Under the pieces are notes generated by a model, which saw nothing but the letters and a program-made list of their open reading frames with translations, did not search any database and was not told the origin of the DNA. This document shows positions 1 to 64,000 of a DNA stretch of 64,000 nt, one piece after another. How positions within the stretch are numbered: the first letter of the stretch is position 1; every line of letters starts with the position of its first letter. Source of the DNA: Fabrea salina (taxonomy: Eukaryota > Ciliophora > Heterotrichea > Heterotrichida > Fabreidae); contig JALIHJ010000009.1 in the NCBI GenBank assembly GCA_022984795.1, forward strand, positions 248,001 to 312,000, given 5' to 3'. The translations under genes and the position numbers were made by a program.

Positions 1-975
1 ACTCAGTAGTTTATAAAGAACAACTCCAGCACTAAAAATGTCTACTTGGGAATCGTAAAGTTGACTTCTCAATATTTCGGGGGCAATGTAACCTGCAGAG
101 CCACATCTTATAAACCAATCTTCGGTTATATTACTAGAACTGAACCCGAAGTCTATAAGTGTGAAATCCAAGCTGTTGGGCTTCATCATTATGTTCTCGG
201 GTTTGATGTCCCTGTGGATAATTCCTTTAGAGTGTAGCCAACTAAGTGTTGATAAGAAGCTTTTGATGAAGCAAGCGGCTTGGGGCTCTGTGAATGGGGC
301 TTTTTGAATCCTGGAGAAACAGTCTTCTGAGGAAATAAATTCAGTCACCAAATAAACAAATTCCTTATTTTCATAAACTCTGTGGAGCTTGACTATTCTG
401 GAGTGGTTCAGTTGCCTCAAAGTAAGGATTTCTTGACTTAGTAGTTTAACCTTTTTAAGCTTTTGAAGAGTACTGTGCTTAGAAAAAGCTTTGATGGCAA
501 CACTTGAGGAGTCGTAAAATGACTTTGCGAGGTACACAGTGGAGGTGTAGCCACAGCCTATTTCTTTTTGGAACTCGTAGTCGTTTTCAATGTCTTGGAG
601 AATGCAAACCTTTGCTAAGGCTTCAATCCACTCTTCCAAAACTGCAGCGTTCTTGGTGTAGAAGTCTTGGTGCATACCTTTGCCATATAGTCTGAACCCA
701 AACCTTTCATGGTTTTCCTTGGCTTCTATAAATGGCTCAGCCAACTTAAAGCTGGCTTCACTGTACTTTTTGGGCCTCCCTGTACTGTTAACTAAGTAAA
801 GCTTTGAGGCAGTTAATATAAACTTAGCTTTTTCGAACTCATTTGAAGCAACTGGCAAGTAGAGGTAAGACTCCATAATAGAGCCTTTTCTGATGTCACT
901 TTTTGCTTCTTTGGTTGGCTTTTCCCAGAAGCCATTTTCGGTGCTGGTTTCAAGTTCGAAAAAGACTGATTCCAT
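1..975 (-). CDS. PH-like domain + Ser/Thr kinase (family member 1), 3' end cut by window
   Basis: The reverse strand from ATG at 973-975 reads open to base 1 (325 codons); the rest of the kinase C-lobe lies outside. It starts MESVFF, has the family FW motif near residue 17, a PH-like domain to about residue 125 (EPFIE, RFGFRL, QDFYT, VCILQDIE) and then a kinase. The glycine loop GCGYTS, the VAIK lysine, HRDIKPEN, DFG and the SAGYIAPE activation segment are all present, so it should be catalytically competent. The PH-like domain suggests membrane or lipid recruitment (inferred). The ATG is preceded by TATATAAA. It is divergent from the secreted-protein gene at 1040. The closest relatives in the window are the kinases at 30570 and 5193. 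Confidence 0.85.
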   Translation of the reverse strand, partial: MESVFFELETSTENGFWEKPTKEAKSDIRKGSIMESYLYLPVASNEFEKAKFILTASKLYLVNSTGRPKKYSEASFKLAEPFIEAKENHERFGFRLYGKGMHQDFYTKNAAVLEEWIEALAKVCILQDIENDYEFQKEIGCGYTSTVYLAKSFYDSSSVAIKAFSKHSTLQKLKKVKLLSQEILTLRQLNHSRIVKLHRVYENKEFVYLVTEFISSEDCFSRIQKAPFTEPQAACFIKSFLSTLSWLHSKGIIHRDIKPENIMMKPNSLDFTLIDFGFSSSNITEDWFIRCGSAGYIAPEILRSQLYDSQVDIFSAGVVLYKLLS

Positions 976-1013
976 TTTATATACAGTGTAGATTGCTTTC
1001 TGGTAAATTCAAA

Positions 1014-1028
1014 GGATAAATTTTATCC
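1014..1028. promoter_or_regulatory. 15-nt palindrome in divergent spacer
   Basis: GGATAAATTTTATCC is an inverted repeat with 7-bp arms around one central T. It lies between the divergent starts at 975 and 1040. It could be an operator for a dimeric factor, but no family is recognised and A/T-rich spacers produce such repeats by chance. Confidence 0.25.
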
Positions 1029-1039
1029 GTTTTAGTGTA

Positions 1040-1762
1040 ATGTTAATTTTTTTGGTAATAAGCAGAATCACAAGTGCACTTGAAGCAAGTGGAATCAGTT
1101 TATCGGGCCAAAACCCTTCTCTTTACCTAGACCAGCCAAGCCACCCTGTTAAGCTTTACTTGCACTCAGACAACTTCAACATAGGAAACAACTATGTGTG
1201 GATTCAATACCAAACCCCAGACAACATTTACCTCAACGTCACTGAAATAAAAGGAGGAACTGCCTTAGAAATAAACAATGAATTTACTTTAGACGGGTTT
1301 GCTCAGTGGAGAATGGTAGTTAACGAAGACTTTTCAAACCCCCAAAACTGGTCCAACAACAAGAACTCTGAGTGCGCAGGAATCACTATGCTGGGAGGCT
1401 ACTGCCAGTTTTCCCAAACAGAAGCTTCCAAAACCTTTACAAACTTGCCTCCTCACAAACAACTCAAGATCAAAGCTACCTTCCACTTCATAGATGCCTG
1501 GATAGGAGAAACAGCTTACATGAAGGCAAGCATAGACGGGAAACTTTACTACTTGTGGACAGAAAACTATAAAGCAGGACAAGCCAGCAAAGGAATTAAC
1601 GTGTGCGGAGGACACCACGCTGAAGGAAAGTTTTCTTCGCCCATTGAAGTGACAGTGCCTCACACAGAGTCTCAGTTAGAAGTGGTGTTTGGAGCAAACC
1701 TTGACCAAGACCCCTGTGACGAGAGTTGGGGAGTTTCTGCTTTTATGGTTTACGTAAGGTAA
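1040..1762 (+). CDS. Putative secreted protein, function unknown
   Basis: 240 residues. The first 16 or so (MLIFLVISRITSA) look like a short signal peptide. The body has several possible N-glycosylation sites and paired cysteines (Cys near 112/121 and later CGG and DPC), which suits an extracellular or lumenal beta-rich fold. A central block rich in aromatics (FHFIDAW, SIDGKLYYLW) resembles repeated extracellular modules seen in ciliate surface proteins, but I cannot name the family. It is convergent with the TPR gene, with 21 bp between stops. Role not assigned. Confidence 0.6.
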   Translation: MLIFLVISRITSALEASGISLSGQNPSLYLDQPSHPVKLYLHSDNFNIGNNYVWIQYQTPDNIYLNVTEIKGGTALEINNEFTLDGFAQWRMVVNEDFSNPQNWSNNKNSECAGITMLGGYCQFSQTEASKTFTNLPPHKQLKIKATFHFIDAWIGETAYMKASIDGKLYYLWTENYKAGQASKGINVCGGHHAEGKFSSPIEVTVPHTESQLEVVFGANLDQDPCDESWGVSAFMVYVR

Positions 1763-1783
1763 TATAATAAGTAGTTAACTATT

Positions 1784-2719
1784 TTACTGAGGGTCAGGGT
1801 TGTCTTGGAAGTCAAAGTCGTCTTCAGATTCGACTTTTTTGCCGTTGTTTCTGCTGGGTCTGGACTTTTTGGCCTCAGAGCTCTTGAGCTTGTACTTGCT
1901 TTTCTTCTTTTCGAACTGAGGACGTTCTTCGTCGCTGAAGTTCTGTTTTTGGGGACTTTTGATGATATTTGAAATCTTACTGCCAGTGCTTTTGTGGACA
2001 ACTCGTTTTTTCTTTTTCTTCAAAGTGAGTTCAAAGTCCTTAGAAGCCTTTTGGTAAGCAGAACTTACGTTTTCCACTACAGGGTTTGCTTGAGTAACGT
2101 GCTGAGCAGCGAAGTCAGCAGCTTTTTTGTAAAAACTCAGAGACTCTTCTGTTCTTTTGAGGTACTCAAACTCCACAGCTAAGTTGTGGTAAGCAATAGA
2201 AAGCAAAGAAGCAGTTTCTTCAGTGTCGTCTTTGGAAAGCATAAACATTTCTTGCAACAGAATCACAGCCATCATAGCGTGTTCTGCAGCCTTTTCGTGT
2301 TTTTTTATCTGAGACAACACAGCACACAGGTTCAAGTGGGTGTTAGGGTTTCCGCTTTCAAGAGCTAAAGCTCTGTTAAGGTAGTTCATGGAAATTCTAG
2401 CTTTGCCTACTTTTCTGTAGTAACAAGCGTAGTTGTTGAAAGTGATGGTTTTAGCGTGTTCGTCACGTTCACAAAGCATTTCAGCTCTTTTCAAAAGGTC
2501 AAAAGCCAGCTGACTTTGGTCTTTTTGCAAGTACTGAGTGGCGAGTATGTTGCACAGTTCACACAACTGCCTGTAACTGTGCTTGACCTGAGAAGAGTCT
2601 TCTTCAAAGTGTTCTTTTCTCACAGAAAGGGCTTCTTCAACTACTTGCAAAGCTTGTACGTAGTTGCCTTCTTTCTTAAGTTTCTCAGCTTGTTCGTCTA
2701 GTCGTTTAATCTCTTCCAT
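1784..2719 (-). CDS. TPR-repeat protein with basic C-terminal tail
   Basis: 311 residues. Tetratricopeptide-type helical pairs run from residue 1 to about 215 (for example the stretches around YVQALQVVEEAL, ARISMNYLNRALAL and ESLSFYKKAADF). A Lys/Ser-rich, probably disordered tail with KKKKKR runs to an acidic end. TPR arrays bind partner peptides; the basic tail could be a nuclear signal (inferred). It is divergent from NOG1, with 41 bp between start codons. It could be an axonemal or chaperone-linked TPR protein; the sequence does not decide. Confidence 0.7.
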   Translation of the reverse strand: MEEIKRLDEQAEKLKKEGNYVQALQVVEEALSVRKEHFEEDSSQVKHSYRQLCELCNILATQYLQKDQSQLAFDLLKRAEMLCERDEHAKTITFNNYACYYRKVGKARISMNYLNRALALESGNPNTHLNLCAVLSQIKKHEKAAEHAMMAVILLQEMFMLSKDDTEETASLLSIAYHNLAVEFEYLKRTEESLSFYKKAADFAAQHVTQANPVVENVSSAYQKASKDFELTLKKKKKRVVHKSTGSKISNIIKSPQKQNFSDEERPQFEKKKSKYKLKSSEAKKSRPSRNNGKKVESEDDFDFQDNPDPQ

Positions 2720-2760
2720 TTCAAATGCGTGATAAGTGGTTCTGATAAAATAAAAAAGGG

Positions 2761-4620
2761 ATGAACTACAACTTCAAAGCCATTCCTGCAGTCCAACCTG
2801 CTAGTGACCTCATCGACATCATTCTCTCTAAAACTCAGAGAAAAACACCCACTGAAATCCACCACCAAATGCAAATTTCTCGCATCCGCAAGTTTTACAT
2901 GCGCAAAGTCAAGTTCACACAACAAACCATCGAAGAAAAACTAGGCGACCTCCTTGAAAAGTTCCCTAAGCTGGATGACATCCATCCTTTCTACGCAGAC
3001 TTAATGAATGTACTATACGACAAAGACCACTACAAGCTTGCTTTGGGACATATCAACAAAGCCAAGCAGCTAGTGGAAAACGTAGCTAAGGACTACGTAA
3101 GGATGCTTAAGTACGCTGACTCTCTTTACAGAGCCAAAACAGTCAAGCGAGCAGCTTTAGGCCGCATGTGCACCATCCTTAAAAAACTAGATGGTTCCCT
3201 CAAGTACTTAGAAGAGGTCCGCAAGCACCTAGCAAGGCTTCCAAGCATTGACCCCCACACACGCAGCATCATAATCACAGGCTACCCCAACGTAGGAAAG
3301 TCTTCTTTTATGAACCACGTAACTAGAGCTAACGTTGAAGTCCAGGACTACGCATTTACTACCAAGAGTCTATACGTAGGACACACTGACTACGACTTAA
3401 TGCCTTGGCAAGTAATTGACACACCTGGACTGCTCGACCGTCCCTTGGAAGAACGCAACACTGTTGAAATGCAAGCTATTACTGCTTTGGCCCACCTTAA
3501 CGCGTGTGTTTTGTTCTTCATTGACGTTTCTGAGAAGTGCGGGTACACTGTAGACCAGCAAATTAAGCTTTTTGAAAGTGTGCAAGCGTTGTTCACCAAC
3601 AAGCCTTTAGGCATTATAATTACCAAAACTGACCTTAAGCCTTGGGAAGCACTTTTACCTGAGTACCAACAAAGAATCCAACAAATTGCTCAGGAATTCA
3701 AAGCTTTTTTGACCTTTATATCCAACGCTAACTTGCAAGGAGTTATGGAGTGCAGGAACCAAGCCTGCGAGCAACTCAAAGCTTTCCGCCAACAAGTCAA
3801 AACTAAAAAGGCCACTCTTTACTCACGTCCCCAACCCTACGTAGCCAAGCCTTCACAAACCCGTCCTTTGAACATCCCAACTTCAGTCATAACTGAGATC
3901 CAAACTGGGGAAAAAACCCACACTAACCCTTCAGTCAAAGAAATCCAGGAAACCCAAGGAGGATCAGGAGTATTTTCGGTTCCAGTCCAAGAGCACTACA
4001 CAGAACTTGAAAACGAAGAATGGCGCTGGGACGCTATGCCTGAACTCTTCGAAGGCAAAAACATCCTAGACTTCGTGGACCCTGAGATCCTAGAGAAACT
4101 AGAAGAACTCGAAAAAGAAGAAGAAGTCATCAAGGACTCCCACGTTCCCCTGGACTACGACGCCTACAAAGACATGCACGACATCAGACGGAAAATCTTT
4201 TTGAAGAAAAGAAGAATCCAACAAGAAAGCATGATGAGAAAAGGAACTTTCAAACCCAAACGCAAAGACTGGAAAGAAGTCGAAGAAGGCCTTGAAGAAG
4301 CTGGAATCGACCCTAGTTTGGTCAAACACAACATTGGCAAGAAAAGAAAACGCGAACCTTCTCCTGAAGTCACTACTAACGTAGAAGACTACATGGAAGT
4401 CGAAGAAGACCCCTCAGCACTCAAAAAGAAGTTCAAAGCTAAAAACAAACAAATAATCGCCAAAACCAGAAAACCTGGAGCCAAAAAACCCCAGCCTGCT
4501 AAAAGAGAACTCAAAGCTGCTGAGTTGGCCATGGAAAGGAAAGCTAAAGGAACCCAACCCAAGTACATCAAGCACCTTAACACAGGCAAAAGAGGCATTG
4601 GTAAAACCCAAAGACGCTAA
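2761..4620 (+). CDS. NOG1: NOG1 nucleolar GTP-binding protein (GTPBP4 family)
   Basis: 619 residues, close to the usual length of the family. It has the N-terminal helical NOG1 domain (starting MNYNFKAIP), then a TRAFAC GTPase with G1 GYPNVGKSS (about residue 179), G3 DTPGLLD (about 220) and G4 TKTD (about 287). The C-terminal half is acidic then Lys/Arg-rich, typical of NOG1. In eukaryotes NOG1 is a nucleolar GTPase needed for 60S ribosomal subunit assembly. All motifs are intact. It is convergent with a small basic gene, 13 bp between stops. Confidence 0.95.
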   Translation: MNYNFKAIPAVQPASDLIDIILSKTQRKTPTEIHHQMQISRIRKFYMRKVKFTQQTIEEKLGDLLEKFPKLDDIHPFYADLMNVLYDKDHYKLALGHINKAKQLVENVAKDYVRMLKYADSLYRAKTVKRAALGRMCTILKKLDGSLKYLEEVRKHLARLPSIDPHTRSIIITGYPNVGKSSFMNHVTRANVEVQDYAFTTKSLYVGHTDYDLMPWQVIDTPGLLDRPLEERNTVEMQAITALAHLNACVLFFIDVSEKCGYTVDQQIKLFESVQALFTNKPLGIIITKTDLKPWEALLPEYQQRIQQIAQEFKAFLTFISNANLQGVMECRNQACEQLKAFRQQVKTKKATLYSRPQPYVAKPSQTRPLNIPTSVITEIQTGEKTHTNPSVKEIQETQGGSGVFSVPVQEHYTELENEEWRWDAMPELFEGKNILDFVDPEILEKLEELEKEEEVIKDSHVPLDYDAYKDMHDIRRKIFLKKRRIQQESMMRKGTFKPKRKDWKEVEEGLEEAGIDPSLVKHNIGKKRKREPSPEVTTNVEDYMEVEEDPSALKKKFKAKNKQIIAKTRKPGAKKPQPAKRELKAAELAMERKAKGTQPKYIKHLNTGKRGIGKTQRR

Positions 4621-4633
4621 TTTAATTAAAAGG

Positions 4634-4885
4634 TTAGTTATCACGCTTAGTTCCTGGCTTCTTGCCACCTGCTGTCTTCACAAACCGAGGGTCAACTTTG
4701 ACGCAGGCTAGGGCTTCGTTGAATTTAAGGACTCTTGCTGCCATCTCTCTTTCGATGTTTTTGTTGATGTTTTTACTTGCCATGGTACTGCGGTCTGCTT
4801 TCTTGACTTGTTTCTTGCCTGGTTTGTTTTTGGTTTTTGTGTGGCTGGGTTTGGACTTTGTGTTCCTTTTTAGTTGTTTTTGCAT
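4634..4885 (-). CDS. Small Lys-rich protein, possibly UPF0390/DUF2462-like
   Basis: 83 residues, very basic, starting MQKQLKRNTKSKP. The middle (NINKNIEREMAARVLKF) resembles the short helical core of the UPF0390/DUF2462 family of small nucleolar or ribosome-associated proteins. That match is by eye and weak. Being back to back with NOG1 would suit a ribosome-biogenesis role, but this is inference. The start lies just downstream of TATATAAG and TTACAAT sequence. Confidence 0.5.
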   Translation of the reverse strand: MQKQLKRNTKSKPSHTKTKNKPGKKQVKKADRSTMASKNINKNIEREMAARVLKFNEALACVKVDPRFVKTAGGKKPGTKRDN

Positions 4886-5192
4886 ATTGTAATGTTTATT
4901 ATTTACTGCTTATATAAGTCTTTGGGTGCCTGGAATTCCTCTTCATCTAGATCAAGTCAGCGAAGTTTTTCATGGTGTTATCAACTTTTCCCATGCTAGC
5001 GTTTACTTAGTGTATTATGAGTTCATCTACTAGATGGGCAGTCATTGATCATGTAAAAAGGATACCGGGACCATCCAGAATGATTGCTGAGTTAATATCA
5101 AACTAATGAGAACATTCAGAATTTGATTTTATTTATATTAATTAAGAAGTACCGATAAATTCCAAACTTCATATTTAGTTCAATTTTAGTAA
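4886..5192. other. Long spacer for this genome, no gene seen
   Basis: About 307 bp between the divergent starts at 4885 and 5193. I see no open frame of note, no tRNA B box and no clear C/D or H/ACA box arrangement. The part next to the kinase is A/T-rich (ATTTATATTAATTAAG), while 4920-5090 is less A/T-rich. It could hold promoters or a small RNA; nothing more can be supported. Confidence 0.3.
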
Positions 5193-6464
5193 ATGATATC
5201 TGTGTTTGGCTTAGCTGACGAAAAAACAAACAACTCAAAAGAATTTTGGTCTCCGGTGTTTAGGAAGCCCCAAAATCAAATAAAAGCTAGGACCGTACTT
5301 AAGTCTTCGTTTTACATTGAATCGCCAAACTCACCATCGAAAAAGAAAACTTTGTGCTTAGTCTCAAATGCTCTTTACAGATTAGATTCACAAAAGAAAC
5401 CAAAGTACGTCTGCCTTGTACAGTGGAAAGTACTTGAAGTCCTAGGAAACTCTGGGTTTCGCCTGGGAAACCAAAAAAGCCGCCAAGACTTTTACACCCA
5501 AAAGCCCAAAAAGTTCAAAGACTGGGTAGAAGCTTTGTCGAAAGTATGTATTCTAAGAGACATCAAAGCTGACTTCCAGATTCTTGGGCTTTTAGGAGAA
5601 GGTAGTTCCTCTAATGTTTACTTGGCTAAGAGCATCAAGGACTCTAAAAACTATGCCATCAAATCGGTTCCTAAAAGTCAACTAAAAGATCAAGGAGCTC
5701 TAGAAAGAGTTTTTTCTGAGGTAAGAGTTATGAAGCTACTGAACCACAGCAGTTTCATTAAACTCCACTACACGTATGAAAGTCGCAAAAGCATAGAGCT
5801 AGTCCTTGAGTATGCTTCTGAAGGCGACTGCTTTGAAAGGGTTCTGACTCAAGGAGCCTTTTCTGAAGAAGATTCTGCTAAAATAATCCGTCAGGTTTTA
5901 AAAGGACTCGAAGTCATGCACTTGAAAGGGTGGATTCACAGAGACATCAAACTTGAAAACATACTGCTTGTATCTGGTGATGTCAAAATAGCTGATTTCG
6001 GCCTGACTTGCAGAAAAACATTCAAAAAGGGCAAATGTGGATCAGCAGGGTTCATAGCTCCCGAAGTTCTCAAAGGCAAAAACTACAGCAGTAAAGTTGA
6101 CATATTCAGTGCAGGAATAGTACTTTATACCCTTTTAAGCGGAAGAGCTGCTTTTTTTGGTCATACTGTAAGTGAGATCCTAGAAAAAAACTTGGAGTGC
6201 AAGATAGAACTCTCCGGAGAGTGCTGGACGAACGTGTCTAGTCTGGCTAAGGACATGGTGAAACAAATGACTGCAAAGAATCCCATTAAAAGACCGACAG
6301 CTTTCCAAGCTTTGAGGCATCCTTGGTTGAAGTTAAATTGCACTGTTTTCGAAAGGTCTAGTACTTTGTCCAGTCCCAAAAGGCTAATTTCCAAGCCCAC
6401 TCAGAAGAGATTAACATACTTCAGTCCCAGGTATACTAAACCTACTCCGATTTTCCATTGTTAA
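5193..6464 (+). CDS. PH-like domain + Ser/Thr kinase (family member 2)
   Basis: 423 residues. The N-terminal PH-like domain (to about 125; SSFYIES, LYRLDS, GFRLGN, QDFYT, VCILRDIK) precedes a CAMK-like kinase with GEGSSS glycine loop, YAIK lysine, HRDIKLEN, DFG and the activation segment CGSAGFIAPE. The C-lobe ends NPIKRPTA...HPWLK. A 45-residue Ser/Lys/Pro-rich tail follows. All catalytic residues are present, so it is probably active. The start MISVF fits the family's M-x-S-[IVL]-F opening. A LINE copy sits just after the stop, and its target-site duplication overlaps the TAA. Confidence 0.9.
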   Translation: MISVFGLADEKTNNSKEFWSPVFRKPQNQIKARTVLKSSFYIESPNSPSKKKTLCLVSNALYRLDSQKKPKYVCLVQWKVLEVLGNSGFRLGNQKSRQDFYTQKPKKFKDWVEALSKVCILRDIKADFQILGLLGEGSSSNVYLAKSIKDSKNYAIKSVPKSQLKDQGALERVFSEVRVMKLLNHSSFIKLHYTYESRKSIELVLEYASEGDCFERVLTQGAFSEEDSAKIIRQVLKGLEVMHLKGWIHRDIKLENILLVSGDVKIADFGLTCRKTFKKGKCGSAGFIAPEVLKGKNYSSKVDIFSAGIVLYTLLSGRAAFFGHTVSEILEKNLECKIELSGECWTNVSSLAKDMVKQMTAKNPIKRPTAFQALRHPWLKLNCTVFERSSTLSSPKRLISKPTQKRLTYFSPRYTKPTPIFHC

Positions 6465-6476
6465 TTGTAATTATCT
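6463..6476 (+). repeat. Target-site duplication, left copy (LINE copy A)
   Basis: AATTGTAATTATCT is repeated exactly at 6773-6786 and flanks the LINE fragment. It overlaps the last two bases of the kinase stop codon. Confidence 0.85.
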
Positions 6477-6772
6477 AATCTACCACTTAGTACTAGAATC
6501 GGACAAACTAGCAGAAGAAAGAAACAACTAACAGCAAAACAAAAACAAAAATTAGACAGAGAAATCAAGAACTACGTTAACATCATCATTAAGACCAGAA
6601 GAACCCCACAAGAAGAAACAGAACAAGAAAAAGAAGCAACAACACCCCCAACTCAAGAAGAAACGCGAAAAAGGAAAAGAACCGAAGACCAAAAATCAAC
6701 GAAAAGACACAAGAAAAACCCACCCAGCAGAGGCCTAGGCGGCTTGAACTAGCTCAAATAAATAAGTAAATA
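6477..6772 (+). mobile_element. 5'-truncated LINE, copy A of family 1
   Basis: 296 bp holding only the 3' end of a non-LTR retrotransposon. The sequence aligns with the 3' part of copy B (9312-10016), starting at the YHL.LESDKL segment. The encoded tail is Lys/Arg-rich, ends SRGLGGLN, and is followed by an A/T tail of TAAA-like repeats. Compared with copy B it has one missing base after the codons for EERN plus many substitutions, so it is a dead and older copy. The 14-bp target-site duplication shows insertion by target-primed reverse transcription between two convergent kinase genes. Confidence 0.85.
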
Positions 6773-6786
6773 AATTGTAATTATCT
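6773..6786 (+). repeat. Target-site duplication, right copy (LINE copy A)
   Basis: Exact repeat of 6463-6476, lying directly after the TAAA-rich tail. Confidence 0.85.
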
Positions 6787-6806
6787 TTACTAAGTATTGT
6801 ACTAGT

Positions 6807-8024
6807 TTACGGATGAATTTCTAAAAACTCACTAGTGAAGTGGTTGGTTTGGTTGAACTTAGCAATCCAAGGATGCAAAACAGCTTCAGAAGCAGAAATC
6901 CTTTTTTGGGGGTTTGCTTCTATGAGTTTGGACATCAAGTCCTTTGCTTCTTCAGAGATGTTTAAGCACTTCAAGCTTGGGAACTCTAGTTTGCACTTCT
7001 TGTTGTTTTTAAGGACTTGTTTAGTCCCAGAGCCCGAGAAAGGAAGCATCCTGTATAGCATGGCATAAAGCATAACTCCGGCGCTGAACATGTCCACCTT
7101 AGTTCCGTATACTTCTTTATGAAGCATCTCTGGAGCCAAGTACCCAGGAGACCCACAAGTTGGCTTTTGGGTTTCGTCAACGTCTGTGCAAGCCAAGCCC
7201 AAGTCTATAAGTTTGACTTCTAGGTTTTTCCCCAGAAGCACGTTTTCTAGCTTGATGTCCCTGTGAACTACGTTTTCTGAGTGCAAGTAGTGCAAAGTCC
7301 CCAGTAGTTTCTTCATGACTTTTGCTGCTTTTTCTTCAGAAAAGTTTCCTTCCTCCGAAATGAGTGTGCAAAGGTTTTTGTGCTTAAAATAGTCCTGAAC
7401 TAAGTAAATTTTGTTACTGGACTCGTAAACTCTGTGGAGTTTGGGCACGTTAGGGTGATCCAGGACTCTCATGGCTTGGATTTCTTGAGCTAGGTGTTCA
7501 AGGCCGCTTTCAGTTTTTAATAGTCTTTCTTTTTTGATGCACTTGACTGCGAATTTTTGGTTAGATTTCAGTGCTTTGGCAAGAAAAACCTCACTGTAGT
7601 TGCCTTCACCTATTTTCTTGATCTTTCTGTACTCCGATTTAAACCCGGTAAGAATGCATATTTTGCGGATATTTTTGAGCCATATTTTAAGGGTCCTGTA
7701 GCTTCTAGTGTAAAAGTCTTGTAATACACTGCCACTTGAAACTCTGAAGCCGTAAAAGCCTTCAGGAAGTTCTTCTAGTTGCTCAACGGTCTTCCAAGCC
7801 AACCCGCTGTACTTAACGGGAATTAAGCTTTTGCTGACCAGAAAAATTCCTTTTGAGGTAAGAATGTATTTTTGCTTCTTGTAAGTACTTTCAGGTCGGG
7901 GAATGTAAAAACTAGATTCTAGTACTGCGGACTCAACTTGGGAATACTCTGGGTTTTTCAAGTCTTCCCAGAAGCACTCCTCCTTTTTTTCGGAGCAGTA
8001 GTAATGTACCAACATTGATTCCAT
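6807..8024 (-). CDS. PH-like domain + Ser/Thr kinase (family member 3)
   Basis: 405 residues, starting MESMLVHYY, with FW at about 18-19. The PH-like domain (SSFYIPR, FYGFRV, QDFYTRS, ICILTGFK) is followed by a kinase with GEGNYS loop, FAVK lysine, HRDIKLEN, DLG in place of DFG (a tolerated change that keeps the metal-binding Asp), CGSPGYLAPE and HPWIAKF. It looks active. It is the downstream member of a same-strand pair with the kinase at 8083 (58 bp between them), and the two share many blocks, consistent with tandem duplication. Confidence 0.9.
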   Translation of the reverse strand: MESMLVHYYCSEKKEECFWEDLKNPEYSQVESAVLESSFYIPRPESTYKKQKYILTSKGIFLVSKSLIPVKYSGLAWKTVEQLEELPEGFYGFRVSSGSVLQDFYTRSYRTLKIWLKNIRKICILTGFKSEYRKIKKIGEGNYSEVFLAKALKSNQKFAVKCIKKERLLKTESGLEHLAQEIQAMRVLDHPNVPKLHRVYESSNKIYLVQDYFKHKNLCTLISEEGNFSEEKAAKVMKKLLGTLHYLHSENVVHRDIKLENVLLGKNLEVKLIDLGLACTDVDETQKPTCGSPGYLAPEMLHKEVYGTKVDMFSAGVMLYAMLYRMLPFSGSGTKQVLKNNKKCKLEFPSLKCLNISEEAKDLMSKLIEANPQKRISASEAVLHPWIAKFNQTNHFTSEFLEIHP

Positions 8025-8082
8025 ATTAAACTTTATAAACTATTGTATTATTGTACTTAAAAATTTACTTCTAAAGTAGAGT

Positions 8083-9252
8083 CTAGTGCTGTCTTCTAAA
8101 CTTTTTTATCCATGGGTGAGTAATTGCATCGCTCGCGTTTGGTCTTCTACTAGGATCTGCTCGCAAAAGCTTTTTTAGTAAGTCTATAGCTTCCTCGGAT
8201 ACTTGATTTCTGGGAAACTTAACTTTGCACTCTTCATTTCGAGTCAGAACTTCTTTAATGCCGTTAGAACTGAAAGGAAGTTCTCCAAAGAGCATAGCGA
8301 AAAGTACCACGCCTGCACTAAAAAGGTCAACCTTAGAGTTGTAAGCTTGACCTCTAAGGATTTCAGGAGCTACGTAGCCAGGAGTTCCGCACTTAGTGGT
8401 GCTTCCTTGATTGATGTTAGGAAAAGCCAGGCCAAAATCGATCAATTTAACCTTTGAGTCGTCATCTACCATCAAGTTCTCTAGTTTCACATCTCTGTGA
8501 GCGATTCCTTGAGAGTGGATGTAGTCGAGTGTCGCCAGTAACTCTTTCATTACTTTTGCTGCTTTTTCTTCTGAGAGCACTCCGTCTCTGTTCAGTTTCT
8601 GAGTTAAGTCTTTACAGTCAATGTATTCAAAAACTAAGTATACTCTCCTTCTTGACTCGTAAACCTTAAGCAGCTTGGCAACGTTAGGGTGTTCAATAGC
8701 CCGTCCGACAGTTATCTCATTTATGAGATTCCTTATGTCTTTTGGCGAGTCAAAGCTGCTCTTTTCAATGCACTTTACTGCATAAAGACCTGACTGGAAG
8801 ATGCCTTCAGCAAGGTAGACTGTTCCAAAGCTGCCACTATTGAGTTCTTCAATGAACCTGTAGTCAAGCTCAATCTGATTAAAAAGAGAAACTTTTTCTA
8901 ACGCAGTAATCCACCTTTCTAAAAGGTTTTGGTCCTCAGCGTAGAAGTCCTGGAAGACTGCGTCAGTAAATATTCTGAAGCCAAAGCGTTCTTCAAGGGA
9001 GTTAGACTCTTGGAAGGGCTCAGTGAACTTGCAAAACAAGCCACTCATTTTTTTGGGGTTGCCTGAGTGGTCCAAAAGGTATATGTTGTGGGGATCCAAG
9101 CAAAATTTTAGTTTTTTTAGTGTACCGTCTGACTTAGGAATGAAGAGATGCGATTCTATAAGTTTGGGCTTTACAAGATTTGACCCGTCACAATCATTCC
9201 AGAATCTTTGGGAGGAGTTTTCATTAGATGAGGTCTTAAATATTGATTCCAT
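8083..9252 (-). CDS. PH-like domain + Ser/Thr kinase (family member 4)
   Basis: 389 residues, starting MESIFKTSSNENSS. PH-like domain with SHLFIP, RFGFRIF, QDFYAED. In the kinase the glycine loop begins NSGSFG, so the first glycine is replaced by Asn while the second is kept. YAVK, HRDVKLEN, DFG, CGTPGYVAPE and HPWIKKF are intact, so activity is likely. Upstream of the ATG is ATTATAATTA. The LINE copy B insertion lies about 60 bp upstream of the start codon and may have displaced upstream regulatory sequence. Confidence 0.9.
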   Translation of the reverse strand: MESIFKTSSNENSSQRFWNDCDGSNLVKPKLIESHLFIPKSDGTLKKLKFCLDPHNIYLLDHSGNPKKMSGLFCKFTEPFQESNSLEERFGFRIFTDAVFQDFYAEDQNLLERWITALEKVSLFNQIELDYRFIEELNSGSFGTVYLAEGIFQSGLYAVKCIEKSSFDSPKDIRNLINEITVGRAIEHPNVAKLLKVYESRRRVYLVFEYIDCKDLTQKLNRDGVLSEEKAAKVMKELLATLDYIHSQGIAHRDVKLENLMVDDDSKVKLIDFGLAFPNINQGSTTKCGTPGYVAPEILRGQAYNSKVDLFSAGVVLFAMLFGELPFSSNGIKEVLTRNEECKVKFPRNQVSEEAIDLLKKLLRADPSRRPNASDAITHPWIKKFRRQH

Positions 9253-9294
9253 TAATTATAATTTGCGTTCCAAAAAGCCTTTAAAATTTTAGTT

Positions 9295-9311
9295 TAAAAA
9301 CAGTGAAAACC
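9295..9311 (+). repeat. Target-site duplication, left copy (LINE copy B)
   Basis: TAAAAACAGTGAAAACC is repeated exactly at 10017-10033. The first one or two bases could belong to the element's TAAA tail on the right side, so the duplication is 15-17 bp. Confidence 0.9.
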
Positions 9312-10016
9312 GCTCATTCCACGGTGAGGTCAAAGCGAAGGACTACGTCCAATTCAACAGCCACAGGCTAGACGAAATCGCGGCGATCCACAGATGGAGG
9401 GCAGGACACAGCGACGCAAGAAGCACACGCTTCATCAGACACATGGAACCAGACCCCAACTGCACATGGTGCAGACGAGAGGAAACAGTCGAACACATCC
9501 TAGAACACTGCCCAAAAAACAGCATTCCAAGGGAAAAACTCAGGAAAATCGCAAGAAAACTCTTCAAACCAAGGGAATCACTCATCTACCACCTAACACT
9601 AGAGTCGGACAAACTAGAAGACGAAAGGAACCAGCTCACGACGAAACAAAAGCAAAAACTAGACACAGAAATTAAGAACTACGTAAACACAATCATTAAA
9701 ACCAGAAAGACTCTACACGAAGAAACAAAGCAGGAAGACGGAACAACGACGCTCCCAAAACACGAAGAAACACGAACGGAACTCAAGAGGAAAAGAACGG
9801 CAGAAGAAAATGACAACCCAACCAAAAAACTTCCCAAGACACGAAGCAGAGGCCTAGAAAACGGAACAATGACGCTCCCAAAACACGAAGAAACACGAAC
9901 GGAACTCAAGAGGAAAAGAACGGCAGAAGAAAATGACAACCCAACCAAAAAACTTCCCAAGACACGAAGCAGAGGCCTAGACGGCTTACAACAATTCCAA
10001 TAAATAAATAAATAAA
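9312..10016 (+). mobile_element. 5'-truncated LINE, copy B of family 1
   Basis: About 705 bp, the 3' end of a non-LTR retrotransposon. The open frame from about 9315 to 10003 encodes the typical post-RT C-terminus: FNSHRLDEIAAIHRWRAGH, then a zinc knuckle CTWCRREETVEHILEHC (C-x2-C-x8-H-x4-C), then a Lys/Arg-rich tail ending SRGLDGLQQFQ. The stop is followed at once by (TAAA)n and the target-site duplication. RT and endonuclease domains are absent through 5' truncation. The frame is still open, so this copy is younger than copy A. It carries an internal in-frame 123-bp duplication. Confidence 0.9.
9738..9983 (+). repeat. Two tandem 123-bp units inside LINE copy B
   Basis: Unit 1 is 9738-9860 and unit 2 is 9861-9983. 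They are nearly identical; I see a C/T difference near the start and a few at the junctions. The period is 41 codons, so the reading frame is kept and a basic block (EETRTELKRKRTAEE) occurs twice. Copy A has only one such unit, so the duplication is specific to copy B or its recent source. Confidence 0.9.
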
Positions 10017-10033
10017 TAAAAACAGTGAAAACC
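10017..10033 (+). repeat. Target-site duplication, right copy (LINE copy B)
   Basis: Exact repeat of 9295-9311 immediately after the (TAAA)n tail. Confidence 0.9.
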
Positions 10034-10074
10034 TTATTTTGGGACTGGCTATTACTTAAACACTCTAGAATTAG

Positions 10075-11988
10075 TTATATCTCAACTAAAGAAGCTAAGT
10101 CTTGGAAACTAGGTTTCTTCTTAGGAGAGTGGTCTAGAATGTGAGGGTACTTGCTTTTCATGAGTGTAAGGAGGTCATGAATCTCTCCATGCGAACTTCT
10201 GTTGTGTCCAAGAGCCCTCAGAACTTTAGAAGGACCTTTGCTCTGACTCATTCTTTCCATTAAAAAGCAAAGCTTCTCGACGCAGTCAGGCTGGGGTTCG
10301 TCGTACACTAAGTCTTGGGATATAATGGCCAGGATTTCCACAAAAAGGTGCTGGTCAATAGCTTCTTTGTCGTCAATAGAAGACATTCTGGAAGCGTCTG
10401 GGTCGGAAACTCCAGCTAGAGTTCCGAAGTAGCGGACGAGCCTTGTCTTGGAAACCACGTCTGGGAACAACTCAAAGTCCCTGCAAAACCTTGTGAAGTT
10501 GTCGAAAGTCATGTACCCTTGTTGGTCTGAGTAGTGCCTGTAGAAGTAAAGAACTGACCTGTGGACAATGCTCATGGCCTCTATCATGGAGTCTTCTTTG
10601 AACATTTCCATTCTTTCTTTGATTTGGTCAGAAAACACTAACCTGCCTTTGCACAGCACCAACTCAAGTTTAAGCACGTAGTCTTCCAAGAGTTTTTGCA
10701 AAGCTTGTGCAATAGGCTCTTCTTGGAAGACCCTCCTAGCTATTATTTCTAGGGCTTTTAAGAATTGTTGGAAGTCGATCACACTGGCATTGGCTGCTTT
10801 GGCTTTTTTCTTCACTGCTACTAAACGGGAGAATATGATGTCGATTTCCACCGAAGTTATTAAGGGTGTTTCGTCGCCTTTTCTGCAAACGGACTGTTCA
10901 AGGTTCTCAGTAGCTCTGGTTTCGCCTAAAAGGCCACAGTCTCTTAAGAGTTTTTGGAGACTTGAACTGGCGAGTCCCTTGGTGTTTAGTGCGTCTGCGT
11001 AAGAAGCGTAAACTTGGAATATTTTTTGAAGGCGCAAAAGGTACTCTTCAACTGCACTCACTCCTTCTGGTTCTAAACTGAGCCTTGAAATGTCTCCGTC
11101 CATTGACTGGGTGTCTATAGAGATGTCCAAGCCTTGTTGGCTTTCTAAAACACCTTGCACTACTTCTGTAGGAGGCAAAAGGGAACTTCCCCCCTTAGGC
11201 CGGGCTAACTCCATTCTTTCAAGCATAATCAGAACTTTTTCTGAGGGAGAGTTAGTGGACACTTGGGAGTTTTCATAGCCGTACAAAGCACAGAGGTAAA
11301 GAATAAGGATGAACTTGGAGTAGGTCAAGTAAGTTCCTTGGTCATTCAATACAAGTGACTTAGCAGGTTCAAAAGAAGAATTCTGCATGATAACTAGTTG
11401 TTTCCAAAGTTCCTGGATTCTTGTTTTGTTCACAAGGGAAGGGTACACGTCGAGTTCCTTCAAGACTTGTTCCAGAGCTTGCTGGGACCTGTTGTAAGCT
11501 TCTTCGTAATGTAATTTGCCACTAAGTTCCCAAGGGAAGTATTTTGAGTATACACTCCGAAGTCCTTTGTCTACACTGCTTAAGATGAGTTTGGACTCCT
11601 CAGAAGCTTTGAAGTCTTCCTCAGAAAAGGTGGTGTTTTGCTTTAATTTTTGCTGGAGTGGAACTAAGTGTTCTTTAATGAGTTTAGAAAAAGCTGTTTG
11701 TGGAGAAGACCGGAACTCCTGAGGAAACTTGAGTTCAGCTAGCTTAGTTGTACTTGAAAGGAAGTTTTGAAAGTCCATGTTGGGACCTTTTGAAGCAGAT
11801 TGAAATAACAGCTGGAGTTCATAAGGCGAAGCTTGAGGGTCTACTATCTGGGCTTCAGAGCAGAGTTGAAGGAACTTCTGGAGTTTTAGGTAGTTAGCTT
11901 TTTGTTTGGAACCAAACGAAGAGTAACTCATAAAGATTTGGAACAAAAGTTTTTCAAGACCCTCCGCGTTTTTCTTTGCGTCCGACAT
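10075..11988 (-). CDS. Multi-domain TPPP/p25-alpha-like protein
   Basis: 637 residues. Residues about 315-420 match the TPPP/p25-alpha pattern: a helix with LQKLLRDCGLL, then SVEIDIIFSRLV and IDFQQFLKALEIIA. The segment at 10-95 (KLQKFLQLC, MDFQNFL) looks like a second, diverged copy. Two further paired stretches end in similar motifs, VYPSLVNKTRIQELW at about 181 and FPDVVSKTRLVRYF nearer the C-terminus, suggesting an internal duplication of another helical module. p25-alpha proteins bind and bundle microtubules and are common in ciliated eukaryotes, so a cortical or axonemal role is likely (inferred). The start is preceded by TTATATAAACTTTA. Confidence 0.75.
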   Translation of the reverse strand: MSDAKKNAEGLEKLLFQIFMSYSSFGSKQKANYLKLQKFLQLCSEAQIVDPQASPYELQLLFQSASKGPNMDFQNFLSSTTKLAELKFPQEFRSSPQTAFSKLIKEHLVPLQQKLKQNTTFSEEDFKASEESKLILSSVDKGLRSVYSKYFPWELSGKLHYEEAYNRSQQALEQVLKELDVYPSLVNKTRIQELWKQLVIMQNSSFEPAKSLVLNDQGTYLTYSKFILILYLCALYGYENSQVSTNSPSEKVLIMLERMELARPKGGSSLLPPTEVVQGVLESQQGLDISIDTQSMDGDISRLSLEPEGVSAVEEYLLRLQKIFQVYASYADALNTKGLASSSLQKLLRDCGLLGETRATENLEQSVCRKGDETPLITSVEIDIIFSRLVAVKKKAKAANASVIDFQQFLKALEIIARRVFQEEPIAQALQKLLEDYVLKLELVLCKGRLVFSDQIKERMEMFKEDSMIEAMSIVHRSVLYFYRHYSDQQGYMTFDNFTRFCRDFELFPDVVSKTRLVRYFGTLAGVSDPDASRMSSIDDKEAIDQHLFVEILAIISQDLVYDEPQPDCVEKLCFLMERMSQSKGPSKVLRALGHNRSSHGEIHDLLTLMKSKYPHILDHSPKKKPSFQDLASLVEI

Positions 11989-12035
11989 TAAAGTTTATAT
12001 AAGAACTAAACCTTTCAAACAAAGTTCTGATAAAG

Positions 12036-12575
12036 ATGAAAGTGGCCCTTTCATTCTACAACAAACAAATGAAGACCCACCCTGTCCTTACCAAAAGTAC
12101 TTCTTGCGGAGTGATCTTTGCTTTAGGCGACATCCTTGCCCAGCAAGTAGAAAACTACACAGCCCAAACTAAGGGCATCGACCTCAAAAGAACTTTCAGA
12201 ATGAGTTTTTACGGGAGCCTTTATGTAGGACCAGTGATGCATGTTTGGTACTCAAAGGTACTGCCTAGATTTTTTCCAGGGACTTCTTTGCCTCATGTAC
12301 TCAAGAAGGTGTGTATTGACCAAACCCTCATGGTGACTTTCATGACTTCTTCTTTCTACATAGCACAAACCCTTCTAGAAAACAAAACCCCAGCAAATGC
12401 TCTCGACAAAGTAAAACACCAACTATGGCCTACTTTAAAAACCAACTGGAAGGTCTGGCCTGCCATCATGGCTTTGAACTTCACTTTAGTCCCTCTAGAC
12501 TTCCAAGTAATCCTTGTCAACTCTGTGGGAATTATTTGGAATGCTTACTTGTCTTACATGCAACACAGACATTAA
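12036..12575 (+). CDS. MPV17/PMP22-family organelle membrane protein
   Basis: 179 residues. The family signature is clear near the C-terminus: WKVWPAIMALNFTLVPLDF, then VGIIWNAYLSYMQHR. Four hydrophobic segments are expected. The N-terminal YNKQMKTHPVLTKS fits the usual family start. Members sit in the mitochondrial inner membrane or peroxisome membrane. Which one applies here cannot be read from the sequence. It is divergent from the TPPP-like gene, 47 bp between starts. Confidence 0.9.
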   Translation: MKVALSFYNKQMKTHPVLTKSTSCGVIFALGDILAQQVENYTAQTKGIDLKRTFRMSFYGSLYVGPVMHVWYSKVLPRFFPGTSLPHVLKKVCIDQTLMVTFMTSSFYIAQTLLENKTPANALDKVKHQLWPTLKTNWKVWPAIMALNFTLVPLDFQVILVNSVGIIWNAYLSYMQHRH

Positions 12576-12600
12576 CTCAAAGACTTATAAATAATATATA

Positions 12601-13515
12601 CTAAAAAACTAAGCGGTTAAGGTCGAAACCTGAATCGAACCCTGCTAGTAAGTCGTACTTGTGAATGCACATAATTCTGTAGCAGTTCCTAATAGTTACG
12701 TCCTTTTTGCTAGCGACTTCACTAACTTCAGCTAAAGCTCTTCCTAAGCCTGCAACTATCGCAATCATATACACAGAAGCTGCGGCAACACTCATTGGGT
12801 TTTTGCCTGTAACAAGTCCTTTGTCACTGGTTCTTTGTGCAAGTACCTTGGTGTACTTGATGTAGCGCTGGGGAAAGCCTAGATGCACAGCAAGTTGCTC
12901 TGCATACTCTGCAGCGGGTGTGAGCTTCCACCTAGAAGGCATGTGTTTCTGGATCAAACTAATGCTTCTGTGAATGTCTGATCTGTCCACTTGCATCACT
13001 ATACTGAGTTCTTTGATGCTTCGAGACTGGTAAGTTTTCCTCGCAGCCATGAATATGCAGGCTGCTATTACTGCTAAGTGTTGCCTCCCTTTCAGTGCTT
13101 TTTTTTCACAGATGAACTTAAAGATTTTTTTGGACTCTTCTTCGACCTTGTCTGCTAAGTTAAGGTGTCTGCAATAGTCTTCCAAGTTGCGGAAGCCTTT
13201 GTTAAGAGTTTTGTCTATGGCAGAGTGAGTGCTGCGTTGACTGATCTTGGTTAATTGCGAACCAAGACCTCCGTCAGAAATGTAAGTGGCTAACCCACTG
13301 TCCGAAAGCAAGCTGATGTTTGCAGACCCTATTCGTTTAAGGTCGCCTTCTCCTTTTGTTGTGGCTTCTTTTGCGAAGTTGCGAGACTCTGAGTACTCAT
13401 CAATAATCCGCGACTGCTGTACACGACCACAACTTTGACAGACCACATTACCTTCGCGGGAGTCTACTAAGAACGAGTCTAAAGCAAAGCACTCGGGACA
13501 TTGCTTTATTGACAT
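12601..13515 (-). CDS. TFIIB: Transcription initiation factor TFIIB
   Basis: 304 residues, close to the normal length of TFIIB. N-terminal zinc ribbon CPEC...CQSCG (Cys at about 6, 9, 26, 29), then a linker with GEGDLKRIG, then two cyclin folds (about 100-190 and 200-300). The second holds KNPMSVAAASVYM, the most conserved block. TFIIB bridges TBP, RNA polymerase II and the start site. The adjacent upstream coiled-coil gene ends only 18 bp before this start. A second, more diverged TFIIB lies at 47886. Confidence 0.92.
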   Translation of the reverse strand: MSIKQCPECFALDSFLVDSREGNVVCQSCGRVQQSRIIDEYSESRNFAKEATTKGEGDLKRIGSANISLLSDSGLATYISDGGLGSQLTKISQRSTHSAIDKTLNKGFRNLEDYCRHLNLADKVEEESKKIFKFICEKKALKGRQHLAVIAACIFMAARKTYQSRSIKELSIVMQVDRSDIHRSISLIQKHMPSRWKLTPAAEYAEQLAVHLGFPQRYIKYTKVLAQRTSDKGLVTGKNPMSVAAASVYMIAIVAGLGRALAEVSEVASKKDVTIRNCYRIMCIHKYDLLAGFDSGFDLNRLVF

Positions 13516-13533
13516 TTTTATAATACAAGTTAA

Positions 13534-14265
13534 TTACTTCTTTAGGGTTGGTTCCTGTCTGAAGTGAGTAGGAAGGTACCGGGACTTTTTGGGAGCTCTT
13601 AGAGGTGATCTTTTTTTGTGTTCGAAAGGACTTGCGTTGACTGAACGGTGAGTGTGTGGCTGGCTTTTGGGTTTTTTGGGGACGAGGGACTTGCTTTTGA
13701 AGGTTTCTGAGTTTCGAGTTTTGAGTAGTTCGAGTTGTTCTCTAAGAGACTGGATTTCACTTTCCATTTGGGTTTTTTCTTGTTCGTGTTGTCGCAAAGA
13801 CTTTTCAAGTTGGGGCAGGACTTCTCCTTTTAAGTAGTCCCTTTCTTGTTTTAGTTCTTGAATTCTTTGTGCGTTTAAAAGTTGTTTGCTTTGAGAGGGT
13901 TCTTCTCTGTCAGAAAGGAGTTTGTATTTTTCTTCGTAGAGGTTTTTCAAACTTGTTTCTCTGTTAAGTTCAGCTTTGAGCTGCTTTAGAACTTGTGCTT
14001 TAATGGAGTCTTTCTGGGACTCAGTTGATTGTGAGAAAAACTTAGTTGAGTTTTCAGACTTATTTTCAGAGTCACTGTCTTTTGAGTTCCAAAGTTTAGC
14101 TTCAAGTTCAACTGACAGTTCGCTTAACTTGAATTCTAAGCTAGTAAGTTTGCTTATGTAGGTTTGGTTTTTCTTCTTGGCTTTTTGTCTTTCGTTTTGG
14201 ACGTTTTGGAGGGCCCTAAATTCTTCGAACAACTGCTGGTTTAAACTGGGCTTTTTATGTTCCAT
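13534..14265 (-). CDS. Coiled-coil protein, function unknown
   Basis: 243 residues. Two coiled-coil stretches, about 15-60 and 90-185 (LKQERDYLKGEVLPQLEKSL), with a Ser/Lys-rich linker between and a basic Ser/Pro-rich tail (KKRSPLRAPKKSRY) suited to microtubule or nucleic-acid binding. No named family is recognised. The start codon lies 6 bp after the stop of the two-exon gene at 14272-14529 on the same strand, so the promoter must lie in that gene or the two share a transcript. Confidence 0.65.
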   Translation of the reverse strand: MEHKKPSLNQQLFEEFRALQNVQNERQKAKKKNQTYISKLTSLEFKLSELSVELEAKLWNSKDSDSENKSENSTKFFSQSTESQKDSIKAQVLKQLKAELNRETSLKNLYEEKYKLLSDREEPSQSKQLLNAQRIQELKQERDYLKGEVLPQLEKSLRQHEQEKTQMESEIQSLREQLELLKTRNSETFKSKSLVPKKPKSQPHTHRSVNASPFEHKKRSPLRAPKKSRYLPTHFRQEPTLKK

Positions 14266-14271
14266 TTTAGC

Positions 14272-14529
14272 TTAGTTAATTTGCATTCCGTCCTCGTCTT
14301 CACAGCTCGCTAGTGCTTGTTCTGTGTCTTCTTCAGTGTAAATGCTGAGTGTCTCAGAAAGGGCTAAGTTGTATAAAGGACTGTAGGATAGTTTTATTTT
14401 TTGGGTGTTAAAAGCGTTACTAAGTAGTGCTTACTAGTGCTTCCTACAGATGTACATTTGGGGCTTCGAAACAGCACAAGTTCCAATTTGACGGACTGCG
14501 TTCCTTCTAAAAGCCTTAAAGGCTATCAT
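14272..14529 (-). CDS. Small two-exon protein, probable mitochondrial protein
   Basis: Not visible as a single open frame. Exon 1 is 14529-14435 (ATG at 14527-14529), a 15-nt intron lies at 14434-14420, and exon 2 is 14419-14272. The spliced product has 80 residues: MIAFKAFRRNAVRQIG at the start is Arg-rich, hydrophobic and free of acidic residues, as in mitochondrial import signals. The C-terminal third is acidic (YTEEDTEQ, CEDEDGMQIN). Without splicing the frame stops at the exon-intron junction. I cannot name the family. It is divergent from the HP1-like gene (30-bp spacer). Confidence 0.6.
14420..14434 (-). other. 15-nt intron
   Basis: Reads GTAAGCACTACTTAG on the minus strand. The upstream exon ends in TA, so retention would create an immediate TAG. 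It fits the consensus of the other three introns here. Confidence 0.75.
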
Positions 14530-14559
14530 ATTTATTGCATCCAAAGGGGGATAATCTGT
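14530..14559. promoter_or_regulatory. 30-bp divergent spacer
   Basis: This lies between the start codons of the small mitochondrial-type gene (minus) and the HP1-like gene (plus). It has an A/T-rich left part and a central CCAAAGGGGG block. Any shared promoter must be in it or in coding sequence. Confidence 0.4.
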
Positions 14560-15021
14560 ATGGTTGAAGACGAGTACTTTACCATTGAAAAGATCCTAGA
14601 CAAAAAGTTCTGTACTTCTGAAAAGTGTTGGTTGTACTTAATTAAGTGGGAGGACTACCCCTCTGAAGAAAACACTTGGGAACCCCAAGAAAACCTAGAA
14701 AGTTGTCCTGGAGTTTTGGAGGAGTTCAACAAGCACTGGGAAAACTCTTTAAGTTCCAAAAGAAAAAGCACTAACTCTCCTAAGCCCTCTAAAAAGCCCA
14801 AACCAACTCAAATAACTAAAGGGTGTGTTAGGCCCCAACTGGGTTCTGATAAACCTGCAAAAATCATAGGCTGCAGAGTTTTCCAAGGAAAGGTCTTTTT
14901 TGCTTTAATGTTCAAACAACGAGAAAACGGAGAGTTGCCTATAGCAGGAGTTTACTCAAAAGCTGACTTAGTTAAGTTTGCTCCAGCTTTGCTAGCTAAC
15001 TACTTACTTGGTAACTACTAA
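14560..15021 (+). CDS. HP1-like protein: chromodomain plus probable chromoshadow domain
   Basis: 153 residues from ATG 14560; the frame is open further upstream, but that part is antisense to the neighbouring gene. Residues about 5-60 form a chromodomain: EYFTIEKILD, YLIKWEDYP and the aromatic-cage Trp in NTWEPQENL. After a Ser/Lys/Pro linker, residues about 98-150 (KIIGCRVFQGKVFFALMF) resemble a chromoshadow domain, which dimerises HP1 proteins. In ciliates such proteins act in heterochromatin and in development of the new macronucleus. That role is possible here but inferred. Its stop codon overlaps that of the convergent SF-assemblin gene. Confidence 0.85.
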   Translation: MVEDEYFTIEKILDKKFCTSEKCWLYLIKWEDYPSEENTWEPQENLESCPGVLEEFNKHWENSLSSKRKSTNSPKPSKKPKPTQITKGCVRPQLGSDKPAKIIGCRVFQGKVFFALMFKQRENGELPIAGVYSKADLVKFAPALLANYLLGNY

Positions 15022-15818
15022 TCACTAGAAGTTAGCACGGCTAAGGTATCTTGGAAGGTCTTCATAAAGTTAGACATGTTGTCTGCAATGTCGTCTTGTT
15101 GTCCTAGTCTAGAGTTCATTTCTTCGTGGGCTCCACTTTTTAGGTCTTTCAGTGCGTCGAAAGCTTTCTGTTGGTTGTTTTCGAGGTTTTTGTCTTGAGT
15201 GCGCATGGTTTTGTGCACTTGGTCCCTTAAGTCTCCAGTAGCTCTGACTCGGTCAGTGAATTCTTCGTCGAGTCTTTCTTGTAGTTCAAACACAGAGTCA
15301 TCGAGTTTTTCAAGCATTGCTTTTTCCCTTTCAATTCTTCCAGTTTTTTCTCTTTGGAATTCTAGGATTAGTCTGTCTAGGTGCTCCTTCACGGGGCTAA
15401 TGAGGTCGTTTAGGTAGTTTCTGCGCTCTTCTTTTTGGGACTCTAGAGTTCTAGTTATTTCTTCAAGTCGTTTGTGGTTTTTTCGTTCCATAGATTTCCT
15501 TAGTTTGCTTTCTTCTGCTAGTCTTCCTAGCATTTGGGCTTTAAAGTCTTCCATTTGGTACTCAAACTTTGACTTAAAAGCTTTGAGCATGTCGTTAACT
15601 CGCTTGGCTTCTGCGTTTGAGTACTCCTTTGTAGACTGAACTTTTCGGTTTACATCTAGGAACTTTGCATCTAGCTGCTTTTTGGCTTCTTCTCTGGAGC
15701 GCAGCATGTCTTGGTAGTCTTTGCCCATTTCTTGCACTTGGTCATCTAGTTCTTCTCTTCTGTCTCTATCATCTACTTGGGTCCGGACCGTTTTTTTCAA
15801 ATCAGGTTCATACTCCAT
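15018..15818 (-). CDS. SF-assemblin / beta-giardin-like striated-fibre protein
   Basis: 266 residues from the ATG at 15816-15818 (the frame opens a little upstream, but MEYEPDLKK is the better start). It is almost entirely a charged coiled coil with the SF-assemblin pattern: a short non-helical head, then a long rod with regularly spaced charged residues (KEHLDRLILEFQREKTGRIE). SF-assemblins polymerise into the striated microtubule-associated fibres or rootlets at basal bodies. The stop codon TAG at 15018-15020 overlaps the TAA of the opposing gene. Confidence 0.8.
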   Translation of the reverse strand: MEYEPDLKKTVRTQVDDRDRREELDDQVQEMGKDYQDMLRSREEAKKQLDAKFLDVNRKVQSTKEYSNAEAKRVNDMLKAFKSKFEYQMEDFKAQMLGRLAEESKLRKSMERKNHKRLEEITRTLESQKEERRNYLNDLISPVKEHLDRLILEFQREKTGRIEREKAMLEKLDDSVFELQERLDEEFTDRVRATGDLRDQVHKTMRTQDKNLENNQQKAFDALKDLKSGAHEEMNSRLGQQDDIADNMSNFMKTFQDTLAVLTSSD

Positions 15819-15885
15819 CGTAAATTTAACTAAATAATTTAGGGTAAGCACTTAAATATATCCATTTAAGAGTAATTTTGTTACG

Positions 15886-17109
15886 ATGTTTTCAGTAATT
15901 TCGTTGGAAAAGGATATGGAGGGCACCTTCAATTTGTTAGAATCCAGCACTTCAGATTTTTGGAATTCTTCCAGTTCAAAAGCCAACAATGATATTAAAC
16001 TTAACGAGGTATTCAACTCATACCTGTGCTTCCTTACTGCAGAAACAACTTTTGTAACCAGAAGAGTTGTTCTGACTACCAATAAGCTGTACTGCTTGGA
16101 TGATGACCATGAACCCTTTTTGGTGACTAAAATCAGCTGGAAGCTCCTGAAGCCCTTTACTGAACTCAACGAAAAGGGCGAAGAATGATTTGGTTTCACG
16201 CTAAACACTAACACCAATGAGCAGGACTTCTATACCTTTAGTTTGGAGCACTTAGACCTTTGGATAGAAAACCTACAGAAGTTCTGCCTTTCCTCCAAGA
16301 TTGAAGACAGTTTTGCGGTGCAAATTCCCATTAAAAAGACCAGAACTAGCAAGATCCTTTTAGCCCGCTCTCTGGAAAACGACCTGTACTACGCCATTAA
16401 GTCGATAAACAAAAACAAGTTCCTGGATTCTGGAAGGACTACTCAAAGACTAGCAAAAACGATACAAACTATGAGGAAAATAGACCACCCGTATTTTTCA
16501 AACCTTCATAAAGTTTATGATACAGAAAAATACGTACATTTAGTGATTGACTATGCTTCAGGAGGCACCTTCTTCAGAAGGATCAAATCCAAAAAAATCT
16601 TCGAAGAACAAAAGGCTTTAGTTATTGTCAAAAAACTGCTTTTCTCAGTCAGATACCTTTCATCGAAAGGCCTAGTTCACCGAAACATCAAGCCAGAAAA
16701 CATTCTGATGGTTTCCAAAGAAAATGATTTTGAAATAAAAATTATAGATTTTGGAACAGCCTGCAAAGAACACGACGAAGCCGAAAACGGCATCTGTGGC
16801 TCACCAGGCTACATAGCTCCTGAAATCCTTAGACAAGAAGGATTTTCTTCCAAAGCCGACGTGTTTAGTGTAGGAGTTATTATGCATATACTTCTTCTAG
16901 GAAAACTTCCTTTTACAAGGTTAGAAAATGGACTCATAAGTAGGAGCCTAAAAGACTTAATTGCTCCACCTCAAAAACTCTCCAAACAGTGTGTTGAACT
17001 ACTTATGATGCTTTTGAACCCTGACCCCAGGAAAAGACCAAGTGCTTCTGAAGCACTAGAGCACAGCTGGTTCTACAAGCAAAGGTCCTTCAGTTCCAAA
17101 GTGCCTTAA
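15886..17109 (+). pseudogene. Decayed PH-like domain + kinase (family member 5)
   Basis: One frame of 408 codons interrupted by a TGA at 16186-16188, exactly where relatives have Arg in the RFGF motif, so CGA to TGA is the simple explanation. The frame continues intact behind it (FGFTL, QDFYT and so on). The kinase domain is also defective: no glycine loop is recognisable, and the catalytic loop reads HRNIKPEN with Asn in place of the catalytic Asp. The AIK lysine, IIDFG and CGSPGYIAPE remain. It is either a pseudogene or, less likely, a read-through pseudokinase. Confidence 0.8.
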
Positions 17110-17126
17110 TAACTTAATTATTCAAT

Positions 17127-18005
17127 ATGTTAACTGCTGAGAACTCTAAACCCAAACAAAAGATATACAGACACATTGTCATCCGCAGAGTTTCACATAA
17201 GCCCAAACAGCAAACCCTGGACTTATCAATAAATGCCAGTGCAAAGTTCAGTTCAGGTCAAAGCGAGAGAACTTATGATGTCCAGAAAAAAACTACTCCA
17301 GAAAAAACCGAAACCCAAAGGAACTTAAGTGGGCAAACTAAAAAAAGACCTGCTTCGAGTTCAGTGTTCCAAAGCAACTCAAGCACCCACAAAAGAAGTT
17401 TAATAAAGTACAAAGAAGGAGAGGCTGAATTTCCTATACAGATGCGCCCTACTATCAACCACTTAGGCGAAAACCTTTACCACAAGAAAAAACTCCAACT
17501 CATAAAGAACTTTGTCAAAGACCTGTTTGAACTTTCGATTCAAACCTGTAAAATCCACTGCTACAAACAAGCACTCCAGAAAACAGTAAATGCAGTAATT
17601 ACAGGCAAAGAAGCCCCTTTGAGTCCTTGCTGCAACGCCACAGTAATAGTTATGTTCACTGAAGACTCTGGAGGCAAAACTCTATGCTCAAACAGAAACT
17701 GCATTATTCGCACTATCCAAAACTTTTCAATCACTTGCGAACTCAGAAAAGAAATCTTCAAAAACTCCAGTGCACGGTTGTCTCTGGACACCCAAAGAAC
17801 CAAGAAAAGTTTTAGAAAAACTTACTTAACAGACTTAGCTAACCCTAGTAAAGAATCCATAAACTACATTCATAGCAAGAGCCTTTCTATGGACTGCCCA
17901 AGCTTAAACATCAGAACTTTCCGAGCCCCCAAAAACTCAATTCCTTTTTCGATGAACCCTTTGCAAGAAGTTTTGACACGCGTAAAGCAGTCAAGAGTTG
18001 CTTAG
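17127..18005 (+). CDS. Basic protein of unknown function with Cys cluster
   Basis: 292 residues. Residues 1-110 are Lys/Ser/Thr-rich and probably disordered. From 120 to 215 there is a helical part with cysteines and histidines (IHCYK, SPCCNATV, CSNRNCI), with C-C and C-x4-C spacing that could bind zinc. The tail is basic. No family recognised. It ends in TAG and is followed 21 bp later by the FHA-RING gene on the same strand. Confidence 0.6.
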   Translation: MLTAENSKPKQKIYRHIVIRRVSHKPKQQTLDLSINASAKFSSGQSERTYDVQKKTTPEKTETQRNLSGQTKKRPASSSVFQSNSSTHKRSLIKYKEGEAEFPIQMRPTINHLGENLYHKKKLQLIKNFVKDLFELSIQTCKIHCYKQALQKTVNAVITGKEAPLSPCCNATVIVMFTEDSGGKTLCSNRNCIIRTIQNFSITCELRKEIFKNSSARLSLDTQRTKKSFRKTYLTDLANPSKESINYIHSKSLSMDCPSLNIRTFRAPKNSIPFSMNPLQEVLTRVKQSRVA

Positions 18006-18026
18006 TATAAAATAACTTTAAGTAAT

Positions 18027-19292
18027 ATGAGTGAACGCAGCTAGTAATCCTTACACAGCCTTGAAATAAAAACTTTCACTTGGTCAAGAGACACCCACGG
18101 ACTCTTTGACTACGACAGTAGAATAGCAGTCAAGAACGAATATAGAGTGCAAGAGCCCTGTGCTCTGATCAGAACAGAAAACGAGTGTTTCCTCCACGAT
18201 TTAAGATCTTACCAACAACTTGAAGACTGCGAACCCCTACTAAGTTTCACTCCTAATGAAGGAAACTTCGTAGTTAAAGCTATTTCAAACGACCCTGAGC
18301 AAAAGGTTTGGTCGCCCATAAGGTATTTAAAAGACGCATGCGATGGATACATGCTAACTGAAGGAGACTGGCTGAAACTTGGAAGAATCGTTTTGCACGT
18401 CAAAAAGATGTGCGTGAGCAAACCCTACAACTCGGACTTTGCTGAACTCTTTGTGGACAACGCTTCGAGCAACTCAGTTTCAGTTAGTGAAGTGGGAGAA
18501 AAAGTAGCCTGCAGAATATGTCTTGACGAAGCCCAGACTGAAGAAGACAAGCTAATTGGTCCTTGCAAGTGCTCAGGAAGTATGAGACTAATTCACATTT
18601 CATGCTTGAGACAGTGGCTTAAAAGCAAAGTAATTACTCGCCAGTCGGGCAAAACAGTATCTTACTACTGGAACGACTTGACCTGTGAGCTCTGCAAAGA
18701 ACCTTTTCCTTCCACAGTAGTGGTTGCAGGAAAAAGGTACGATTTAATTTCTATCACTTACCCTAAAGAACCCTTTATTATCCTAGAAGACTATAGGCCT
18801 GACAAAAACGAGATATTTGGAAAGCACATTGTTTCACTGAAAGAAAGACAGTCTATTACTGTAGGCAGAGGCCATGACAGCGACTTGAAACTTACAGACA
18901 TCTCTGTCAGTCGCAAGCACTCTAGAATCTTTTTCAGCCGAGGCAAGTTTTACGTAAGAGACTACAACAGTAAGTTCGGAACACTCATTCGACTCAAAAA
19001 AACTTTCAAACTAGAAGCAAGTGCAGAAATCGCAGTTCAGCTAAACAGAAGCTTAGTTTGCCTAACTTTGAAAAGGCCGTGGTCTTGTTTGGAATGCTTG
19101 TGCTGCTGCAGTTTCAAAAAAGTAGCCCCTATTTCAGACTGCAGTTACGTCACAGAAACCGGAAAAGTCGATGCCAAGCCAGGAAGAGCCTTTGTGTCTG
19201 GAGACTTGGAATTCTTTGAACTACCAATGAACAACCAAGACGAAGGGCCTACTCCTGTGGTGAGGAGGAGCCAGCAATTAGCTTTTATTTGA
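18027..19292 (+). CDS. RING-CH (MARCH-type) ubiquitin ligase with FHA domain
   Basis: A two-exon gene: ATG 18027, intron 18044-18058, then open to TGA at 19292; 416 residues. A first FHA-like or beta domain is at the N-terminus (MSERSYLEIKTFTWSR onward). Next comes a RING-CH finger at about 165-235: CRICLDE, CKCSGSMRLIHISCLRQWL, CELC. A clear FHA domain follows (SITVGRGHDSDLKL, SVSRKHSRI, NSKFGT), then a Cys-rich patch (CLECLCCCS) that may be palmitoylated. It should join phosphothreonine recognition to ubiquitin transfer. Without the intron call the start would be lost. Confidence 0.88.
18044..18058 (+). other. 15-nt intron
   Basis: GTAATCCTTACACAG. The upstream exon ends in TA, so retention gives TAG at once. 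Splicing joins AGC-TA to CCTT and restores one frame from ATG 18027. Confidence 0.85.
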
Positions 19293-19305
19293 ATAATTAA
19301 GATAG

Positions 19306-19629
19306 TTACTTAGTGTTGTTCCTTAACTGCACTTCGCGGTATTCCTGAGTAGCCATGCAAAGTCCACAGCACATGTAAAGTAAGCAGTCGGTTATGAAAC
19401 TTCCGGGAATATCATACCTTTCTCTGACTTTGCCGCGGTTGAGTGCAGATCCAATGCAGCAAGTAAATTGTGCCAACAAGCAGTTCTTGACTCCGGAGCC
19501 CTCTTTGCCCTGTCCCATCTGGAATATGGTCAGTCCTTGAAGTGTCGGTCCTGCCATGCAACAAGCTGGAACGGATTTGAGGCATCCACAGAACTCTGCG
19601 TTCCACTTGGGGTTGTTAGTGTTTGCCAT
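19306..19629 (-). CDS. PLAC8-family Cys-rich protein
   Basis: 107 residues with the PLAC8 pattern: FCGCLKSVPACCMAG at the start, a middle CLLAQFTCCIG and a final LLYMCCGLCMATQEYREV. The CCxxxxxCxxCQE-like block near the C-terminus is the family hallmark. These proteins associate with membranes, and in plants (FWL/PCR) affect organ size and metal transport. Function here is unknown. The start is preceded by TTATAATAA. Confidence 0.85.
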   Translation of the reverse strand: MANTNNPKWNAEFCGCLKSVPACCMAGPTLQGLTIFQMGQGKEGSGVKNCLLAQFTCCIGSALNRGKVRERYDIPGSFITDCLLYMCCGLCMATQEYREVQLRNNTK

Positions 19630-19654
19630 TTATTATAACCGTAGATTCCACTGA

Positions 19655-19675
19655 ATTGAAAGAGTTACTTTCAAT
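19655..19675. other. 8-bp-stem hairpin in spacer
   Basis: ATTGAAAG - AGTTA - CTTTCAAT: a perfect 8-bp inverted repeat around a 5-nt loop, in the 144-bp spacer between the divergent starts at 19629 and 19774. Function unknown; a protein-binding site or chance are both possible. Confidence 0.3.
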
Positions 19676-19773
19676 ATGATGCTCAAACAGTTATACATCT
19701 TTTTGAAACTACTTTAAAGTAAGCTAGTTAGAATAACAGTTTAAAGCTCTAGCAAGGATTCAACAGAGTAATA

Positions 19774-20955
19774 ATGGAAGTTTTGGAAACAAACACAGAG
19801 GGGTTTGATTCCCAGAGACTCGAAAAACTGTTAGACCACCTAGACAAAGAACTAGAAGTTCCTTACTTAGAAAGGCGGAAATCTTTGCAACTCCACAAAT
19901 CAAACTCAGTAGAAGAACTCAAAGAGACTATTCAATTTTTGACAGAACGCGAAAAAGACCTTTTCGCTGCTGTCCAAATAGCTAAGGTACTTCTCAAGCA
20001 CAACTCAGACATGATGGCCCAAGTAAACAGCTTGAAGAACTCCAACGAAGAACTAAACACAGAACTCCAAAAACAAAAGCAAAACACTGAGAACCTTAAA
20101 ACCCAGCACATAGAAGTAGTGCTGAGCTACGAAAAAGCCTTAGAAGAAATCAAGAAGCTCAAAGACCACACCCAACACTTGGACCAAAAAGTAGTTCAGT
20201 TGCAAGATGAAGCTTCTCAAGACAAGACCTTCCAGCATTTAGAGTTGATGTTTTCTTCCAAGTCAGCCAACCTCCAAAAGCAAAACTCCGACTTAGTTGC
20301 TAGTCTTTCCCAACTAAGAACTCAAAAAGAACTACTACAAAGTCAAGTTGACCATTTGAAACATTCAAACGGACAACTCAAAACAGCAAACTCCCAGTTA
20401 GTCACCAAAGCTGAATCGTTGCGTAAAGAGCTTAACTCAGTCAACTCTGAAAAAGAGAAAATCAAAGAACTGCACTCAGAACTCATTGAAAAGTATAAAC
20501 ATCTCAAAGAACAAAAAAACCAACCAGACACCCACTTTATAGACCACAAAAACCAGTTTGTAAAGCACAGCTTAACTACTTCAAGTCTAAAGTCCGAAAT
20601 ATGTGCTATAGAAACCCCTAATGAAGAAAGCCCCGCCTCTGTAGAACTGGAAGCAACCTTTTTTCCTGGGAGTAAAGAACTCCAGGTGTGCACTTTCCAA
20701 GTTGCTAAAGTAAGCCCTAGAAAAAAGAACACTGAAATGAGAAAAAGCCCAGGCGAAGAGTTTTTTACTCTTACCACACAAGCAGTCAAACTCAATTCTC
20801 CTTACATGGAGGACATTTGCACAGTGTCTGCACGTGAACTTTACTTAAAGGCCAAGCACCTAGACATTCCTTTCCATAAGTGGCACTTGTGGATCGAGAG
20901 TCAACTGAACGCTTATTACATAAACAACATGTACAGGCATGAATTTTGTAAGTAA
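19774..20955 (+). CDS. Coiled-coil protein with CC1-box-like motif (possible dynein adaptor)
   Basis: 393 residues. Coiled coil from about 45 to 250. At 55-75 the sequence EKDLFAAVQIAKVLLKHN closely follows the CC1 box of TRAK/HAP1, Spindly and BICD adaptors (EKDLELAARIGQSLLKRN in the TRAK type). That box binds dynein light intermediate chain. The motif glycine is Ala here. The C-terminal 90 residues (ARELYLKAKHL...HKWHLWIES) look globular and may carry cargo. A transport adaptor role is inferred from the motif. Its stop abuts the stop of the opposing gene with no gap. Confidence 0.65.
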   Translation: MEVLETNTEGFDSQRLEKLLDHLDKELEVPYLERRKSLQLHKSNSVEELKETIQFLTEREKDLFAAVQIAKVLLKHNSDMMAQVNSLKNSNEELNTELQKQKQNTENLKTQHIEVVLSYEKALEEIKKLKDHTQHLDQKVVQLQDEASQDKTFQHLELMFSSKSANLQKQNSDLVASLSQLRTQKELLQSQVDHLKHSNGQLKTANSQLVTKAESLRKELNSVNSEKEKIKELHSELIEKYKHLKEQKNQPDTHFIDHKNQFVKHSLTTSSLKSEICAIETPNEESPASVELEATFFPGSKELQVCTFQVAKVSPRKKNTEMRKSPGEEFFTLTTQAVKLNSPYMEDICTVSARELYLKAKHLDIPFHKWHLWIESQLNAYYINNMYRHEFCK

Positions 20956-21282
20956 CTATTTATACTTTTGTGTTTTGTGAGTTAAAAGGACTTCAGAGTG
21001 AGTTTTGTCAAAAACCTTCAAAGTGTAGGTTTTGTCTTCTTGGAACAGTGTAACTGGAGTTCCTTTGAGTTCTGTGAAAAACATCAGAGAACCATTAAAT
21101 TTGTGGAACTCGTACTCGTTTCTGGAGTTTACGACAACTTGCTTTCTTCCAGAAACTCTAGATATTATAAGGTCTATTTGGAACACTTCTGAGTCTACTT
21201 GCAACACCCAAGTGTGCATGAGTTTACTTGCTTTTAAATGTTTTCCTACTTTTCTGACTCTGTAGGCTTCTATAGTTTGCAT
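20956..21282 (-). CDS. Small beta-rich protein, FAIM-like
   Basis: 108 residues from the ATG at 21280-21282. HTWVLQVDSEVFQIDL, SGRKQVVVN and YTLKVFD suggest the beta-sandwich of FAIM (Fas apoptotic inhibitory molecule) and related ciliate proteins, in which a Trp-containing strand is followed by an ID[L]xxS[RK]xSG[KR] block. The match is by eye only. The ATG is 9 bp from the ATG of the divergent RBR gene, the tightest head-to-head pair along with 62705/62715. Confidence 0.55.
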   Translation of the reverse strand: MQTIEAYRVRKVGKHLKASKLMHTWVLQVDSEVFQIDLIISRVSGRKQVVVNSRNEYEFHKFNGSLMFFTELKGTPVTLFQEDKTYTLKVFDKTHSEVLLTHKTQKYK

Positions 21283-21291
21283 CAATTAAGT
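21283..21291. promoter_or_regulatory. 9-bp divergent spacer
   Basis: CAATTAAGT is all that separates two opposing start codons. Both 5' leaders and core promoter elements must be nearly absent or overlap coding sequence. Confidence 0.6.
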
Positions 21292-22635
21292 ATGGGGGCA
21301 AACCAAACCAGAAGTGCATCAGAGCCTTCGCTGCAGTCGAGTCCTGCTAACTCACTACTTACTAACGAGTACAACTCCAGTGTCCAGTCTTCAAGTAGAT
21401 CCCAGTCTTCACCTGATGTATTTTTAAGCTTTGCAAGTCCTGAGATAGATTTAGAACCCCACTTAGGAATTATTTCTAACTCGCATTTATCAAACATTCC
21501 TTCTCAGAGATCTTTGAACTTCAGGTCTGTTTGCTCTTCAGGGATTGGTTTTGAAGTTCACTCCAGTCCTGTTATTTGCCTTATTTGTCAGTCAGAACTA
21601 AACGAAGTCAACAAAGTGCAGGTTCCTGTTTGTTCACACAACTTCTGCCAAGATTGCATCAGAACTTACTTAGAAATACGCATTACAGAGTCCCAAGTGG
21701 ACCCAATGCCTTGTCCTGAACACAGCTGTGGAGTGGACATACAAGAAGAATTCATCAGTATGTTGATTCCAGAAGAACTTTTCTTGAAGTTCAAAAAGTT
21801 CCAAAAAGCCCAGAGCCTTAACAAAAACCCTAACTTGCGCTGGTGTCCCAAACCCGACTGCGAAGGTTGGGACAAAGGCAACATGCAAAGCAGAGAACTC
21901 ACTTGTAACCAGTGCGGGTTTAAGTTTTGCTACTACTGCCAAGAGCCTTGGCACGGAAACTCCAAGTGCAGAGCTCAGGTAGACTTTGCGCTTGACAAGT
22001 ACAGCAAAAAAAACAACGTTAAGCAGTGCCCCCAGTGCAGAAGACGAGTTGAAAAGAACCAAGGCTGCGACCACATGACCTGCCCAGCTTGCAGGTATGA
22101 GTGGTGCTGGCTCTGTGGAGAGCCCTACATGGTAGGTCACTTCGAAAACTGTGAAGGCAAAAAGATACTGAGGAAGTACCCTCCACTCTGGGTAGTTTTA
22201 GGTCTTACCTTTTCCCCAATACTACTGCCCTTCGGAGTAGTTATTTTGGCTTGCTTTTGGATTGAAAACATGATAAATGAATGGCACCTTCCAGGTTCTC
22301 CTTTCCACAGGTTCCTAACCAACAAGTGGCTTTCTTACCCCTGTGCTATCTTAGTAGGGCTTCTTTTAACACCTATAGTGTTTGCCCTTGCACCCTTTGT
22401 TTTGGGCGTGATGGCTACTAGAGAGATACTTGACCAGTTCCAAACTTGCGGGGAGCTCTTTGGAGTAGTGGTACTTGGGATTCTGTTGTCGCCTTTAGTG
22501 GTTGTTTCAGCAGTTGTGTTTTTGTTGGTTGCACAGTTAATGGGGGTCGGGTACCTGGTTCTAAGGGTTTACGTGCACTTGAGGAGGTGTTGGGACCCTA
22601 ACTACATGGTGCCTCCAAGTTATGTTAGGTTTTAA
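21292..22635 (+). CDS. RBR (RING-IBR-RING) E3 ubiquitin ligase, membrane anchored
   Basis: 447 residues from ATG 21292. The MGANQ start would allow N-myristoylation. RING1 at about 96-145 (CLICQSE, CSHNFCQDC), IBR at about 170-226 (WCPKPDC, CNQCGFKFCYYCQ) and RING2 at about 246-287 (CPQCRRRVEKNQGCDHMTC, CWLC). The catalytic thioester Cys in the GC-D-H-M motif (about Cys259) is present. The C-terminal 150 residues contain three or four hydrophobic segments, as in the RNF19 type. So it should transfer ubiquitin through a Cys intermediate at a membrane. Confidence 0.93.
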   Translation: MGANQTRSASEPSLQSSPANSLLTNEYNSSVQSSSRSQSSPDVFLSFASPEIDLEPHLGIISNSHLSNIPSQRSLNFRSVCSSGIGFEVHSSPVICLICQSELNEVNKVQVPVCSHNFCQDCIRTYLEIRITESQVDPMPCPEHSCGVDIQEEFISMLIPEELFLKFKKFQKAQSLNKNPNLRWCPKPDCEGWDKGNMQSRELTCNQCGFKFCYYCQEPWHGNSKCRAQVDFALDKYSKKNNVKQCPQCRRRVEKNQGCDHMTCPACRYEWCWLCGEPYMVGHFENCEGKKILRKYPPLWVVLGLTFSPILLPFGVVILACFWIENMINEWHLPGSPFHRFLTNKWLSYPCAILVGLLLTPIVFALAPFVLGVMATREILDQFQTCGELFGVVVLGILLSPLVVVSAVVFLLVAQLMGVGYLVLRVYVHLRRCWDPNYMVPPSYVRF

Positions 22636-22644
22636 TGTAATCAT

Positions 22645-24804
22645 ATGGAACTTGCGAACTTGTTAAACAGCAACAAAGAAAACCCTTCAGAATTCCTTAA
22701 ACAACTAGTTCCTTTAGTGTTTACTTCAACCGACGAATCCTTAGTTTCTAAGGCGACAACTTACTTAGTTTCTTGGCTCTTGATGCCCAGCCTAGACAAA
22801 CTCCCTCCTCTTCCTTCGAATTTAGTTTCTTTGCACCAAAAACTCACAAATTCTACTTCGGATGTCCTTCCTTTGTACTTCCACCACTTCTTAGAAGCCT
22901 ACCCTAAGCCCCTAGAACCCAACATAAAAGCCATTCTGTACAGTGACACAGTATTAGTTTTAGTTCTGATGATAGACAACTACTCTGAAGAAGCTTTGAG
23001 TTCTCTGGAAGCAAAAGACTGCATTCCTCCTTTGCTGTGGATACTAACTTACTCAGAAACCAAAAAGGCCATCCACATGCTTCCTAAAGCAATCACTAAG
23101 CCAAAAGGAGTCAAGGAAATCATAGAAGCCTTTGGAAGAGGAGACGACAAACAACAACTCAAAGTTATGTGCACCAAAGTACTTAGTTCGCCTCCAAAGT
23201 CTTACTCCCAAAAGTACTTTTTAAACATTGCTCAGCAAATACTTGAAATGCTTCTGCACTCCCAGTGTGATCTGTACACTAAAGACATCTTAAGTGGAAC
23301 GCTTTCAAATATCATGCAAAAAGAACCCCAAGTTACTAGTTTAGTCACTAGTCAACTCGAATTTAAACCACAAAAAACACTTGATAAAGCCTTAGAGTCC
23401 TTGGAAGTACTAAGTGCAAAAGAACCTCCTGATCAAAGCATCTTAGAAATTATCTCTTGCAATTTTACTTTGCTAGTAACTTTGCAAGTGTTTTTGGAGA
23501 ACTACAAAGCAGTTTACATAAAAGAACCACTCAAAAAAGTACTCATTCAGTTCCTTAGGTACTACAACACAGCAGCTAGTTCGCTAGTTAAGTTCATACA
23601 AGACCCAGTTTTTCCTTACTCATTCCAAGTGAACGAAAAAGGCAAAGTTCTCTACACAAACCACCCACAAAACTTAGATCCACTTGATGCTGTAGTTGGA
23701 ATATGCAACTTCCTGTCGCAACTCCAAGACTCTTCTCTGTCTAAAAAGTGCGCAGAACAAGTATTTTCAGAACTGCTGAGTGAGTTTGAAGATAACAATC
23801 TTCAAGTTACAGTAGCTATTCTGCACATGGCACAAAACATAGAAGTACCACAACTAGTGTCGAACCCAGCCCGCTTAAAGAACTTTTTAAAAACTATGCT
23901 TAATAGAGAAGACACTCAAACTATTGCAGGGACTCTTTCAATACTAACTTATCTCCTTAGTGGAGACTACAGTATTGAAAATAAACAGTTTTTAGTAGAA
24001 ATATGGCCTAAAGTACTGGACCTTTCCAAGCACCATAATATCCAAGTTAGAGAATTGTCAGGGTTAGTAGATTCGCTTATATCTAAACAATTGTCTGGAA
24101 AGGAAATTTCTTGCTCCTCAGACTACAAACACTTATCCAGAGAACTTAGTTCCAAAGAACCCTACAGAATCGCAGCAGGCCTACAAAAACTAAACTTATT
24201 GATCAAGTTTGGGGAAAACTTTGAAGTGTACTGGGACTTGCTAGACAGGATCCTTGAAGAGTGCGACGTTTTTGTGCTGAATTCTTTGAGTAGAACTTTC
24301 GGCTTTATTTTTGAAGTCAAAGGTGCAGCTGCTTTGCAACACTTGAGAAATGCTTTTTTTAGTTCTTCAGAGTTGTCCAAATCCAAAGTCATAGAAATTC
24401 TCTACCAAAACATTGGAGTTGTATCTGCTAACTCTGAAAAGTTGCTTCACTTAATCAGAGCTGCCTTGACTCAAAAGAACCCTGACGTCCGTAAAGGAAC
24501 TATGCTGCTTTTGTCTGAGTTTGTAAAACACAAGAAACTAGGAATTTACCCTTACTTGTCAGAAGTAGTCTCAGTAGCATTGGAAGTGGTCCAAAAGTCT
24601 TCTTCTAGCCTTTACCAGTCTAAAGCTGAGGACGAAACTCTGCCTTCAGCTCTTTTGATTCTCAAAAGGCTTCTGAAGTACTCCTGTGGAGAACATATAA
24701 GCAGCTACACTCAGGAGATCCTAGAGAAACTTAGCATTCTGCAGAATTATTACTACTCCCCCTTGTTATGGGAACTTATTCGCCAGCTTAGTAATAACTT
24801 ATAA
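22645..24804 (+). CDS. HEAT/ARM-repeat protein, TANGO6/Rtp1-like
   Basis: 719 residues, all helical repeats. The C-terminal part (LSRELSSKEPYRIAAGLQKL, NPDVRKGTMLLLSEFV) has the arrangement of TANGO6 / yeast Rtp1: late HEAT repeats with a DPDD/NPDV-VR motif and a terminal segment on recurrent-mutation loads along the ridge. Rtp1 helps import and assemble RNA polymerase II. The family call is by eye and the N-terminal half is too diverged to help. It starts 9 bp after the RBR stop, same strand. Confidence 0.55.
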   Translation: MELANLLNSNKENPSEFLKQLVPLVFTSTDESLVSKATTYLVSWLLMPSLDKLPPLPSNLVSLHQKLTNSTSDVLPLYFHHFLEAYPKPLEPNIKAILYSDTVLVLVLMIDNYSEEALSSLEAKDCIPPLLWILTYSETKKAIHMLPKAITKPKGVKEIIEAFGRGDDKQQLKVMCTKVLSSPPKSYSQKYFLNIAQQILEMLLHSQCDLYTKDILSGTLSNIMQKEPQVTSLVTSQLEFKPQKTLDKALESLEVLSAKEPPDQSILEIISCNFTLLVTLQVFLENYKAVYIKEPLKKVLIQFLRYYNTAASSLVKFIQDPVFPYSFQVNEKGKVLYTNHPQNLDPLDAVVGICNFLSQLQDSSLSKKCAEQVFSELLSEFEDNNLQVTVAILHMAQNIEVPQLVSNPARLKNFLKTMLNREDTQTIAGTLSILTYLLSGDYSIENKQFLVEIWPKVLDLSKHHNIQVRELSGLVDSLISKQLSGKEISCSSDYKHLSRELSSKEPYRIAAGLQKLNLLIKFGENFEVYWDLLDRILEECDVFVLNSLSRTFGFIFEVKGAAALQHLRNAFFSSSELSKSKVIEILYQNIGVVSANSEKLLHLIRAALTQKNPDVRKGTMLLLSEFVKHKKLGIYPYLSEVVSVALEVVQKSSSSLYQSKAEDETLPSALLILKRLLKYSCGEHISSYTQEILEKLSILQNYYYSPLLWELIRQLSNNL

Positions 24805-25485
24805 ATGTTTTTGGACAACAGGAAAAAACATGAAGTTATGCTTCTAGACTCGTCGAAGCCCCACCACTTATTTTATGTAAGGGCCTTTGGAGTCTTGGTG
24901 TGCCTTACTTTGTTTGTTTTGGGCTTAATTGGGATTCCCAGAATATACTTTTTCTTCCTGACCAACTGGGGGACAACTTTGAGTCTAAGTTATTTCGTTC
25001 TTTCTATGCTGAGTTACAGGTGGAGTTTCTTTTGCAAGCCAGGTTGCAACCTAATGCAGATTGCTTGGAACCTTGAAAGCACTATAAGTGTTTGTTACTG
25101 GTGCATCAATTATCCTTTGAGTCAAAACGAAGAGTACATGTGGTACATGGTACTAGTGCACATTGTGCCTACTGTGCTTCTTTCACTTGACCTTTACTAC
25201 AACAAAGTTAAGTTCACTAAAACTAACGTTTACTGGGCTTTTGGAATTTGGTTTGTTTACTCTTTCGGAGTGAATTTGCCTGTGACTTTGATGGTCAGGC
25301 AGTTGTACCCACTATTGACTTACAAGAATGTATGGAGTTATGTAATGGTTCTGATTGTGAACGGAGTTTTGTTCGGTCTCGGATATGCTGGCTGCAGCTA
25401 CAAAAACTCTTCTTTGAGGAAAGAAACTACTCAAATAACTTTTGTTCAACTCGACTCTATTAAGTTGGATGACTTCATCAAGTAA
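24805..25485 (+). CDS. Multi-pass membrane protein, FAR-17a/AIG1-like
   Basis: 226 residues with about six hydrophobic segments. FLTNWGTTLSLSYFVLS, WNLESTISVCYW and LVHIVPTVLLSLDLYYNKV follow the AIG1/ADTRP pattern, including the Thr and His that act as catalytic residues in these fatty-acid ester hydrolases. The first ATG follows the previous stop with no gap. Met12 (24838) is an alternative start that leaves a 33-bp spacer and may be the true one. Confidence 0.7.
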   Translation: MFLDNRKKHEVMLLDSSKPHHLFYVRAFGVLVCLTLFVLGLIGIPRIYFFFLTNWGTTLSLSYFVLSMLSYRWSFFCKPGCNLMQIAWNLESTISVCYWCINYPLSQNEEYMWYMVLVHIVPTVLLSLDLYYNKVKFTKTNVYWAFGIWFVYSFGVNLPVTLMVRQLYPLLTYKNVWSYVMVLIVNGVLFGLGYAGCSYKNSSLRKETTQITFVQLDSIKLDDFIK

Positions 25486-25549
25486 CCTTAGTAATTAACT
25501 TATTTAGCGAACTTGAAGGTGCCAGTGTTCGATTGAATGCTGGACTCAG

Positions 25550-25565
25550 TAGTTTAGCTAAACTA
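25550..25565. other. 16-nt perfect palindrome between convergent genes
   Basis: TAGTTTAGCTAAACTA reads the same on both strands. The same 102-bp spacer also has AACCCT and AGGGTT arms 8 nt apart at its right edge, reaching into the kinase stop region. This could form cruciforms or serve as a 3'-end signal; unproven. Confidence 0.3.
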
Positions 25566-25587
25566 TTACTATTGCTACTTCGAACCC

Positions 25588-26890
25588 TTAAACTTTAGGG
25601 TTACAGTGGTTGGTTTTACGTCGCAGGTCTTTTATTACACTTGGAATTTCTATTAGTCTACTTGAAACACTATTGCTTGCTAAACTTTTGGCTCTCCTCC
25701 TCGAAGAAGGAATCATTTGGAGTAGCCAGGGGTGCCTGAGAGCTTCGAAACTAGAGAGTCTCTTGCTGGGGTTAGGTTGAGTCAGTTCTTTCACCATACT
25801 TTTAGCTAAGCTGGACACACCTCTCCAGTTCTCTTCTTCAAAAACTAACTTGCATCTCTCGTTTTTCCTAAGTACTTCTTCTGGGTCCTCTCCTTTGAAG
25901 GGAGAAGTCCCACTGAGCAGGCTAAACAGAACCACTCCAGCACTGAACATGTCAACCTTAGAATCATACCTCTTGTCTTTGAGCATTTCGGGAGCTACAT
26001 ATCCGGGAGACCCGCATTTATCTAGCATTGACTTGCTTTTGGTACTGCAGGCCAGACCAAGGTCTCCAATTTTAAGGTCAGAGTCTACAGTTATAAACAA
26101 GTTCTCAAGTTTAATGTCTCTGTGAACGTAATTATTGGAGTGCATGTACCTCAATCCAGCAAGGAGCCTGTAAATTAACTTAGCAGCTTCTTCTTCTGAG
26201 AAAGCGCCTCTCTCTATAATCCTTTGGAACAAGTCTTTGCCTCCTACATACTCTAAAACCAAGTACACGTAGTCGTTACTTTCGTATATAGTGTGCAGCT
26301 TGACTATATACTCACTCTTTAAGTCCCTCATTACCTTTATTTCGTCAATCAATCTTTCGACACCATTCTTGCTTTTCTTGAGTTTTCTTTTGAGAATCTG
26401 TTTGACAGCATAGTCCTTTGCATCTCTCAAACCTTTAGTGAAGTAGACTTTTGCAAAACTACCCTCTCCGATTTTTTCGAGTAACTTAAACTCTTCTTCG
26501 ATCTCGGTGAGTATGCAAACTCTGGATAAGGCATCAAGCCAGTTATTTAGAGTTTGCTCATCTTCAGTATAGAACTCTTGGTAGTTGTTTTGATTTCCCA
26601 AGCGGAACCCATATCTCGTTTTTAGGTGGTTGGTTTCTTGAAAAGGCTCTAATAGTTTCCACTGAATTGCAGCCATGAGTTTAGGCGTAGAGTGGGAGTT
26701 TAGGCAGAAAATAGAGCTTTGGGTCAGGTGAAAGGTTCTACTTCTTAAACTTGAATTCTGGTAAGGGAAGGTAGAGCACTGACTTGAGTAAGCTAAGTTT
26801 TTCAAGTGCTCTTCTAGAGATGCCTTCACAGGGGCTCCAGAATTCTCTGGAAATTTTGCTGGCATCTACTTTACTGAATATACTTTCCAT
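25588..26890 (-). pseudogene. PH-like domain + kinase (family member 6) with +1 frameshift
   Basis: The family-type start MESIFSKVDASK is at 26888-26890 and runs through FW and SVLYLPLPEFKFKK to a TAG at 26738-26740. Skipping one base there continues RTFHLTQSSIFCL and the rest of the protein without interruption, so the whole locus is one gene with one extra base relative to its kin. The kinase part is perfect: GEGSFA loop, YAVK, HRDIKLEN, DLG, CGSPGYVAPE, HPWLLQM. The junction reads AAG-TAG-A. It may be recent decay, an assembly error or +1 frameshifting. A downstream in-frame ATG could still give a kinase without most of the PH part. Confidence 0.8.
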
Positions 26891-26907
26891 TAAAAGCTAT
26901 TATTAGT
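26891..26907. promoter_or_regulatory. 17-bp divergent spacer
   Basis: This A/T-rich stretch (TAAAAGCTATTATTAGT) lies between the start codons of kinase members 6 and 7. Confidence 0.5.
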
Positions 26908-28077
26908 ATGTTAATATCTAGTTCAATTTTTTTATCGCCCTTTCCTCAAACTGATTTGTTTTGGGAGTTTCCTCAGGAAGATAAAGCAATAGATCAAGTC
27001 CAAGAAAAACGGATTCACTTAGGTACCCTCTACAACTCCCAGCATCGAACGGAATTCTTGCTTACTGAGTCAAACCTTTATTGGGTAAACGTCCACAAAA
27101 AAGTTGAAAAGTTCTGCAGGGTTAAGTGGCTGTTTGTGTTTCCTTTTGCTGAAGAAAACTTCTTTGGCTTCACATTGTTCTATGGAAACACAAGCCAGGA
27201 CTTCTACACTCGTGATGCAGAGCAACTTGAAATTTGGATAGATGCCCTTAGTAAAGTGTGCATTCTCACAAATATATCAGAAGACTTACAAGAAGTCATA
27301 GAACTCTCAAGAGGAGTTCTCTCAAGAACTACTCTGAGGAAAAATATTTCCGGGCAGAACTTTGCAGTCAAGTCCTTTGCTAAATCTGGAAACTTGGGGA
27401 ACTTTGAGAGACTCAAGAACCAAATAGAAATAATGAGACAAATTAACCACCCTAACTTTGTAAAACTACACAGTGTCTATGAAAGCCGCAACTATGTCCA
27501 TTTAGTTCAGGATTACTTAGAAGGTCAAGACTTATTTCAAAAAGTTGTTAATGAAGGACCTCTTCCTGAGGAAGAGGCTGCAAAAACTATGAAGCAAGTT
27601 CTGGAGTGCATAATTTACCTAAATTCTTTGAACATAGCTCACAGAGACATTAAACTAGAAAATGTATTTTTACTCAGTCAAAATGTCTATCAAATAAAGT
27701 TATTGAACTTAGGGTTAGCTTGCAAAGACATCCACGAAGGTCAAACTGAAAAATGTGGATCTCCGGGCTACATTGCTCCCGAAATACTCAAAGGAGAACC
27801 CTATTACTCTAAAGTAGATGTATTCAGTGCAGGCATTTTGCTATATATTCTACTTTCAGGAGAAATGCCTTTCAGAGTGGATAATATTCAAGAAACACTA
27901 CTTAAAAACCAAGAAGCACAACTTAACTTTGATTCTTGCGCAAGCAATTTGGGAAGTGCTATTGACTTAGTGACTAAAATGACTCTAAGGAACCCCAGTG
28001 AGAGACTTTCAGCCCAAGAAGCTTTAGAGCACCCTTGGATTCAGCAACTGAACTCACTAAACGATTCTTCGCTCTAA
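26908..28077 (+). CDS. PH-like domain + probable pseudokinase (family member 7)
   Basis: 389 residues. PH-like domain with FFGFTLF, QDFYTRD, VCILTNIS. In the kinase domain the glycine loop is lost (ELSRGVLSRTT), FAVK and HRDIKLEN are kept, but DFG reads NLG, so the Asp that binds the ATP magnesium is Asn. CGSPGYIAPE and HPWIQQL are normal. The frame is intact over its whole length, so this looks like a maintained pseudokinase rather than a decayed gene. It may act as a scaffold or regulator for the active kin next to it (inferred). It is followed 9 bp later by member 8. Confidence 0.85.
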   Translation: MLISSSIFLSPFPQTDLFWEFPQEDKAIDQVQEKRIHLGTLYNSQHRTEFLLTESNLYWVNVHKKVEKFCRVKWLFVFPFAEENFFGFTLFYGNTSQDFYTRDAEQLEIWIDALSKVCILTNISEDLQEVIELSRGVLSRTTLRKNISGQNFAVKSFAKSGNLGNFERLKNQIEIMRQINHPNFVKLHSVYESRNYVHLVQDYLEGQDLFQKVVNEGPLPEEEAAKTMKQVLECIIYLNSLNIAHRDIKLENVFLLSQNVYQIKLLNLGLACKDIHEGQTEKCGSPGYIAPEILKGEPYYSKVDVFSAGILLYILLSGEMPFRVDNIQETLLKNQEAQLNFDSCASNLGSAIDLVTKMTLRNPSERLSAQEALEHPWIQQLNSLNDSSL

Positions 28078-28086
28078 TACTCATAA

Positions 28087-29361
28087 ATGGAATCATTGTT
28101 TAAATCTACTGACACCGAAGAAAATCCTGGAAGAACCTTTTGGGTACCAGTGAAAGACAAATCGAAAAAGCAACTCAAAAAGCGCAGAATTCTGAAATCG
28201 ACCTTGCACTTACTTACAGCTGCAGGTAGTTACAAACAGCGAACTATAGTTCTTACTTCTTCTCATTTGTATTACGTCAGTTCTAAAAACCAAGTAACTA
28301 AGTTCACTAAAATAAACTGGAAACTACTTGAAGCTTTCCAAGAACCTCAAAACAAAAAAAAGTGTGGGTTCAAACTAAGCAACCAAGTTTCACACCAAGT
28401 GTTCTACACAAGGAACTCTAAGCAGCAAAGCAAGTGGGTAGATGCCCTGAGTCGTTTGTGTATCAACAAAGACTTTGAACTGGACTACCAAGTTCTTGAG
28501 AAGCTAGGGTGTGGAAACTTCGCTTGTGTGAATCTTGTCAGAGAAATTAAAACTTCCAAAATCTACGCTGTAAAGTCAGTCTCCAAAAGAATTCTTCGAA
28601 TCGAAAACTGCGAAAAAAACCTACTAGACGAGATCTTAACCATGAAGAAGCTAGACCACCCAAACATCCCTAAACTTCACAAAGTATACGAAAGTTACTC
28701 AGAAGTTCACTTAATAACTGACTACGTGGAAGGCGGAACTTGTTTTCAGAGACTCCACAAAAAAGGCCCATTCTCCGAGGAATCTGCAGCTAAACTAGTT
28801 TACATTCTGCTAGAAACACTTGACTACATGCACTCTAAAAACATCGCCCACAGAGACATCAAAGCAGAAAACATACTTATGTGTGCTCCAAACAACTATG
28901 AAATCAAACTCATAGACTTCGGACTAGTCTGCAGAAGCATCCACAAAGGAAGCACTGAAAGGTGCGGATCCCCCGGTTACGTTGCCCCTGAGGTCCTTAA
29001 AGGACTCAAGTACGGACCCAAAGTAGATGTTTTCAGTACAGGAATTCTTCTGTACATACTTTTAAGCGGAGTAAGTCCTTTTGGAAAGCTAAGTGTCGAA
29101 AAAATGCTGGCTGCGAACCTCAAATGCGACATAAAGTTCCCTGAAGAGCTTTGGGGCGGAATTTCAATGCTGGGAAAAGACATTGTGATGCAGCTTACTA
29201 ACCCTGACCCTTTAAAAAGGCCCTCAGCTTCTGAAGCTTTGCAGCATCCCTGGTTTGAACTCCTTGTGCCTCCTTACTTCACTTTGTTTTTGCAAAATGG
29301 CTTCAAAACTTCATTTCCAGGGAGCCCTAGAACAGGCTCTTTCGAAGGTTATTGTTTATAA
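28087..29361 (+). CDS. PH-like domain + Ser/Thr kinase (family member 8)
   Basis: 424 residues, starting MESLFKSTDTEE. PH-like domain (STLHLLTA, CGFKLSNQ, QVFYTRN), then kinase with GCGNFA loop, YAVK, HRDIKAEN, DFG, CGSPGYVAPE and HPWFELL; a 30-residue Phe/Ser/Gly-rich tail. It appears active. It starts 9 bp after the pseudokinase stop on the same strand, so co-transcription is possible. It is convergent with member 9, 7 bp between stops. Confidence 0.9.
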   Translation: MESLFKSTDTEENPGRTFWVPVKDKSKKQLKKRRILKSTLHLLTAAGSYKQRTIVLTSSHLYYVSSKNQVTKFTKINWKLLEAFQEPQNKKKCGFKLSNQVSHQVFYTRNSKQQSKWVDALSRLCINKDFELDYQVLEKLGCGNFACVNLVREIKTSKIYAVKSVSKRILRIENCEKNLLDEILTMKKLDHPNIPKLHKVYESYSEVHLITDYVEGGTCFQRLHKKGPFSEESAAKLVYILLETLDYMHSKNIAHRDIKAENILMCAPNNYEIKLIDFGLVCRSIHKGSTERCGSPGYVAPEVLKGLKYGPKVDVFSTGILLYILLSGVSPFGKLSVEKMLAANLKCDIKFPEELWGGISMLGKDIVMQLTNPDPLKRPSASEALQHPWFELLVPPYFTLFLQNGFKTSFPGSPRTGSFEGYCL

Positions 29362-29368
29362 TTAAGAG

Positions 29369-30493
29369 TTATTTATATTTAAATTGGGTTATCCAGGGGT
29401 GCTTTACACTTGTTTGGGCATCAAGTCTCAGAGTAGGGTTGGGTTCCATCATTTTCTTAATCAAATCTTTGGCTTGTTCGGAAATTTTTTTTTTGAACTT
29501 TAGTTTTCGGACACTGTTCATTTGAGGCATCTTCCCTATTAGCATCAAATAGAGTAATACACCTGCACTGTACATGTCAACCTTGCTCGTGTAAACACAA
29601 CCACCTATTATCTCAGGCGCTACGTACTCAAAAGACCCACATTTGAGAGTTCTACCTTTACTAATATTTGTGCAACTCAAACCCAAGTCTACTATTTTCA
29701 CTTGATAATCTGAGTCCAGCATCACGTTTTCGAGCTTAATGTCTCTGTGGCAAATGTCCAGCGAGTGCATGTAGCTCAAAGCGTTCAAAACTTGTTCAAA
29801 TATTCTAGCTGCAGTTGATTCAATCATAATTCCGTTTTCTAAAATTGCTTCGCACAAGTCTATCCCCTGCACATAATCCTGCACTAGGTGGAAACTTTCT
29901 TCGTCTTCGTAAACCTTGTAGAGCTTCACAATATTGGGGTGATCAAGGGTCCTCATGATCTCAACTTCTTCTATTAGATTTTCTATATGCTTGCTTGATT
30001 CTAGAAGCTTTTGCTTTTTAATCGACTTCACAGCACGGAGGTTCTGAGTTTCGTGATCTAGTGCAAGATGGACCTGGCTAAAGCCTCCACTGCCGATTTG
30101 GCGAATGATTCTTAGATTCAACTCTAAGTCCAGGAAAATACAAATTTGGAATAATTTACTGATCCATTGGTCTAAAACGTTTTGGCTTTTTGCGTAGAAG
30201 TCCTGGAACACTGCCCCACTGAATATACGGAAACCAAACCTTTTTTGGGTGTTTTGGGTTTCAATGAATGGCTCTACCAACTTCCATTTCAGATCACTCC
30301 TTTTCTTAGGCTTATTGTTTGAGTCTACTAAGTAAATACTTTCCGCGGTAAGGACAAACCTAAGTTTTTTGAACCCAGAGCTCAAACTGGGTACATAAAG
30401 GCAGCCTTTAAAAAGTACTTCTTTAACTTTTTCAGTGCCTTCTAAGTCTCCCCAGAAATGACTTTGCTGATTACTTTCAAGAACTGATTTCAT
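29369..30493 (-). CDS. PH-like domain + Ser/Thr kinase (family member 9), shortened C-lobe
   Basis: 374 residues, starting MKSVLESNQQSHFW. The glycine loop GSGGFS, the RAVK lysine, HRDIKLEN and DLG are intact. The activation segment is altered to CGSFEYVAPE (usual CGSPGY), and the C-lobe lacks about 15-20 residues between MLIGKMP and KKISEQAKDLI compared with relatives. It may be active with changed regulation. Upstream of the ATG is ATTATAAATATAATCC. Confidence 0.87.
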   Translation of the reverse strand: MKSVLESNQQSHFWGDLEGTEKVKEVLFKGCLYVPSLSSGFKKLRFVLTAESIYLVDSNNKPKKRSDLKWKLVEPFIETQNTQKRFGFRIFSGAVFQDFYAKSQNVLDQWISKLFQICIFLDLELNLRIIRQIGSGGFSQVHLALDHETQNLRAVKSIKKQKLLESSKHIENLIEEVEIMRTLDHPNIVKLYKVYEDEESFHLVQDYVQGIDLCEAILENGIMIESTAARIFEQVLNALSYMHSLDICHRDIKLENVMLDSDYQVKIVDLGLSCTNISKGRTLKCGSFEYVAPEIIGGCVYTSKVDMYSAGVLLYLMLIGKMPQMNSVRKLKFKKKISEQAKDLIKKMMEPNPTLRLDAQTSVKHPWITQFKYK

Positions 30494-30569
30494 GTTTGGA
30501 TTATATTTATAATCTTATATTATCCATTATGCATCTATAGTAGTATTGTACTAATAGTTTACAAAAAAT

Positions 30570-31805
30570 CTATTCTTGGCTTCTAGTAAGACTAGACTTT
30601 CTAGTAGGTTTTGGACTCCCAGAGTTGAATTTGCAAAACCAAGGGTGAGACAAAGCCTCTAAAGCAGTAAGCCTCTTAGCAGGGTTAGGGTTGGTCATTT
30701 TCAAAATCAGATCCTTTGCTTCACAAGATACTCCGAACCAGTAGAAGCTAGGAAAAGCTATGTTACACATTTTGTTTTCATAAAGCACTTCTCTTTCAGT
30801 GTTTCCTGTAAAGGGAAGCACTCCAGAAAGCATTACGTAAAGAACTACTCCTGCACTAAACACGTCAACTTTAGCTCCGTAGACCTTTTCCTCAAGGATT
30901 TCAGGAGCTACGTAGCCTGGCGAACCGCACCTAACAGTGCTGCCTTGCTTGATGTTTCGGCAAGCAAGCCCAAAGTCAATGACCTTGACATCAAAGTTTT
31001 CAGTTACTAAGATGTTTTCTGGCTTGATGTCTCTATGAGCAACGTCCTTAGTTTTCAGATAATGCAAAGTTTCTAGTACTTCTCTAATTACTTTGGCAGC
31101 AGACTCCTCGTTCAAGTTCCCCATTTCTAGGGTTCTTTTGCACAAGTCTTTGGAAGGAACGTAGTCTTGCACCAAGTACACGAAATCTTCCGACTCGTAA
31201 ACTTTGTGCAACTTAACTAAGTTGGGGTGTTCAAGTTTCCTGAGAATCTGAATTTCTCCAATGAGGTTTTCAATGCCAATTGACGATTCTAAGAGTCTTC
31301 CCTTAGAAATGGATTTTATGGCAAAAAACTCACCGGTTTCAATCTCTTTTCCTAAGTGGACTTCTCCGTAGTTGCCAGCCCCAATTTCGCGCTCAACTTT
31401 AAAGTCCATTTCAATGTCCTGCAAGATGCAGACCTTGCTTAATTTCCCCAGCCACTTTTCAAGGGAGGAGGAGTCTGTAGTGTAGAAGTCCTGGAAAACC
31501 TCTCCACTGAAGATCCTGAACCCGAAGCGCTCTTCGTTTCCGTTGTCTTCGATGAATGGCTCAACTCGCTTCCAAGTTAGGATGCTCATTGATTCGGGCT
31601 TTTTGCTAGAGTCTAAGGAGTAGATGCTCGAAGTAGTAAGGGCGAAGTTTTCTTTCCTAAAGCCAGAAGCCGAAGTTGGCAGGTAAAGGTAGGATCTGAA
31701 CATTTTATTCTTTTTAATATCAAGTTCGCTTTCTTTAGTTGGGGATGTCCAAAACTTACCCGAAGCGTTCAGTTTTTGGTCAGCTGCAGTAAATATAGAA
31801 GTCAT
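30570..31805 (-). CDS. PH-like domain + Ser/Thr kinase (family member 10)
   Basis: 411 residues, starting MTSIFTAADQKLNASGKFW. PH-like domain with SYLYLPTS, RFGFRIF, QDFYTTD and VCILQDIEMDF. The kinase is canonical: GAGNYG, FAIK, HRDIKPEN, DFG, CGSPGYVAPE, NPAKRLTA, HPWFCKF. A short Ser/Lys tail follows. Of the family it has the most complete set of motifs and is a good reference for judging the decayed members. The upstream sequence is a TATAATTATAAA stretch right against the ATG. Confidence 0.92.
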   Translation of the reverse strand: MTSIFTAADQKLNASGKFWTSPTKESELDIKKNKMFRSYLYLPTSASGFRKENFALTTSSIYSLDSSKKPESMSILTWKRVEPFIEDNGNEERFGFRIFSGEVFQDFYTTDSSSLEKWLGKLSKVCILQDIEMDFKVEREIGAGNYGEVHLGKEIETGEFFAIKSISKGRLLESSIGIENLIGEIQILRKLEHPNLVKLHKVYESEDFVYLVQDYVPSKDLCKRTLEMGNLNEESAAKVIREVLETLHYLKTKDVAHRDIKPENILVTENFDVKVIDFGLACRNIKQGSTVRCGSPGYVAPEILEEKVYGAKVDVFSAGVVLYVMLSGVLPFTGNTEREVLYENKMCNIAFPSFYWFGVSCEAKDLILKMTNPNPAKRLTALEALSHPWFCKFNSGSPKPTRKSSLTRSQE

Positions 31806-32048
31806 TTTATAATTATAAAATGGAGAGTTTGTGCCAAATATTAGTTCACCTAATTAAGTTAACACGTATTAATAAAAGTACATAAAGTGAACAAATTAAG
31901 CTGATTGTTGAATTTATGTAATCTTCCATGTTTCGAGAAAGTTCTATTAAGTTCGCCACCTTGAATAGTCCGAATTGCTGAACTAATCAGCACAACTCGC
32001 ACAGTACCTAAGAACCGAAAAATCACTGAATAATTATAGTTGCCAAAA
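31806..32048. other. 243-bp divergent spacer, no gene seen
   Basis: A/T-rich at both ends. In the middle there is a 6-bp hairpin TGCTGA-ACTAA-TCAGCA (near 31975-31991) and separated GTTCAC/GTGAAC arms on the left. I see no tRNA or snoRNA box set. Confidence 0.3.
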
Positions 32049-32714
32049 ATGTCTTCGATCATATACTCCCTAGTTGCAAACGACGCTTCCAGCACTCCGC
32101 TAGCTGAAGTAAGTTTGGCTGAAGGAAACTTCTCACTGATGGCACTGAAACTTTTGAAAAGAGTAAAAAAGGAAGCGTCGATTTCTTACTCCTACCAAAA
32201 TCAGTACATGTTTCACTGCCATAACTCAGGGGGAATTACCTACCTCTGCATGACAGACGCGGACTTTTCCAACCGCACAGCTTACACCTTTTTGTTCGAC
32301 ATCAAAGAAAAGTTCCAGCAAAGGTATGGCGAGGAAGCCAAGAGGGCAGTGGGGCTTGGTGCCAACAGGGACTTTTCTGAAGTCATGAAAGGAAGGATGC
32401 TTTACTACAACACTGACCCAGGAGCTGACAAACTCAAAGTAGCTCGCCAGAACTTAGACCGCACCAAAGACATCATGATCGAAAACATTGACAAAGTACT
32501 TGCTAGGGGCGAAAAAATCGAGTTGCTTGTGAAAAAAACTGAGCACATGAGTGACAGTGCAGTTACTATGAGGAGAACTGCTACTAAAGTCAAAAGACAC
32601 ATGTGGTGGAAGAACTTTAAAATCACCCTCATCGTTATTGCGGTGATTTTAGTTATTGTGTTTTTTATAATCGTGCTTGTGTGTGGAGGCTTTGACTTTG
32701 AAAACTGCTCTTAA
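32049..32714 (+). CDS. VAMP7-like longin R-SNARE
   Basis: 221 residues from ATG 32049. Longin domain at 1-115 (IIYSLVAND, ITYLCMTDADF), then the R-SNARE coiled coil at about 125-185 with the zero-layer Arg in the VLARGEK block. A C-terminal transmembrane anchor (about 196-215) ends with a short lumenal tail. VAMP7-type SNAREs drive fusion with lysosomes, food vacuoles or the cell surface. Complete and typical. Confidence 0.92.
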   Translation: MSSIIYSLVANDASSTPLAEVSLAEGNFSLMALKLLKRVKKEASISYSYQNQYMFHCHNSGGITYLCMTDADFSNRTAYTFLFDIKEKFQQRYGEEAKRAVGLGANRDFSEVMKGRMLYYNTDPGADKLKVARQNLDRTKDIMIENIDKVLARGEKIELLVKKTEHMSDSAVTMRRTATKVKRHMWWKNFKITLIVIAVILVIVFFIIVLVCGGFDFENCS

Positions 32715-32746
32715 CCGGTAATGTTTTAACTCTAATTAAGAATTGC

Positions 32747-33388
32747 TTACTTAAGAGGAGGCTTATACAAAGGCCCTACTTTCAAATAGGCTAGAGTGTT
32801 AGCCCCAATATTGAGTATCAAAGCTACGTAAGCCAAAGCCAGCCCAGCTTTAGTAGACACATTCTCGTCTGAGCGCCAAGTTGAGTCCATTCCATAGATG
32901 TTTCCCACTGCCAAGTAAAGAATCAATCCCACAAAATAACTCACTGAAGCTGCAAAAATCCCACAGTAAAGAACCCAGTTCTTAGTGATTTTCATAGACT
33001 TAAAAGCATTCAAAAAGTAAATCACTAGGTAAAAAAAGTTCAGTAGCACACTTAAAATTCCAAACACTAAAAAAACTATGCCTGCTCCTTCCAGTCTTTT
33101 GGCGTTCCCACAAAACCCGTCACAAGCAGCTTCGATCACTTTTTGGTACCCTCCACACAAGTCATCATGTAAGTTGCTGTAGCCTGTGTCTCCTCCAACT
33201 AAGTCATTAAGTCCACTGTCTGAGGTCTCTGCTCCAAGTAATCCCCACTTAAAGTAGCAGTAGTACACCCAATCCTTCAGTCCCAAACTTACTATTTGAA
33301 GAATCACAGTCACTAAGGTTGCGCCTCCTGAAATAACTAAAAACTTTTTTTCATCCTTTGATATAAGGGGTTGTTCTTCTTCTTCCAT
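32747..33388 (-). CDS. Four-TM membrane protein, claudin/PMP22-like topology
   Basis: 213 residues from MEEEEQPL (ATG 33386-33388). An acidic N-terminal tail carries a dileucine-like EEEEQPLI sorting motif. Four hydrophobic segments follow, with a Cys-rich first loop (DDLCGGY, EAACDGFCG) after a GLKDWVYYC motif. That arrangement resembles claudin/PMP22-type proteins, but no family signature is firm. It is 16 bp downstream of the beta-propeller membrane protein on the same strand. Confidence 0.6.
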   Translation of the reverse strand: MEEEEQPLISKDEKKFLVISGGATLVTVILQIVSLGLKDWVYYCYFKWGLLGAETSDSGLNDLVGGDTGYSNLHDDLCGGYQKVIEAACDGFCGNAKRLEGAGIVFLVFGILSVLLNFFYLVIYFLNAFKSMKITKNWVLYCGIFAASVSYFVGLILYLAVGNIYGMDSTWRSDENVSTKAGLALAYVALILNIGANTLAYLKVGPLYKPPLK

Positions 33389-33404
33389 TTTACACTTAAC
33401 AGTC

Positions 33405-34787
33405 TTACTTACTTTTGAATCCTTTATGCAGCTTCTCACTCATCATCTCAGTAGACTCCATTGTTTTCCGGATTTCTTGAAGGCTTTTTTCAAGTTCTTC
33501 AGTGTCTCTTTGCTTCTTGGACTTAAAGTTCTTAGACTTCCAAATGACAAAAACAACTACTCCACCTACAAAGACCACCGTCCTAATGGTTCCTAAGTCG
33601 AAGCCTGTGCTTGGTTTCTGGTCTTCTATAAGCACTACTGGGTCCAAAACTCGGAATACTTCTAGAGTGTAGCCATTGTCTCCCAGAACTAACAACTGAG
33701 TTTCTTGAAGACTAAAGTAGTCTTTCATAACTCCAAACTCTCCAACTAAGTTTTCTACTTCAAAGTAAGTTGGTGGCTGTGGCTTTTCGTACAAAGAACT
33801 TTTGTTAAATGCACTTAAAACACTTCCATTCCAAGTCAGAATTGAGTCTTGTAGAACTGAAAGGTGCTTCGCTGGGTACTTATTGTAAAGTCTTGCTATA
33901 GGCCTGCAAGTGCTAGGTGACTTGGTGCTTGAAAACTTAGTGTCGTACACTAAAATGTTTCCTTTTTGAGTTTGGGCATACAAAACAGTGGGTTTTTGAT
34001 CTACAGCAACACCTACAATAAAGTCAAGAGTCCCAGGACACATTTCACTAACTTCCATAACACCTAAGTTAAGGACACCAAGTTTATTGGTTCCTGCAAA
34101 CACTAACTGTTGTCCAGCAATTCTAAAGTCACTTATGTAGGGCAGTGAAGTGTTTACCCTAGAAACCAGTTCGCAGTCTTTTGTGAACAAAGAAACTCCT
34201 CCTTTTGAGTCACCAACTACCCAAAACAGTTTTTTCATTCTAGAGTAGCCTTCTAGCTTAACTACTTGAGTGTCTTCAACCAACTTAGTCGAGTTCAAGT
34301 AGTTAAGCTCTAAAGAAGTGCTGTTAAAAGAAAAAACTCTAAGTTCAGAGTGACTTGCTGTCGCCACCAGTGCTTTTTTTGAGTCAGAAACTACACTGCA
34401 AAAAGAAGGTTGGTAGTTAAGTTCTTTTCTTTGCACTAACTCCTCTGAAAACGTGTAAAACTCCAAAATTCCGCCATCTAAGCATACCAGTATAAGTCCT
34501 TGGTTGACTAGGTACTCAAAACCTAGTATTTTGTTTCTAGAGTGAATGCTTGTTTCTCTAACTAATCTTTTTTCTAAAGAATTAGGGTCGCCTTGTTCAA
34601 ACAAGTACTTTTTAAAGTCACTTTGAGAAGGTAAGTTCAAGCCAGCTTCAGCCAAGCTCCTCTGGAGTTGCTTTAAGTGGTCGACCTTAGCTTTGAGAGT
34701 TCCAACAAGGTAGTCTGTTTGCTGTATCTCTTGCTGGACCATGTCAAGTTCTTCACCCAGCACTAAACCTAAAAGCAATAAAAGCAT
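33405..34787 (-). CDS. Type I membrane protein with coiled coil and beta-propeller-like ectodomain
   Basis: 460 residues. Signal peptide MLLLLLGLVLGEE, then a coiled coil (about 12-48), then WD/PQQ-like beta blades over about 80-385 with many N-glycosylation sites (NST, NTS, NGS, NKS). A single TM follows at about 405-422 (TVVFVGGVVVFVIW) and a Lys-rich coiled cytosolic tail. The layout resembles ER or secretory-route cargo or quality-control receptors. I cannot assign a family. Confidence 0.6.
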   Translation of the reverse strand: MLLLLLGLVLGEELDMVQQEIQQTDYLVGTLKAKVDHLKQLQRSLAEAGLNLPSQSDFKKYLFEQGDPNSLEKRLVRETSIHSRNKILGFEYLVNQGLILVCLDGGILEFYTFSEELVQRKELNYQPSFCSVVSDSKKALVATASHSELRVFSFNSTSLELNYLNSTKLVEDTQVVKLEGYSRMKKLFWVVGDSKGGVSLFTKDCELVSRVNTSLPYISDFRIAGQQLVFAGTNKLGVLNLGVMEVSEMCPGTLDFIVGVAVDQKPTVLYAQTQKGNILVYDTKFSSTKSPSTCRPIARLYNKYPAKHLSVLQDSILTWNGSVLSAFNKSSLYEKPQPPTYFEVENLVGEFGVMKDYFSLQETQLLVLGDNGYTLEVFRVLDPVVLIEDQKPSTGFDLGTIRTVVFVGGVVVFVIWKSKNFKSKKQRDTEELEKSLQEIRKTMESTEMMSEKLHKGFKSK

Positions 34788-34871
34788 ATTTATAAACTCG
34801 CTAAGTTAGAACTTATCTAATCCAAGTTAAAGTGAAATTTAAACAGCATATTGGGATTGTAATTAAAATAT

Positions 34872-36806
34872 ATGGACCTCACAGGGACAAGAATAACAGT
34901 GGTTGTCAGAGTAAGACCACTCTTGGACAAGGAACTAAGTCAGGGACACAACAACTCCCGGATTTCAGTGGACGAAGAAACCAATTCCATAACGTAAATT
35001 TTACACAGCCTTCCTTCAACTGACCCAAGAAACCGTAAACGCTACTCATTTGACAAAGTGTTTTCCCAAAGCACTTCTCAAGAAAGGTTGTTCAACGAGT
35101 GCAAAATCCACGACTTGACCAAAAACGTGTTGGACGGCTTCAATGCTACTGTTTTTGCTTACGGCCAAACAGGGTCAGGAAAAACCTACACTATGGAAGG
35201 GTACCAGTATGACTCTAAACTCAGACCAATCATACAAGACTCTTCCAGTGTGGGAATCATTCCCCGCACTATAAAGTCTCTTTTTGAACACGTCAACGGA
35301 GTGTCTTCAAAAATTGAGTACACAGTGTACTGCACCTTTGTGCAACTTTATAAAGAAAAGATCTTCGACTTACTCAACCCTGCCCAACTCAAACCCAACT
35401 CTAACGGTTTGAAGCTCCGCTGCAACCTTAAAGAGGACTTTTACGTTGAAAACTTGTTTATGTACAAGTGTTCCACAGTTAACGAAGTGCTTTACCACTA
35501 CCACACTGGAATCAAAAACAAAGTCATGGCATCCCACAACCTTAACTCTGCAAGTTCGCGCTCCCACTGCATTTTGGGACTTACTATTGAAGGAGTGGAC
35601 TCTGAGTCAGGAGGCATAACTACCAGTCGTCTCCAGTTAGTTGACTTAGCAGGCAGTGAAAGAGTTTCTATGACTGGCAACGAAGGCATTGCTCTGAAAG
35701 AAAGCATTGAAATCAACAAGTCTTTGTTTACTCTGCGGCAGGTTATTAGTAATCTGTGTGCTCTCAGAGAAGGCGAAAACGTTTTTGTGCCTTACAGAGA
35801 CTCCAAGCTCACTAGTGTGCTTAAGCAGTCGATTGGGGGAAACAGTTTCTGTGTAATGGTATCCTGCCTTGCTCCTTCAGACCAGTTTTTCGAAGAAAAC
35901 ATCAGCACTCTTACCTATGCCACCAAAGCAGGCTGCATTTACAACGAACCCATTAAGAACGTAGACCCCAAAACCAAGGTGGTCAAAAAACTCCGCCAAG
36001 AAATAAGCAGTCTTCAGTCCGAACTCCAGCAAGCTTACAAACAGATTGACATCCTCACTGAAATTTCCAAGAAAAAAGGAAAATCCCCTGAGGTCTCATC
36101 TGCTCCTTTGAAGTCTTCGCAAACTAAAAGGTCCCAAGTAAACAAGCAGTCAGCAACTTTCGACTTGCCTCAGTCGTCGCCCAATAAAACCCAGTCTAGC
36201 TTCAACCCTGACTTCGCTAACTTCATGCTGACTCCAGAACTACTGAGTGAGAAGTTACACGACAGTGTGCAACTAATAAGGGACTTGATGGCTTCCAACC
36301 GGCAACTCAAAGAAATCCTTTCTGAAATCACTCAGTCGCGCCGGAGTCTGGAAAACGAAGTTTCGCAACTTAAAACTGAAAACGAAACTTTGCTGGAACA
36401 ACTGGAAGAAGCCAAAAGGCACTTTAAAAACAACTCAGACCCACAAAGCTACTCAAAGGTGATGGAACTCCTCAAAGAAAAAGAAGAACTAGAAAAACGA
36501 GTAGCTCAGCTTGAAAGAGAAAACGAACAAGTCCAAAAGTTCATCCAGCCTCCACGCAACTCTGAGTGGAAGACCAAGCGGACAGTCATTTCTAGAAAAG
36601 CTTCAGCTGAGAAAAGCAGAGGAAAAGATAATTATAATGGAATGAGAACTTTATTGTCGCGGCCTCCACCTTCTCCGGGTCCCAAAATGACTAGTTCTTT
36701 CGAATTGCGGCCTGTCACTATGAGCAAAGAAGAAGCTATGAACGCCCTTTCCAACATTCTCAACTCTCGTGCTTCTGCCAACGCCAAAAAGCTTGCTCCG
36801 TTGTAA
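34872..36806 (+). CDS. Kinesin, N-terminal motor, with one intron
   Basis: A two-exon gene: ATG 34872, intron 34994-35008, then open to 36806; 639 residues. Motor domain at about 5-365: start TRITVVVRVRPL, P-loop GQTGSGKTYT, switch I NSASSRSH, switch II LVDLAGSE, and YRDSKLT. A neck and coiled coil follow (about 375-400 and 470-560), then a basic tail. All nucleotide-binding motifs are intact. The subfamily is not clear from the sequence. The first 57 residues, including the first beta strand, come from the exon missed if the intron is ignored. Confidence 0.93.
34994..35008 (+). other. 15-nt intron
   Basis: GTAAATTTTACACAG. Retention gives ACG-TAA, an immediate stop. Splicing joins the kinesin VRVRPL strand to the rest of the motor. 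Confidence 0.92.
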
Positions 36807-36838
36807 AACTTTTTCCACCTCTATTTAAGACTAATAAA

Positions 36839-37597
36839 ATGAAAGACTTACCCAGCACCCTAGACCAGCCTTTGTTAAATAATCACCACGCGAGCAGTTC
36901 GTTTAAATGGGCTTTTTTCTTCCACAACTGGGAAACCCTTCCTAAAAGAGTTTTGTTTTTCGTTAGAGTGACTCTTATAGTGGGATTCACAGTTCTGGCA
37001 GTATTTAACAGCCTCACAGGAATGATGATTACTAAAGAATCAGTTACTTTTTATAAAGACAAGTTGTTCGACTTCACTTCTGGACTCAACCAGTATTTCG
37101 AAGTCCATGACACCGAGAGACACTTGATTGAGGCAACTTCTTCGTTTTTAGTGGACTTTCTTTTGGTAGCTTTTTCCGTTAAGTACGCACTTTGGGGCAA
37201 GTCCTGGAGGGAAGTAATATGCTCTTCTTGTTTTTACACAGTGAGAGCAGCAGTCCAAGGTATCTTTTTAATGGGGTTTCCAGAAAACTATATTTGGGAC
37301 TACCCAGGAGTGCCTTCGCTGACTGTGCCTTACCACAGAACAGCAGACTTCTTTTACTCCGGACACGTAGGAATCATGACTTTCTGTGCACTTGAAAACT
37401 ACAACAGTGGCTACTACAAACTGATGGTACTTTCAGTAATTGCAACGTTGTTTGAGTTCTTCGTGATGGTTGTGCTGAGAGCACACTACTCAATTGACTT
37501 GATTTCGGGGGTGGTATTTGCCCACTACATCTGGATCCTCAGTGGAAGGGCTTCTAAGTACATTGACAGTTGGTTAGGTTACAAAGTCTATAACTGA
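36839..37597 (+). CDS. Sphingomyelin-synthase-like (PAP2_C) membrane enzyme
   Basis: 252 residues with about six TM segments. The catalytic triad pattern is present near the C-terminus: HRTADFFYSGHVG (His in SGH) and RAHYSIDLISG (His and Asp in HYSxD). These enzymes move the phospho-headgroup from a phospholipid to ceramide (sphingomyelin, ceramide phosphoethanolamine or inositol phosphorylceramide). Which headgroup cannot be told from sequence. It is followed 9 bp later by the TTLL gene on the same strand. Confidence 0.88.
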   Translation: MKDLPSTLDQPLLNNHHASSSFKWAFFFHNWETLPKRVLFFVRVTLIVGFTVLAVFNSLTGMMITKESVTFYKDKLFDFTSGLNQYFEVHDTERHLIEATSSFLVDFLLVAFSVKYALWGKSWREVICSSCFYTVRAAVQGIFLMGFPENYIWDYPGVPSLTVPYHRTADFFYSGHVGIMTFCALENYNSGYYKLMVLSVIATLFEFFVMVVLRAHYSIDLISGVVFAHYIWILSGRASKYIDSWLGYKVYN

Positions 37598-37606
37598 TTA
37601 ATTAAA

Positions 37607-39649
37607 ATGAATAGTGAAAGAGTGGATTCTCCTTCTTTTATTGCATATGTTTCTCGCAAAAGCCCCAAAAAAACTAGACATGCTGAACCTTCTATGAAAG
37701 CTATGCGAGGCAGCAAACTGCGAATGAAGCAATACAGTTTAATTCCCGTTAACCACCAGAAAGAAGCCAGAGTAGACATCACTCACCTCAAAGAGTCCTT
37801 AACTGTTCAGAAAATAGGAATCCCTGTGATGAGCAAGTACAATCACAGTTCAGCTCCACAAACTTACTTCAACACTAGTTTTGAAAGACACGGACCCTAT
37901 ATCGGAAGGTCTCTGAGAGAAAGCATTCCTAAATCTACTCCTAAACCAATGATTTTTAGAAAACCCAGAGAAACCAAAGAACCCTTAACGCCCAAAAGAA
38001 ACATTGAGTCCCGCACAGAAAGCACCAAGTCAAGAGTCAACGAGTCCCGTGTGGAGACTTCTAAACCTGTCGTTAAACGACCTGCTGTGCTTCCTAAAAT
38101 CCAACTCAAAGAAGCTTCACGTGACAAAGAGTGGCTTCTCAAAGCCAAACCTGAAATTGAAAAGATGTGGCGCAAAGTCATCAGTAGAAGCAACGGAGTT
38201 GAAAGTTCGGTTTCAGAAGAAAAGTTCAAAGTTTTCGTAGGCAGAGGCAACAACTCAGTTCTGATTAAAAAGTGCTTTAGTTCTAGGAGTTGGTGGGTGC
38301 AAACCCAGCACATAGAAGAAGCTGACTTCATTTGGACTCAGTGGAAGGAAAAAGAACTTTTAAGAGGCTTTCCTTGTGTTTTCCAAACAAACTCTTTGCG
38401 TGAAATGTACGTTCCTGTGAGCTTTATGAGTCCTGTCCGGCTTAAGTTCCCCAATGGCCAACTCAACGCAGTGGACATCGAGAGTTTGGGCTTCTCGCTC
38501 ATCAGAAATTCAGAGTCTTACAAAGCCTACACCCAAACTCCTTTAGATCCGCATAAAGTCAGAATGCATAATAAGATAGAGTTTAACCAACACTTGGCTA
38601 ATAAAAAAGGTCTCTACATGAGCATGAAAAAGTACTACCAACAACAAGACCTAAACGTTTTCGACTTCTTGCCACTGACTTTCCATCTCAAACAGGGAGA
38701 GTCTGACCCAGAGTTCGAGAAGTTCCTGGAAGAGTTTGAAAAGTGCGACCAAGAGAAACTAGAAAACACTAGGTTCCAGAACTTGTGGATAGTTAAACCT
38801 GGCGAAAACTCTAACAGGGGCCAAGGAATCTCTGTGTGCAGCACACTTGCACAAATCAAACAAGAGCTTAGTTCCAGTGTCAACCCCAAAACTGGAGCTA
38901 AACGCACTTTCATCATCCAGAAGTACATAGAAAAACCCTTTTTGGTGCACAAACGCAAGTTCGACATTAGGTGCTTTGCGCTCGTGACCTGTGTAGGAGG
39001 TGTTATGCAGGCCTACTTTTACAAAGACGGATACTTAAGGACTGCCTGCACTGAGTATACAGTCAAAGATGTATCTAACAACTTCGTCCACCTTACTAAC
39101 GACGCCATCCAAAAGCACTCTGAAGACTACGGGAAGTTCGAAACAGGCAACAAACTTTCTTACAAAGACTTCCAAAGGTACCTTGACTTCCACTGCTCAG
39201 ACAGAAAAGTTAACTTCTACGAAGAAATTTTGCCACAAATAAAAGCCCTTGTGAAAGACACAATTCAGGCAGTCTACGTCAAACTAGACCCCAACCGCAG
39301 AGGACATACTATGGAACTCTTTGGGTACGACTTCATGCTGGACAACTCTTTGAAGCCTTGGTTGATTGAAGTCAACACCAACCCTTGTTTGGAGTTGTCC
39401 TCTCCTTACTTGTCTCTGCTCATTCCTACTATGGTCGAAAACGCACTTAGAATTGCTGTTGACCCTTTGTTCGTGCCCAACGTAGGAACTACTTGGGAGA
39501 CTCTTCAAGAAAACAGATTCGAACTTATTTTCCACGAAGCTAAGGACGGGGCTGAGCTTCTGGCCAGAATTGAAAGGTCTAATTTGGAAGAAACAGAAGA
39601 AGTGTCTGATAAAGAAGAACTTTACTCTGAAGATGAAACTAATGACTAA
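37607..39649 (+). CDS. Tubulin tyrosine ligase-like (TTLL) enzyme
   Basis: 680 residues. A disordered basic N-terminal 170 residues is followed by the TTL ATP-grasp domain at about 385-620: WIVKPGENSNRGQGI, FIIQKYIEKP, KFDIRCFAL, FVHLTNDAIQK, LFGYDFMLD and WLIEVNTNPC. All ATP and metal ligands are present. TTLLs add glutamate or glycine chains to tubulin in cilia and cortical microtubules. The N-S-N-R-G-Q-G-I form is seen in several ciliate TTLLs, and whether it is a glutamylase or glycylase is not decided here. A Glu-rich tail ends the protein. Confidence 0.92.
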   Translation: MNSERVDSPSFIAYVSRKSPKKTRHAEPSMKAMRGSKLRMKQYSLIPVNHQKEARVDITHLKESLTVQKIGIPVMSKYNHSSAPQTYFNTSFERHGPYIGRSLRESIPKSTPKPMIFRKPRETKEPLTPKRNIESRTESTKSRVNESRVETSKPVVKRPAVLPKIQLKEASRDKEWLLKAKPEIEKMWRKVISRSNGVESSVSEEKFKVFVGRGNNSVLIKKCFSSRSWWVQTQHIEEADFIWTQWKEKELLRGFPCVFQTNSLREMYVPVSFMSPVRLKFPNGQLNAVDIESLGFSLIRNSESYKAYTQTPLDPHKVRMHNKIEFNQHLANKKGLYMSMKKYYQQQDLNVFDFLPLTFHLKQGESDPEFEKFLEEFEKCDQEKLENTRFQNLWIVKPGENSNRGQGISVCSTLAQIKQELSSSVNPKTGAKRTFIIQKYIEKPFLVHKRKFDIRCFALVTCVGGVMQAYFYKDGYLRTACTEYTVKDVSNNFVHLTNDAIQKHSEDYGKFETGNKLSYKDFQRYLDFHCSDRKVNFYEEILPQIKALVKDTIQAVYVKLDPNRRGHTMELFGYDFMLDNSLKPWLIEVNTNPCLELSSPYLSLLIPTMVENALRIAVDPLFVPNVGTTWETLQENRFELIFHEAKDGAELLARIERSNLEETEEVSDKEELYSEDETND

Positions 39650-39657
39650 TTCACATA

Positions 39658-40431
39658 TTATCCAAACTGCTGCATCTCTATGTTGCCTTGGCGCGGCGCT
39701 AGTGGGTGAGTTTCAGACTGCTCAACAGGAGTGCTAAACTGGGGCAGATTGCTTTCTTCAAAGGGTCTTTCTGGAATAGCTCTGGCTTCTGGTGGTTCTA
39801 GTGGTTCTTCTAAAGGTTCTTCTAGTTGCTCTAGTGGTTGCTCTTCTAAGTTTCTTTCAATTCTTTTTTTGATTCTTGGTAAGTAGCCCTGCCCAGCTTT
39901 GTTGTGGAGTATCCAGACTGCAATGCCTGTTGCAATGCACACCACTCCACTGACTGCTTGGAACAGGCACACTAAACCCATGTTGAGTCTGTAACTTTCA
40001 TTTAAGTTGTCTTGGTCGTTGTCGTAGTACTCCTTGCCTAAAGGAGTTAAGGAGTTCCAAGCAGAGTCTCTTTCTTCAGCCAAAATCATCCCTGATATTA
40101 GTTCTGCTACACTAAGCACTATCAAAATAACTCCCCAAAACACAAGTCCTAAACGCAGGGGCCTTAAGCACTCGTGCATCACGTACTGTGCCGCTTGGTA
40201 AGCTAAGACTGTCAAGAGCAAGCAAAGCCCAATAACTGGTAAAAAGGCATGAGAAGCATATGGCGCAATGTCTATATCCTGTGAAGTGTGGCAGGCTCCT
40301 CTGATAAGGCACATAATTTCACTGAAGAACAGTATTACTACAACTTGGATTCCTGACAGCACGTAAACAGAACTCTGGACTTTTTCTATGGACTCCTGAA
40401 CTACATCAATTTGTCTGCCTTGTTCCTCCAT
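39658..40431 (-). CDS. Four-TM membrane protein with Glu/Pro-rich tail
   Basis: 257 residues. Four hydrophobic segments (about 22-45, 62-88, 92-115, 150-172). The third loop carries acidic and Asn-rich sequence with an NES glycosylation site. The cytosolic tail has short repeats of EPLEQLEEPLEEPLEPPE type. It resembles MS4A or tetraspan proteins in layout only; no family assigned. It is convergent with the TTLL gene, 8 bp between stops. Confidence 0.55.
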   Translation of the reverse strand: MEEQGRQIDVVQESIEKVQSSVYVLSGIQVVVILFFSEIMCLIRGACHTSQDIDIAPYASHAFLPVIGLCLLLTVLAYQAAQYVMHECLRPLRLGLVFWGVILIVLSVAELISGMILAEERDSAWNSLTPLGKEYYDNDQDNLNESYRLNMGLVCLFQAVSGVVCIATGIAVWILHNKAGQGYLPRIKKRIERNLEEQPLEQLEEPLEEPLEPPEARAIPERPFEESNLPQFSTPVEQSETHPLAPRQGNIEMQQFG

Positions 40432-40457
40432 AAAGTTTAAATTTAGAAACTTACAAG

Positions 40458-40889
40458 TTACTTTTTTCCTAGAATTTGGTCAACTTGGGTTTTCCACCTC
40501 AAGTGTGGTGCTTCGGGCAGTGGAGTGCTGCCTTTGAGTTGTCTTGACTGCTGGGGCACAGTTGAAGCTCTGTCAATTCTGACTTCAGGCCTGGACTGAG
40601 TGTTGAGTGCGTCCTGAACTTTAGTCATGAATTCCCTGACTCTTTCTATTTCCTGTTTAACTGGGTGGTGACTTAAGTCTTTGCCGTGTGTTCTTAAAAG
40701 TGAATAGTACACTGAATACAAAGTGTAGGCCAGTCCTGTGTTTAGCCTTAAAGCTTCTTCGCTTAAGAGTTGAGAATTGAGTTCTGAAAGCGACTCGTAC
40801 TGGAAAAGGGGTTCTAAGTGTTTGGAGATTTCGGACAAACAGTTTTCTAGTTCCTGGAGTTTAAGTGTTATATCTTGGGACTCAGACAT
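40458..40889 (-). CDS. C1D: C1D/Rrp47-like exosome cofactor (Sas10/C1D family)
   Basis: 143 residues from ATG 40887-40889; the frame is open further upstream but that part is antisense to the importin start. The Sas10/C1D core is at about 5-100: LNTGLAYTLYSVYYSLLRTHG and HPVKQEIERVREFM are the family's two best blocks. C1D recruits the nuclear exosome subunit Rrp6 in rRNA processing. The basic tail fits RNA binding. It is divergent from the importin gene with 18 bp between ATGs. Confidence 0.88.
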   Translation of the reverse strand: MSESQDITLKLQELENCLSEISKHLEPLFQYESLSELNSQLLSEEALRLNTGLAYTLYSVYYSLLRTHGKDLSHHPVKQEIERVREFMTKVQDALNTQSRPEVRIDRASTVPQQSRQLKGSTPLPEAPHLRWKTQVDQILGKK

Positions 40890-40907
40890 AAGTTTATGGA
40901 TATATAA
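40890..40907. promoter_or_regulatory. 18-bp divergent spacer
   Basis: Spacer between the C1D and importin start codons. It contains TATATAA directly before the plus-strand ATG and TTTAT near the other. Confidence 0.5.
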
Positions 40908-43900
40908 ATGTCTAACCAAATTGCTGAGCTTCTCAAAGTCACTTACACTTCGAGCAACAACACCCAAAGAGAAGAAGCTGAAAGTCAGTTGAAAGAACAC
41001 AGCCGGGACGTCAGTGGGTTTTTCCAATCCTTGCTGGGCTTAATAACAGACCCTTCCTCCGACAACCTGCAAAAAAATGCGGCTGCAACACGCTTACGCC
41101 AGTTCACTAGAGAGTGCGTGGAGGGGTCTGTGTTTTCCAGTGAAGACAGAACAGCCGTTTCCGAACAACTCTACAGAGCAGTGACTTCAGAAAACCTCGA
41201 AAGGAACGTAAGGGTGGTGGTAGCTTACTCGCTGAACCCAATAATCAGTGAAGACTCTATGGGAGTAACTTCAAGCACACTTGCCAACCTAGCAAGGCAA
41301 GGACTGGCAGGAAGCAAAGCTACAATCCAAGGGAGTTTGTTGGTAATCAAAAACATCTTTGCGTGTATGTCTCCTCAGTTTTCAGTGGGAGACTACTTCA
41401 GAGGAGTTATGCCAGACATCATACAAATGGGGAAAAGGGCGTGGAGTGCACTGGGAGAACCAGAGATTTTAGAGATCCTAGAAGACTGGTCAGGAGCTAT
41501 CAAACAAATTCTGGAACACTTTGAAATCACTTCTAGCAGGGCTCTTAAAGAGTTTGTAGACTACCATGAAATGGCTGTTTTGCTAGGAGAAATTCTCAAC
41601 TACAAAGTGCAAGACCCACTGCTTCAAGAGCCCTCGACCATTGCTGTGTCGGAGAACTACTCGCTCCTCAACACAGTAAAGACTAACCTTTTGGCTTCTT
41701 TGAACATAATCCTCCAACACATGATAGACAACAAAAAGAAAACTCTAGAAGAACAGGGAACGGTTCCTAAAGTAATCAACATGATCGGAGCTGACCTTCC
41801 AGACTCTCCTTACGCAACTGCAGTAGGCACCATTCTCGAACCCTTCATTAACTCAGTTATCCTAATCGCAAGTCTCAGTAGCCACTCCGAACTCTATTCA
41901 AAGCAGTTCGTTTCTGAGTTAGTGATAGAGTCCTACAGTTTACTTACCAAAGCTTGCGGAGAAAACAGGTTTTACGCTTTGTTTGCAAAGCACGCTAGGT
42001 CTTTGGAGGTAACTGTTTGTTTGAACTCGCTCAAAGTTACACAACAAGACCTTGGGACACTTGAAAGTTCCCCAGAGGAGTTTGTGAATGTGACTATGGA
42101 CGTTTGCGAAAGACAAGAGTCCAGGACTCTAAAAACCACGGCAGCCCAACTTCTGGAGTCTATTTGCGACAACATTGACGGAAGTCTGGCTTACGAGTTT
42201 TACTTCGTAGTTGAACTGCTTGACCAAGTTTTTTCACAAAACACCAACTTAAACACTTACCCTCACCTAAGTGAGTGGGTAGGCAGCAACATTCTGCAGT
42301 CTTCAGGCGAACAAAAAGTAGACGTGAGTTTAGTTGTTCTTTCGATTCTGTCCTACAGTGTAAGCAAAAGACCTGACCTTCTCAAACTGCTCGAAAAGCT
42401 TCTGAAAAACTACGTAGACTTAATCAGCAGTTCTGCCAGTTCTTTAATCCACAACCGCTTTTGCTTGGTGCTTTACTTCTACCTAGAGTACATTTTCCCA
42501 GAGGACAGAGAAACCTTTGGCAAGTGGATTTTCTACCTCATTAACTGCTTAGACCCTTCCAGAGTGCATAGAGTGGCTTTGATCCAAGCCTGCGAGTCGT
42601 TCACTTACCTAGTGCAAGACGATGAAATCATGTTTAGAATGGAGCCTTTTGTTACTGAAGTAATAGGTTACGTGCTGCAGGTGCTTCCTCACCAAAACGA
42701 CAAGTACTTCTTTGAAGCAGTCCAGGAACTCGTCCAAAGGTACACCTCCGAAATCACCCAGCACATACCCCTGATCATCAACTCAGTGACTCAAAAGATC
42801 CAAAGTGCAGTTCAGAACCCTTCCCAAGAAGGGTCTTTGGTTTTGGCTAAGTGCTGGAACATCATTAAAACCATCACTGACTCTTTGCAAGTGAACACTT
42901 ACTTGCAGGACTTCGAAAAACTACTTACTCCGCTTTTCAGCTTTTTGCAAGACCCCAACACTATCAACTTCGAAGACGACATAGTAATGGTTATCCTTAA
43001 CCTAATCAGGAAGACCCAAACCATTTCAGAAGTGCAGTGGCAAGTTTTTGACGTGCTGAAGAACCTCCAAGACAAACAAAAGGGCTGTTTGGGGATTCTT
43101 TTCAGACTAGTTAACTTGTACGTTGTGTACGGAAGAGAACAACTCCAGGACAGCCCAGCTCGTCTTGGCCTTCTAGTTGAAATGGCAGAAAAGGCCCTTT
43201 ACGCCAAACCCAAACAAGTCTTCAAAGAGTCCTGCAACTCAGACGGGGCTGTGCTGCTGCAACTGTTGCTTTACAACTTCCCAGGCTTCATGGACAACTT
43301 TTTAGAAAAGATCTTGTCAGACACACTGATAAGGTACACACAAGGAGTAGACAACGGGTTTTTAAAAGTAAGGCTTTTGGGAGTAGTTGAAGCTGCTTTT
43401 ACCAACAACGTTGTGTTAACTGTGCAAATTCTTTCAAGGAGCACTAATTCCCAAGGAGTTTCTTTCCTTAGGTATGCTTTGCTAGAAATCATCCAGAACT
43501 CTTACTTAGTTGTGCACTCTTACGACAAACGCGTTGCAGTCTACGGACTTTGCGAACTCATAGCTCAGCAAAACTTGCCTGGCGACGTTTCAGAAATACT
43601 TAACTCAGTGTTTGAAGCTACGATTCTCATACTGAGTTGCAAAACTGACTCAACTCAAGAAGGCAAAAACAAAACGAAAATAGACGCACTCATAGACGAG
43701 TTGATTGAAAACGAGTCCGATGAGGAAATGCTTGACTCCGAAATCATGGTTAAAGGAACCCGAATGGGCTACGGAAAAGACCAGGTCTTCAGTGGCAGGA
43801 ACGAAGAAACTGAGTCCAACATCACCCTTTCACAACTCAAATCTCCGATAGTGGAAATGGACGAGTACGAACACTTTAAAAAAGTTATGAACAACTCACT

Positions 43901-44063
43901 CCAGACAAGTCCACAAGTAACCAGTGCCTTGGTAGAGGGCCTTTCTCAAGAAAGGAAACAACAACTCGTTGACATCTTAAAAAGCAAAAGGATTTCCTTC
44001 GAAAACGTCCCAGGCGAAAACTCCACAGTCAGGAGAATTGTAAAACCCAAGTCAAGACAGTAA
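40908..44063 (+). CDS. Importin-beta family nuclear transport receptor (importin-7/8-like)
   Basis: 1051 residues of HEAT repeats. The N-terminal importin-beta domain (about 22-95: REEAESQLKE, NLQKNAAATRLRQF) is the Ran-binding start of the karyopherin family. A late acidic stretch (about 925-945: DELIENESDEEMLDSE) recalls the acidic loop of importin-7/8. It should carry cargo into the nucleus under control of RanGTP. The exact subfamily is inferred. Full length and without breaks, no intron found. Confidence 0.87.
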   Translation: MSNQIAELLKVTYTSSNNTQREEAESQLKEHSRDVSGFFQSLLGLITDPSSDNLQKNAAATRLRQFTRECVEGSVFSSEDRTAVSEQLYRAVTSENLERNVRVVVAYSLNPIISEDSMGVTSSTLANLARQGLAGSKATIQGSLLVIKNIFACMSPQFSVGDYFRGVMPDIIQMGKRAWSALGEPEILEILEDWSGAIKQILEHFEITSSRALKEFVDYHEMAVLLGEILNYKVQDPLLQEPSTIAVSENYSLLNTVKTNLLASLNIILQHMIDNKKKTLEEQGTVPKVINMIGADLPDSPYATAVGTILEPFINSVILIASLSSHSELYSKQFVSELVIESYSLLTKACGENRFYALFAKHARSLEVTVCLNSLKVTQQDLGTLESSPEEFVNVTMDVCERQESRTLKTTAAQLLESICDNIDGSLAYEFYFVVELLDQVFSQNTNLNTYPHLSEWVGSNILQSSGEQKVDVSLVVLSILSYSVSKRPDLLKLLEKLLKNYVDLISSSASSLIHNRFCLVLYFYLEYIFPEDRETFGKWIFYLINCLDPSRVHRVALIQACESFTYLVQDDEIMFRMEPFVTEVIGYVLQVLPHQNDKYFFEAVQELVQRYTSEITQHIPLIINSVTQKIQSAVQNPSQEGSLVLAKCWNIIKTITDSLQVNTYLQDFEKLLTPLFSFLQDPNTINFEDDIVMVILNLIRKTQTISEVQWQVFDVLKNLQDKQKGCLGILFRLVNLYVVYGREQLQDSPARLGLLVEMAEKALYAKPKQVFKESCNSDGAVLLQLLLYNFPGFMDNFLEKILSDTLIRYTQGVDNGFLKVRLLGVVEAAFTNNVVLTVQILSRSTNSQGVSFLRYALLEIIQNSYLVVHSYDKRVAVYGLCELIAQQNLPGDVSEILNSVFEATILILSCKTDSTQEGKNKTKIDALIDELIENESDEEMLDSEIMVKGTRMGYGKDQVFSGRNEETESNITLSQLKSPIVEMDEYEHFKKVMNNSLQTSPQVTSALVEGLSQERKQQLVDILKSKRISFENVPGENSTVRRIVKPKSRQ

Positions 44064-44089
44064 ACTTTAATTCACACAATAACATTTAA

Positions 44090-44464
44090 ATGGCTTTGAA
44101 GTTTTCAGAAAGAGATTTGAATCGCGAAAAACTCCACCAATTCAAAAGAAAGAACTCCAAAACTACCAAGCAAAGACTAGAAGAGTTCAGACACCAACTA
44201 GAGTCTTCTTTCAAAAACCCCCGTCCCCTCACTACTTGGAAAAACAACTTTTCTAACACAACTAAGTTAAAGACCCACTCCCGATCTACAAGTTACCAAC
44301 TTAAAAGCAAGAAACTCCAAGACCTTGTTTCTTTAGAAAACCTCAAAAAAGCCTGTGAGTTGTGTGAAACTCAACTAGAGTTTAACTCTTTACCTAAAGA
44401 ATACCTAGAAACCCTTAGTAAGTTCGTAAGACTTGCTTCAATAAGGTTAAATAACATGTGTTAG
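44090..44464 (+). CDS. Small basic protein, function unknown
   Basis: 124 residues, Lys/Arg/Asn-rich, helical. There are two cysteine pairs (ACELCETQ and the final C). No family recognised. The ATG is preceded by CATAACATTTAA-like sequence also seen before the TBC gene at 50257 (ATAACATTTAA in both), which may be a shared start-site element. Its stop TAG overlaps the stop of the convergent gene. Confidence 0.5.
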   Translation: MALKFSERDLNREKLHQFKRKNSKTTKQRLEEFRHQLESSFKNPRPLTTWKNNFSNTTKLKTHSRSTSYQLKSKKLQDLVSLENLKKACELCETQLEFNSLPKEYLETLSKFVRLASIRLNNMC

Positions 44465-44961
44465 TCTGACTTAACCAAGTTAGGTATTTTCAAAATAGCT
44501 AAGTACACTCCCACTGACACCCCCAGTAACATCAGCACTGCAGTGATCATTGGCAGCACACTCTTTGGAACCCCAGCAAAGTACCTTTCCATTTGTATGC
44601 TGTAGTGAATAGGCGCTTCTTCCAGTTGCTTAGAGATCCCTCTTGAGTTCCTTGAAGCTTTTACAACTAGCTGCGAACAAGGAACTTCTTGCACTTCTCT
44701 TTGTGAGTTGGTGCTAAACACCAGTTTTTCTGTGTCCAAAAGTCTCCTGAAAGATGTAGAACAGTCCCACTCTACTTTAAGGTTTCCACCTACTGTTCCT
44801 AAGTAAGACACCCTCACTTCGTATTTAGCACTTGGGGCTAAGTTTTTTAACTGGTATTTTTGTGAAGAACCAACTTCAATTTGGGTCTTAAATTCCTTTC
44901 CCTCAAAAAGTTCCCTGCTTCCTGCACACAACACTACAAGCAAAAGCCACTTCATGGACAT
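44461..44961 (-). CDS. Small type I membrane protein, function unknown
   Basis: 166 residues. Signal peptide MSMKWLLLVVLCAGS (Met3 is an alternative start), a beta-rich lumenal domain of about 110 residues with one Cys pair, one TM at about 136-158 and a short tail. The lumenal part (YEVRVSYLGTVGG, KVEWDCSTSF) looks like a small beta sandwich of ER proteins. No name assigned. Its TAA at 44461-44463 overlaps the TAG of the opposing gene by two bases. Confidence 0.55.
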   Translation of the reverse strand: MSMKWLLLVVLCAGSRELFEGKEFKTQIEVGSSQKYQLKNLAPSAKYEVRVSYLGTVGGNLKVEWDCSTSFRRLLDTEKLVFSTNSQREVQEVPCSQLVVKASRNSRGISKQLEEAPIHYSIQMERYFAGVPKSVLPMITAVLMLLGVSVGVYLAILKIPNLVKSD

Positions 44962-44971
44962 TTATTATAAT

Positions 44972-45766
44972 TTACTTAATACTTTTTAGTAGACTTGGGC
45001 ATGAACTAAGTATAGCCTTTAGTAAGCCCACAGGGCCAATTAGGGTAATCTTGAAGACCCTCACACAAACAAAGTAAAGGTTTTTTATTAGTTCAGAGTA
45101 GTAATCTAAAAGTAGTGGGTACTTTCTAGGACCAACAGTCCTCAGGGTAGACAACTGGATAAAACTCAAGTCTAGTACCAAGTGTACGAATTTCTTACTT
45201 TCATATACTTTATGAAGTTTAGTAGGGACTTTCCTAAGGGACTCTATTTTGAATTTCAGGAACCCAAGGTTTAAAAGTTTGCTTTTAGAAAAAGACTGGA
45301 CATAGTAAACTTTTGAATCTTCAAAACTCTTAGCTAGTTGGGATTTGCCGATTTCGTGCTTGGCTAGATGTTGGACGAAAGCGTAATCATACTGGATATC
45401 GTTAAAAACACAAAGGCCATTTAGGGCTGAAATCCAGTTTTCTAGAAGAAAGGAGTCCTTGGTGTAAAAGTCTTCGTAAGTATCAGAACCTTTCAGTCTG
45501 AAGCCATAACGGACTTCTTGGTCCCTAGTTTCAGTAAAAGGCTCGATGGTTTTCCAAGTAACTGAAGTTTCTTGAACTTCTTCTAAAGTTCCAATTTTAA
45601 ACAGTTTGTCCTTTACCAACACAATCAGGTTCCTCGTAAGGCCTGAATCTGAAGGTAAGTACAAGTAAGATTTAAAGAGCAAGTCTTTTTGGACTCCGAA
45701 AAAGCACTCCTTAGGGGCTTTTTGCCAAAAAGTCTGGGAGTCAGAAGGACTGAAAATAGACCGCAT
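44972..45766 (-). pseudogene. Truncated PH-like domain + kinase fragment (family member 11)
   Basis: 264 codons. The PH-like half is well kept (MRSIFSPSD, SYLYLPSD, RYGFRL, EDFYTKD, LCVFNDIQ). The kinase half is degraded: no glycine loop, the ATP-binding Lys is Gln (YYVQSF), no HRD motif, and the frame ends about where DFG should lie. So it is a pseudogene, or at most a PH-only protein. A LINE has inserted immediately upstream, and the target-site duplication includes the start codon, so the original upstream sequence is now 755 bp away. Confidence 0.8.
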
Positions 45767-45770
45767 AATT
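45758..45770 (-). repeat. Target-site duplication, left copy (LINE copy C)
   Basis: AGACCGCATAATT, repeated at 46526-46538. It holds the ATG of the kinase fragment (read as CAT). Confidence 0.88.
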
Positions 45771-46525
45771 TTATTTTATTTGTTATGTTATCAAGCCCTT
45801 GGGCCTTTTTAAAGTTACAGTGAGAGGGGTTTGCTTCGCGGGTCCTTTGTTTCGCTTGCATTTCCTCTTCTTCCGAGCACAGTCGTTTGGGTTTTTTGTG
45901 TTTGTTGTTTGTCTGGTGTCCATTTTTGTGCTTCTGGGTAGTTGAGGTTCTTTCTGTTTTTGTGAGAGATTCCTTCTTTGTTTTCTTGTGTCCAGTCTTG
46001 TTTCTTCGAAAGTTGTTTGGGCTTTGTCCCGTTTTGTCTTTTCTTCAACCATAATTGGTTCTTCATCGTCCAGGTTTCTCGTGATTGCATCGAACAATTT
46101 GTCTTCTTTGCTTTTTTCAGTGAGAGTTTCCTTGGTCTTTCTTTGTGGATTTTTTGTTGCGAGCTCCATGTCTTCATCCGGGTTCTCTTCCGTATTTAGC
46201 TCTAGGAGTACTTCCAGGTCCGAGTCTTCTTCTGAGTCTAGGTCTGTGTCTTCTTTCCAGCTTAGGTAAGAATCTATATCTGAGTCTGAGTTCTCCTCGA
46301 AGTCTGAGTCTTCGCTCCATTGGTCGTCTGAGTATTGCTCCTCTTCAGTTAAGGTCACAGAGCCCCGGAGGCTCCTGTGCTTTCTTAAGGTGTCTAGGAA
46401 GTTAGCGAAGTAATCGCAGCCTTTTGGCCTTTCTGTGCTTTCGTCATCTGATGATTCTGAGTACATCATTTGATCCGTTATTTTTTTGATGTGATACTTC
46501 AGTGTTGACTTGTCTATTGTTAGGA
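45771..46525 (-). mobile_element. 5'-truncated LINE-like element, copy C of family 2
   Basis: About 755 bp on the minus strand, with a TAAA-type A/T tail at the left. It has an open frame (46469-45783, 228 codons) for a very acidic then very basic protein tail (SESSDDESTERP, WSEDSDFEENSDSD, later CARKKRKCKRNKG), ending a few bases before the tail. It matches copy D (54801-55588) with no difference in the shared open frame. Variable 5' ends, TAAA tail and target-site duplications are the marks of non-LTR retroposition. No RT or endonuclease part is left, so the clade is unknown. Confidence 0.85.
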
Positions 46526-46538
46526 AGACCGCATAATT
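46526..46538 (-). repeat. Target-site duplication, right copy (LINE copy C)
   Basis: Exact repeat of 45758-45770. The sequence to its right is the kinase fragment's original upstream region (TTATAATTAAT on the minus strand). Confidence 0.88.
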
Positions 46539-46572
46539 AATTATAAGTAATTCTTATACTTATTTTACTGAG

Positions 46573-47832
46573 TTAGTTCTTTGGCCTATTATACGAAATC
46601 TTAGGGGTGCTTTTTGACCTGTAAGACTTCTTCGGCACGTTAGGGTGGCCTCCAAGAAGCCAAGGGTGCTTTAGAGCCACAGAGGCAGTAGGCCTTTTTT
46701 GGGGGTCAGGCTCCGCTAGGAACCTTATAAAGTCTTTGGCTAGTTCAGAGACATTCCCCCAAATAAACTTGGGAAACTCCAACTTGCATGCTCGGTTCTG
46801 CTCTACTAGTTCTTGTATAGTGTCCCCATAAAATGGAGTGCAGCCACTGAGAACTACGTAAAGCAGAATTCCTACACTGAATATGTCAACTTTGTAGTTG
46901 TACTTCCGGCCTTTAAGTATTTCAGGTGCAGTGTAGCCTGGAGATCCGCACTTGAGACTCTTGCTGTTTTCAGCCCTTTTACAGGCCAGTCCCATGTCTG
47001 AGACTTTGATGTCGTAGTTGTCTGTGGAACACATAAGTATGTTTTCAGGCTTGATGTCCCTGTGAGCTATGCCTTTGGAGTGTAAGTACCTTAAAGTAGT
47101 TAGTAAAGTTTTAATGAACTCAATAGACTCCCTTTCAGAGAATTCCCCCGCCTCCTTCAATCTCCGAAAAAGGTCTCCTTGTGGTGCGTAGTCAAGTATT
47201 AAGTGAACGGAGTCTTCACTTTCGTAAACTTTATGCAGTTTAGTCACATTGGGGTGGTTAATTTTTCTTAGGATTTCTATTTCTTTGGTGAAGTTTTTCA
47301 GTGAGGAGGTTTCTTTCAGTAAAACTTCCTTACACACTGTTTTGACTGCGTAGTTCCTTTTCTGGTGGACTTCAAAGGCCTTGTAGACACTTCCGAAACT
47401 TCCGTTTCCGATCTCTTCCATCATATTGAAGTCGTATTCAATGTCTTTGAAAATGCAGACACTTGCAAGTGCTTTAAGGCACCTTTCAAGCATCTTAGCA
47501 GTTTTCGTATAAAAGTCCTGGAACACTGAGCCACTGCCTAGGCGGAAGCCAAAACGGCGCTGGTCTGCGTTTTCTTCAACAAATGGTTCCACTTGTTTCC
47601 AACTGATGCAGCTCATAAGATAAGGCTCATCCTCTGAGTTAAGGCAGTAAAGGTGTTTTTCTGTCAGAAGGAATTTGTGCTTTTCAAGTTCGTAAATTGA
47701 AATAGGTGTGTAAAGGTAAGCTTTAAGCAACTTTTTACCTTTGATGTGTTTGTGTTTGTATTTTGCAGGGACCATCCAAAACTTCCCCGAAGGATTACAT
47801 CTGTTGTCTTTCTCACTGAAAATAGAATCCAT
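46573..47832 (-). CDS. PH-like domain + Ser/Thr kinase (family member 12)
   Basis: 419 residues, starting MDSIFSEKDNRCNPSGKFW. PH-like domain (AYLYTPIS, RFGFRLG, QDFYTKT, VCIFKDIEYDF) and kinase with GNGSFG loop, YAVK, HRDIKPEN, DMG in place of DFG (metal-binding Asp kept), CGSPGYTAPE and HPWLLGG. A 30-residue basic tail follows. It appears active. It is the upstream same-strand neighbour of the kinase fragment at 44972, which suggests that the two arose by tandem duplication and one then decayed. Confidence 0.9.
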   Translation of the reverse strand: MDSIFSEKDNRCNPSGKFWMVPAKYKHKHIKGKKLLKAYLYTPISIYELEKHKFLLTEKHLYCLNSEDEPYLMSCISWKQVEPFVEENADQRRFGFRLGSGSVFQDFYTKTAKMLERCLKALASVCIFKDIEYDFNMMEEIGNGSFGSVYKAFEVHQKRNYAVKTVCKEVLLKETSSLKNFTKEIEILRKINHPNVTKLHKVYESEDSVHLILDYAPQGDLFRRLKEAGEFSERESIEFIKTLLTTLRYLHSKGIAHRDIKPENILMCSTDNYDIKVSDMGLACKRAENSKSLKCGSPGYTAPEILKGRKYNYKVDIFSVGILLYVVLSGCTPFYGDTIQELVEQNRACKLEFPKFIWGNVSELAKDFIRFLAEPDPQKRPTASVALKHPWLLGGHPNVPKKSYRSKSTPKISYNRPKN

Positions 47833-47885
47833 CTTTTATTACTGAATATGAGCTGAAGTTTAGCTGCTTTAATTTTAACTTAAAC

Positions 47886-48809
47886 TTAGTAACTATCAGT
47901 AAACCCCAACTCATCAATGTACTTTTTAGAACAAACACCTTCACAGAGTTTGTATCTATACTTGAAGAAGAGTTTGTAGTGAGTTCGGATTAAAGACTCC
48001 TCGAACTCAAGCTCTGTGGCTTCAGCTATTTCTTTAAGACTCAGTCGGAGTGCTCTGCTCATGTAAGCAAAAGCGTACACTAGACTAGCAGCCATGCACA
48101 GTTCGTCAAAAACCTCATTTTGAATTATTTGGGGAACTCTAGCCAGCACTTTTTTGCAACTGTTGCTGATGATAGACCCCAGCCCTAGTTTAAACCCCAG
48201 AACACTTATGTAGTTAATTCCTGACGAACAGTTGTTTTCCAAAGGAAAAAACTTAACGGCAACTTTAAAAAAGTTCAGCACCTTCTTAGCCTCAGCCCCA
48301 CACACTGAAAGTATCCTCCTTGCGGTGACAGGGACTCCAAACCTCCGACAGACTATTAAAATCAAAGCACTAATTACAGCTTCGTGCGGACGTGAACGGG
48401 TCAGCTTTTCTTCACAAACCTTTTTAAACATTTTCATAGCTTCAAAAACCACTTCTTCTTTCAGTCCCAAAATCGTTCCGAATTCCTTTAAACTATTGAA
48501 GCCCCTTGAAAATGTTTCATTTTTGGAAAAAAGAGTTTTATTCAAGGTCCATTTGGGCAAGGAAGAGTACTTGGCATGAATGAAAGTCCCCAGTCCTTGG
48601 TCTGACAAAAGAGTGTTGTTTGATGTTCCTGCTCGGCGAGTGTCAGTTAGTCCAATTTCACTGCACTCGTTGTTTGCGTAACTTGCTTCTAAAGACTCGT
48701 CTATGAGTTTAACTGCTGCCACAAGGCCACAGTTTTTGCACACCAGTGTGCCTTCGCTTTGGTCTACTACTAAGTAGTATTTGCAGTTGGAACAAGTCTG
48801 TTCAATCAT
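47886..48809 (-). CDS. Divergent TFIIB-like factor
   Basis: 307 residues from MIEQTCSNCK (ATG 48807-48809). It has a zinc ribbon with CSNCKYY and CKNCG, then two cyclin folds. A short block LSDQGLGTFI is shared with the TFIIB at 12601 (LLSDSGLATYI there), so it is a TFIIB and not Brf or TFB-like. The cyclin folds are strongly diverged (for example around HEAVISALIL). It may serve a promoter subset or life stage (inferred). It is divergent from MPC2, 17 bp between ATGs. Confidence 0.85.
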   Translation of the reverse strand: MIEQTCSNCKYYLVVDQSEGTLVCKNCGLVAAVKLIDESLEASYANNECSEIGLTDTRRAGTSNNTLLSDQGLGTFIHAKYSSLPKWTLNKTLFSKNETFSRGFNSLKEFGTILGLKEEVVFEAMKMFKKVCEEKLTRSRPHEAVISALILIVCRRFGVPVTARRILSVCGAEAKKVLNFFKVAVKFFPLENNCSSGINYISVLGFKLGLGSIISNSCKKVLARVPQIIQNEVFDELCMAASLVYAFAYMSRALRLSLKEIAEATELEFEESLIRTHYKLFFKYRYKLCEGVCSKKYIDELGFTDSY

Positions 48810-48826
48810 TATTGGCCCCCTTATAA
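48810..48826. promoter_or_regulatory. 17-bp divergent spacer
   Basis: Spacer between the TFIIB-like and MPC2 start codons. It has a GGCCCCC block followed by TTATAA against the plus-strand ATG. Confidence 0.5.
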
Positions 48827-49168
48827 ATGGCATTTGGAGTAGTGCCTAAGTTGCAACACTGGGTATTGGCAAAATACAACTGGTCGCCAAGAATGAGGTC
48901 TTTGTTGACGCACCCAGCAGGGCCCTTTACAATTCACTTTTGGTGTCCGATGGTGAAGTGGTGCATAGTTATTGCTAACATTTCAGACCTGAACATACCG
49001 CCTGAAAACATTTCTACAGGGCAGCAGATTGCTGTGACGGGGACAGGGTTTGTGTGGGCGCGGTACTGCACCCAAATCATTCCTAAGAACTGGAACCTGT
49101 TGCTAGTTAACTTCTTTATGGGCTGCACTGGGTTCTACCAACTGTTGAGGAAGTGGACTGCTAAGTAA
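48827..49168 (+). CDS. MPC2: Mitochondrial pyruvate carrier subunit MPC2
   Basis: 113 residues. The family blocks are clear: LLTHPAGPFTIHFWCPMVKW, TGTGFVWARYC and IIPKNWNLLLVNFF, the last being typical of MPC2. Two or three TM segments. With MPC1 it forms the inner-membrane pyruvate importer; no MPC1 is in this window. The TMEM39 gene starts 10 bp after the stop. Confidence 0.94.
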   Translation: MAFGVVPKLQHWVLAKYNWSPRMRSLLTHPAGPFTIHFWCPMVKWCIVIANISDLNIPPENISTGQQIAVTGTGFVWARYCTQIIPKNWNLLLVNFFMGCTGFYQLLRKWTAK

Positions 49169-49178
49169 GTTTAAGTAA

Positions 49179-50231
49179 ATGTTTGGTTTGCTAAATATGA
49201 AAAAGAAAGAAGCAACATACCACTCTCTGGACCTCATCCGCAACAAGTTCGACAAAATAACTACTAAGGCAAACAGGACCTTTGTATTTGAAGCAGAGTT
49301 CTTTGCCCTCACTCTTTTTCAAGTCTGGAACGTGTACTTTGCTTTGTTTTACACTTCTTTCCACAACTATAACTTTGCACTGATGGGGCTGAACACTTGT
49401 GTGTCCCTCAGGAGACTAACACAGAGCACACACTTCCACCTGCTTATGCAGGACCCTCTCAAGCGGGACTGGAAGTTCACTGGCTTGTTGTTGCTTTCTA
49501 TTGGCTACACAATCACCATGGTGCACTGCGTTGCAGTGTTGGTGCTAACTTACACCTGTAATGTTTTCAAAGGGGTTATTTTGCCTATTGCTATTTTCTG
49601 CACTATGTGCCAAAGACCTCCTAGGAAAAGGTACCTAAAGGGCTATGAAGACTGTTTTTACGGACTCAAAAGAATTCTGATTCAAAGCATAGAGGTGACT
49701 TACTGTGCTGGGTACCTGCCTATTCACTTTATCTCTGAAAACGGACTTTTAATAAACACACACCCTTACTTAAACGCTTTGATGCTTCTGGCTTTCACTA
49801 CTTTTGCTGTGCAGTTTGGCGAGTTTATGAGGAAACGCAGTTTGGAACTTTCCTTCCACGCTAAAAGAACGGGGCGCTGGACTAAGGTTGGTTCAGACCC
49901 CTTGTTGCACGAAAAGTGGAACCCCGACACAACTTACTCGAAAGGACAACTTGTTTCTTACAAAGGATGCGTTTTCAGGGCTTCGTCTAGTTTGAACGCT
50001 TCTGAGCCATGCAAAGTCGAGCCTTGCATACTGCATTCGCTCTTTAAGAGTCCTTCCAAAGCAATGCTAAACCTTAACTTCGTCACAACGGGACTGCTGA
50101 TACTGCAACTAGTTATATTTTTGGAGTTGCCTCTGCACCCTTCGTGTTTGGTTTCTTTTGTGTGTTTGGTTTACGTGCTGTTGAGGAACATTAGGATCTA
50201 CCACAAAGTAGTCAAGCAAACCTTCAATTAA
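49179..50231 (+). CDS. TMEM39: TMEM39-family ER membrane protein
   Basis: 350 residues with about seven TM segments. The C-terminal region HEKWNPDTTYSKGQLVSYKG followed by an ALFxxP-like SLFKSPSKAMLNL matches the TMEM39/SUSR2 family well, and the internal HFHLLMQDP segment fits too. TMEM39 proteins act in the ER in COPII-linked secretion and phosphoinositide handling. The product is shorter than the animal proteins (about 480), mainly at the N-terminus. Confidence 0.82.
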   Translation: MFGLLNMKKKEATYHSLDLIRNKFDKITTKANRTFVFEAEFFALTLFQVWNVYFALFYTSFHNYNFALMGLNTCVSLRRLTQSTHFHLLMQDPLKRDWKFTGLLLLSIGYTITMVHCVAVLVLTYTCNVFKGVILPIAIFCTMCQRPPRKRYLKGYEDCFYGLKRILIQSIEVTYCAGYLPIHFISENGLLINTHPYLNALMLLAFTTFAVQFGEFMRKRSLELSFHAKRTGRWTKVGSDPLLHEKWNPDTTYSKGQLVSYKGCVFRASSSLNASEPCKVEPCILHSLFKSPSKAMLNLNFVTTGLLILQLVIFLELPLHPSCLVSFVCLVYVLLRNIRIYHKVVKQTFN

Positions 50232-50256
50232 ATGGCAACATAAACATAACATTTAA

Positions 50257-52872
50257 ATGAACTCAGAAATCCTGGAAGAAGTAAAGGCTTTCCTCAAAAT
50301 AGGCAACCAAAGTGTAAAGAAATTGCAGTGGTGCTTCAATGAGACCAAACAGTCTTATGAAGACAAAGTCTTGAAAATGCAAGAACTCTACGAAAAACTA
50401 GAGTGGCATGACTCAATGCCTTCTGTGGAGAACTCCCTCTACGAAGTCTCTGCTTACATAAAAAGCGAAGTCTCAGGCATTCTAGAAAGTCTCTCCCAAT
50501 ACAGAACTTCTGAGCCACCCCAAGTCTACGCCTCTGCCAAAAAAGCCCTTGAAGAGTTCAAGCAAAGTGACCGCAAACTCAAGAACGCTCGCGACAAACT
50601 AAACACTGCCAAACTAGAGTACTTAACTGCCACTTGCAAAGCCAAAAAGGCCAACAAAGTAGTTAAGTTGGAAGACGACCCCCAAAGAGTAGCTCTTGCT
50701 GAAAAGAACGCTTCCCAAATGAAGGCCCAGGCGGAAAAGGCCTCGGAAGTGTACTTTGCTGCCTTCGCAGAAGAGAAAAGACTCTACTCCGAACACGAAA
50801 CAGCTAGGAAGCTCCTGGTGGACAGCTGCAAAAACACAGAAGAAACCCGAATCGACTCCATAAAAGAACTCGTGAAGAAGTTTGTGGACTCCAAAAAGAA
50901 GCTGTGTTTGAGAAGTCTAGAGTCCCTAGACAACTTGGAAAGCAAAATAAATCAACTAGACACTCACAACAACGTTAACTTCTTTGAAGACAAGCTGCTG
51001 TCCAAAATAGAACCCCCAGAAAAAGCCAAGTGGGTTTCTTACGAAGAGTGGAAAAAAGAACTCAGTGAAGAAGACAAAAACTCTTTTGGAGAAAAAGACT
51101 ACATAGTTTCCGAAAGTGGGTACACTCCTCTGGAAAACAACACAGAAATGATCAAAACTGTAGTCAACTGGATGGTTCCCAAAAGAAGAAGGCTTTCTTT
51201 CAACAGTTCAAACTCCAGTCAAGTAACCCAAGAGTCTTCTGAAGACGAAACTCCCAATCAAGAGTCGCTCCTCTCAAAAGTTTCAAGTGCACTTCAAACC
51301 AAAGAGTTACGCAAGATATTTACTGAAACTCTTTACGTTCGGAAGCACTATTCCTTGTTGGAAAAAGAACACATACTCAGACTAGCCGGACTAGTCACAA
51401 GCATGCTCACTCACATGATTTCTAACGACGAGCACGACACTGTAGTTTTCTACGCAGTAGTGGAGCTCTCCCACACCTTTTACTGTTTGGACCCCCACAA
51501 AAAGCACTTGTACCACTTCGTCAGCCAACACCCTATTTTCAACCAAAAAGAAATGTGGCTCCAAACGTTTGAACTCTTAGTTCTCAACAAAGTTTACGAC
51601 GAGAAACAAAACTTCTACAAAAACAAGTCCAGACTCAAGAAAATCGGAGTCAAAGTCAACAAAGACCCCTACTACAAAAAGTTTTCTTTAGAAAAAACTG
51701 AACAAAACGCTGGCCTCATGCTGCTAACTCAGTTTGCTTTTTACATGGTCAACTTAAAAGTTCCTTTGAGTGTAAGCTACGAAGTTGTGAGTTCAGGTGC
51801 GCAAAGCACAAAACTCCCCTTCAACAAAGTCTTTAGCTTAGTTACAGACCTCCACTCAATACACAACAGGCCTATAATTACTTCTAAAACACAGCCTAAG
51901 TCTACTCAACAAAGGTGCAAGGAAAAGGCTAAGTACGGACAAAACCTAGCTTTGGGCTTAGTAAGTGAGTTCTTGGCCAAACAAGACTTTCTTCCGCTGC
52001 TTTTAGTCCAACGTGAGTGGCACAACTCACTTAAGTTGCAGTTGCTTTCGAAGTGCTTACTTGAAGAACCAAACACAACTTTGAGAAAGTGCTACTGGGC
52101 AGAAGTGCTGACTTACAGTGACTGTGTAGCTTACTCAGAAATCAAAACTAAACTTCAAGAAGACAAGAATAGCATCAAGCAAGTAGAAGAAGTAATAGCT
52201 ATGGACGTGCTGCGTTCTTACAGTGGAAGAACAGACGTAAACTCAGAACTAATTGAAAACGTGTTAAAGGCATACGCTTACTACAACGCTGAAGTGGGGT
52301 ATTGCCAAGGGATGAACTACTTAGCAGGGACTCTCAACTTAGTTTTCGAAGAAGAAGAACAAGTGTTTTGGGCTATGTGTGGACTCATCAAGAAGTTCAA
52401 GATGGAAGAACTTTACTGCGAAGAACTTCCTCGACTTAAGTTTTTCTTTTACACTCTAGACAGACTTATTGGGAACTGCCAGCCTTGTTTGCGAAGCACC
52501 CTAAACGCAGAAATGGTTAGTTCAAGTCACTTCTGTTCTTCGTGGTTGATAACTTTGTTTGGATCCCTTTTGAACAAGAACCCAGAACTTCTGCTTAAGC
52601 TGTGGGACTACTTTTTAAGTGTAAGTTTTACTTAGAAAGGGTGGAAAGTCATCTTCAAGGCCTCTTTGGCAATCACCAAAAAACTAGGTCCCTACCTAGT
52701 GGGACAACCTTTTGAAAAGATTTTGTCAGTACTTACCAATCTAATTAGTCCTCCTCTGGAGATTTTCAATGAGAGCTTCATTGACGAAGTACTCCAAATA
52801 AAAGTCAGCAACTCTATGCTCTGCAGCATCCAAGAAGAATACCAAACCCTAACTGAATCTTTAAAACACTAA
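50257..52872 (+). CDS. F-BAR-like + TBC (Rab-GAP) protein with one intron
   Basis: Two exons, 50257-52620 and 52636-52872; 866 residues. Residues 1-240 form a long helical, charged F-BAR-like region. A middle part of about 350-590 lacks a clear name. The TBC domain at about 590-850 has both catalytic fingers: IAMDVLR (Arg finger) and GYCQGM (Gln finger), then FCSSWLITLF and the KGWKVIFKASLAI block, which is only complete after splicing. It should stimulate GTP hydrolysis by a Rab at curved membranes (inferred). Unspliced message would lack the last 78 residues, part of the TBC domain. Confidence 0.9.
52621..52635 (+). other. 15-nt intron
   Basis: GTAAGTTTTACTTAG, in phase 0. Retention adds VSFT and a TAG stop. 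Removal joins DYFLS to KGWKVIF, a conserved TBC junction. Confidence 0.95.
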
Positions 52873-52883
52873 CTTAAAATAAG

Positions 52884-54251
52884 TTACTTAGGAACGAAAA
52901 GCATCGGTTGGGCATTTTTGATTAAAACTGTAGACTGGCCTTTAGTTACTTGGATACACTCACTTGAGTCAAAAACATTGCAAAGAGTCTTTCCTTCGTC
53001 AAACCCACTTAAGTCCAAACTCAACTGGGTTTCTTGGACTGAGTTAGTTAGAACTATCAAAGACTCGCCCCTACTCATTGCCAAGTAGTTGGTTCCATAA
53101 GCCAAAACCTTGCGAGGGTAGTAGTAAAGGGAGTTTTCCTTGCGGGCTTTAACTATTTGCTTAACTATTTGGTAAGTGGTAGAGTTGGTTTGTGAAAGGT
53201 AACTGAAGTAAAGAGCAGTTGGTCCTTGGTTAAGGCCTTGTTCTACTCCGTAGAATATGAAGGGAATTCCTTCGTCGCACAGTACCCAAGTCAGGGCGTT
53301 TTTGTAAGCATCCAAGTCATTGTTGTGGTAAAGGAACCTGGAATTCATTCTGTCGTCCAAGTAGTTCCCTAGAGCATTTGGGTCTCCATAAGCCTTAGTG
53401 CTGTTGAAGTACTGCACTGAGTACTCCATTGACTTGCCTTCTTTAAGGGTGCTTCGCAGGGTGTAGTAAAGTCCAGTATTTGACACTCCAGACAAAGGGC
53501 CTTGGAAACTTGCTTGGAACTTGTCGTCTCCCTTCCCTACGTCTCCTATAATGTAGGTTCCTGCGTTCTGAGAAAACTCACTTAAAAAGTCTTTTGATAC
53601 AGCCCAAGCAGAGTCTACTCTGAACCCGTCAAAACCAAAAGTGTAAACGAGTTCTGAAATCCAATTAAGCAGTGTTTCCCTCACAAAGGAGTTAGAGTGG
53701 TCTAGGTCAGGCAGTTCCCCAATCCAGCACTTTTCCATCAAGGTTTCGTTCCAAGTAGAAGGTTGGCTGCAGTAAGGGTGGTAGTACTCTCTGCGGTTAA
53801 AAGGACTGATCTTTTGGTAGTTTCCGTAAACGTTGCCTACGTTGTTGATAACTATGTCCAGCATTACGTAGATCCCTCTGCTGTGGCATTCAGTAATCAA
53901 GTCCAGTAAGTCTTGCTGGGTGCCGAAACTAGGGTTGAGGTTGTAGAAATCAACGACATTGTAGCCCTGCCAAGAATGGGGCACGTTGTTGAAAATAGGA
54001 GAAAGCTCAATGGCGTCGAAACCAAGGTTTTGGATGTAGTCTAGGTTCTCTTGAATTCCTTTGAAGTTGCCCCCACACAACCTACTTCCATACTTATAAG
54101 CAGGCAGTCCTGGGCAAGGCGACTTAGTTTCTGAGTCAATTGCGAACCTATCTATAAGTATTTGGTAGACAGTTCTTGACTTCCAGTCCTCTGTGGTTGC
54201 TGCACTGCATATTCCTACCAAGAAGACTCCCAGTACCAAATTCTTCACCAT
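52884..54251 (-). CDS. Secreted GH13 alpha-amylase homologue with altered active site
   Basis: 455 residues from MVKNLVLGVFLVG (ATG 54249-54251). The frame opens 8 codons earlier in A/T-rich leader-like sequence. Signal peptide to about residue 17, then a GH13 barrel close to fungal Taka-type amylases (DYIQNLGFDAIELSP, GYNVVDFYNLNPSFGT, FDGFRVDSA). The nucleophile Asp (about 213) is kept. By eye alignment the general acid Glu is Asp (IGDVGKGD, about 237), the third Asp is Met (MNSRF, about 302) and the substrate His is Asn (DIVINN, about 137). It may be a non-catalytic or changed-specificity homologue. Convergent with the TBC gene, 11 bp between stops. Confidence 0.88.
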   Translation of the reverse strand: MVKNLVLGVFLVGICSAATTEDWKSRTVYQILIDRFAIDSETKSPCPGLPAYKYGSRLCGGNFKGIQENLDYIQNLGFDAIELSPIFNNVPHSWQGYNVVDFYNLNPSFGTQQDLLDLITECHSRGIYVMLDIVINNVGNVYGNYQKISPFNRREYYHPYCSQPSTWNETLMEKCWIGELPDLDHSNSFVRETLLNWISELVYTFGFDGFRVDSAWAVSKDFLSEFSQNAGTYIIGDVGKGDDKFQASFQGPLSGVSNTGLYYTLRSTLKEGKSMEYSVQYFNSTKAYGDPNALGNYLDDRMNSRFLYHNNDLDAYKNALTWVLCDEGIPFIFYGVEQGLNQGPTALYFSYLSQTNSTTYQIVKQIVKARKENSLYYYPRKVLAYGTNYLAMSRGESLIVLTNSVQETQLSLDLSGFDEGKTLCNVFDSSECIQVTKGQSTVLIKNAQPMLFVPK

Positions 54252-54306
54252 TATAATTTTTTTATTGAGAAGCACTTTAAGACAGATGAAAGAATTTCAA
54301 ATATAA

Positions 54307-54774
54307 ATGGAACCTCACTTCAACTCACAAAGTTTGAACACAAACAAACCCTGGGGAATATTTTCATCGGTAGAGTCAGACAGAAGCTCCAGACTTTCAA
54401 GGAGGTACACCAGAGCCCTTAACTCCCAGGTTTTCTTAGAAGAAAATGAGCGCGCAAATGAGTTCAAAGTAGAAAACATCCTCCCTTCCCCGGACCCCAG
54501 ACTGAACAAAGGCAAAATCCACAGAAAACTCACTTACGCAGACGAAGAAACTCTGGACTCAGTTCCTTCCAACAGTTGGAATTCTTTAGGGCCTACGCCT
54601 TGCACTATGTTTTGTCAGATCTGCAAGTCCTACGTCCACACCTGCATTGCACCTAGAAGCCAAAGCAAACTAGGAGGTTTGTTCCAGAAGTTCTTTTCTT
54701 GCTGCCAGTCTTCTTTGTTTGCCTCAGTCCACAAGTGCTCTAGCTGCGGAGCTGTTCTCGGAAGTATACATTAA
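54307..54774 (+). CDS. Small protein with C-terminal LITAF-like zinc domain
   Basis: 155 residues. The first 90 are Ser/Asn/Arg-rich and probably disordered. The end has CQICKSYVHTCI (C-x2-C), a hydrophobic FQKFFSCCQSSLF and HKCSSCGAVLGSIH (H-x-C-x2-C-x4-LG), the layout of LITAF domains, in which the central hydrophobic part dips into the membrane. LITAF proteins sit on endosomes and lysosomes. The hydrophobic insert is short and less greasy than usual, so the call is moderate. Confidence 0.7.
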   Translation: MEPHFNSQSLNTNKPWGIFSSVESDRSSRLSRRYTRALNSQVFLEENERANEFKVENILPSPDPRLNKGKIHRKLTYADEETLDSVPSNSWNSLGPTPCTMFCQICKSYVHTCIAPRSQSKLGGLFQKFFSCCQSSLFASVHKCSSCGAVLGSIH

Positions 54775-54785
54775 TCTACCTGCCC

Positions 54786-54800
54786 AATATTTAATTATTT
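54786..54800 (-). repeat. Target-site duplication, left copy (LINE copy D)
   Basis: AATATTTAATTATTT, repeated at 55589-55603. Confidence 0.88.
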
Positions 54801-55588
54801 TTTATTTATTTGTTATGTTATCAAGCCCTTGGGCCTTTTTAAAGTTACAGTGAGAGGGGTTTGCTTCGCGGGTCCTTTGTTTCGCTTGCATTTCCTCTTC
54901 TTCCGAGCACAGTCGTTTGGGTTTTTTGTGTTTGTTGTTTGTCTGGTGTCCATTTTTGTGCTTCTGGGTAGTTGAGGTTCTTTCTGTTTTTGTGAGAGAT
55001 TCCTTCTTTGTTTTCTTGTGTCCAGTCTTGTTTCTTCGAAAGTTGTTTGGGCTTTGTCCCGTTTTGTCTTTTCTTCAACCATAATTGGTTCTTCATCGTC
55101 CAGGTTTCTCGTGATTGCATCGAACAATTTGTCTTCTTTGCTTTTTTCAGTGAGAGTTTCCTTGGTCTTTCTTTGTGGATTTTTTGTTGCGAGCTCCATG
55201 TCTTCATCCGGGTTCTCTTCCGTATTTAGCTCTAGGAGTACTTCCAGGTCCGAGTCTTCTTCTGAGTCTAGGTCTGTGTCTTCTTTCCAGCTTAGGTAAG
55301 AATCTATATCTGAGTCTGAGTTCTCCTCGAAGTCTGAGTCTTCGCTCCATTGGTCGTCTGAGTATTGCTCCTCTTCAGTTAAGGTCACAGAGCCCCGGAG
55401 GCTCCTGTGCTTTCTTAAGGTGTCTAGGAAGTTAGCGAAGTAATCGCAGCCTTTTGGCCTTTCTGTGCTTTCGTCATCTGATGATTCTGAGTACATCATT
55501 TGATCCGTTATTTTTTTGATGTGATACTTCAGTGTTGACTTGTCTATTGTTAGGAAATTCGGGTCCCCTATCAAGTGTCTACCTTCGG
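54801..55588 (-). mobile_element. 5'-truncated LINE-like element, copy D of family 2
   Basis: About 788 bp, minus strand, with the A/T tail at the left. The open frame for the acidic/basic protein tail is the same as in copy C, and copy D extends about 33 bp further at its 5' end (codons for GDPNFLTIDKST). The two copies differ in their tails and 5' ends but I see no change in the shared part, so at least one is very recent. The insertion left the NadD gene with a complete short upstream region because the target-site duplication copied it. Confidence 0.87.
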
Positions 55589-55603
55589 AATATTTAATTA
55601 TTT
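55589..55603 (-). repeat. Target-site duplication, right copy (LINE copy D)
   Basis: Exact repeat of 54786-54800. It sits 5 bp before the NadD ATG and probably forms part of its upstream signal. Confidence 0.88.
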
Positions 55604-55608
55604 GATAA

Positions 55609-56220
55609 ATGAAAATAGGCATTCTGGGAGGAAGCTTTGACCCCCCACACGCCGGCCACAGGGAAGTGGTAGAAGTTGCCAAAAAGACTGTTGACGAAGT
55701 CTGGGTAGTTCCTTGTGGGTTCAGGTCAGACAAACACGCATTGTCGGATTCACAAATGAGACTCCAAATGGCCAAACTGGCCTTTCCAGATTGCTGTGTG
55801 CTGGACATCGAAGTTTCACGCGGAGAAATGATTCCTACTTACTTCCTTATGAAGGAGTTGGCTTCCAAACACCCCCAACACCAGTTTTACTTCATTCTGT
55901 CCACAGAGTTGCTTAAAAAGCTGCACACTTGGAAAGAACCCCAAAGGCTCAAAGAAGAAGTTAACTTTCTAGTTACTTGCAGACCAGGGTTTGAACTCAC
56001 AGAATCTGAAAAGTCTACCTTCGGGAATAAAGCTAACTTCGAGTTCGTCCAAGCTCAATTCAAGGTGGTTTTGTCGTCTACTTACGTCAGACAAAGAATA
56101 AGTGAAGCTTGGGAAAGAACTAGTTCCAAATCACAGCTTTTCGACTTAGTTTCTAACTGGCAGTTCCTAGAGGAACCTGTTCTTTATTTTGTCATCCAGC
56201 ACAAACTATTCCAGTTGTAA
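55609..56220 (+). CDS. nadD: Nicotinate/nicotinamide-nucleotide adenylyltransferase (NadD type)
   Basis: 203 residues. The nucleotidyl-transferase motif GGSFDPPHAGH at residues 8-18 and the C-terminal SSTYVRQRI (ISSTxIR-like) are both present, with FILSTELLKKLHTWKE in the middle. It makes NAD precursors from the mononucleotide and ATP. The form is closer to bacterial NadD than to animal NMNAT (no long insert; GGSFDPPHxGH). Transfer from bacteria is possible but unproven. Convergent with the RPA1-like gene, 3 bp between stops. Confidence 0.9.
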   Translation: MKIGILGGSFDPPHAGHREVVEVAKKTVDEVWVVPCGFRSDKHALSDSQMRLQMAKLAFPDCCVLDIEVSRGEMIPTYFLMKELASKHPQHQFYFILSTELLKKLHTWKEPQRLKEEVNFLVTCRPGFELTESEKSTFGNKANFEFVQAQFKVVLSSTYVRQRISEAWERTSSKSQLFDLVSNWQFLEEPVLYFVIQHKLFQL

Positions 56221-56223
56221 ATA

Positions 56224-57723
56224 CTAACCCTTCAGTACTTTAATTATCTTTAAAGAAGTCACAGGGAAGCCGTTTTCTCTGAGTTTCGAGTTCAAAAGCA
56301 CAGTTCTTGCTGAGTTAAACCCATCCTCTTTGGAAAAGCTAAAGCACCTAACAGCTAAGTTGTGCAGTAGGGGCTTCATCTTGTCCAAGTGGTTTTGGAA
56401 CTCTGGAGAAAAGTTGCTTTTGCTCAAAAAACACTGCGGAAGCCCAGAAGTTTCAAGACAAACCTTCAGGTTTTCGATTTGCCGAGGAGTCAGCTGTAGC
56501 AAAAAAACTACGTCTTGCATGATTTCTGTTCTGCCTTGAGCAACTTTTCCAGAGTTGTCGTCTAAGATTACACAGGCTTTGATGTTGAAACTTACTTCTT
56601 CAGAGCTGCAGTTAAAGCACTGGTAGTCCACTCCTCTAGAGTTCTTTTTGCAGTAAGTGCAGATGTACTCCAGAGTCACAGAAAGGACTTTTCTAACCAG
56701 TGCCTTGATCTTCATAATGCTCCGAACTAGTATAGAGTCCGAAACGTCCCTTAAGTAGTACACAGGGTAGAACCTTTTCGTGTGAACAAACTGCAGTCCG
56801 TGCAAAGAGTACTTATAGTTGACCTTGTACATGCCCAGTCCAGGCTCCTCCAAAAACTTGCAAGGACACCACTCCCAACCGCAGGGCTCTTTGTGGACTT
56901 TAACAACTTTGATGTTTTCCTTCCTCGAGAAGTACTTAATTCTGCAAAAAATGTTCATGCTCTGAGTCACTTTCCTTGCAGCCTCCGTAATTTTAACAGT
57001 GTTGAAGGAACTTAGCATTTCTTCCACTTTCTTCTCTTCATAAGAAACGTACACATAAATAGTGTCGTTGGTTTCGATGTCTCTCAACCTGACATGGACT
57101 TTCTTAGTTCCCTGTTCGCTAGTGAACTCAGTTTCAAGAACCACCCCTACAAAACTAACAGTGTCCTTGAAGCAAACGATGTCTTCTATTGGCACCCTTC
57201 CGTTTTGGTTTGCCACTCCTGCAAAGTTTATGTTTAAAAGTGGAGAAATCGAAGACTCCCGCGCTATCATTTGCGAAAACACTGAGTAAGGATTTGCTTT
57301 TTTAGCCATCATCACAGGAGTGTCAGCGTTGCTTCTAAAGGGAGACTTGGGCACCATAGGTATAGCCGTGATAGTGGTGTTTCTAGTAACTGCAAAGTTC
57401 ACAACAGGTTGTCTTTTGGTGCGGCCAGGCCGTACAATAAGTTTGTTAATTCTGATTTTTTCGCCTAAAGAAATCTGGGCTAGTTCCTGGTAGCAAGTAA
57501 AGTTTTCTCTAACGAGGACCTTTACTGAGTAGTTCTCATAAGTTAGTTTTATTGCTGAAAGGTACTTAGGGTCGTTGCTTTTGCTGTACTTAGAAAAGAC
57601 TCCCTCCAAAACGTACTTGCCCGAGTAAGCCTTGATGTTTTCAAGTTTGCCTTCTCTAAGGAAACTCGAGCAGGACTCAAATACTGCAAGCCCGCTTTGG
57701 GCGTCTTCACTCAAGTCGTTCAT
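56224..57723 (-). CDS. RPA1-like OB-fold protein, divergent
   Basis: 499 residues. Tandem OB folds are suggested by strands at about 25-110, 165-265 and 290-440. The last contains a zinc ribbon CTYCKKNSRGVDYQCFNC (C-x2-C-x10-C-x2-C), as in the DBD-C domain of replication protein A 70 kDa. RPA70 binds single-stranded DNA in replication and repair. The product is shorter than typical RPA70 (about 600) and lacks the N-terminal protein-interaction OB fold, so it could be a specialised paralogue (telomere or meiosis). Divergent from EI24, 14 bp between ATGs. Confidence 0.6.
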   Translation of the reverse strand: MNDLSEDAQSGLAVFESCSSFLREGKLENIKAYSGKYVLEGVFSKYSKSNDPKYLSAIKLTYENYSVKVLVRENFTCYQELAQISLGEKIRINKLIVRPGRTKRQPVVNFAVTRNTTITAIPMVPKSPFRSNADTPVMMAKKANPYSVFSQMIARESSISPLLNINFAGVANQNGRVPIEDIVCFKDTVSFVGVVLETEFTSEQGTKKVHVRLRDIETNDTIYVYVSYEEKKVEEMLSSFNTVKITEAARKVTQSMNIFCRIKYFSRKENIKVVKVHKEPCGWEWCPCKFLEEPGLGMYKVNYKYSLHGLQFVHTKRFYPVYYLRDVSDSILVRSIMKIKALVRKVLSVTLEYICTYCKKNSRGVDYQCFNCSSEEVSFNIKACVILDDNSGKVAQGRTEIMQDVVFLLQLTPRQIENLKVCLETSGLPQCFLSKSNFSPEFQNHLDKMKPLLHNLAVRCFSFSKEDGFNSARTVLLNSKLRENGFPVTSLKIIKVLKG

Positions 57724-57737
57724 ATTTTAGTCGATAA
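57724..57737. promoter_or_regulatory. 14-bp divergent spacer
   Basis: ATTTTAGTCGATAA lies between the RPA1-like and EI24 start codons. ATAA abuts the plus-strand ATG. Confidence 0.5.
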
Positions 57738-58505
57738 ATGTGGGTTTCTGAATTAGCTAAAGGAATCAAGGACAGCGTAAACTACAAAAGGGCTTTTGAG
57801 TTGCTAATGGCCAGACAAGAAGTGCACAAACCTATAATGCTGAGTTCTTGGCTTACTGGGGGGGTTTTTTTGGGGTCTTTAGTTTGTTACTGGTACTTAT
57901 TGGACCCAGTGTTCCAGGCCTTTCCTAAGTTCCACCAAGCTTTTTACACGCTATACTACGTGCTTTGGGTGTTTCCAGTTTACTTTGTGTGTTTTGTTCT
58001 GAATAGTTTTTGCTACTCTGACATCGCCTACAGTGTTTTCACTCTTCTTCACGGCCAAACTAGATCACCAGACTTGTCTTTTTCGAGAAAAATAGCTTAC
58101 GAAGTCCACAGAGGCCTGATCATGGGAGTTTACTTGCTGGGACTGAGTGTGCTTTCTTTGTTTCCCTACACAGAACCCATTACGCTCTTTTTGTTGAGTC
58201 TTTTGTACTCTTTTTACTGCTTTGAGTACAGGTGGGTTTTGGAGGGAAAAACTGTGAACAAAGGAATTTCCGTTTTGGAAAGAAACGTGCCTTACTACTT
58301 CGGGTTTGGACTTCCCTTTACACTCATGACATGTTTTTTTCCAGGGTTCATCGGCAATGGAGTTTGGGCTTTGCTGTTCCCTGTGTTTATAGTGACTTCT
58401 CTGGACTCTGACCCTCCCCAAGTTTCCCAGTTCCCTAGGGTTCCTTTGTTCAAGTTCGCGCATAAACTATGCAGTAAAATAGAAATTCTTTTACTAGGTA
58501 AATAA
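57738..58505 (+). CDS. EI24: EI24/EPG-4-family ER membrane protein
   Basis: 255 residues with about six TM segments. LNSFCYSDIAYSVF and FEYRWVLEGKTVNKGISVLE, followed by NVPYYFGFGLPFTLMTCFFP, are the EI24 core. EI24/EPG-4 acts at the ER in autophagosome formation. Complete, with no breaks. Confidence 0.9.
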   Translation: MWVSELAKGIKDSVNYKRAFELLMARQEVHKPIMLSSWLTGGVFLGSLVCYWYLLDPVFQAFPKFHQAFYTLYYVLWVFPVYFVCFVLNSFCYSDIAYSVFTLLHGQTRSPDLSFSRKIAYEVHRGLIMGVYLLGLSVLSLFPYTEPITLFLLSLLYSFYCFEYRWVLEGKTVNKGISVLERNVPYYFGFGLPFTLMTCFFPGFIGNGVWALLFPVFIVTSLDSDPPQVSQFPRVPLFKFAHKLCSKIEILLLGK

Positions 58506-58531
58506 AGCTTCATTTAACAGTTTTTTCTAAA

Positions 58532-60478
58532 ATGGCAACTAGAGTCGAAGTGTTCATTTACGAAGTAGTTTCTCCAGAAAGCAGCCAAAACTTAGTTATG
58601 AGGGGGTTCCTTAACGGACAGCTAGTGAGTGTCGAGTACCCCTTTGACGAAAGCATGGTTTTCAAAGCAAACTCTGTAGGAGAAGAGGAGTTGTTGCTGT
58701 CACTCGAAGAAAATGGAAACGAAGTGTCCTTTTGCGAAGTGAAGGTAGTTGAAGGGGAAGCCTGGTACTCCATGACTTCCCGTAGAACCTCCCGAGGCAC
58801 TACAAGCCAACTCGAGAACCCCTACACAGTGAGACTGAACATTGTTGAAACACACAGTCTCAACCCTAACTGCAACAGGTGCCCTTACTTGCAACGCTTA
58901 AGTTTGATCCAACAAAAAGAACTCCAGCGCTCCCAAGAACTAGCTGTTTCCAACAAAGACGTTAAACTCATCCTAGAAGAAATGGTTTCCAACGAAAGAC
59001 TCAGTGTTGCTGAAGAGGACCCTCAGTTCGGAGAAAAAGTTCCTGACAGCGAAGTGCAGCACCTCAAAGAAGTTCTTGAGGGACTCATGACTAAACTTGA
59101 AGGAGTTGCTTCTATCCAGTCGCAACTTAAAGAAACCAGGAACAAACTCTTCCAAAGCCAAAACAAAAGACTCCAAAACAGCGAAGAAATCACTTCCAAC
59201 ACCAAAAGCTTAATTGAAAAAGCCAAAAAGGAGTCACTCAGAAGGTCAGACTTGATTGCAAAGCTAGAAAGTGTGTTTGACGACTTAAACGCAAGAAAAA
59301 CCAACTCCCAAACAAAAGAAACCCTTAAAACCAAACTAACTAGTCAACTAAACAACAACTTAGCCACCCAAGAAAAGGTTAAGTCGGACAACTACAACAA
59401 AGAGTTTCTGGAGAACCACATCCAAAGCATCTCTACCCAAATCCAGAACTGCAGAAACAACATCCAGCAACTCCAACAAGTCAAAGAAGAGTCCACCAAC
59501 CACTTCCTTCAACAAAAAGCCAACCAAACCCAAAACCAAGAAAGACTCCAAACCGAAAAAGACTCACTTCTTAAAGAAATTTCTTCTGCAGAGTCACTCC
59601 TCTCAGACCAAAGAAGCAAAAACGAACTTTTAAAAACTGAAAACCAAGAAACTGCTGAGTCCATCAAAGCCCTTAAAAACAAAATAGCAACTTTCAAACA
59701 GAAAAACCAAGAAATCACCAACTCCAAAGAATCTGCACTCAGCAACGAAAAGGCCTGCATTGAAACTCAAAATAAAATCTACGAGGAAGCTATGTCCTTC
59801 AAAAGCCAACTAGAACAACTCATAAGTGAAAACCAGGAACTTCTCAACCAGAAACAAAAAACCATCCAGAACCTTTCAAACTTAGAAAACCAACTTTCCC
59901 AAAACAAGTCAGAGTCTTACTTCTTGAACCAAACAACCCTTAACTTACTCAGAGACTCAACTATCATACAGCACAAACTCACCATCCAAGAAGACAAAAA
60001 AGAAGCCCACTCTTCACTAACTAAAATCTCTGACTTAGAACAAACCGTTTCTAAACTCCTCAACCAAACCATCCAAGCCATGCAACAACGCTTTGAAGAA
60101 AAATCCAACCAACTCAACAACCACATCAGTGAACTCAGAAAAGTCCAGCTTGAAAGCCACAACTACACTGCTTCCAAAGCTGAGTTCTTGGGCAAACTAA
60201 AGAAACTCGAGAAAGAAAAAGAAGTTTACACCCCAGTTTCAGAAGACCTCGACAAAGAAGTAGCTAGTGTCATAAACTCCACTCAAGGGTGGCCACTCGT
60301 TGGATTCAAAAGACTAGGAGAAGGCCAGTACATGCTAGGAAAGAAACCACTAGAAGCTTACTTAGAAGAAGAAGTCAAGGTCAAGGTAGATGAGGGCAAC
60401 ATGCCCTTTACAGAGTTCCTGTCCACTTACTTGCCACTCCAAATCAGGAAGGTCCAACTCTACCCCTCTAACATTTAA
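58532..60478 (+). CDS. Long coiled-coil protein with N-terminal C2-like domain
   Basis: 648 residues. Residues 1-115 are beta-rich and resemble an NT-C2/PH-like module (VEVFIYEVV, LVSVEYPFD, YTVRLNIVE), followed by CNRCPYLQRL and then a Gln/Lys/Asn-rich coiled coil from about 115 to 560. The last 75 residues are globular (NSTQGWPLVGFKRLGEGQY). The layout fits cytoskeletal or centrosomal linkers. No name assigned. Confidence 0.65.
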   Translation: MATRVEVFIYEVVSPESSQNLVMRGFLNGQLVSVEYPFDESMVFKANSVGEEELLLSLEENGNEVSFCEVKVVEGEAWYSMTSRRTSRGTTSQLENPYTVRLNIVETHSLNPNCNRCPYLQRLSLIQQKELQRSQELAVSNKDVKLILEEMVSNERLSVAEEDPQFGEKVPDSEVQHLKEVLEGLMTKLEGVASIQSQLKETRNKLFQSQNKRLQNSEEITSNTKSLIEKAKKESLRRSDLIAKLESVFDDLNARKTNSQTKETLKTKLTSQLNNNLATQEKVKSDNYNKEFLENHIQSISTQIQNCRNNIQQLQQVKEESTNHFLQQKANQTQNQERLQTEKDSLLKEISSAESLLSDQRSKNELLKTENQETAESIKALKNKIATFKQKNQEITNSKESALSNEKACIETQNKIYEEAMSFKSQLEQLISENQELLNQKQKTIQNLSNLENQLSQNKSESYFLNQTTLNLLRDSTIIQHKLTIQEDKKEAHSSLTKISDLEQTVSKLLNQTIQAMQQRFEEKSNQLNNHISELRKVQLESHNYTASKAEFLGKLKKLEKEKEVYTPVSEDLDKEVASVINSTQGWPLVGFKRLGEGQYMLGKKPLEAYLEEEVKVKVDEGNMPFTEFLSTYLPLQIRKVQLYPSNI

Positions 60479-60604
60479 GAGTAATTTAAACTGTATGGAG
60501 CAGTTGTACCGAGTACGAAATACCCAGCGTTCGAGCTCCCTCCGCTTTGGCTCGGGTCCTTAGTCACGCACTGCAACTCAGGACCTGAGACATTTTTATA
60601 ACTA
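60479..60604. other. Spacer with clustered inverted repeats, possible structured RNA
   Basis: 126 bp between same-strand genes, richer in G/C than other spacers here. Arms seen: AACTG/CAGTT (7-nt loop), GTAC-CGA-GTAC, CGAGC/GCTCG, and CTCAGG-A-CCTGAG near the right end, plus AGTTG/CAACT that could enclose most of it. GTTCGAG resembles a tRNA T loop but no arm set closes into a tRNA. ACATTT follows the last hairpin, as in an H/ACA tail. A small non-coding RNA is possible. Confidence 0.3.
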
Positions 60605-62026
60605 ATGGAATGTCCAGTGTGCTTAAATACATGGAACTCAGAAAAGACAGTTCCCCATATTGTAAAATGCGGACACAGCCTTTGCTTCACTTGTGCATGC
60701 CAACTCACTAAAGACTTAACTTTAACTTGTCCTACCTGCTTAGAAACATTAACTTTCACTCAAGAAAAAGCCTGGAACCAAACCTACGAAGACTACGTGC
60801 GTAGTTGTGTCTCAGCTATGCCTGTGAACCATACACTTTTGGCTCTTGTAGCATCGAAAGAACCTGTTTTAAGTCGCTCTAGATCCTTAAGTAGAAAAAC
60901 ATTTAAACTAGGCCAAAAATGCTCTGAGCACGGACTGCCTATTCACTCTTACTCAGAGAAGCCATACAGTCTTGCCTGCGACACTTGTGCACTAGAACTC
61001 AAAGAATTGGGCTTGAACGTGCAGCCCTTTCCAGAAGTAGTTTCGAATGTGCGGGCTGCAGTATCTAAAGTCCGCAGCACCTTGAAAGCAAAGTTCCAGC
61101 AACTAGAAGAAGCTTGGAATACAAGTTGTTTGGAAGAAAACATTATGCACTCTTTTGAGGAACACTTCCAGTTTTTGAGGATTGAAATGGACAACTCCCA
61201 AACCAGCATCAGAACCAAAATAGAAAGCATTCTGGAGGCCAAAAACAAAGAAACCCTCAAAGAAAGCACAGCTTGTGCTGACCTTCTAGACAGAATCCAA
61301 ATACTTGAAGACAAAATAATACACATTCTCAACCTCCCTGACTCAAGTTTGGCCAGAAACATCTCTAAAATACAGAAAATACTTAAAAAGACCTACTTGG
61401 ACATGCCTGAAGTTTCTTTTTGCCCCCAAAACATCAACTTCAACCTTTCTCAACTAGAAAACTTTGACTTGAAGAACTGGGTGGACTCCACTTACTCAGT
61501 GAGATTCGAAGACCCCAAAGCAAAGCAGTGGCAGTGCCAAGACTGCAAAACCCTCAACACACAAAAGCACTTGTTATGCAAGCAGTGCAGTTGGCCTAAG
61601 TTCCAAAACGTCATCCAAAAGGTACTAGAGTCCCCACAGGAAGTTTCTGAAGAAGAAATAGAAGTCCTCAATGCCAGACGTAAGCTAGAACTTGAAATAA
61701 TAGGTTCGCTGGACGTAGAAGAACACGGAAACTCTTGGTACATCATAAATGCAGACTGGGTGAATGCCTGGAAGAACTTTGTGTTTAACAAAGTCAAAAA
61801 GTCAAGGAACCTTTGCCAAAACGCAAAGGTGGGAGTGCTGCCTCCTGGACCTATTTCTAACCATAAACTCTTCAACAACCCAGAAGAACCCCTTAAACTT
61901 AAACCCAAACTTAAACCTGTAGCTCACTACTTAGGTCTCAACCAGAAAGTTTGGAACATGTACTTAAGCATTTACGGAGGAGGACCCCAAATAGTCAGGA
62001 GCAAACTTAACATTTACCAAGTTTAA
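60605..62026 (+). CDS. RING finger protein with RanBP2-type zinc finger
   Basis: 473 residues. RING-HC at 3-42: CPVCLNTW, CGHSLCFTC, CPTC. There is possibly a B-box-like Cys/His part at about 108-130 (CSEHGLPIHSYSEKPYSLAC), a coiled coil at about 150-260, and a RanBP2-type zinc finger at about 313-335 (WQCQDCKTLNTQKHLLCKQC). This is a TRIM-like order: RING, B-box-like, coiled coil. The RanBP2 finger suggests binding of ubiquitin or RNA. It should be an E3 ligase; substrate unknown. Confidence 0.85.
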   Translation: MECPVCLNTWNSEKTVPHIVKCGHSLCFTCACQLTKDLTLTCPTCLETLTFTQEKAWNQTYEDYVRSCVSAMPVNHTLLALVASKEPVLSRSRSLSRKTFKLGQKCSEHGLPIHSYSEKPYSLACDTCALELKELGLNVQPFPEVVSNVRAAVSKVRSTLKAKFQQLEEAWNTSCLEENIMHSFEEHFQFLRIEMDNSQTSIRTKIESILEAKNKETLKESTACADLLDRIQILEDKIIHILNLPDSSLARNISKIQKILKKTYLDMPEVSFCPQNINFNLSQLENFDLKNWVDSTYSVRFEDPKAKQWQCQDCKTLNTQKHLLCKQCSWPKFQNVIQKVLESPQEVSEEEIEVLNARRKLELEIIGSLDVEEHGNSWYIINADWVNAWKNFVFNKVKKSRNLCQNAKVGVLPPGPISNHKLFNNPEEPLKLKPKLKPVAHYLGLNQKVWNMYLSIYGGGPQIVRSKLNIYQV

Positions 62027-62027
62027 C

Positions 62028-62705
62028 TTAAATGCATCTGGACTTTTTTGTTTTGAATTGGGCTTGGATGCCATTTTGCACTCTCTGCAAGTCAGCAGAA
62101 AGCCACTTGAGCATGTTGGGATTAGAAAGGACTAGTTTCTGGTATTCGTTTTTGGTGATGTACTCTCCCTCAGAGTCACTTTTGTAACTTAAAGTTTCAA
62201 AAGTTTTTTCAATGATGGCTTCAATCTGAGTGGGGTTTAGGTTCAAACCAGTGTTTTGCCGAATTCCAGACTCGAGTATGCGTTTGATGTCTTTGGTGTG
62301 GACTTTGCCAGAGTTCTTGATGTCGAGCATTCGGAAGGAAACGTCAATTTGTTCTTTAAGCAAGGATGTTCTTAAAGTTTCAGATTCTTGAGACTTTTCT
62401 TTTTCCTCCATGAAAGTACTCAGTCCAAGCAAAAACTCCCGGAAATTTATTACTCCGTCGTCGTTGGTGTCGAACATCTTGAAAATCCGTTCTGCAACCA
62501 AAGAAGTGGACGCGTTTCTTAAGTTCAAACAAAACTCAGAATAGTCTATAACTCCGTCGTCCCTTTCTGACGAAGAAAACTTGTAAAAGTAATAATACAG
62601 TTGCTCAACAGTCTTTTCCGGAAACAAAGACTGTCTTGAAAACTCTTGAATCTCTGATTGTTTCAACTGGGGAACTTGCTTAGGTTTACTTGCCTGTTTG
62701 CCCAT
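62028..62705 (-). CDS. EF-hand calcium sensor, calcineurin-B-like
   Basis: 225 residues. The MGKQASK start suits N-myristoylation. One canonical EF loop, DTNDDGVINFRE at about 79-90. A degenerate earlier one (SERDDGVIDYSE, 46-57) and a later one (DIKNSGKVHTKD) have weaker ligand sets. The overall layout is like calcineurin B/CHP or CBL proteins. A membrane-linked calcium switch is likely. Convergent with the RING gene, 1 bp between stops. Confidence 0.82.
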   Translation of the reverse strand: MGKQASKPKQVPQLKQSEIQEFSRQSLFPEKTVEQLYYYFYKFSSSERDDGVIDYSEFCLNLRNASTSLVAERIFKMFDTNDDGVINFREFLLGLSTFMEEKEKSQESETLRTSLLKEQIDVSFRMLDIKNSGKVHTKDIKRILESGIRQNTGLNLNPTQIEAIIEKTFETLSYKSDSEGEYITKNEYQKLVLSNPNMLKWLSADLQRVQNGIQAQFKTKKSRCI

Positions 62706-62714
62706 TTACTATAA
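62706..62714. promoter_or_regulatory. 9-bp divergent spacer
   Basis: TTACTATAA separates the EF-hand and unknown-protein start codons. CTATAA abuts the plus-strand ATG. Confidence 0.6.
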
Positions 62715-63209
62715 ATGTCAGATAGTAGTTTCAAACTTAAAGTAGCTAACCCTGAATGCAGGCTCAGTGCTACTTTCATATGGAGAGAAAACACCCACTT
62801 CCGAATGGACTCTGCAACTTACCTTATCTTTTTTGAAATCAAGTTCAGAGAGAACCCCCACAACGAAATTGTGCACAGACTGAGTCAAACTGTAAAGTCA
62901 CTTTCTAATGAAATGCATCACAAAACCTTCATTCCAAACAACGACCACTTACTGAAAATTTCAGAAGAAGGCTCCAACTACAAGTTCTTTATAGACCACG
63001 GAGACAGCATGACCTTGCCTTCACAATTCACTCTCCAAATTCCTTTTAAGGGGGAGTCACACTACAGTTTGGTAAACTATGTTTCGGAAGAACTTTTAAG
63101 CAGGAACAATCTGCAGGACTGCAACCACCCCTCAATTAAGTACATCAAGTTTGGAGTTTCCCACCACATCAAAAACATTGAAGGCTCTATAAAGTATGAG
63201 TTTAGGTAA
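62715..63209 (+). CDS. Protein of unknown function
   Basis: 164 residues, without signal peptide or TM. Alternating beta and short helical stretches with several His (EMHHKTF, VSHHIKNI). No family recognised. The SDR gene starts 11 bp after its stop on the same strand. Confidence 0.5.
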   Translation: MSDSSFKLKVANPECRLSATFIWRENTHFRMDSATYLIFFEIKFRENPHNEIVHRLSQTVKSLSNEMHHKTFIPNNDHLLKISEEGSNYKFFIDHGDSMTLPSQFTLQIPFKGESHYSLVNYVSEELLSRNNLQDCNHPSIKYIKFGVSHHIKNIEGSIKYEFR

Positions 63210-63220
63210 ATAGTGAAAAA

Positions 63221-64000
63221 ATGGAACAAAAGGTTATTGTAGTGACTGGCTCAAACAAGGGAATTGGAAAAGCCGTAGTTGAGAAACTACTTCAAGAAGC
63301 CCCTGAATTCAATGTAGTCATTATGACCTCCAGGGACACTGAAAGAGGCAATGCTGCCAAGCAAGAAATCGAACAATCCGGAATTGCCAACGGACGCTTA
63401 GTGTACCACCAACTAGACGTTATTGACAAGCAAAGCATTGAAAACTTCAGACAATACATCGAAGCGAACTACAGCAAAATTGATGTATTGATCAACAATG
63501 CAGGAATTGCTTTCAAAGGAAATGCTTGGGGAGGAGAAGTTGCCAGAGCTACCATCCAAACCAACCTTCACGGAATGATGTACGTGACTGAGGGTTTGTT
63601 GCCCGTAATGAAGGAAGGAGGCCACATTATAAACGTGACTTCCATGGTAGGCAAGTTCAAAAAGATCCCTGACGAGAACCTAAGAAACAAGTTTTTGTCA
63701 ACTGAGATGACAAGGGAGGAGTTGTTGAGACTTGCAGAAGACTTCATTGAAGGAGTAGAACAGGACAACTGGAGAGAAAGAGGCTGGCAAGGCAGCACTT
63801 ACTCAGTAAGCAAAGTACTTGCTAATGGGTACACTCGTGTGCTAGATAGGGAACTCAAGGCCCAAGGCCGCAACTTGAGAGTAAACGCTATGTGTCCAGG
63901 CTGGATAGCAACTGACATGGCAGGACCTAACGCCACTGGGACCGTTGAAGAAGGTGCACGCACTCCCGTTATGTTGGCCAAGTACACTGGACAGGAGTCA
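63221..64000 (+). CDS. Carbonyl-reductase-like short-chain dehydrogenase, 3' end cut by window
   Basis: 260 codons are visible. The NADP-binding GSNKGIGKAV (TGxxxGxG type) is at 10-20, NNAG at about 88, the Ser at NVTSMVG, and the YSVSK Tyr-Lys pair, with a long insert between Ser and Tyr as in CBR1/SDR21C. The following CPGWIATDM is also typical. It reduces carbonyl compounds with NADPH. All catalytic residues are visible; the C-terminus lies beyond the window. Confidence 0.92.
   Translation, partial: MEQKVIVVTGSNKGIGKAVVEKLLQEAPEFNVVIMTSRDTERGNAAKQEIEQSGIANGRLVYHQLDVIDKQSIENFRQYIEANYSKIDVLINNAGIAFKGNAWGGEVARATIQTNLHGMMYVTEGLLPVMKEGGHIINVTSMVGKFKKIPDENLRNKFLSTEMTREELLRLAEDFIEGVEQDNWRERGWQGSTYSVSKVLANGYTRVLDRELKAQGRNLRVNAMCPGWIATDMAGPNATGTVEEGARTPVMLAKYTGQES

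What the first reader, a model, noticed from the sequence alone, without database searches (positions are those of the whole stretch)
21280..62717. Divergent start codons only 9-18 bp apart
Five head-to-head pairs have 9 bp (21282/21292 and 62705/62715), 14 bp (57723/57738), 17 bp (48809/48827) and 18 bp (40889/40908) between ATGs; 26890/26908 also has 17 bp. There is no room for two core promoters and two 5' UTRs. Either transcripts are nearly leaderless, or promoters lie in the opposing coding sequence. TATAA-like sequence often touches the ATG.
Basis: seen in the sequence. Interest (0 to 1): 0.75.

Follow-up and report, generated by a model that had tools for sequence, protein, structure and literature searches.

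The report
Near-touching gene starts in compact ciliate
Neighbouring genes that point away from each other begin only 9 to 18 DNA letters apart; this is real and common in the sampled parts of a very tightly packed ciliate genome, so each messenger RNA probably has almost no leader, but only mapping the RNA ends can show that.

Summary
In detail: all six ATG pairs lie where stated, with 9, 9, 14, 17, 17 and 18 bases between. They are not special loci. In 314 kb sampled, 17 of 62 divergent neighbours start within 20 bp or overlap.

The genome is a heterotrich ciliate macronucleus: CCCTAACA telomeres, 15-nt introns, Blepharisma relatives, 18.3 Mb. This fits the published "extremely streamlined" Fabrea salina genome (size recalled; paper not held).

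Homology fixes two starts: MPC M1 in 11 of 11 and EF-hand M1 in 19 of 19 aligned sequences. Pair 26890/26908 has a broken minus frame.

TATAA is enriched in the last 15 nt before starts (47 of 173; about 20 in shuffles; 4 of 1251 internal ATGs), not at -15 to -60. The neighbour's first codons show no AT or TATA excess. Best reading: initiation in an ATG-adjacent AT-rich element, leaders of 0-20 nt. Initiation inside the opposing gene is not excluded. No 5' ends were measured.

The parts
20956..21282 (-). 108-aa ORF, start 21282; no family found
   Evidence: no Pfam hit up to E 1; only chance-level PDB hits, E 0.32 and 0.35; coding score 0.37, first 20 codons 0.30, second Met at codon 21
21283..21291 (.). 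9-bp gap between divergent ATGs, no TATAA in the 15 nt before either ATG
21292..22635 (+). RBR-type (IBR/RING) protein, start 21292 preferred over the overlapping 21238
   Evidence: Pfam IBR; first 20 codons from 21238 score -0.07
25588..26890 (-). protein kinase whose N-terminal frame from 26890 is broken as assembled; the longest ORF starts at 26865 in another frame
   Evidence: Pfam kinase for 25588-26865
26891..26907 (.). 17-bp gap, no TATAA in the 15 nt before either ATG
26908..28077 (+). protein kinase paralogue, start 26908
   Evidence: Pfam, paralogue alignment
40458..40889 (-). Sas10/Utp3/C1D-family protein, domain begins at residue 11; next Met at codon 87
40890..40907 (.). 18-bp gap containing TATATAA next to the + ATG
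40908..44063 (+). importin-7-like protein, 1051 aa; next Met at codon 117
   Evidence: PDB match to importin 7 (6n88, E 2.8e-16) over residues 469-1024; second Met. Importin N-terminal domain only at E 0.24, not significant
47886..48809 (-). TFIIB-like protein (zinc ribbon plus one recognised TFIIB repeat), start 48809 preferred over 48833
48810..48826 (.). 17-bp gap with TTATAA touching the + ATG
48827..49168 (+). mitochondrial pyruvate carrier (MPC2-like), start fixed by homology
   Evidence: Pfam MPC; M1 invariant in 11 of 11 aligned sequences: the query and 10 of its 12 hits
56224..57723 (-). 499-aa ORF, no family found; next Met at codon 122
   Evidence: no Pfam hit at 0.001, one insignificant at E 0.23, no PDB hit at 0.1
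57724..57737 (.). 14-bp gap ending GATAA before the + ATG
57738..58505 (+). EI24/CysZ-family membrane protein, domain from residue 17; next Met at codon 23
62028..62705 (-). EF-hand protein starting MG, start fixed by homology
   Evidence: M1 invariant in 19 of 19 sequences (the query and 18 of its 20 hits), G2 in at least 90%
62706..62714 (.). 9-bp gap TTACTATAA
62715..63209 (+). 164-aa protein of unknown family
   Evidence: one homologue only, 99% identical, on a 1266-bp contig; coding score 0.35, second Met at codon 30

Best explanation
The window is part of a very compact macronuclear chromosome of a heterotrich ciliate, most likely Fabrea salina or a close relative. Genes sit almost end to end. 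Each gene carries its own AT-rich initiation element, often TATAA-like, in the 5-15 nt just before the ATG. RNA polymerase II, recruited by a canonical TBP and TFIIB, starts in or next to that element, so mRNAs have leaders of about 0-20 nt. Where two genes diverge with 9-18 bp between ATGs, the two elements share or overlap the same few bases. Both pre-initiation complexes must then cover the other gene's first codons and cannot occupy one DNA copy at once. In a polyploid macronucleus this is tolerable, because different copies can fire in different directions.

Shown: spacing, its frequency in 314 kb, start-codon conservation at two starts, motif position, canonical TBP. Inferred: transcription start positions, leader lengths, mutual exclusion, role of polyploidy (macronuclear polyploidy is general knowledge of ciliates, not tested here).
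For: Pairs exact. 17 of 62 divergent gaps are 20 bp or less, with medians of 16 (61 convergent), 26 (115 tandem) and 70 (62 divergent). MPC and EF-hand starts are conserved. TATAA in the last 15 nt: 47 of 173 against 20.3 in shuffles, 4 of 1251 before internal ATGs, 18 of 173 after stops; most common at -5. No TATAA enrichment in the 15-nt bins from -15 to -60. Start-proximal TATAA in close divergent (10 of 31), far divergent over 100 bp (10 of 51) and tandem genes (28 of 108). AT content climbs slowly from 0.60 to 0.65 at -30, then to 0.70 and 0.82 in the last two 10-nt bins. TBP matches a solved TBP (1tgh) at E 1.4e-83. Ciliate precedents: Paramecium Cap-Seq 5' UTR median 19 nt (PMC5485702 passages) and Halteria about 18 bp in one class of chromosomes, about 10 bp in the paper's conclusion (PMC7858049 passages). 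Giardia shows an AT-rich consensus at -5 to +5 of the start site and, in some cases, initiation in both directions from one nucleotide between adjacent genes (PMC3792122 passages).
Against: No transcript data for this organism. TATAA is present at only about a quarter of starts, and at 3 of the 12 starts of the six pairs. A-rich sequence before ATG also serves translation initiation. With a canonical TBP, a TATA box 5-12 nt before the ATG would, at the usual spacing (recalled), put the start site inside the gene, so the element must act as an initiator or the start lies elsewhere. In Halteria the TATA-like box lies about 35 bp before the ATG, unlike here; Tetrahymena 5' UTRs have a median of 88 nt. 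TAA is most common at -3, in frame (48 of 222 against 30.8 expected), so part of the signal could be selection for an upstream stop codon. Other words are enriched further upstream: TTTAA at -60..-45 (15 against 5.7), TAATAA at -30..-15 (6 against 2.1), TATAAA at -60..-45 (4 against 1.4), TCTAGA at -70..-30 (9 of 90, 0.9 expected) and, inside the neighbour of close pairs, CTTTTT at -60..-25 (7 of 31, 1.2 expected). Many words were tested and these were not followed up. The Giardia paper itself suggests that transcription thought to be bidirectional may be unidirectional.
Confidence: 0.6

Rival explanations
1. Promoters and the 5' parts of the leaders lie inside the opposing gene. Each transcript starts some 20-60 nt upstream in the neighbour's coding sequence, so the two 5' UTRs overlap as antisense. 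The ATG-adjacent A/T-rich sequence is mainly a translation-start context.
For: A Paramecium-like 19-nt median leader would already start inside the partner at every gap of 9-18 bp. TBP is canonical and would usually need about 30 bp between TATA and start (recalled). The Paramecium review says regulatory capacity appears moved into the gene body (PMC12716044 passages). CTTTTT is over-represented in the neighbour at -60..-25 of close pairs (7 of 31, 1.2 expected; one of many words tested).
Against: Codons 2-21 of genes in close pairs are not AT-richer (0.569 against 0.586 and 0.591) and do not hold more TATA (0.16 against 0.16 and 0.15) than other genes. No TATAA enrichment at -15 to -60. The start-proximal TATAA exceeds base-composition shuffles.
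Confidence: 0.27
2. The ATGs are mis-called and true starts lie further downstream in both genes, leaving a normal intergenic promoter.
For: Second in-frame ATGs exist at codons 21, 23 and 30 in three of the genes (20956-21282, 57738-58505, 62715-63209). The RBR and TFIIB ORFs have more than one candidate start. Of 38 gene starts in the 19 close pairs, the first 20 codons of 6 score below 0.10.
Against: M1 conserved in 19 of 19 (EF-hand) and 11 of 11 (MPC) sequences. In many close pairs the next Met is 40-400 codons away, and the first 20 codons score 0.10 or more in 32 of 38. Introns of about 15 nt cannot create the missing room.
Confidence: 0.04
3. Transcription is polycistronic or trans-spliced, so individual genes need no promoter.
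For: Tandem gaps are also tiny (median 26, 50 of 115 at 20 bp or less).
Against: Orientation changes at 123 of 238 neighbouring pairs, and divergent partners cannot share one transcript. TATAA is above shuffles before tandem starts at gaps of 25 bp or less (10 of 35, 4.8 expected) and over 60 bp (9 of 27, 2.8 expected), though barely at 26-60 bp (3 of 17, 2.1 expected).
Confidence: 0.04
4. Assembly artefact.
For: The assembly has one frame break at 26890 and one in-frame TGA in a kinase.
Against: The same spacing occurs on three contigs. EF-hand and MPC sequences 97% and 99% identical exist on a 313,529-base contig held elsewhere, though that may be this same assembly.
Confidence: 0.02

Closest known systems
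Fabrea salina macronuclear genome (Zhang et al. 2022, Mol Biol Evol msac062; not held, title seen in reference lists)
   Same: Heterotrich ciliate; the title says 'extremely streamlined'; size about 18.35 Mb (recalled) against 18.33 Mb here; probably the same species or assembly.
   Different: Identity not confirmed (18S search unanswered). Whether that paper treats divergent start spacing or start-proximal TATAA is unknown to me.
Blepharisma stoltei macronuclear genome (PMC9942806, passages)
   Same: CCCTAACA telomeres, 15-16-bp introns, short intergenic and untranslated regions.
   Different: 41 Mb, 66% AT, TGA read as Trp; here 18.3 Mb, about 59% AT in the window, and TGA acts as a rare stop in several long ORFs.
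Paramecium tetraurelia transcription units (PMC5485702, passages)
   Same: Compact ciliate macronucleus; 5' UTR median 19 nt by Cap-Seq; UTRs and genes sometimes overlap.
   Different: Different class. PMC12716044 could not find TFIIB there by similarity (passages); here several TFIIB-family genes are found.
Giardia lamblia AT-rich initiator transcription (PMC3792122, passages)
   Same: AT-rich element at the start site, most leaders under 20 nt, in some cases initiation in both directions within one symmetric element.
   Different: Giardia TBP is highly divergent and lacks key phenylalanines (PMC12209930, start of abstract in the listing); TBP here is canonical. Start sites are not mapped here.
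Halteria grandinella (PMC7858049, passages)
   Same: Ciliate with TATA-like motif and leaders of about 10-18 bp.
   Different: Mostly one gene per nanochromosome; in the class measured the TATA-like motif begins about 35 bp before the ATG, not 5-12. In 1,959 chromosomes the inferred start lies before the motif.

Membership tests
Heterotrich ciliate macronuclear chromosome | CCCTAACA telomere repeats | tested here: met
   (CCCTAACA)n at the starts of C48 and C59, the two contig ends looked at; the window itself has no contig end
Heterotrich ciliate macronuclear chromosome | 15-nt GT-AG introns with A at position 10 | tested here: met
   two candidates, at 34994 (kinesin gene) and 18044, both with A at position 10; they bridge broken frames, no RNA evidence; rule from Stentor (PMC9505925 passages)
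Heterotrich ciliate macronuclear chromosome | nearest named proteins from heterotrichs | tested here: inconclusive
   met for the EF-hand protein: Blepharisma stoltei is the only named eukaryote among 20 hits. Not shown for MPC: the 12 hits named an oomycete, Babesia and a plant, no ciliate
Fabrea salina | 18S rRNA identity | not tested
   searches gave no answer
Giardia-like AT-rich initiator | AT-rich element at the start codon | tested here: met
Giardia-like AT-rich initiator | transcription start inside that element | not testable with these tools
   no 5'-end data
Giardia-like AT-rich initiator | divergent TBP | tested here: not met
   TBP matches a solved TBP (1tgh) over 177 residues, E 1.4e-83
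Canonical TATA-box promoter about 30 bp upstream with separate leader | TATA enrichment 15-60 bp before the ATG | tested here: not met
   TATAA 4 of 173 at -30..-15 (7.6 expected), 5 at -45..-30 (6.0) and 5 at -60..-45 (5.3); the longer word TATAAA is 4 against 1.4 at -60..-45

The most novel reading that the evidence does not exclude
A single AT-rich element of 4-18 bp, bound by canonical TBP and one of several TFIIB paralogues, launches near-leaderless mRNAs in both directions. About a quarter of divergent pairs in this free-living eukaryote would then be run by promoters too small for two complexes, and this works because the macronucleus holds many copies, each firing one way at a time.
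Probability: 0.2. Interest if true: 0.7.

Novelty: new member of a known kind. Interest (0 to 1): 0.42.

Why it matters
If the leaders really are 0-15 nt with a canonical TBP and TFIIB, this genome sets a practical lower limit for a eukaryotic promoter plus leader. It would also be a clean system for asking how two initiation complexes share fewer than 20 bp, how ribosomes start on almost leaderless capped mRNAs, and whether polyploidy permits such packing. The genomic compaction itself is already known for this group.

Tried and rejected
Bacterial or parasite origin: rejected, since the genome is eukaryotic (TBP, TFIIB, kinesin, MPC), and relatives and telomeres point to heterotrich ciliates.

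TGA as Trp (the Blepharisma code): not adopted. Several long ORFs end in TGA with little or no open frame after it (for example c59 13303-14463, c48 114031-115500). One kinase has an in-frame TGA with homologous continuation at 16186-16188, which speaks the other way.

A programmed +1 frameshift at the 26890 kinase: considered. A pseudogene or an assembly indel is simpler. No 14- to 17-nt GT-AG stretch exists on that strand between 26690 and 26800, only one of 13 nt.

Promoter inside the opposing gene: tested by base composition, no mark found, kept as the main rival.

18S identification: four unanswered calls. TFIIA gamma: no Pfam match in the genome, but the same model also stayed below its cut-off in all 14 control genomes, the one match being an archaeon, and no eukaryote is named among those that rang; this does not show absence.

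Gene-set limits: one search uses ATG-to-stop ORFs of at least 90 aa, overlaps over 60 bp removed greedily. keep those of at least 450 nt (174, one of them dropped for short upstream sequence). One search adds a coding-score filter that loses real genes such as MPC. One search uses 222 starts; divergent gaps of 26-100 bp are not in its three comparison groups. Introns were not modelled, so some gaps and starts are wrong.

In print: ten answered paper searches. In their listings and in the passages opened I saw no start-site mapping for a heterotrich; most listed papers were not opened. The Stentor and Fabrea genome papers are not held, so nothing can be said about what they report.
Full report
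What was claimed and what is there. The six pairs exist exactly as written: ATG on both strands with 9, 17, 18, 17, 14 and 9 bases between. At 21292 and 48809 a longer ORF starts upstream and overlaps the partner. The minus frame from 26890 is broken as assembled, although its first 50 or so residues resemble the neighbouring kinase paralogues.

Where the window comes from. It is positions 248001-312000 of contig C92 in an 18,328,466-base, 103-contig genome. Contigs C48 and C59 begin with (CCCTAACA)n, the telomere repeat reported for Blepharisma (PMC9942806 passages). Two genes have 15-nt GT-AG stretches with A at position 10, at 34994 and 18044, the Stentor intron rule (PMC9505925 passages). 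The only named eukaryotic relatives of the EF-hand protein are from Blepharisma stoltei, 44-48% identical; the MPC search named no ciliate. Stops are mostly TAA (139 of 173), with 29 TAG and 5 TGA. I take it to be Fabrea salina or a close relative. That genome was published as "extremely streamlined" (title seen in reference lists); its size of 18.35 Mb is recalled, and the paper was not held. The 18S search did not complete.

How common it is. In the window and in 200 kb of C48, gaps of 20 bp or less (overlaps included) are 5 of 15 and 10 of 39 of divergent neighbours. With 50 kb of C59 and a coding-score filter they are 17 of 62; median gaps are 16 for 61 convergent, 26 for 115 tandem and 70 for 62 divergent neighbours. 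With both ORFs at least 150 aa it is 11 of 47. ORFs cover about 84-91% of the DNA in the three samples. The finding is therefore one face of general compaction in the 314 kb sampled, under 2% of the genome. Divergent gaps are still the longest class, as expected if starts need more room than ends.

Are the starts right? At 48827 the MPC start is conserved in 11 of 11 aligned sequences; two of the 12 hits were left out. At 62705 the EF-hand start is conserved in 19 of 19; two of the 20 hits were left out. At 40889 the Sas10/C1D domain begins at residue 11 and the next Met is at codon 87. At 40908 the importin-7-like protein has its next Met at codon 117; its N-terminal domain match is not significant (E 0.24). 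At 57738 the EI24 domain begins at residue 17 and the next Met is codon 23. The 62715 protein has a single, 99% identical homologue. For the ORFs starting at 21282 and 57723 no family was found. Across the 19 close pairs listed, the first 20 codons score 0.10 or more at 32 of 38 starts. Because an earlier start would only increase overlap, and a later one would cut conserved sequence, the spacing at the conserved starts is an upper limit.

Where is the promoter? The last 15 nt before starts are 78% A+T, against 57% before internal ATGs. TATAA occurs there in 47 of 173 starts, 20.3 +/- 4.1 expected from within-sequence shuffles, against 4 of 1251 internal ATGs and 18 of 173 stretches after stop codons. 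Column shuffles give 22.5 +/- 4.4, and there is no TATAA enrichment in the 15-nt bins between -15 and -60. TATAA starts most often at -5 (16 of 222, 7.0 expected). By spacing class the rate is 9 of 24, 5 of 15 and 11 of 54 for divergent and 10 of 35, 3 of 17 and 9 of 27 for tandem gaps of up to 25, 26-60 and over 60 bp; the 3 of 17 is close to its shuffle (2.1). First codons in close pairs are not AT-rich or TATA-rich. Other words were enriched and not followed up: AGTAA near starts (32 of 222, 10.6 expected), TCTAGA at -70..-30 of genes with room (9 of 90, 0.9 expected) and CTTTTT inside the neighbour of close pairs (7 of 31, 1.2 expected); TTTAA at -60..-45 (15 against 5.7), TAATAA at -30..-15 (6 against 2.1) and TATAAA at -60..-45 (4 against 1.4). 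Some of these could be real upstream elements, which would count against a purely start-proximal promoter.

Machinery. TBP is canonical (E 1.4e-83 to a solved TBP, 1tgh). The genome shows 11 TFIIB-repeat matches in six places (a lower bound), two of them in the window (12601-13515 and 47886-48809). One of the six is probably a Pol III Brf (inference). A canonical TBP bound at a box 5-12 nt before the ATG would place a start site inside the gene under usual spacing (recalled), so I read the element as an initiator in which or beside which transcription begins, as in Giardia. This step is inference.

Comparison. Paramecium has a Cap-Seq 5' UTR median of 19 nt. Halteria has about 18 bp in the class measured, with a TATA-like box about 35 bp before the ATG, and about 10 bp in the paper's conclusion. 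The Loxodes paper assumes short, tightly distributed 5' UTRs as in other ciliates; Tetrahymena is a counter-example at a median of 88 nt. Giardia has AT-rich initiators, some firing both ways from one nucleotide, though its authors suspect that transcription thought bidirectional may be unidirectional. The present case is of this kind, at the compact end, in a heterotrich with canonical TBP.

Verdict. What remains open, and worth one Cap-Seq experiment, is whether two complexes share one sub-20-bp element or start inside each other's genes.

Noticed in passing
window 12601-13515 (-) and 47886-48809 (-): Two TFIIB-family genes in one 64-kb window; the whole genome shows at least 11 TFIIB-repeat matches in six places, while a Paramecium review could not detect TFIIB by similarity. 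The 47886 protein shows only one recognised repeat.
   Followed up: partly
window and C48, around stop codons: TAATTA is enriched around stops (51 of 173 against 9.8 expected), and column frequencies suggest TAA-N-TAA-TTA; it could be a 3'-end signal overlapping the stop codon. Five of 54 convergent neighbours overlap by exactly 4 bases.
   Followed up: no
window 25588-26890 (-): Kinase with a paralogue-like N-terminus and a frame break near an AAGAAGTAGA stretch; pseudogene, assembly indel or frameshift not resolved.
   Followed up: partly
window 15886-17109 (+): Kinase paralogue interrupted by an in-frame TGA (16186-16188), with homologous sequence continuing after it.
   Followed up: partly
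window 6807-9252, 25588-31805, 46573-47832: Eight related protein kinases aligned, with a shared N-terminal region.
   Followed up: partly
window 45815-46177 and 54845-55207 (-): Two 120-aa ORFs with the same length, start and flanks 9 kb apart, apparently a repeated element.
   Followed up: no
window 9200-10003 (+): ORF reading like the C-terminal part of a non-LTR retrotransposon (impression from the translation, no search made).
   Followed up: no
window 18005-19292 (+): The gene called from 18351 probably begins further upstream, joined by a 15-nt intron at 18044; ORF-based starts therefore mislead at some loci.
   Followed up: partly
upstream of starts with room, -70..-30: The palindrome TCTAGA occurs in 9 of 90 starts against 0.9 expected; possibly a factor-binding site.
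   Followed up: no
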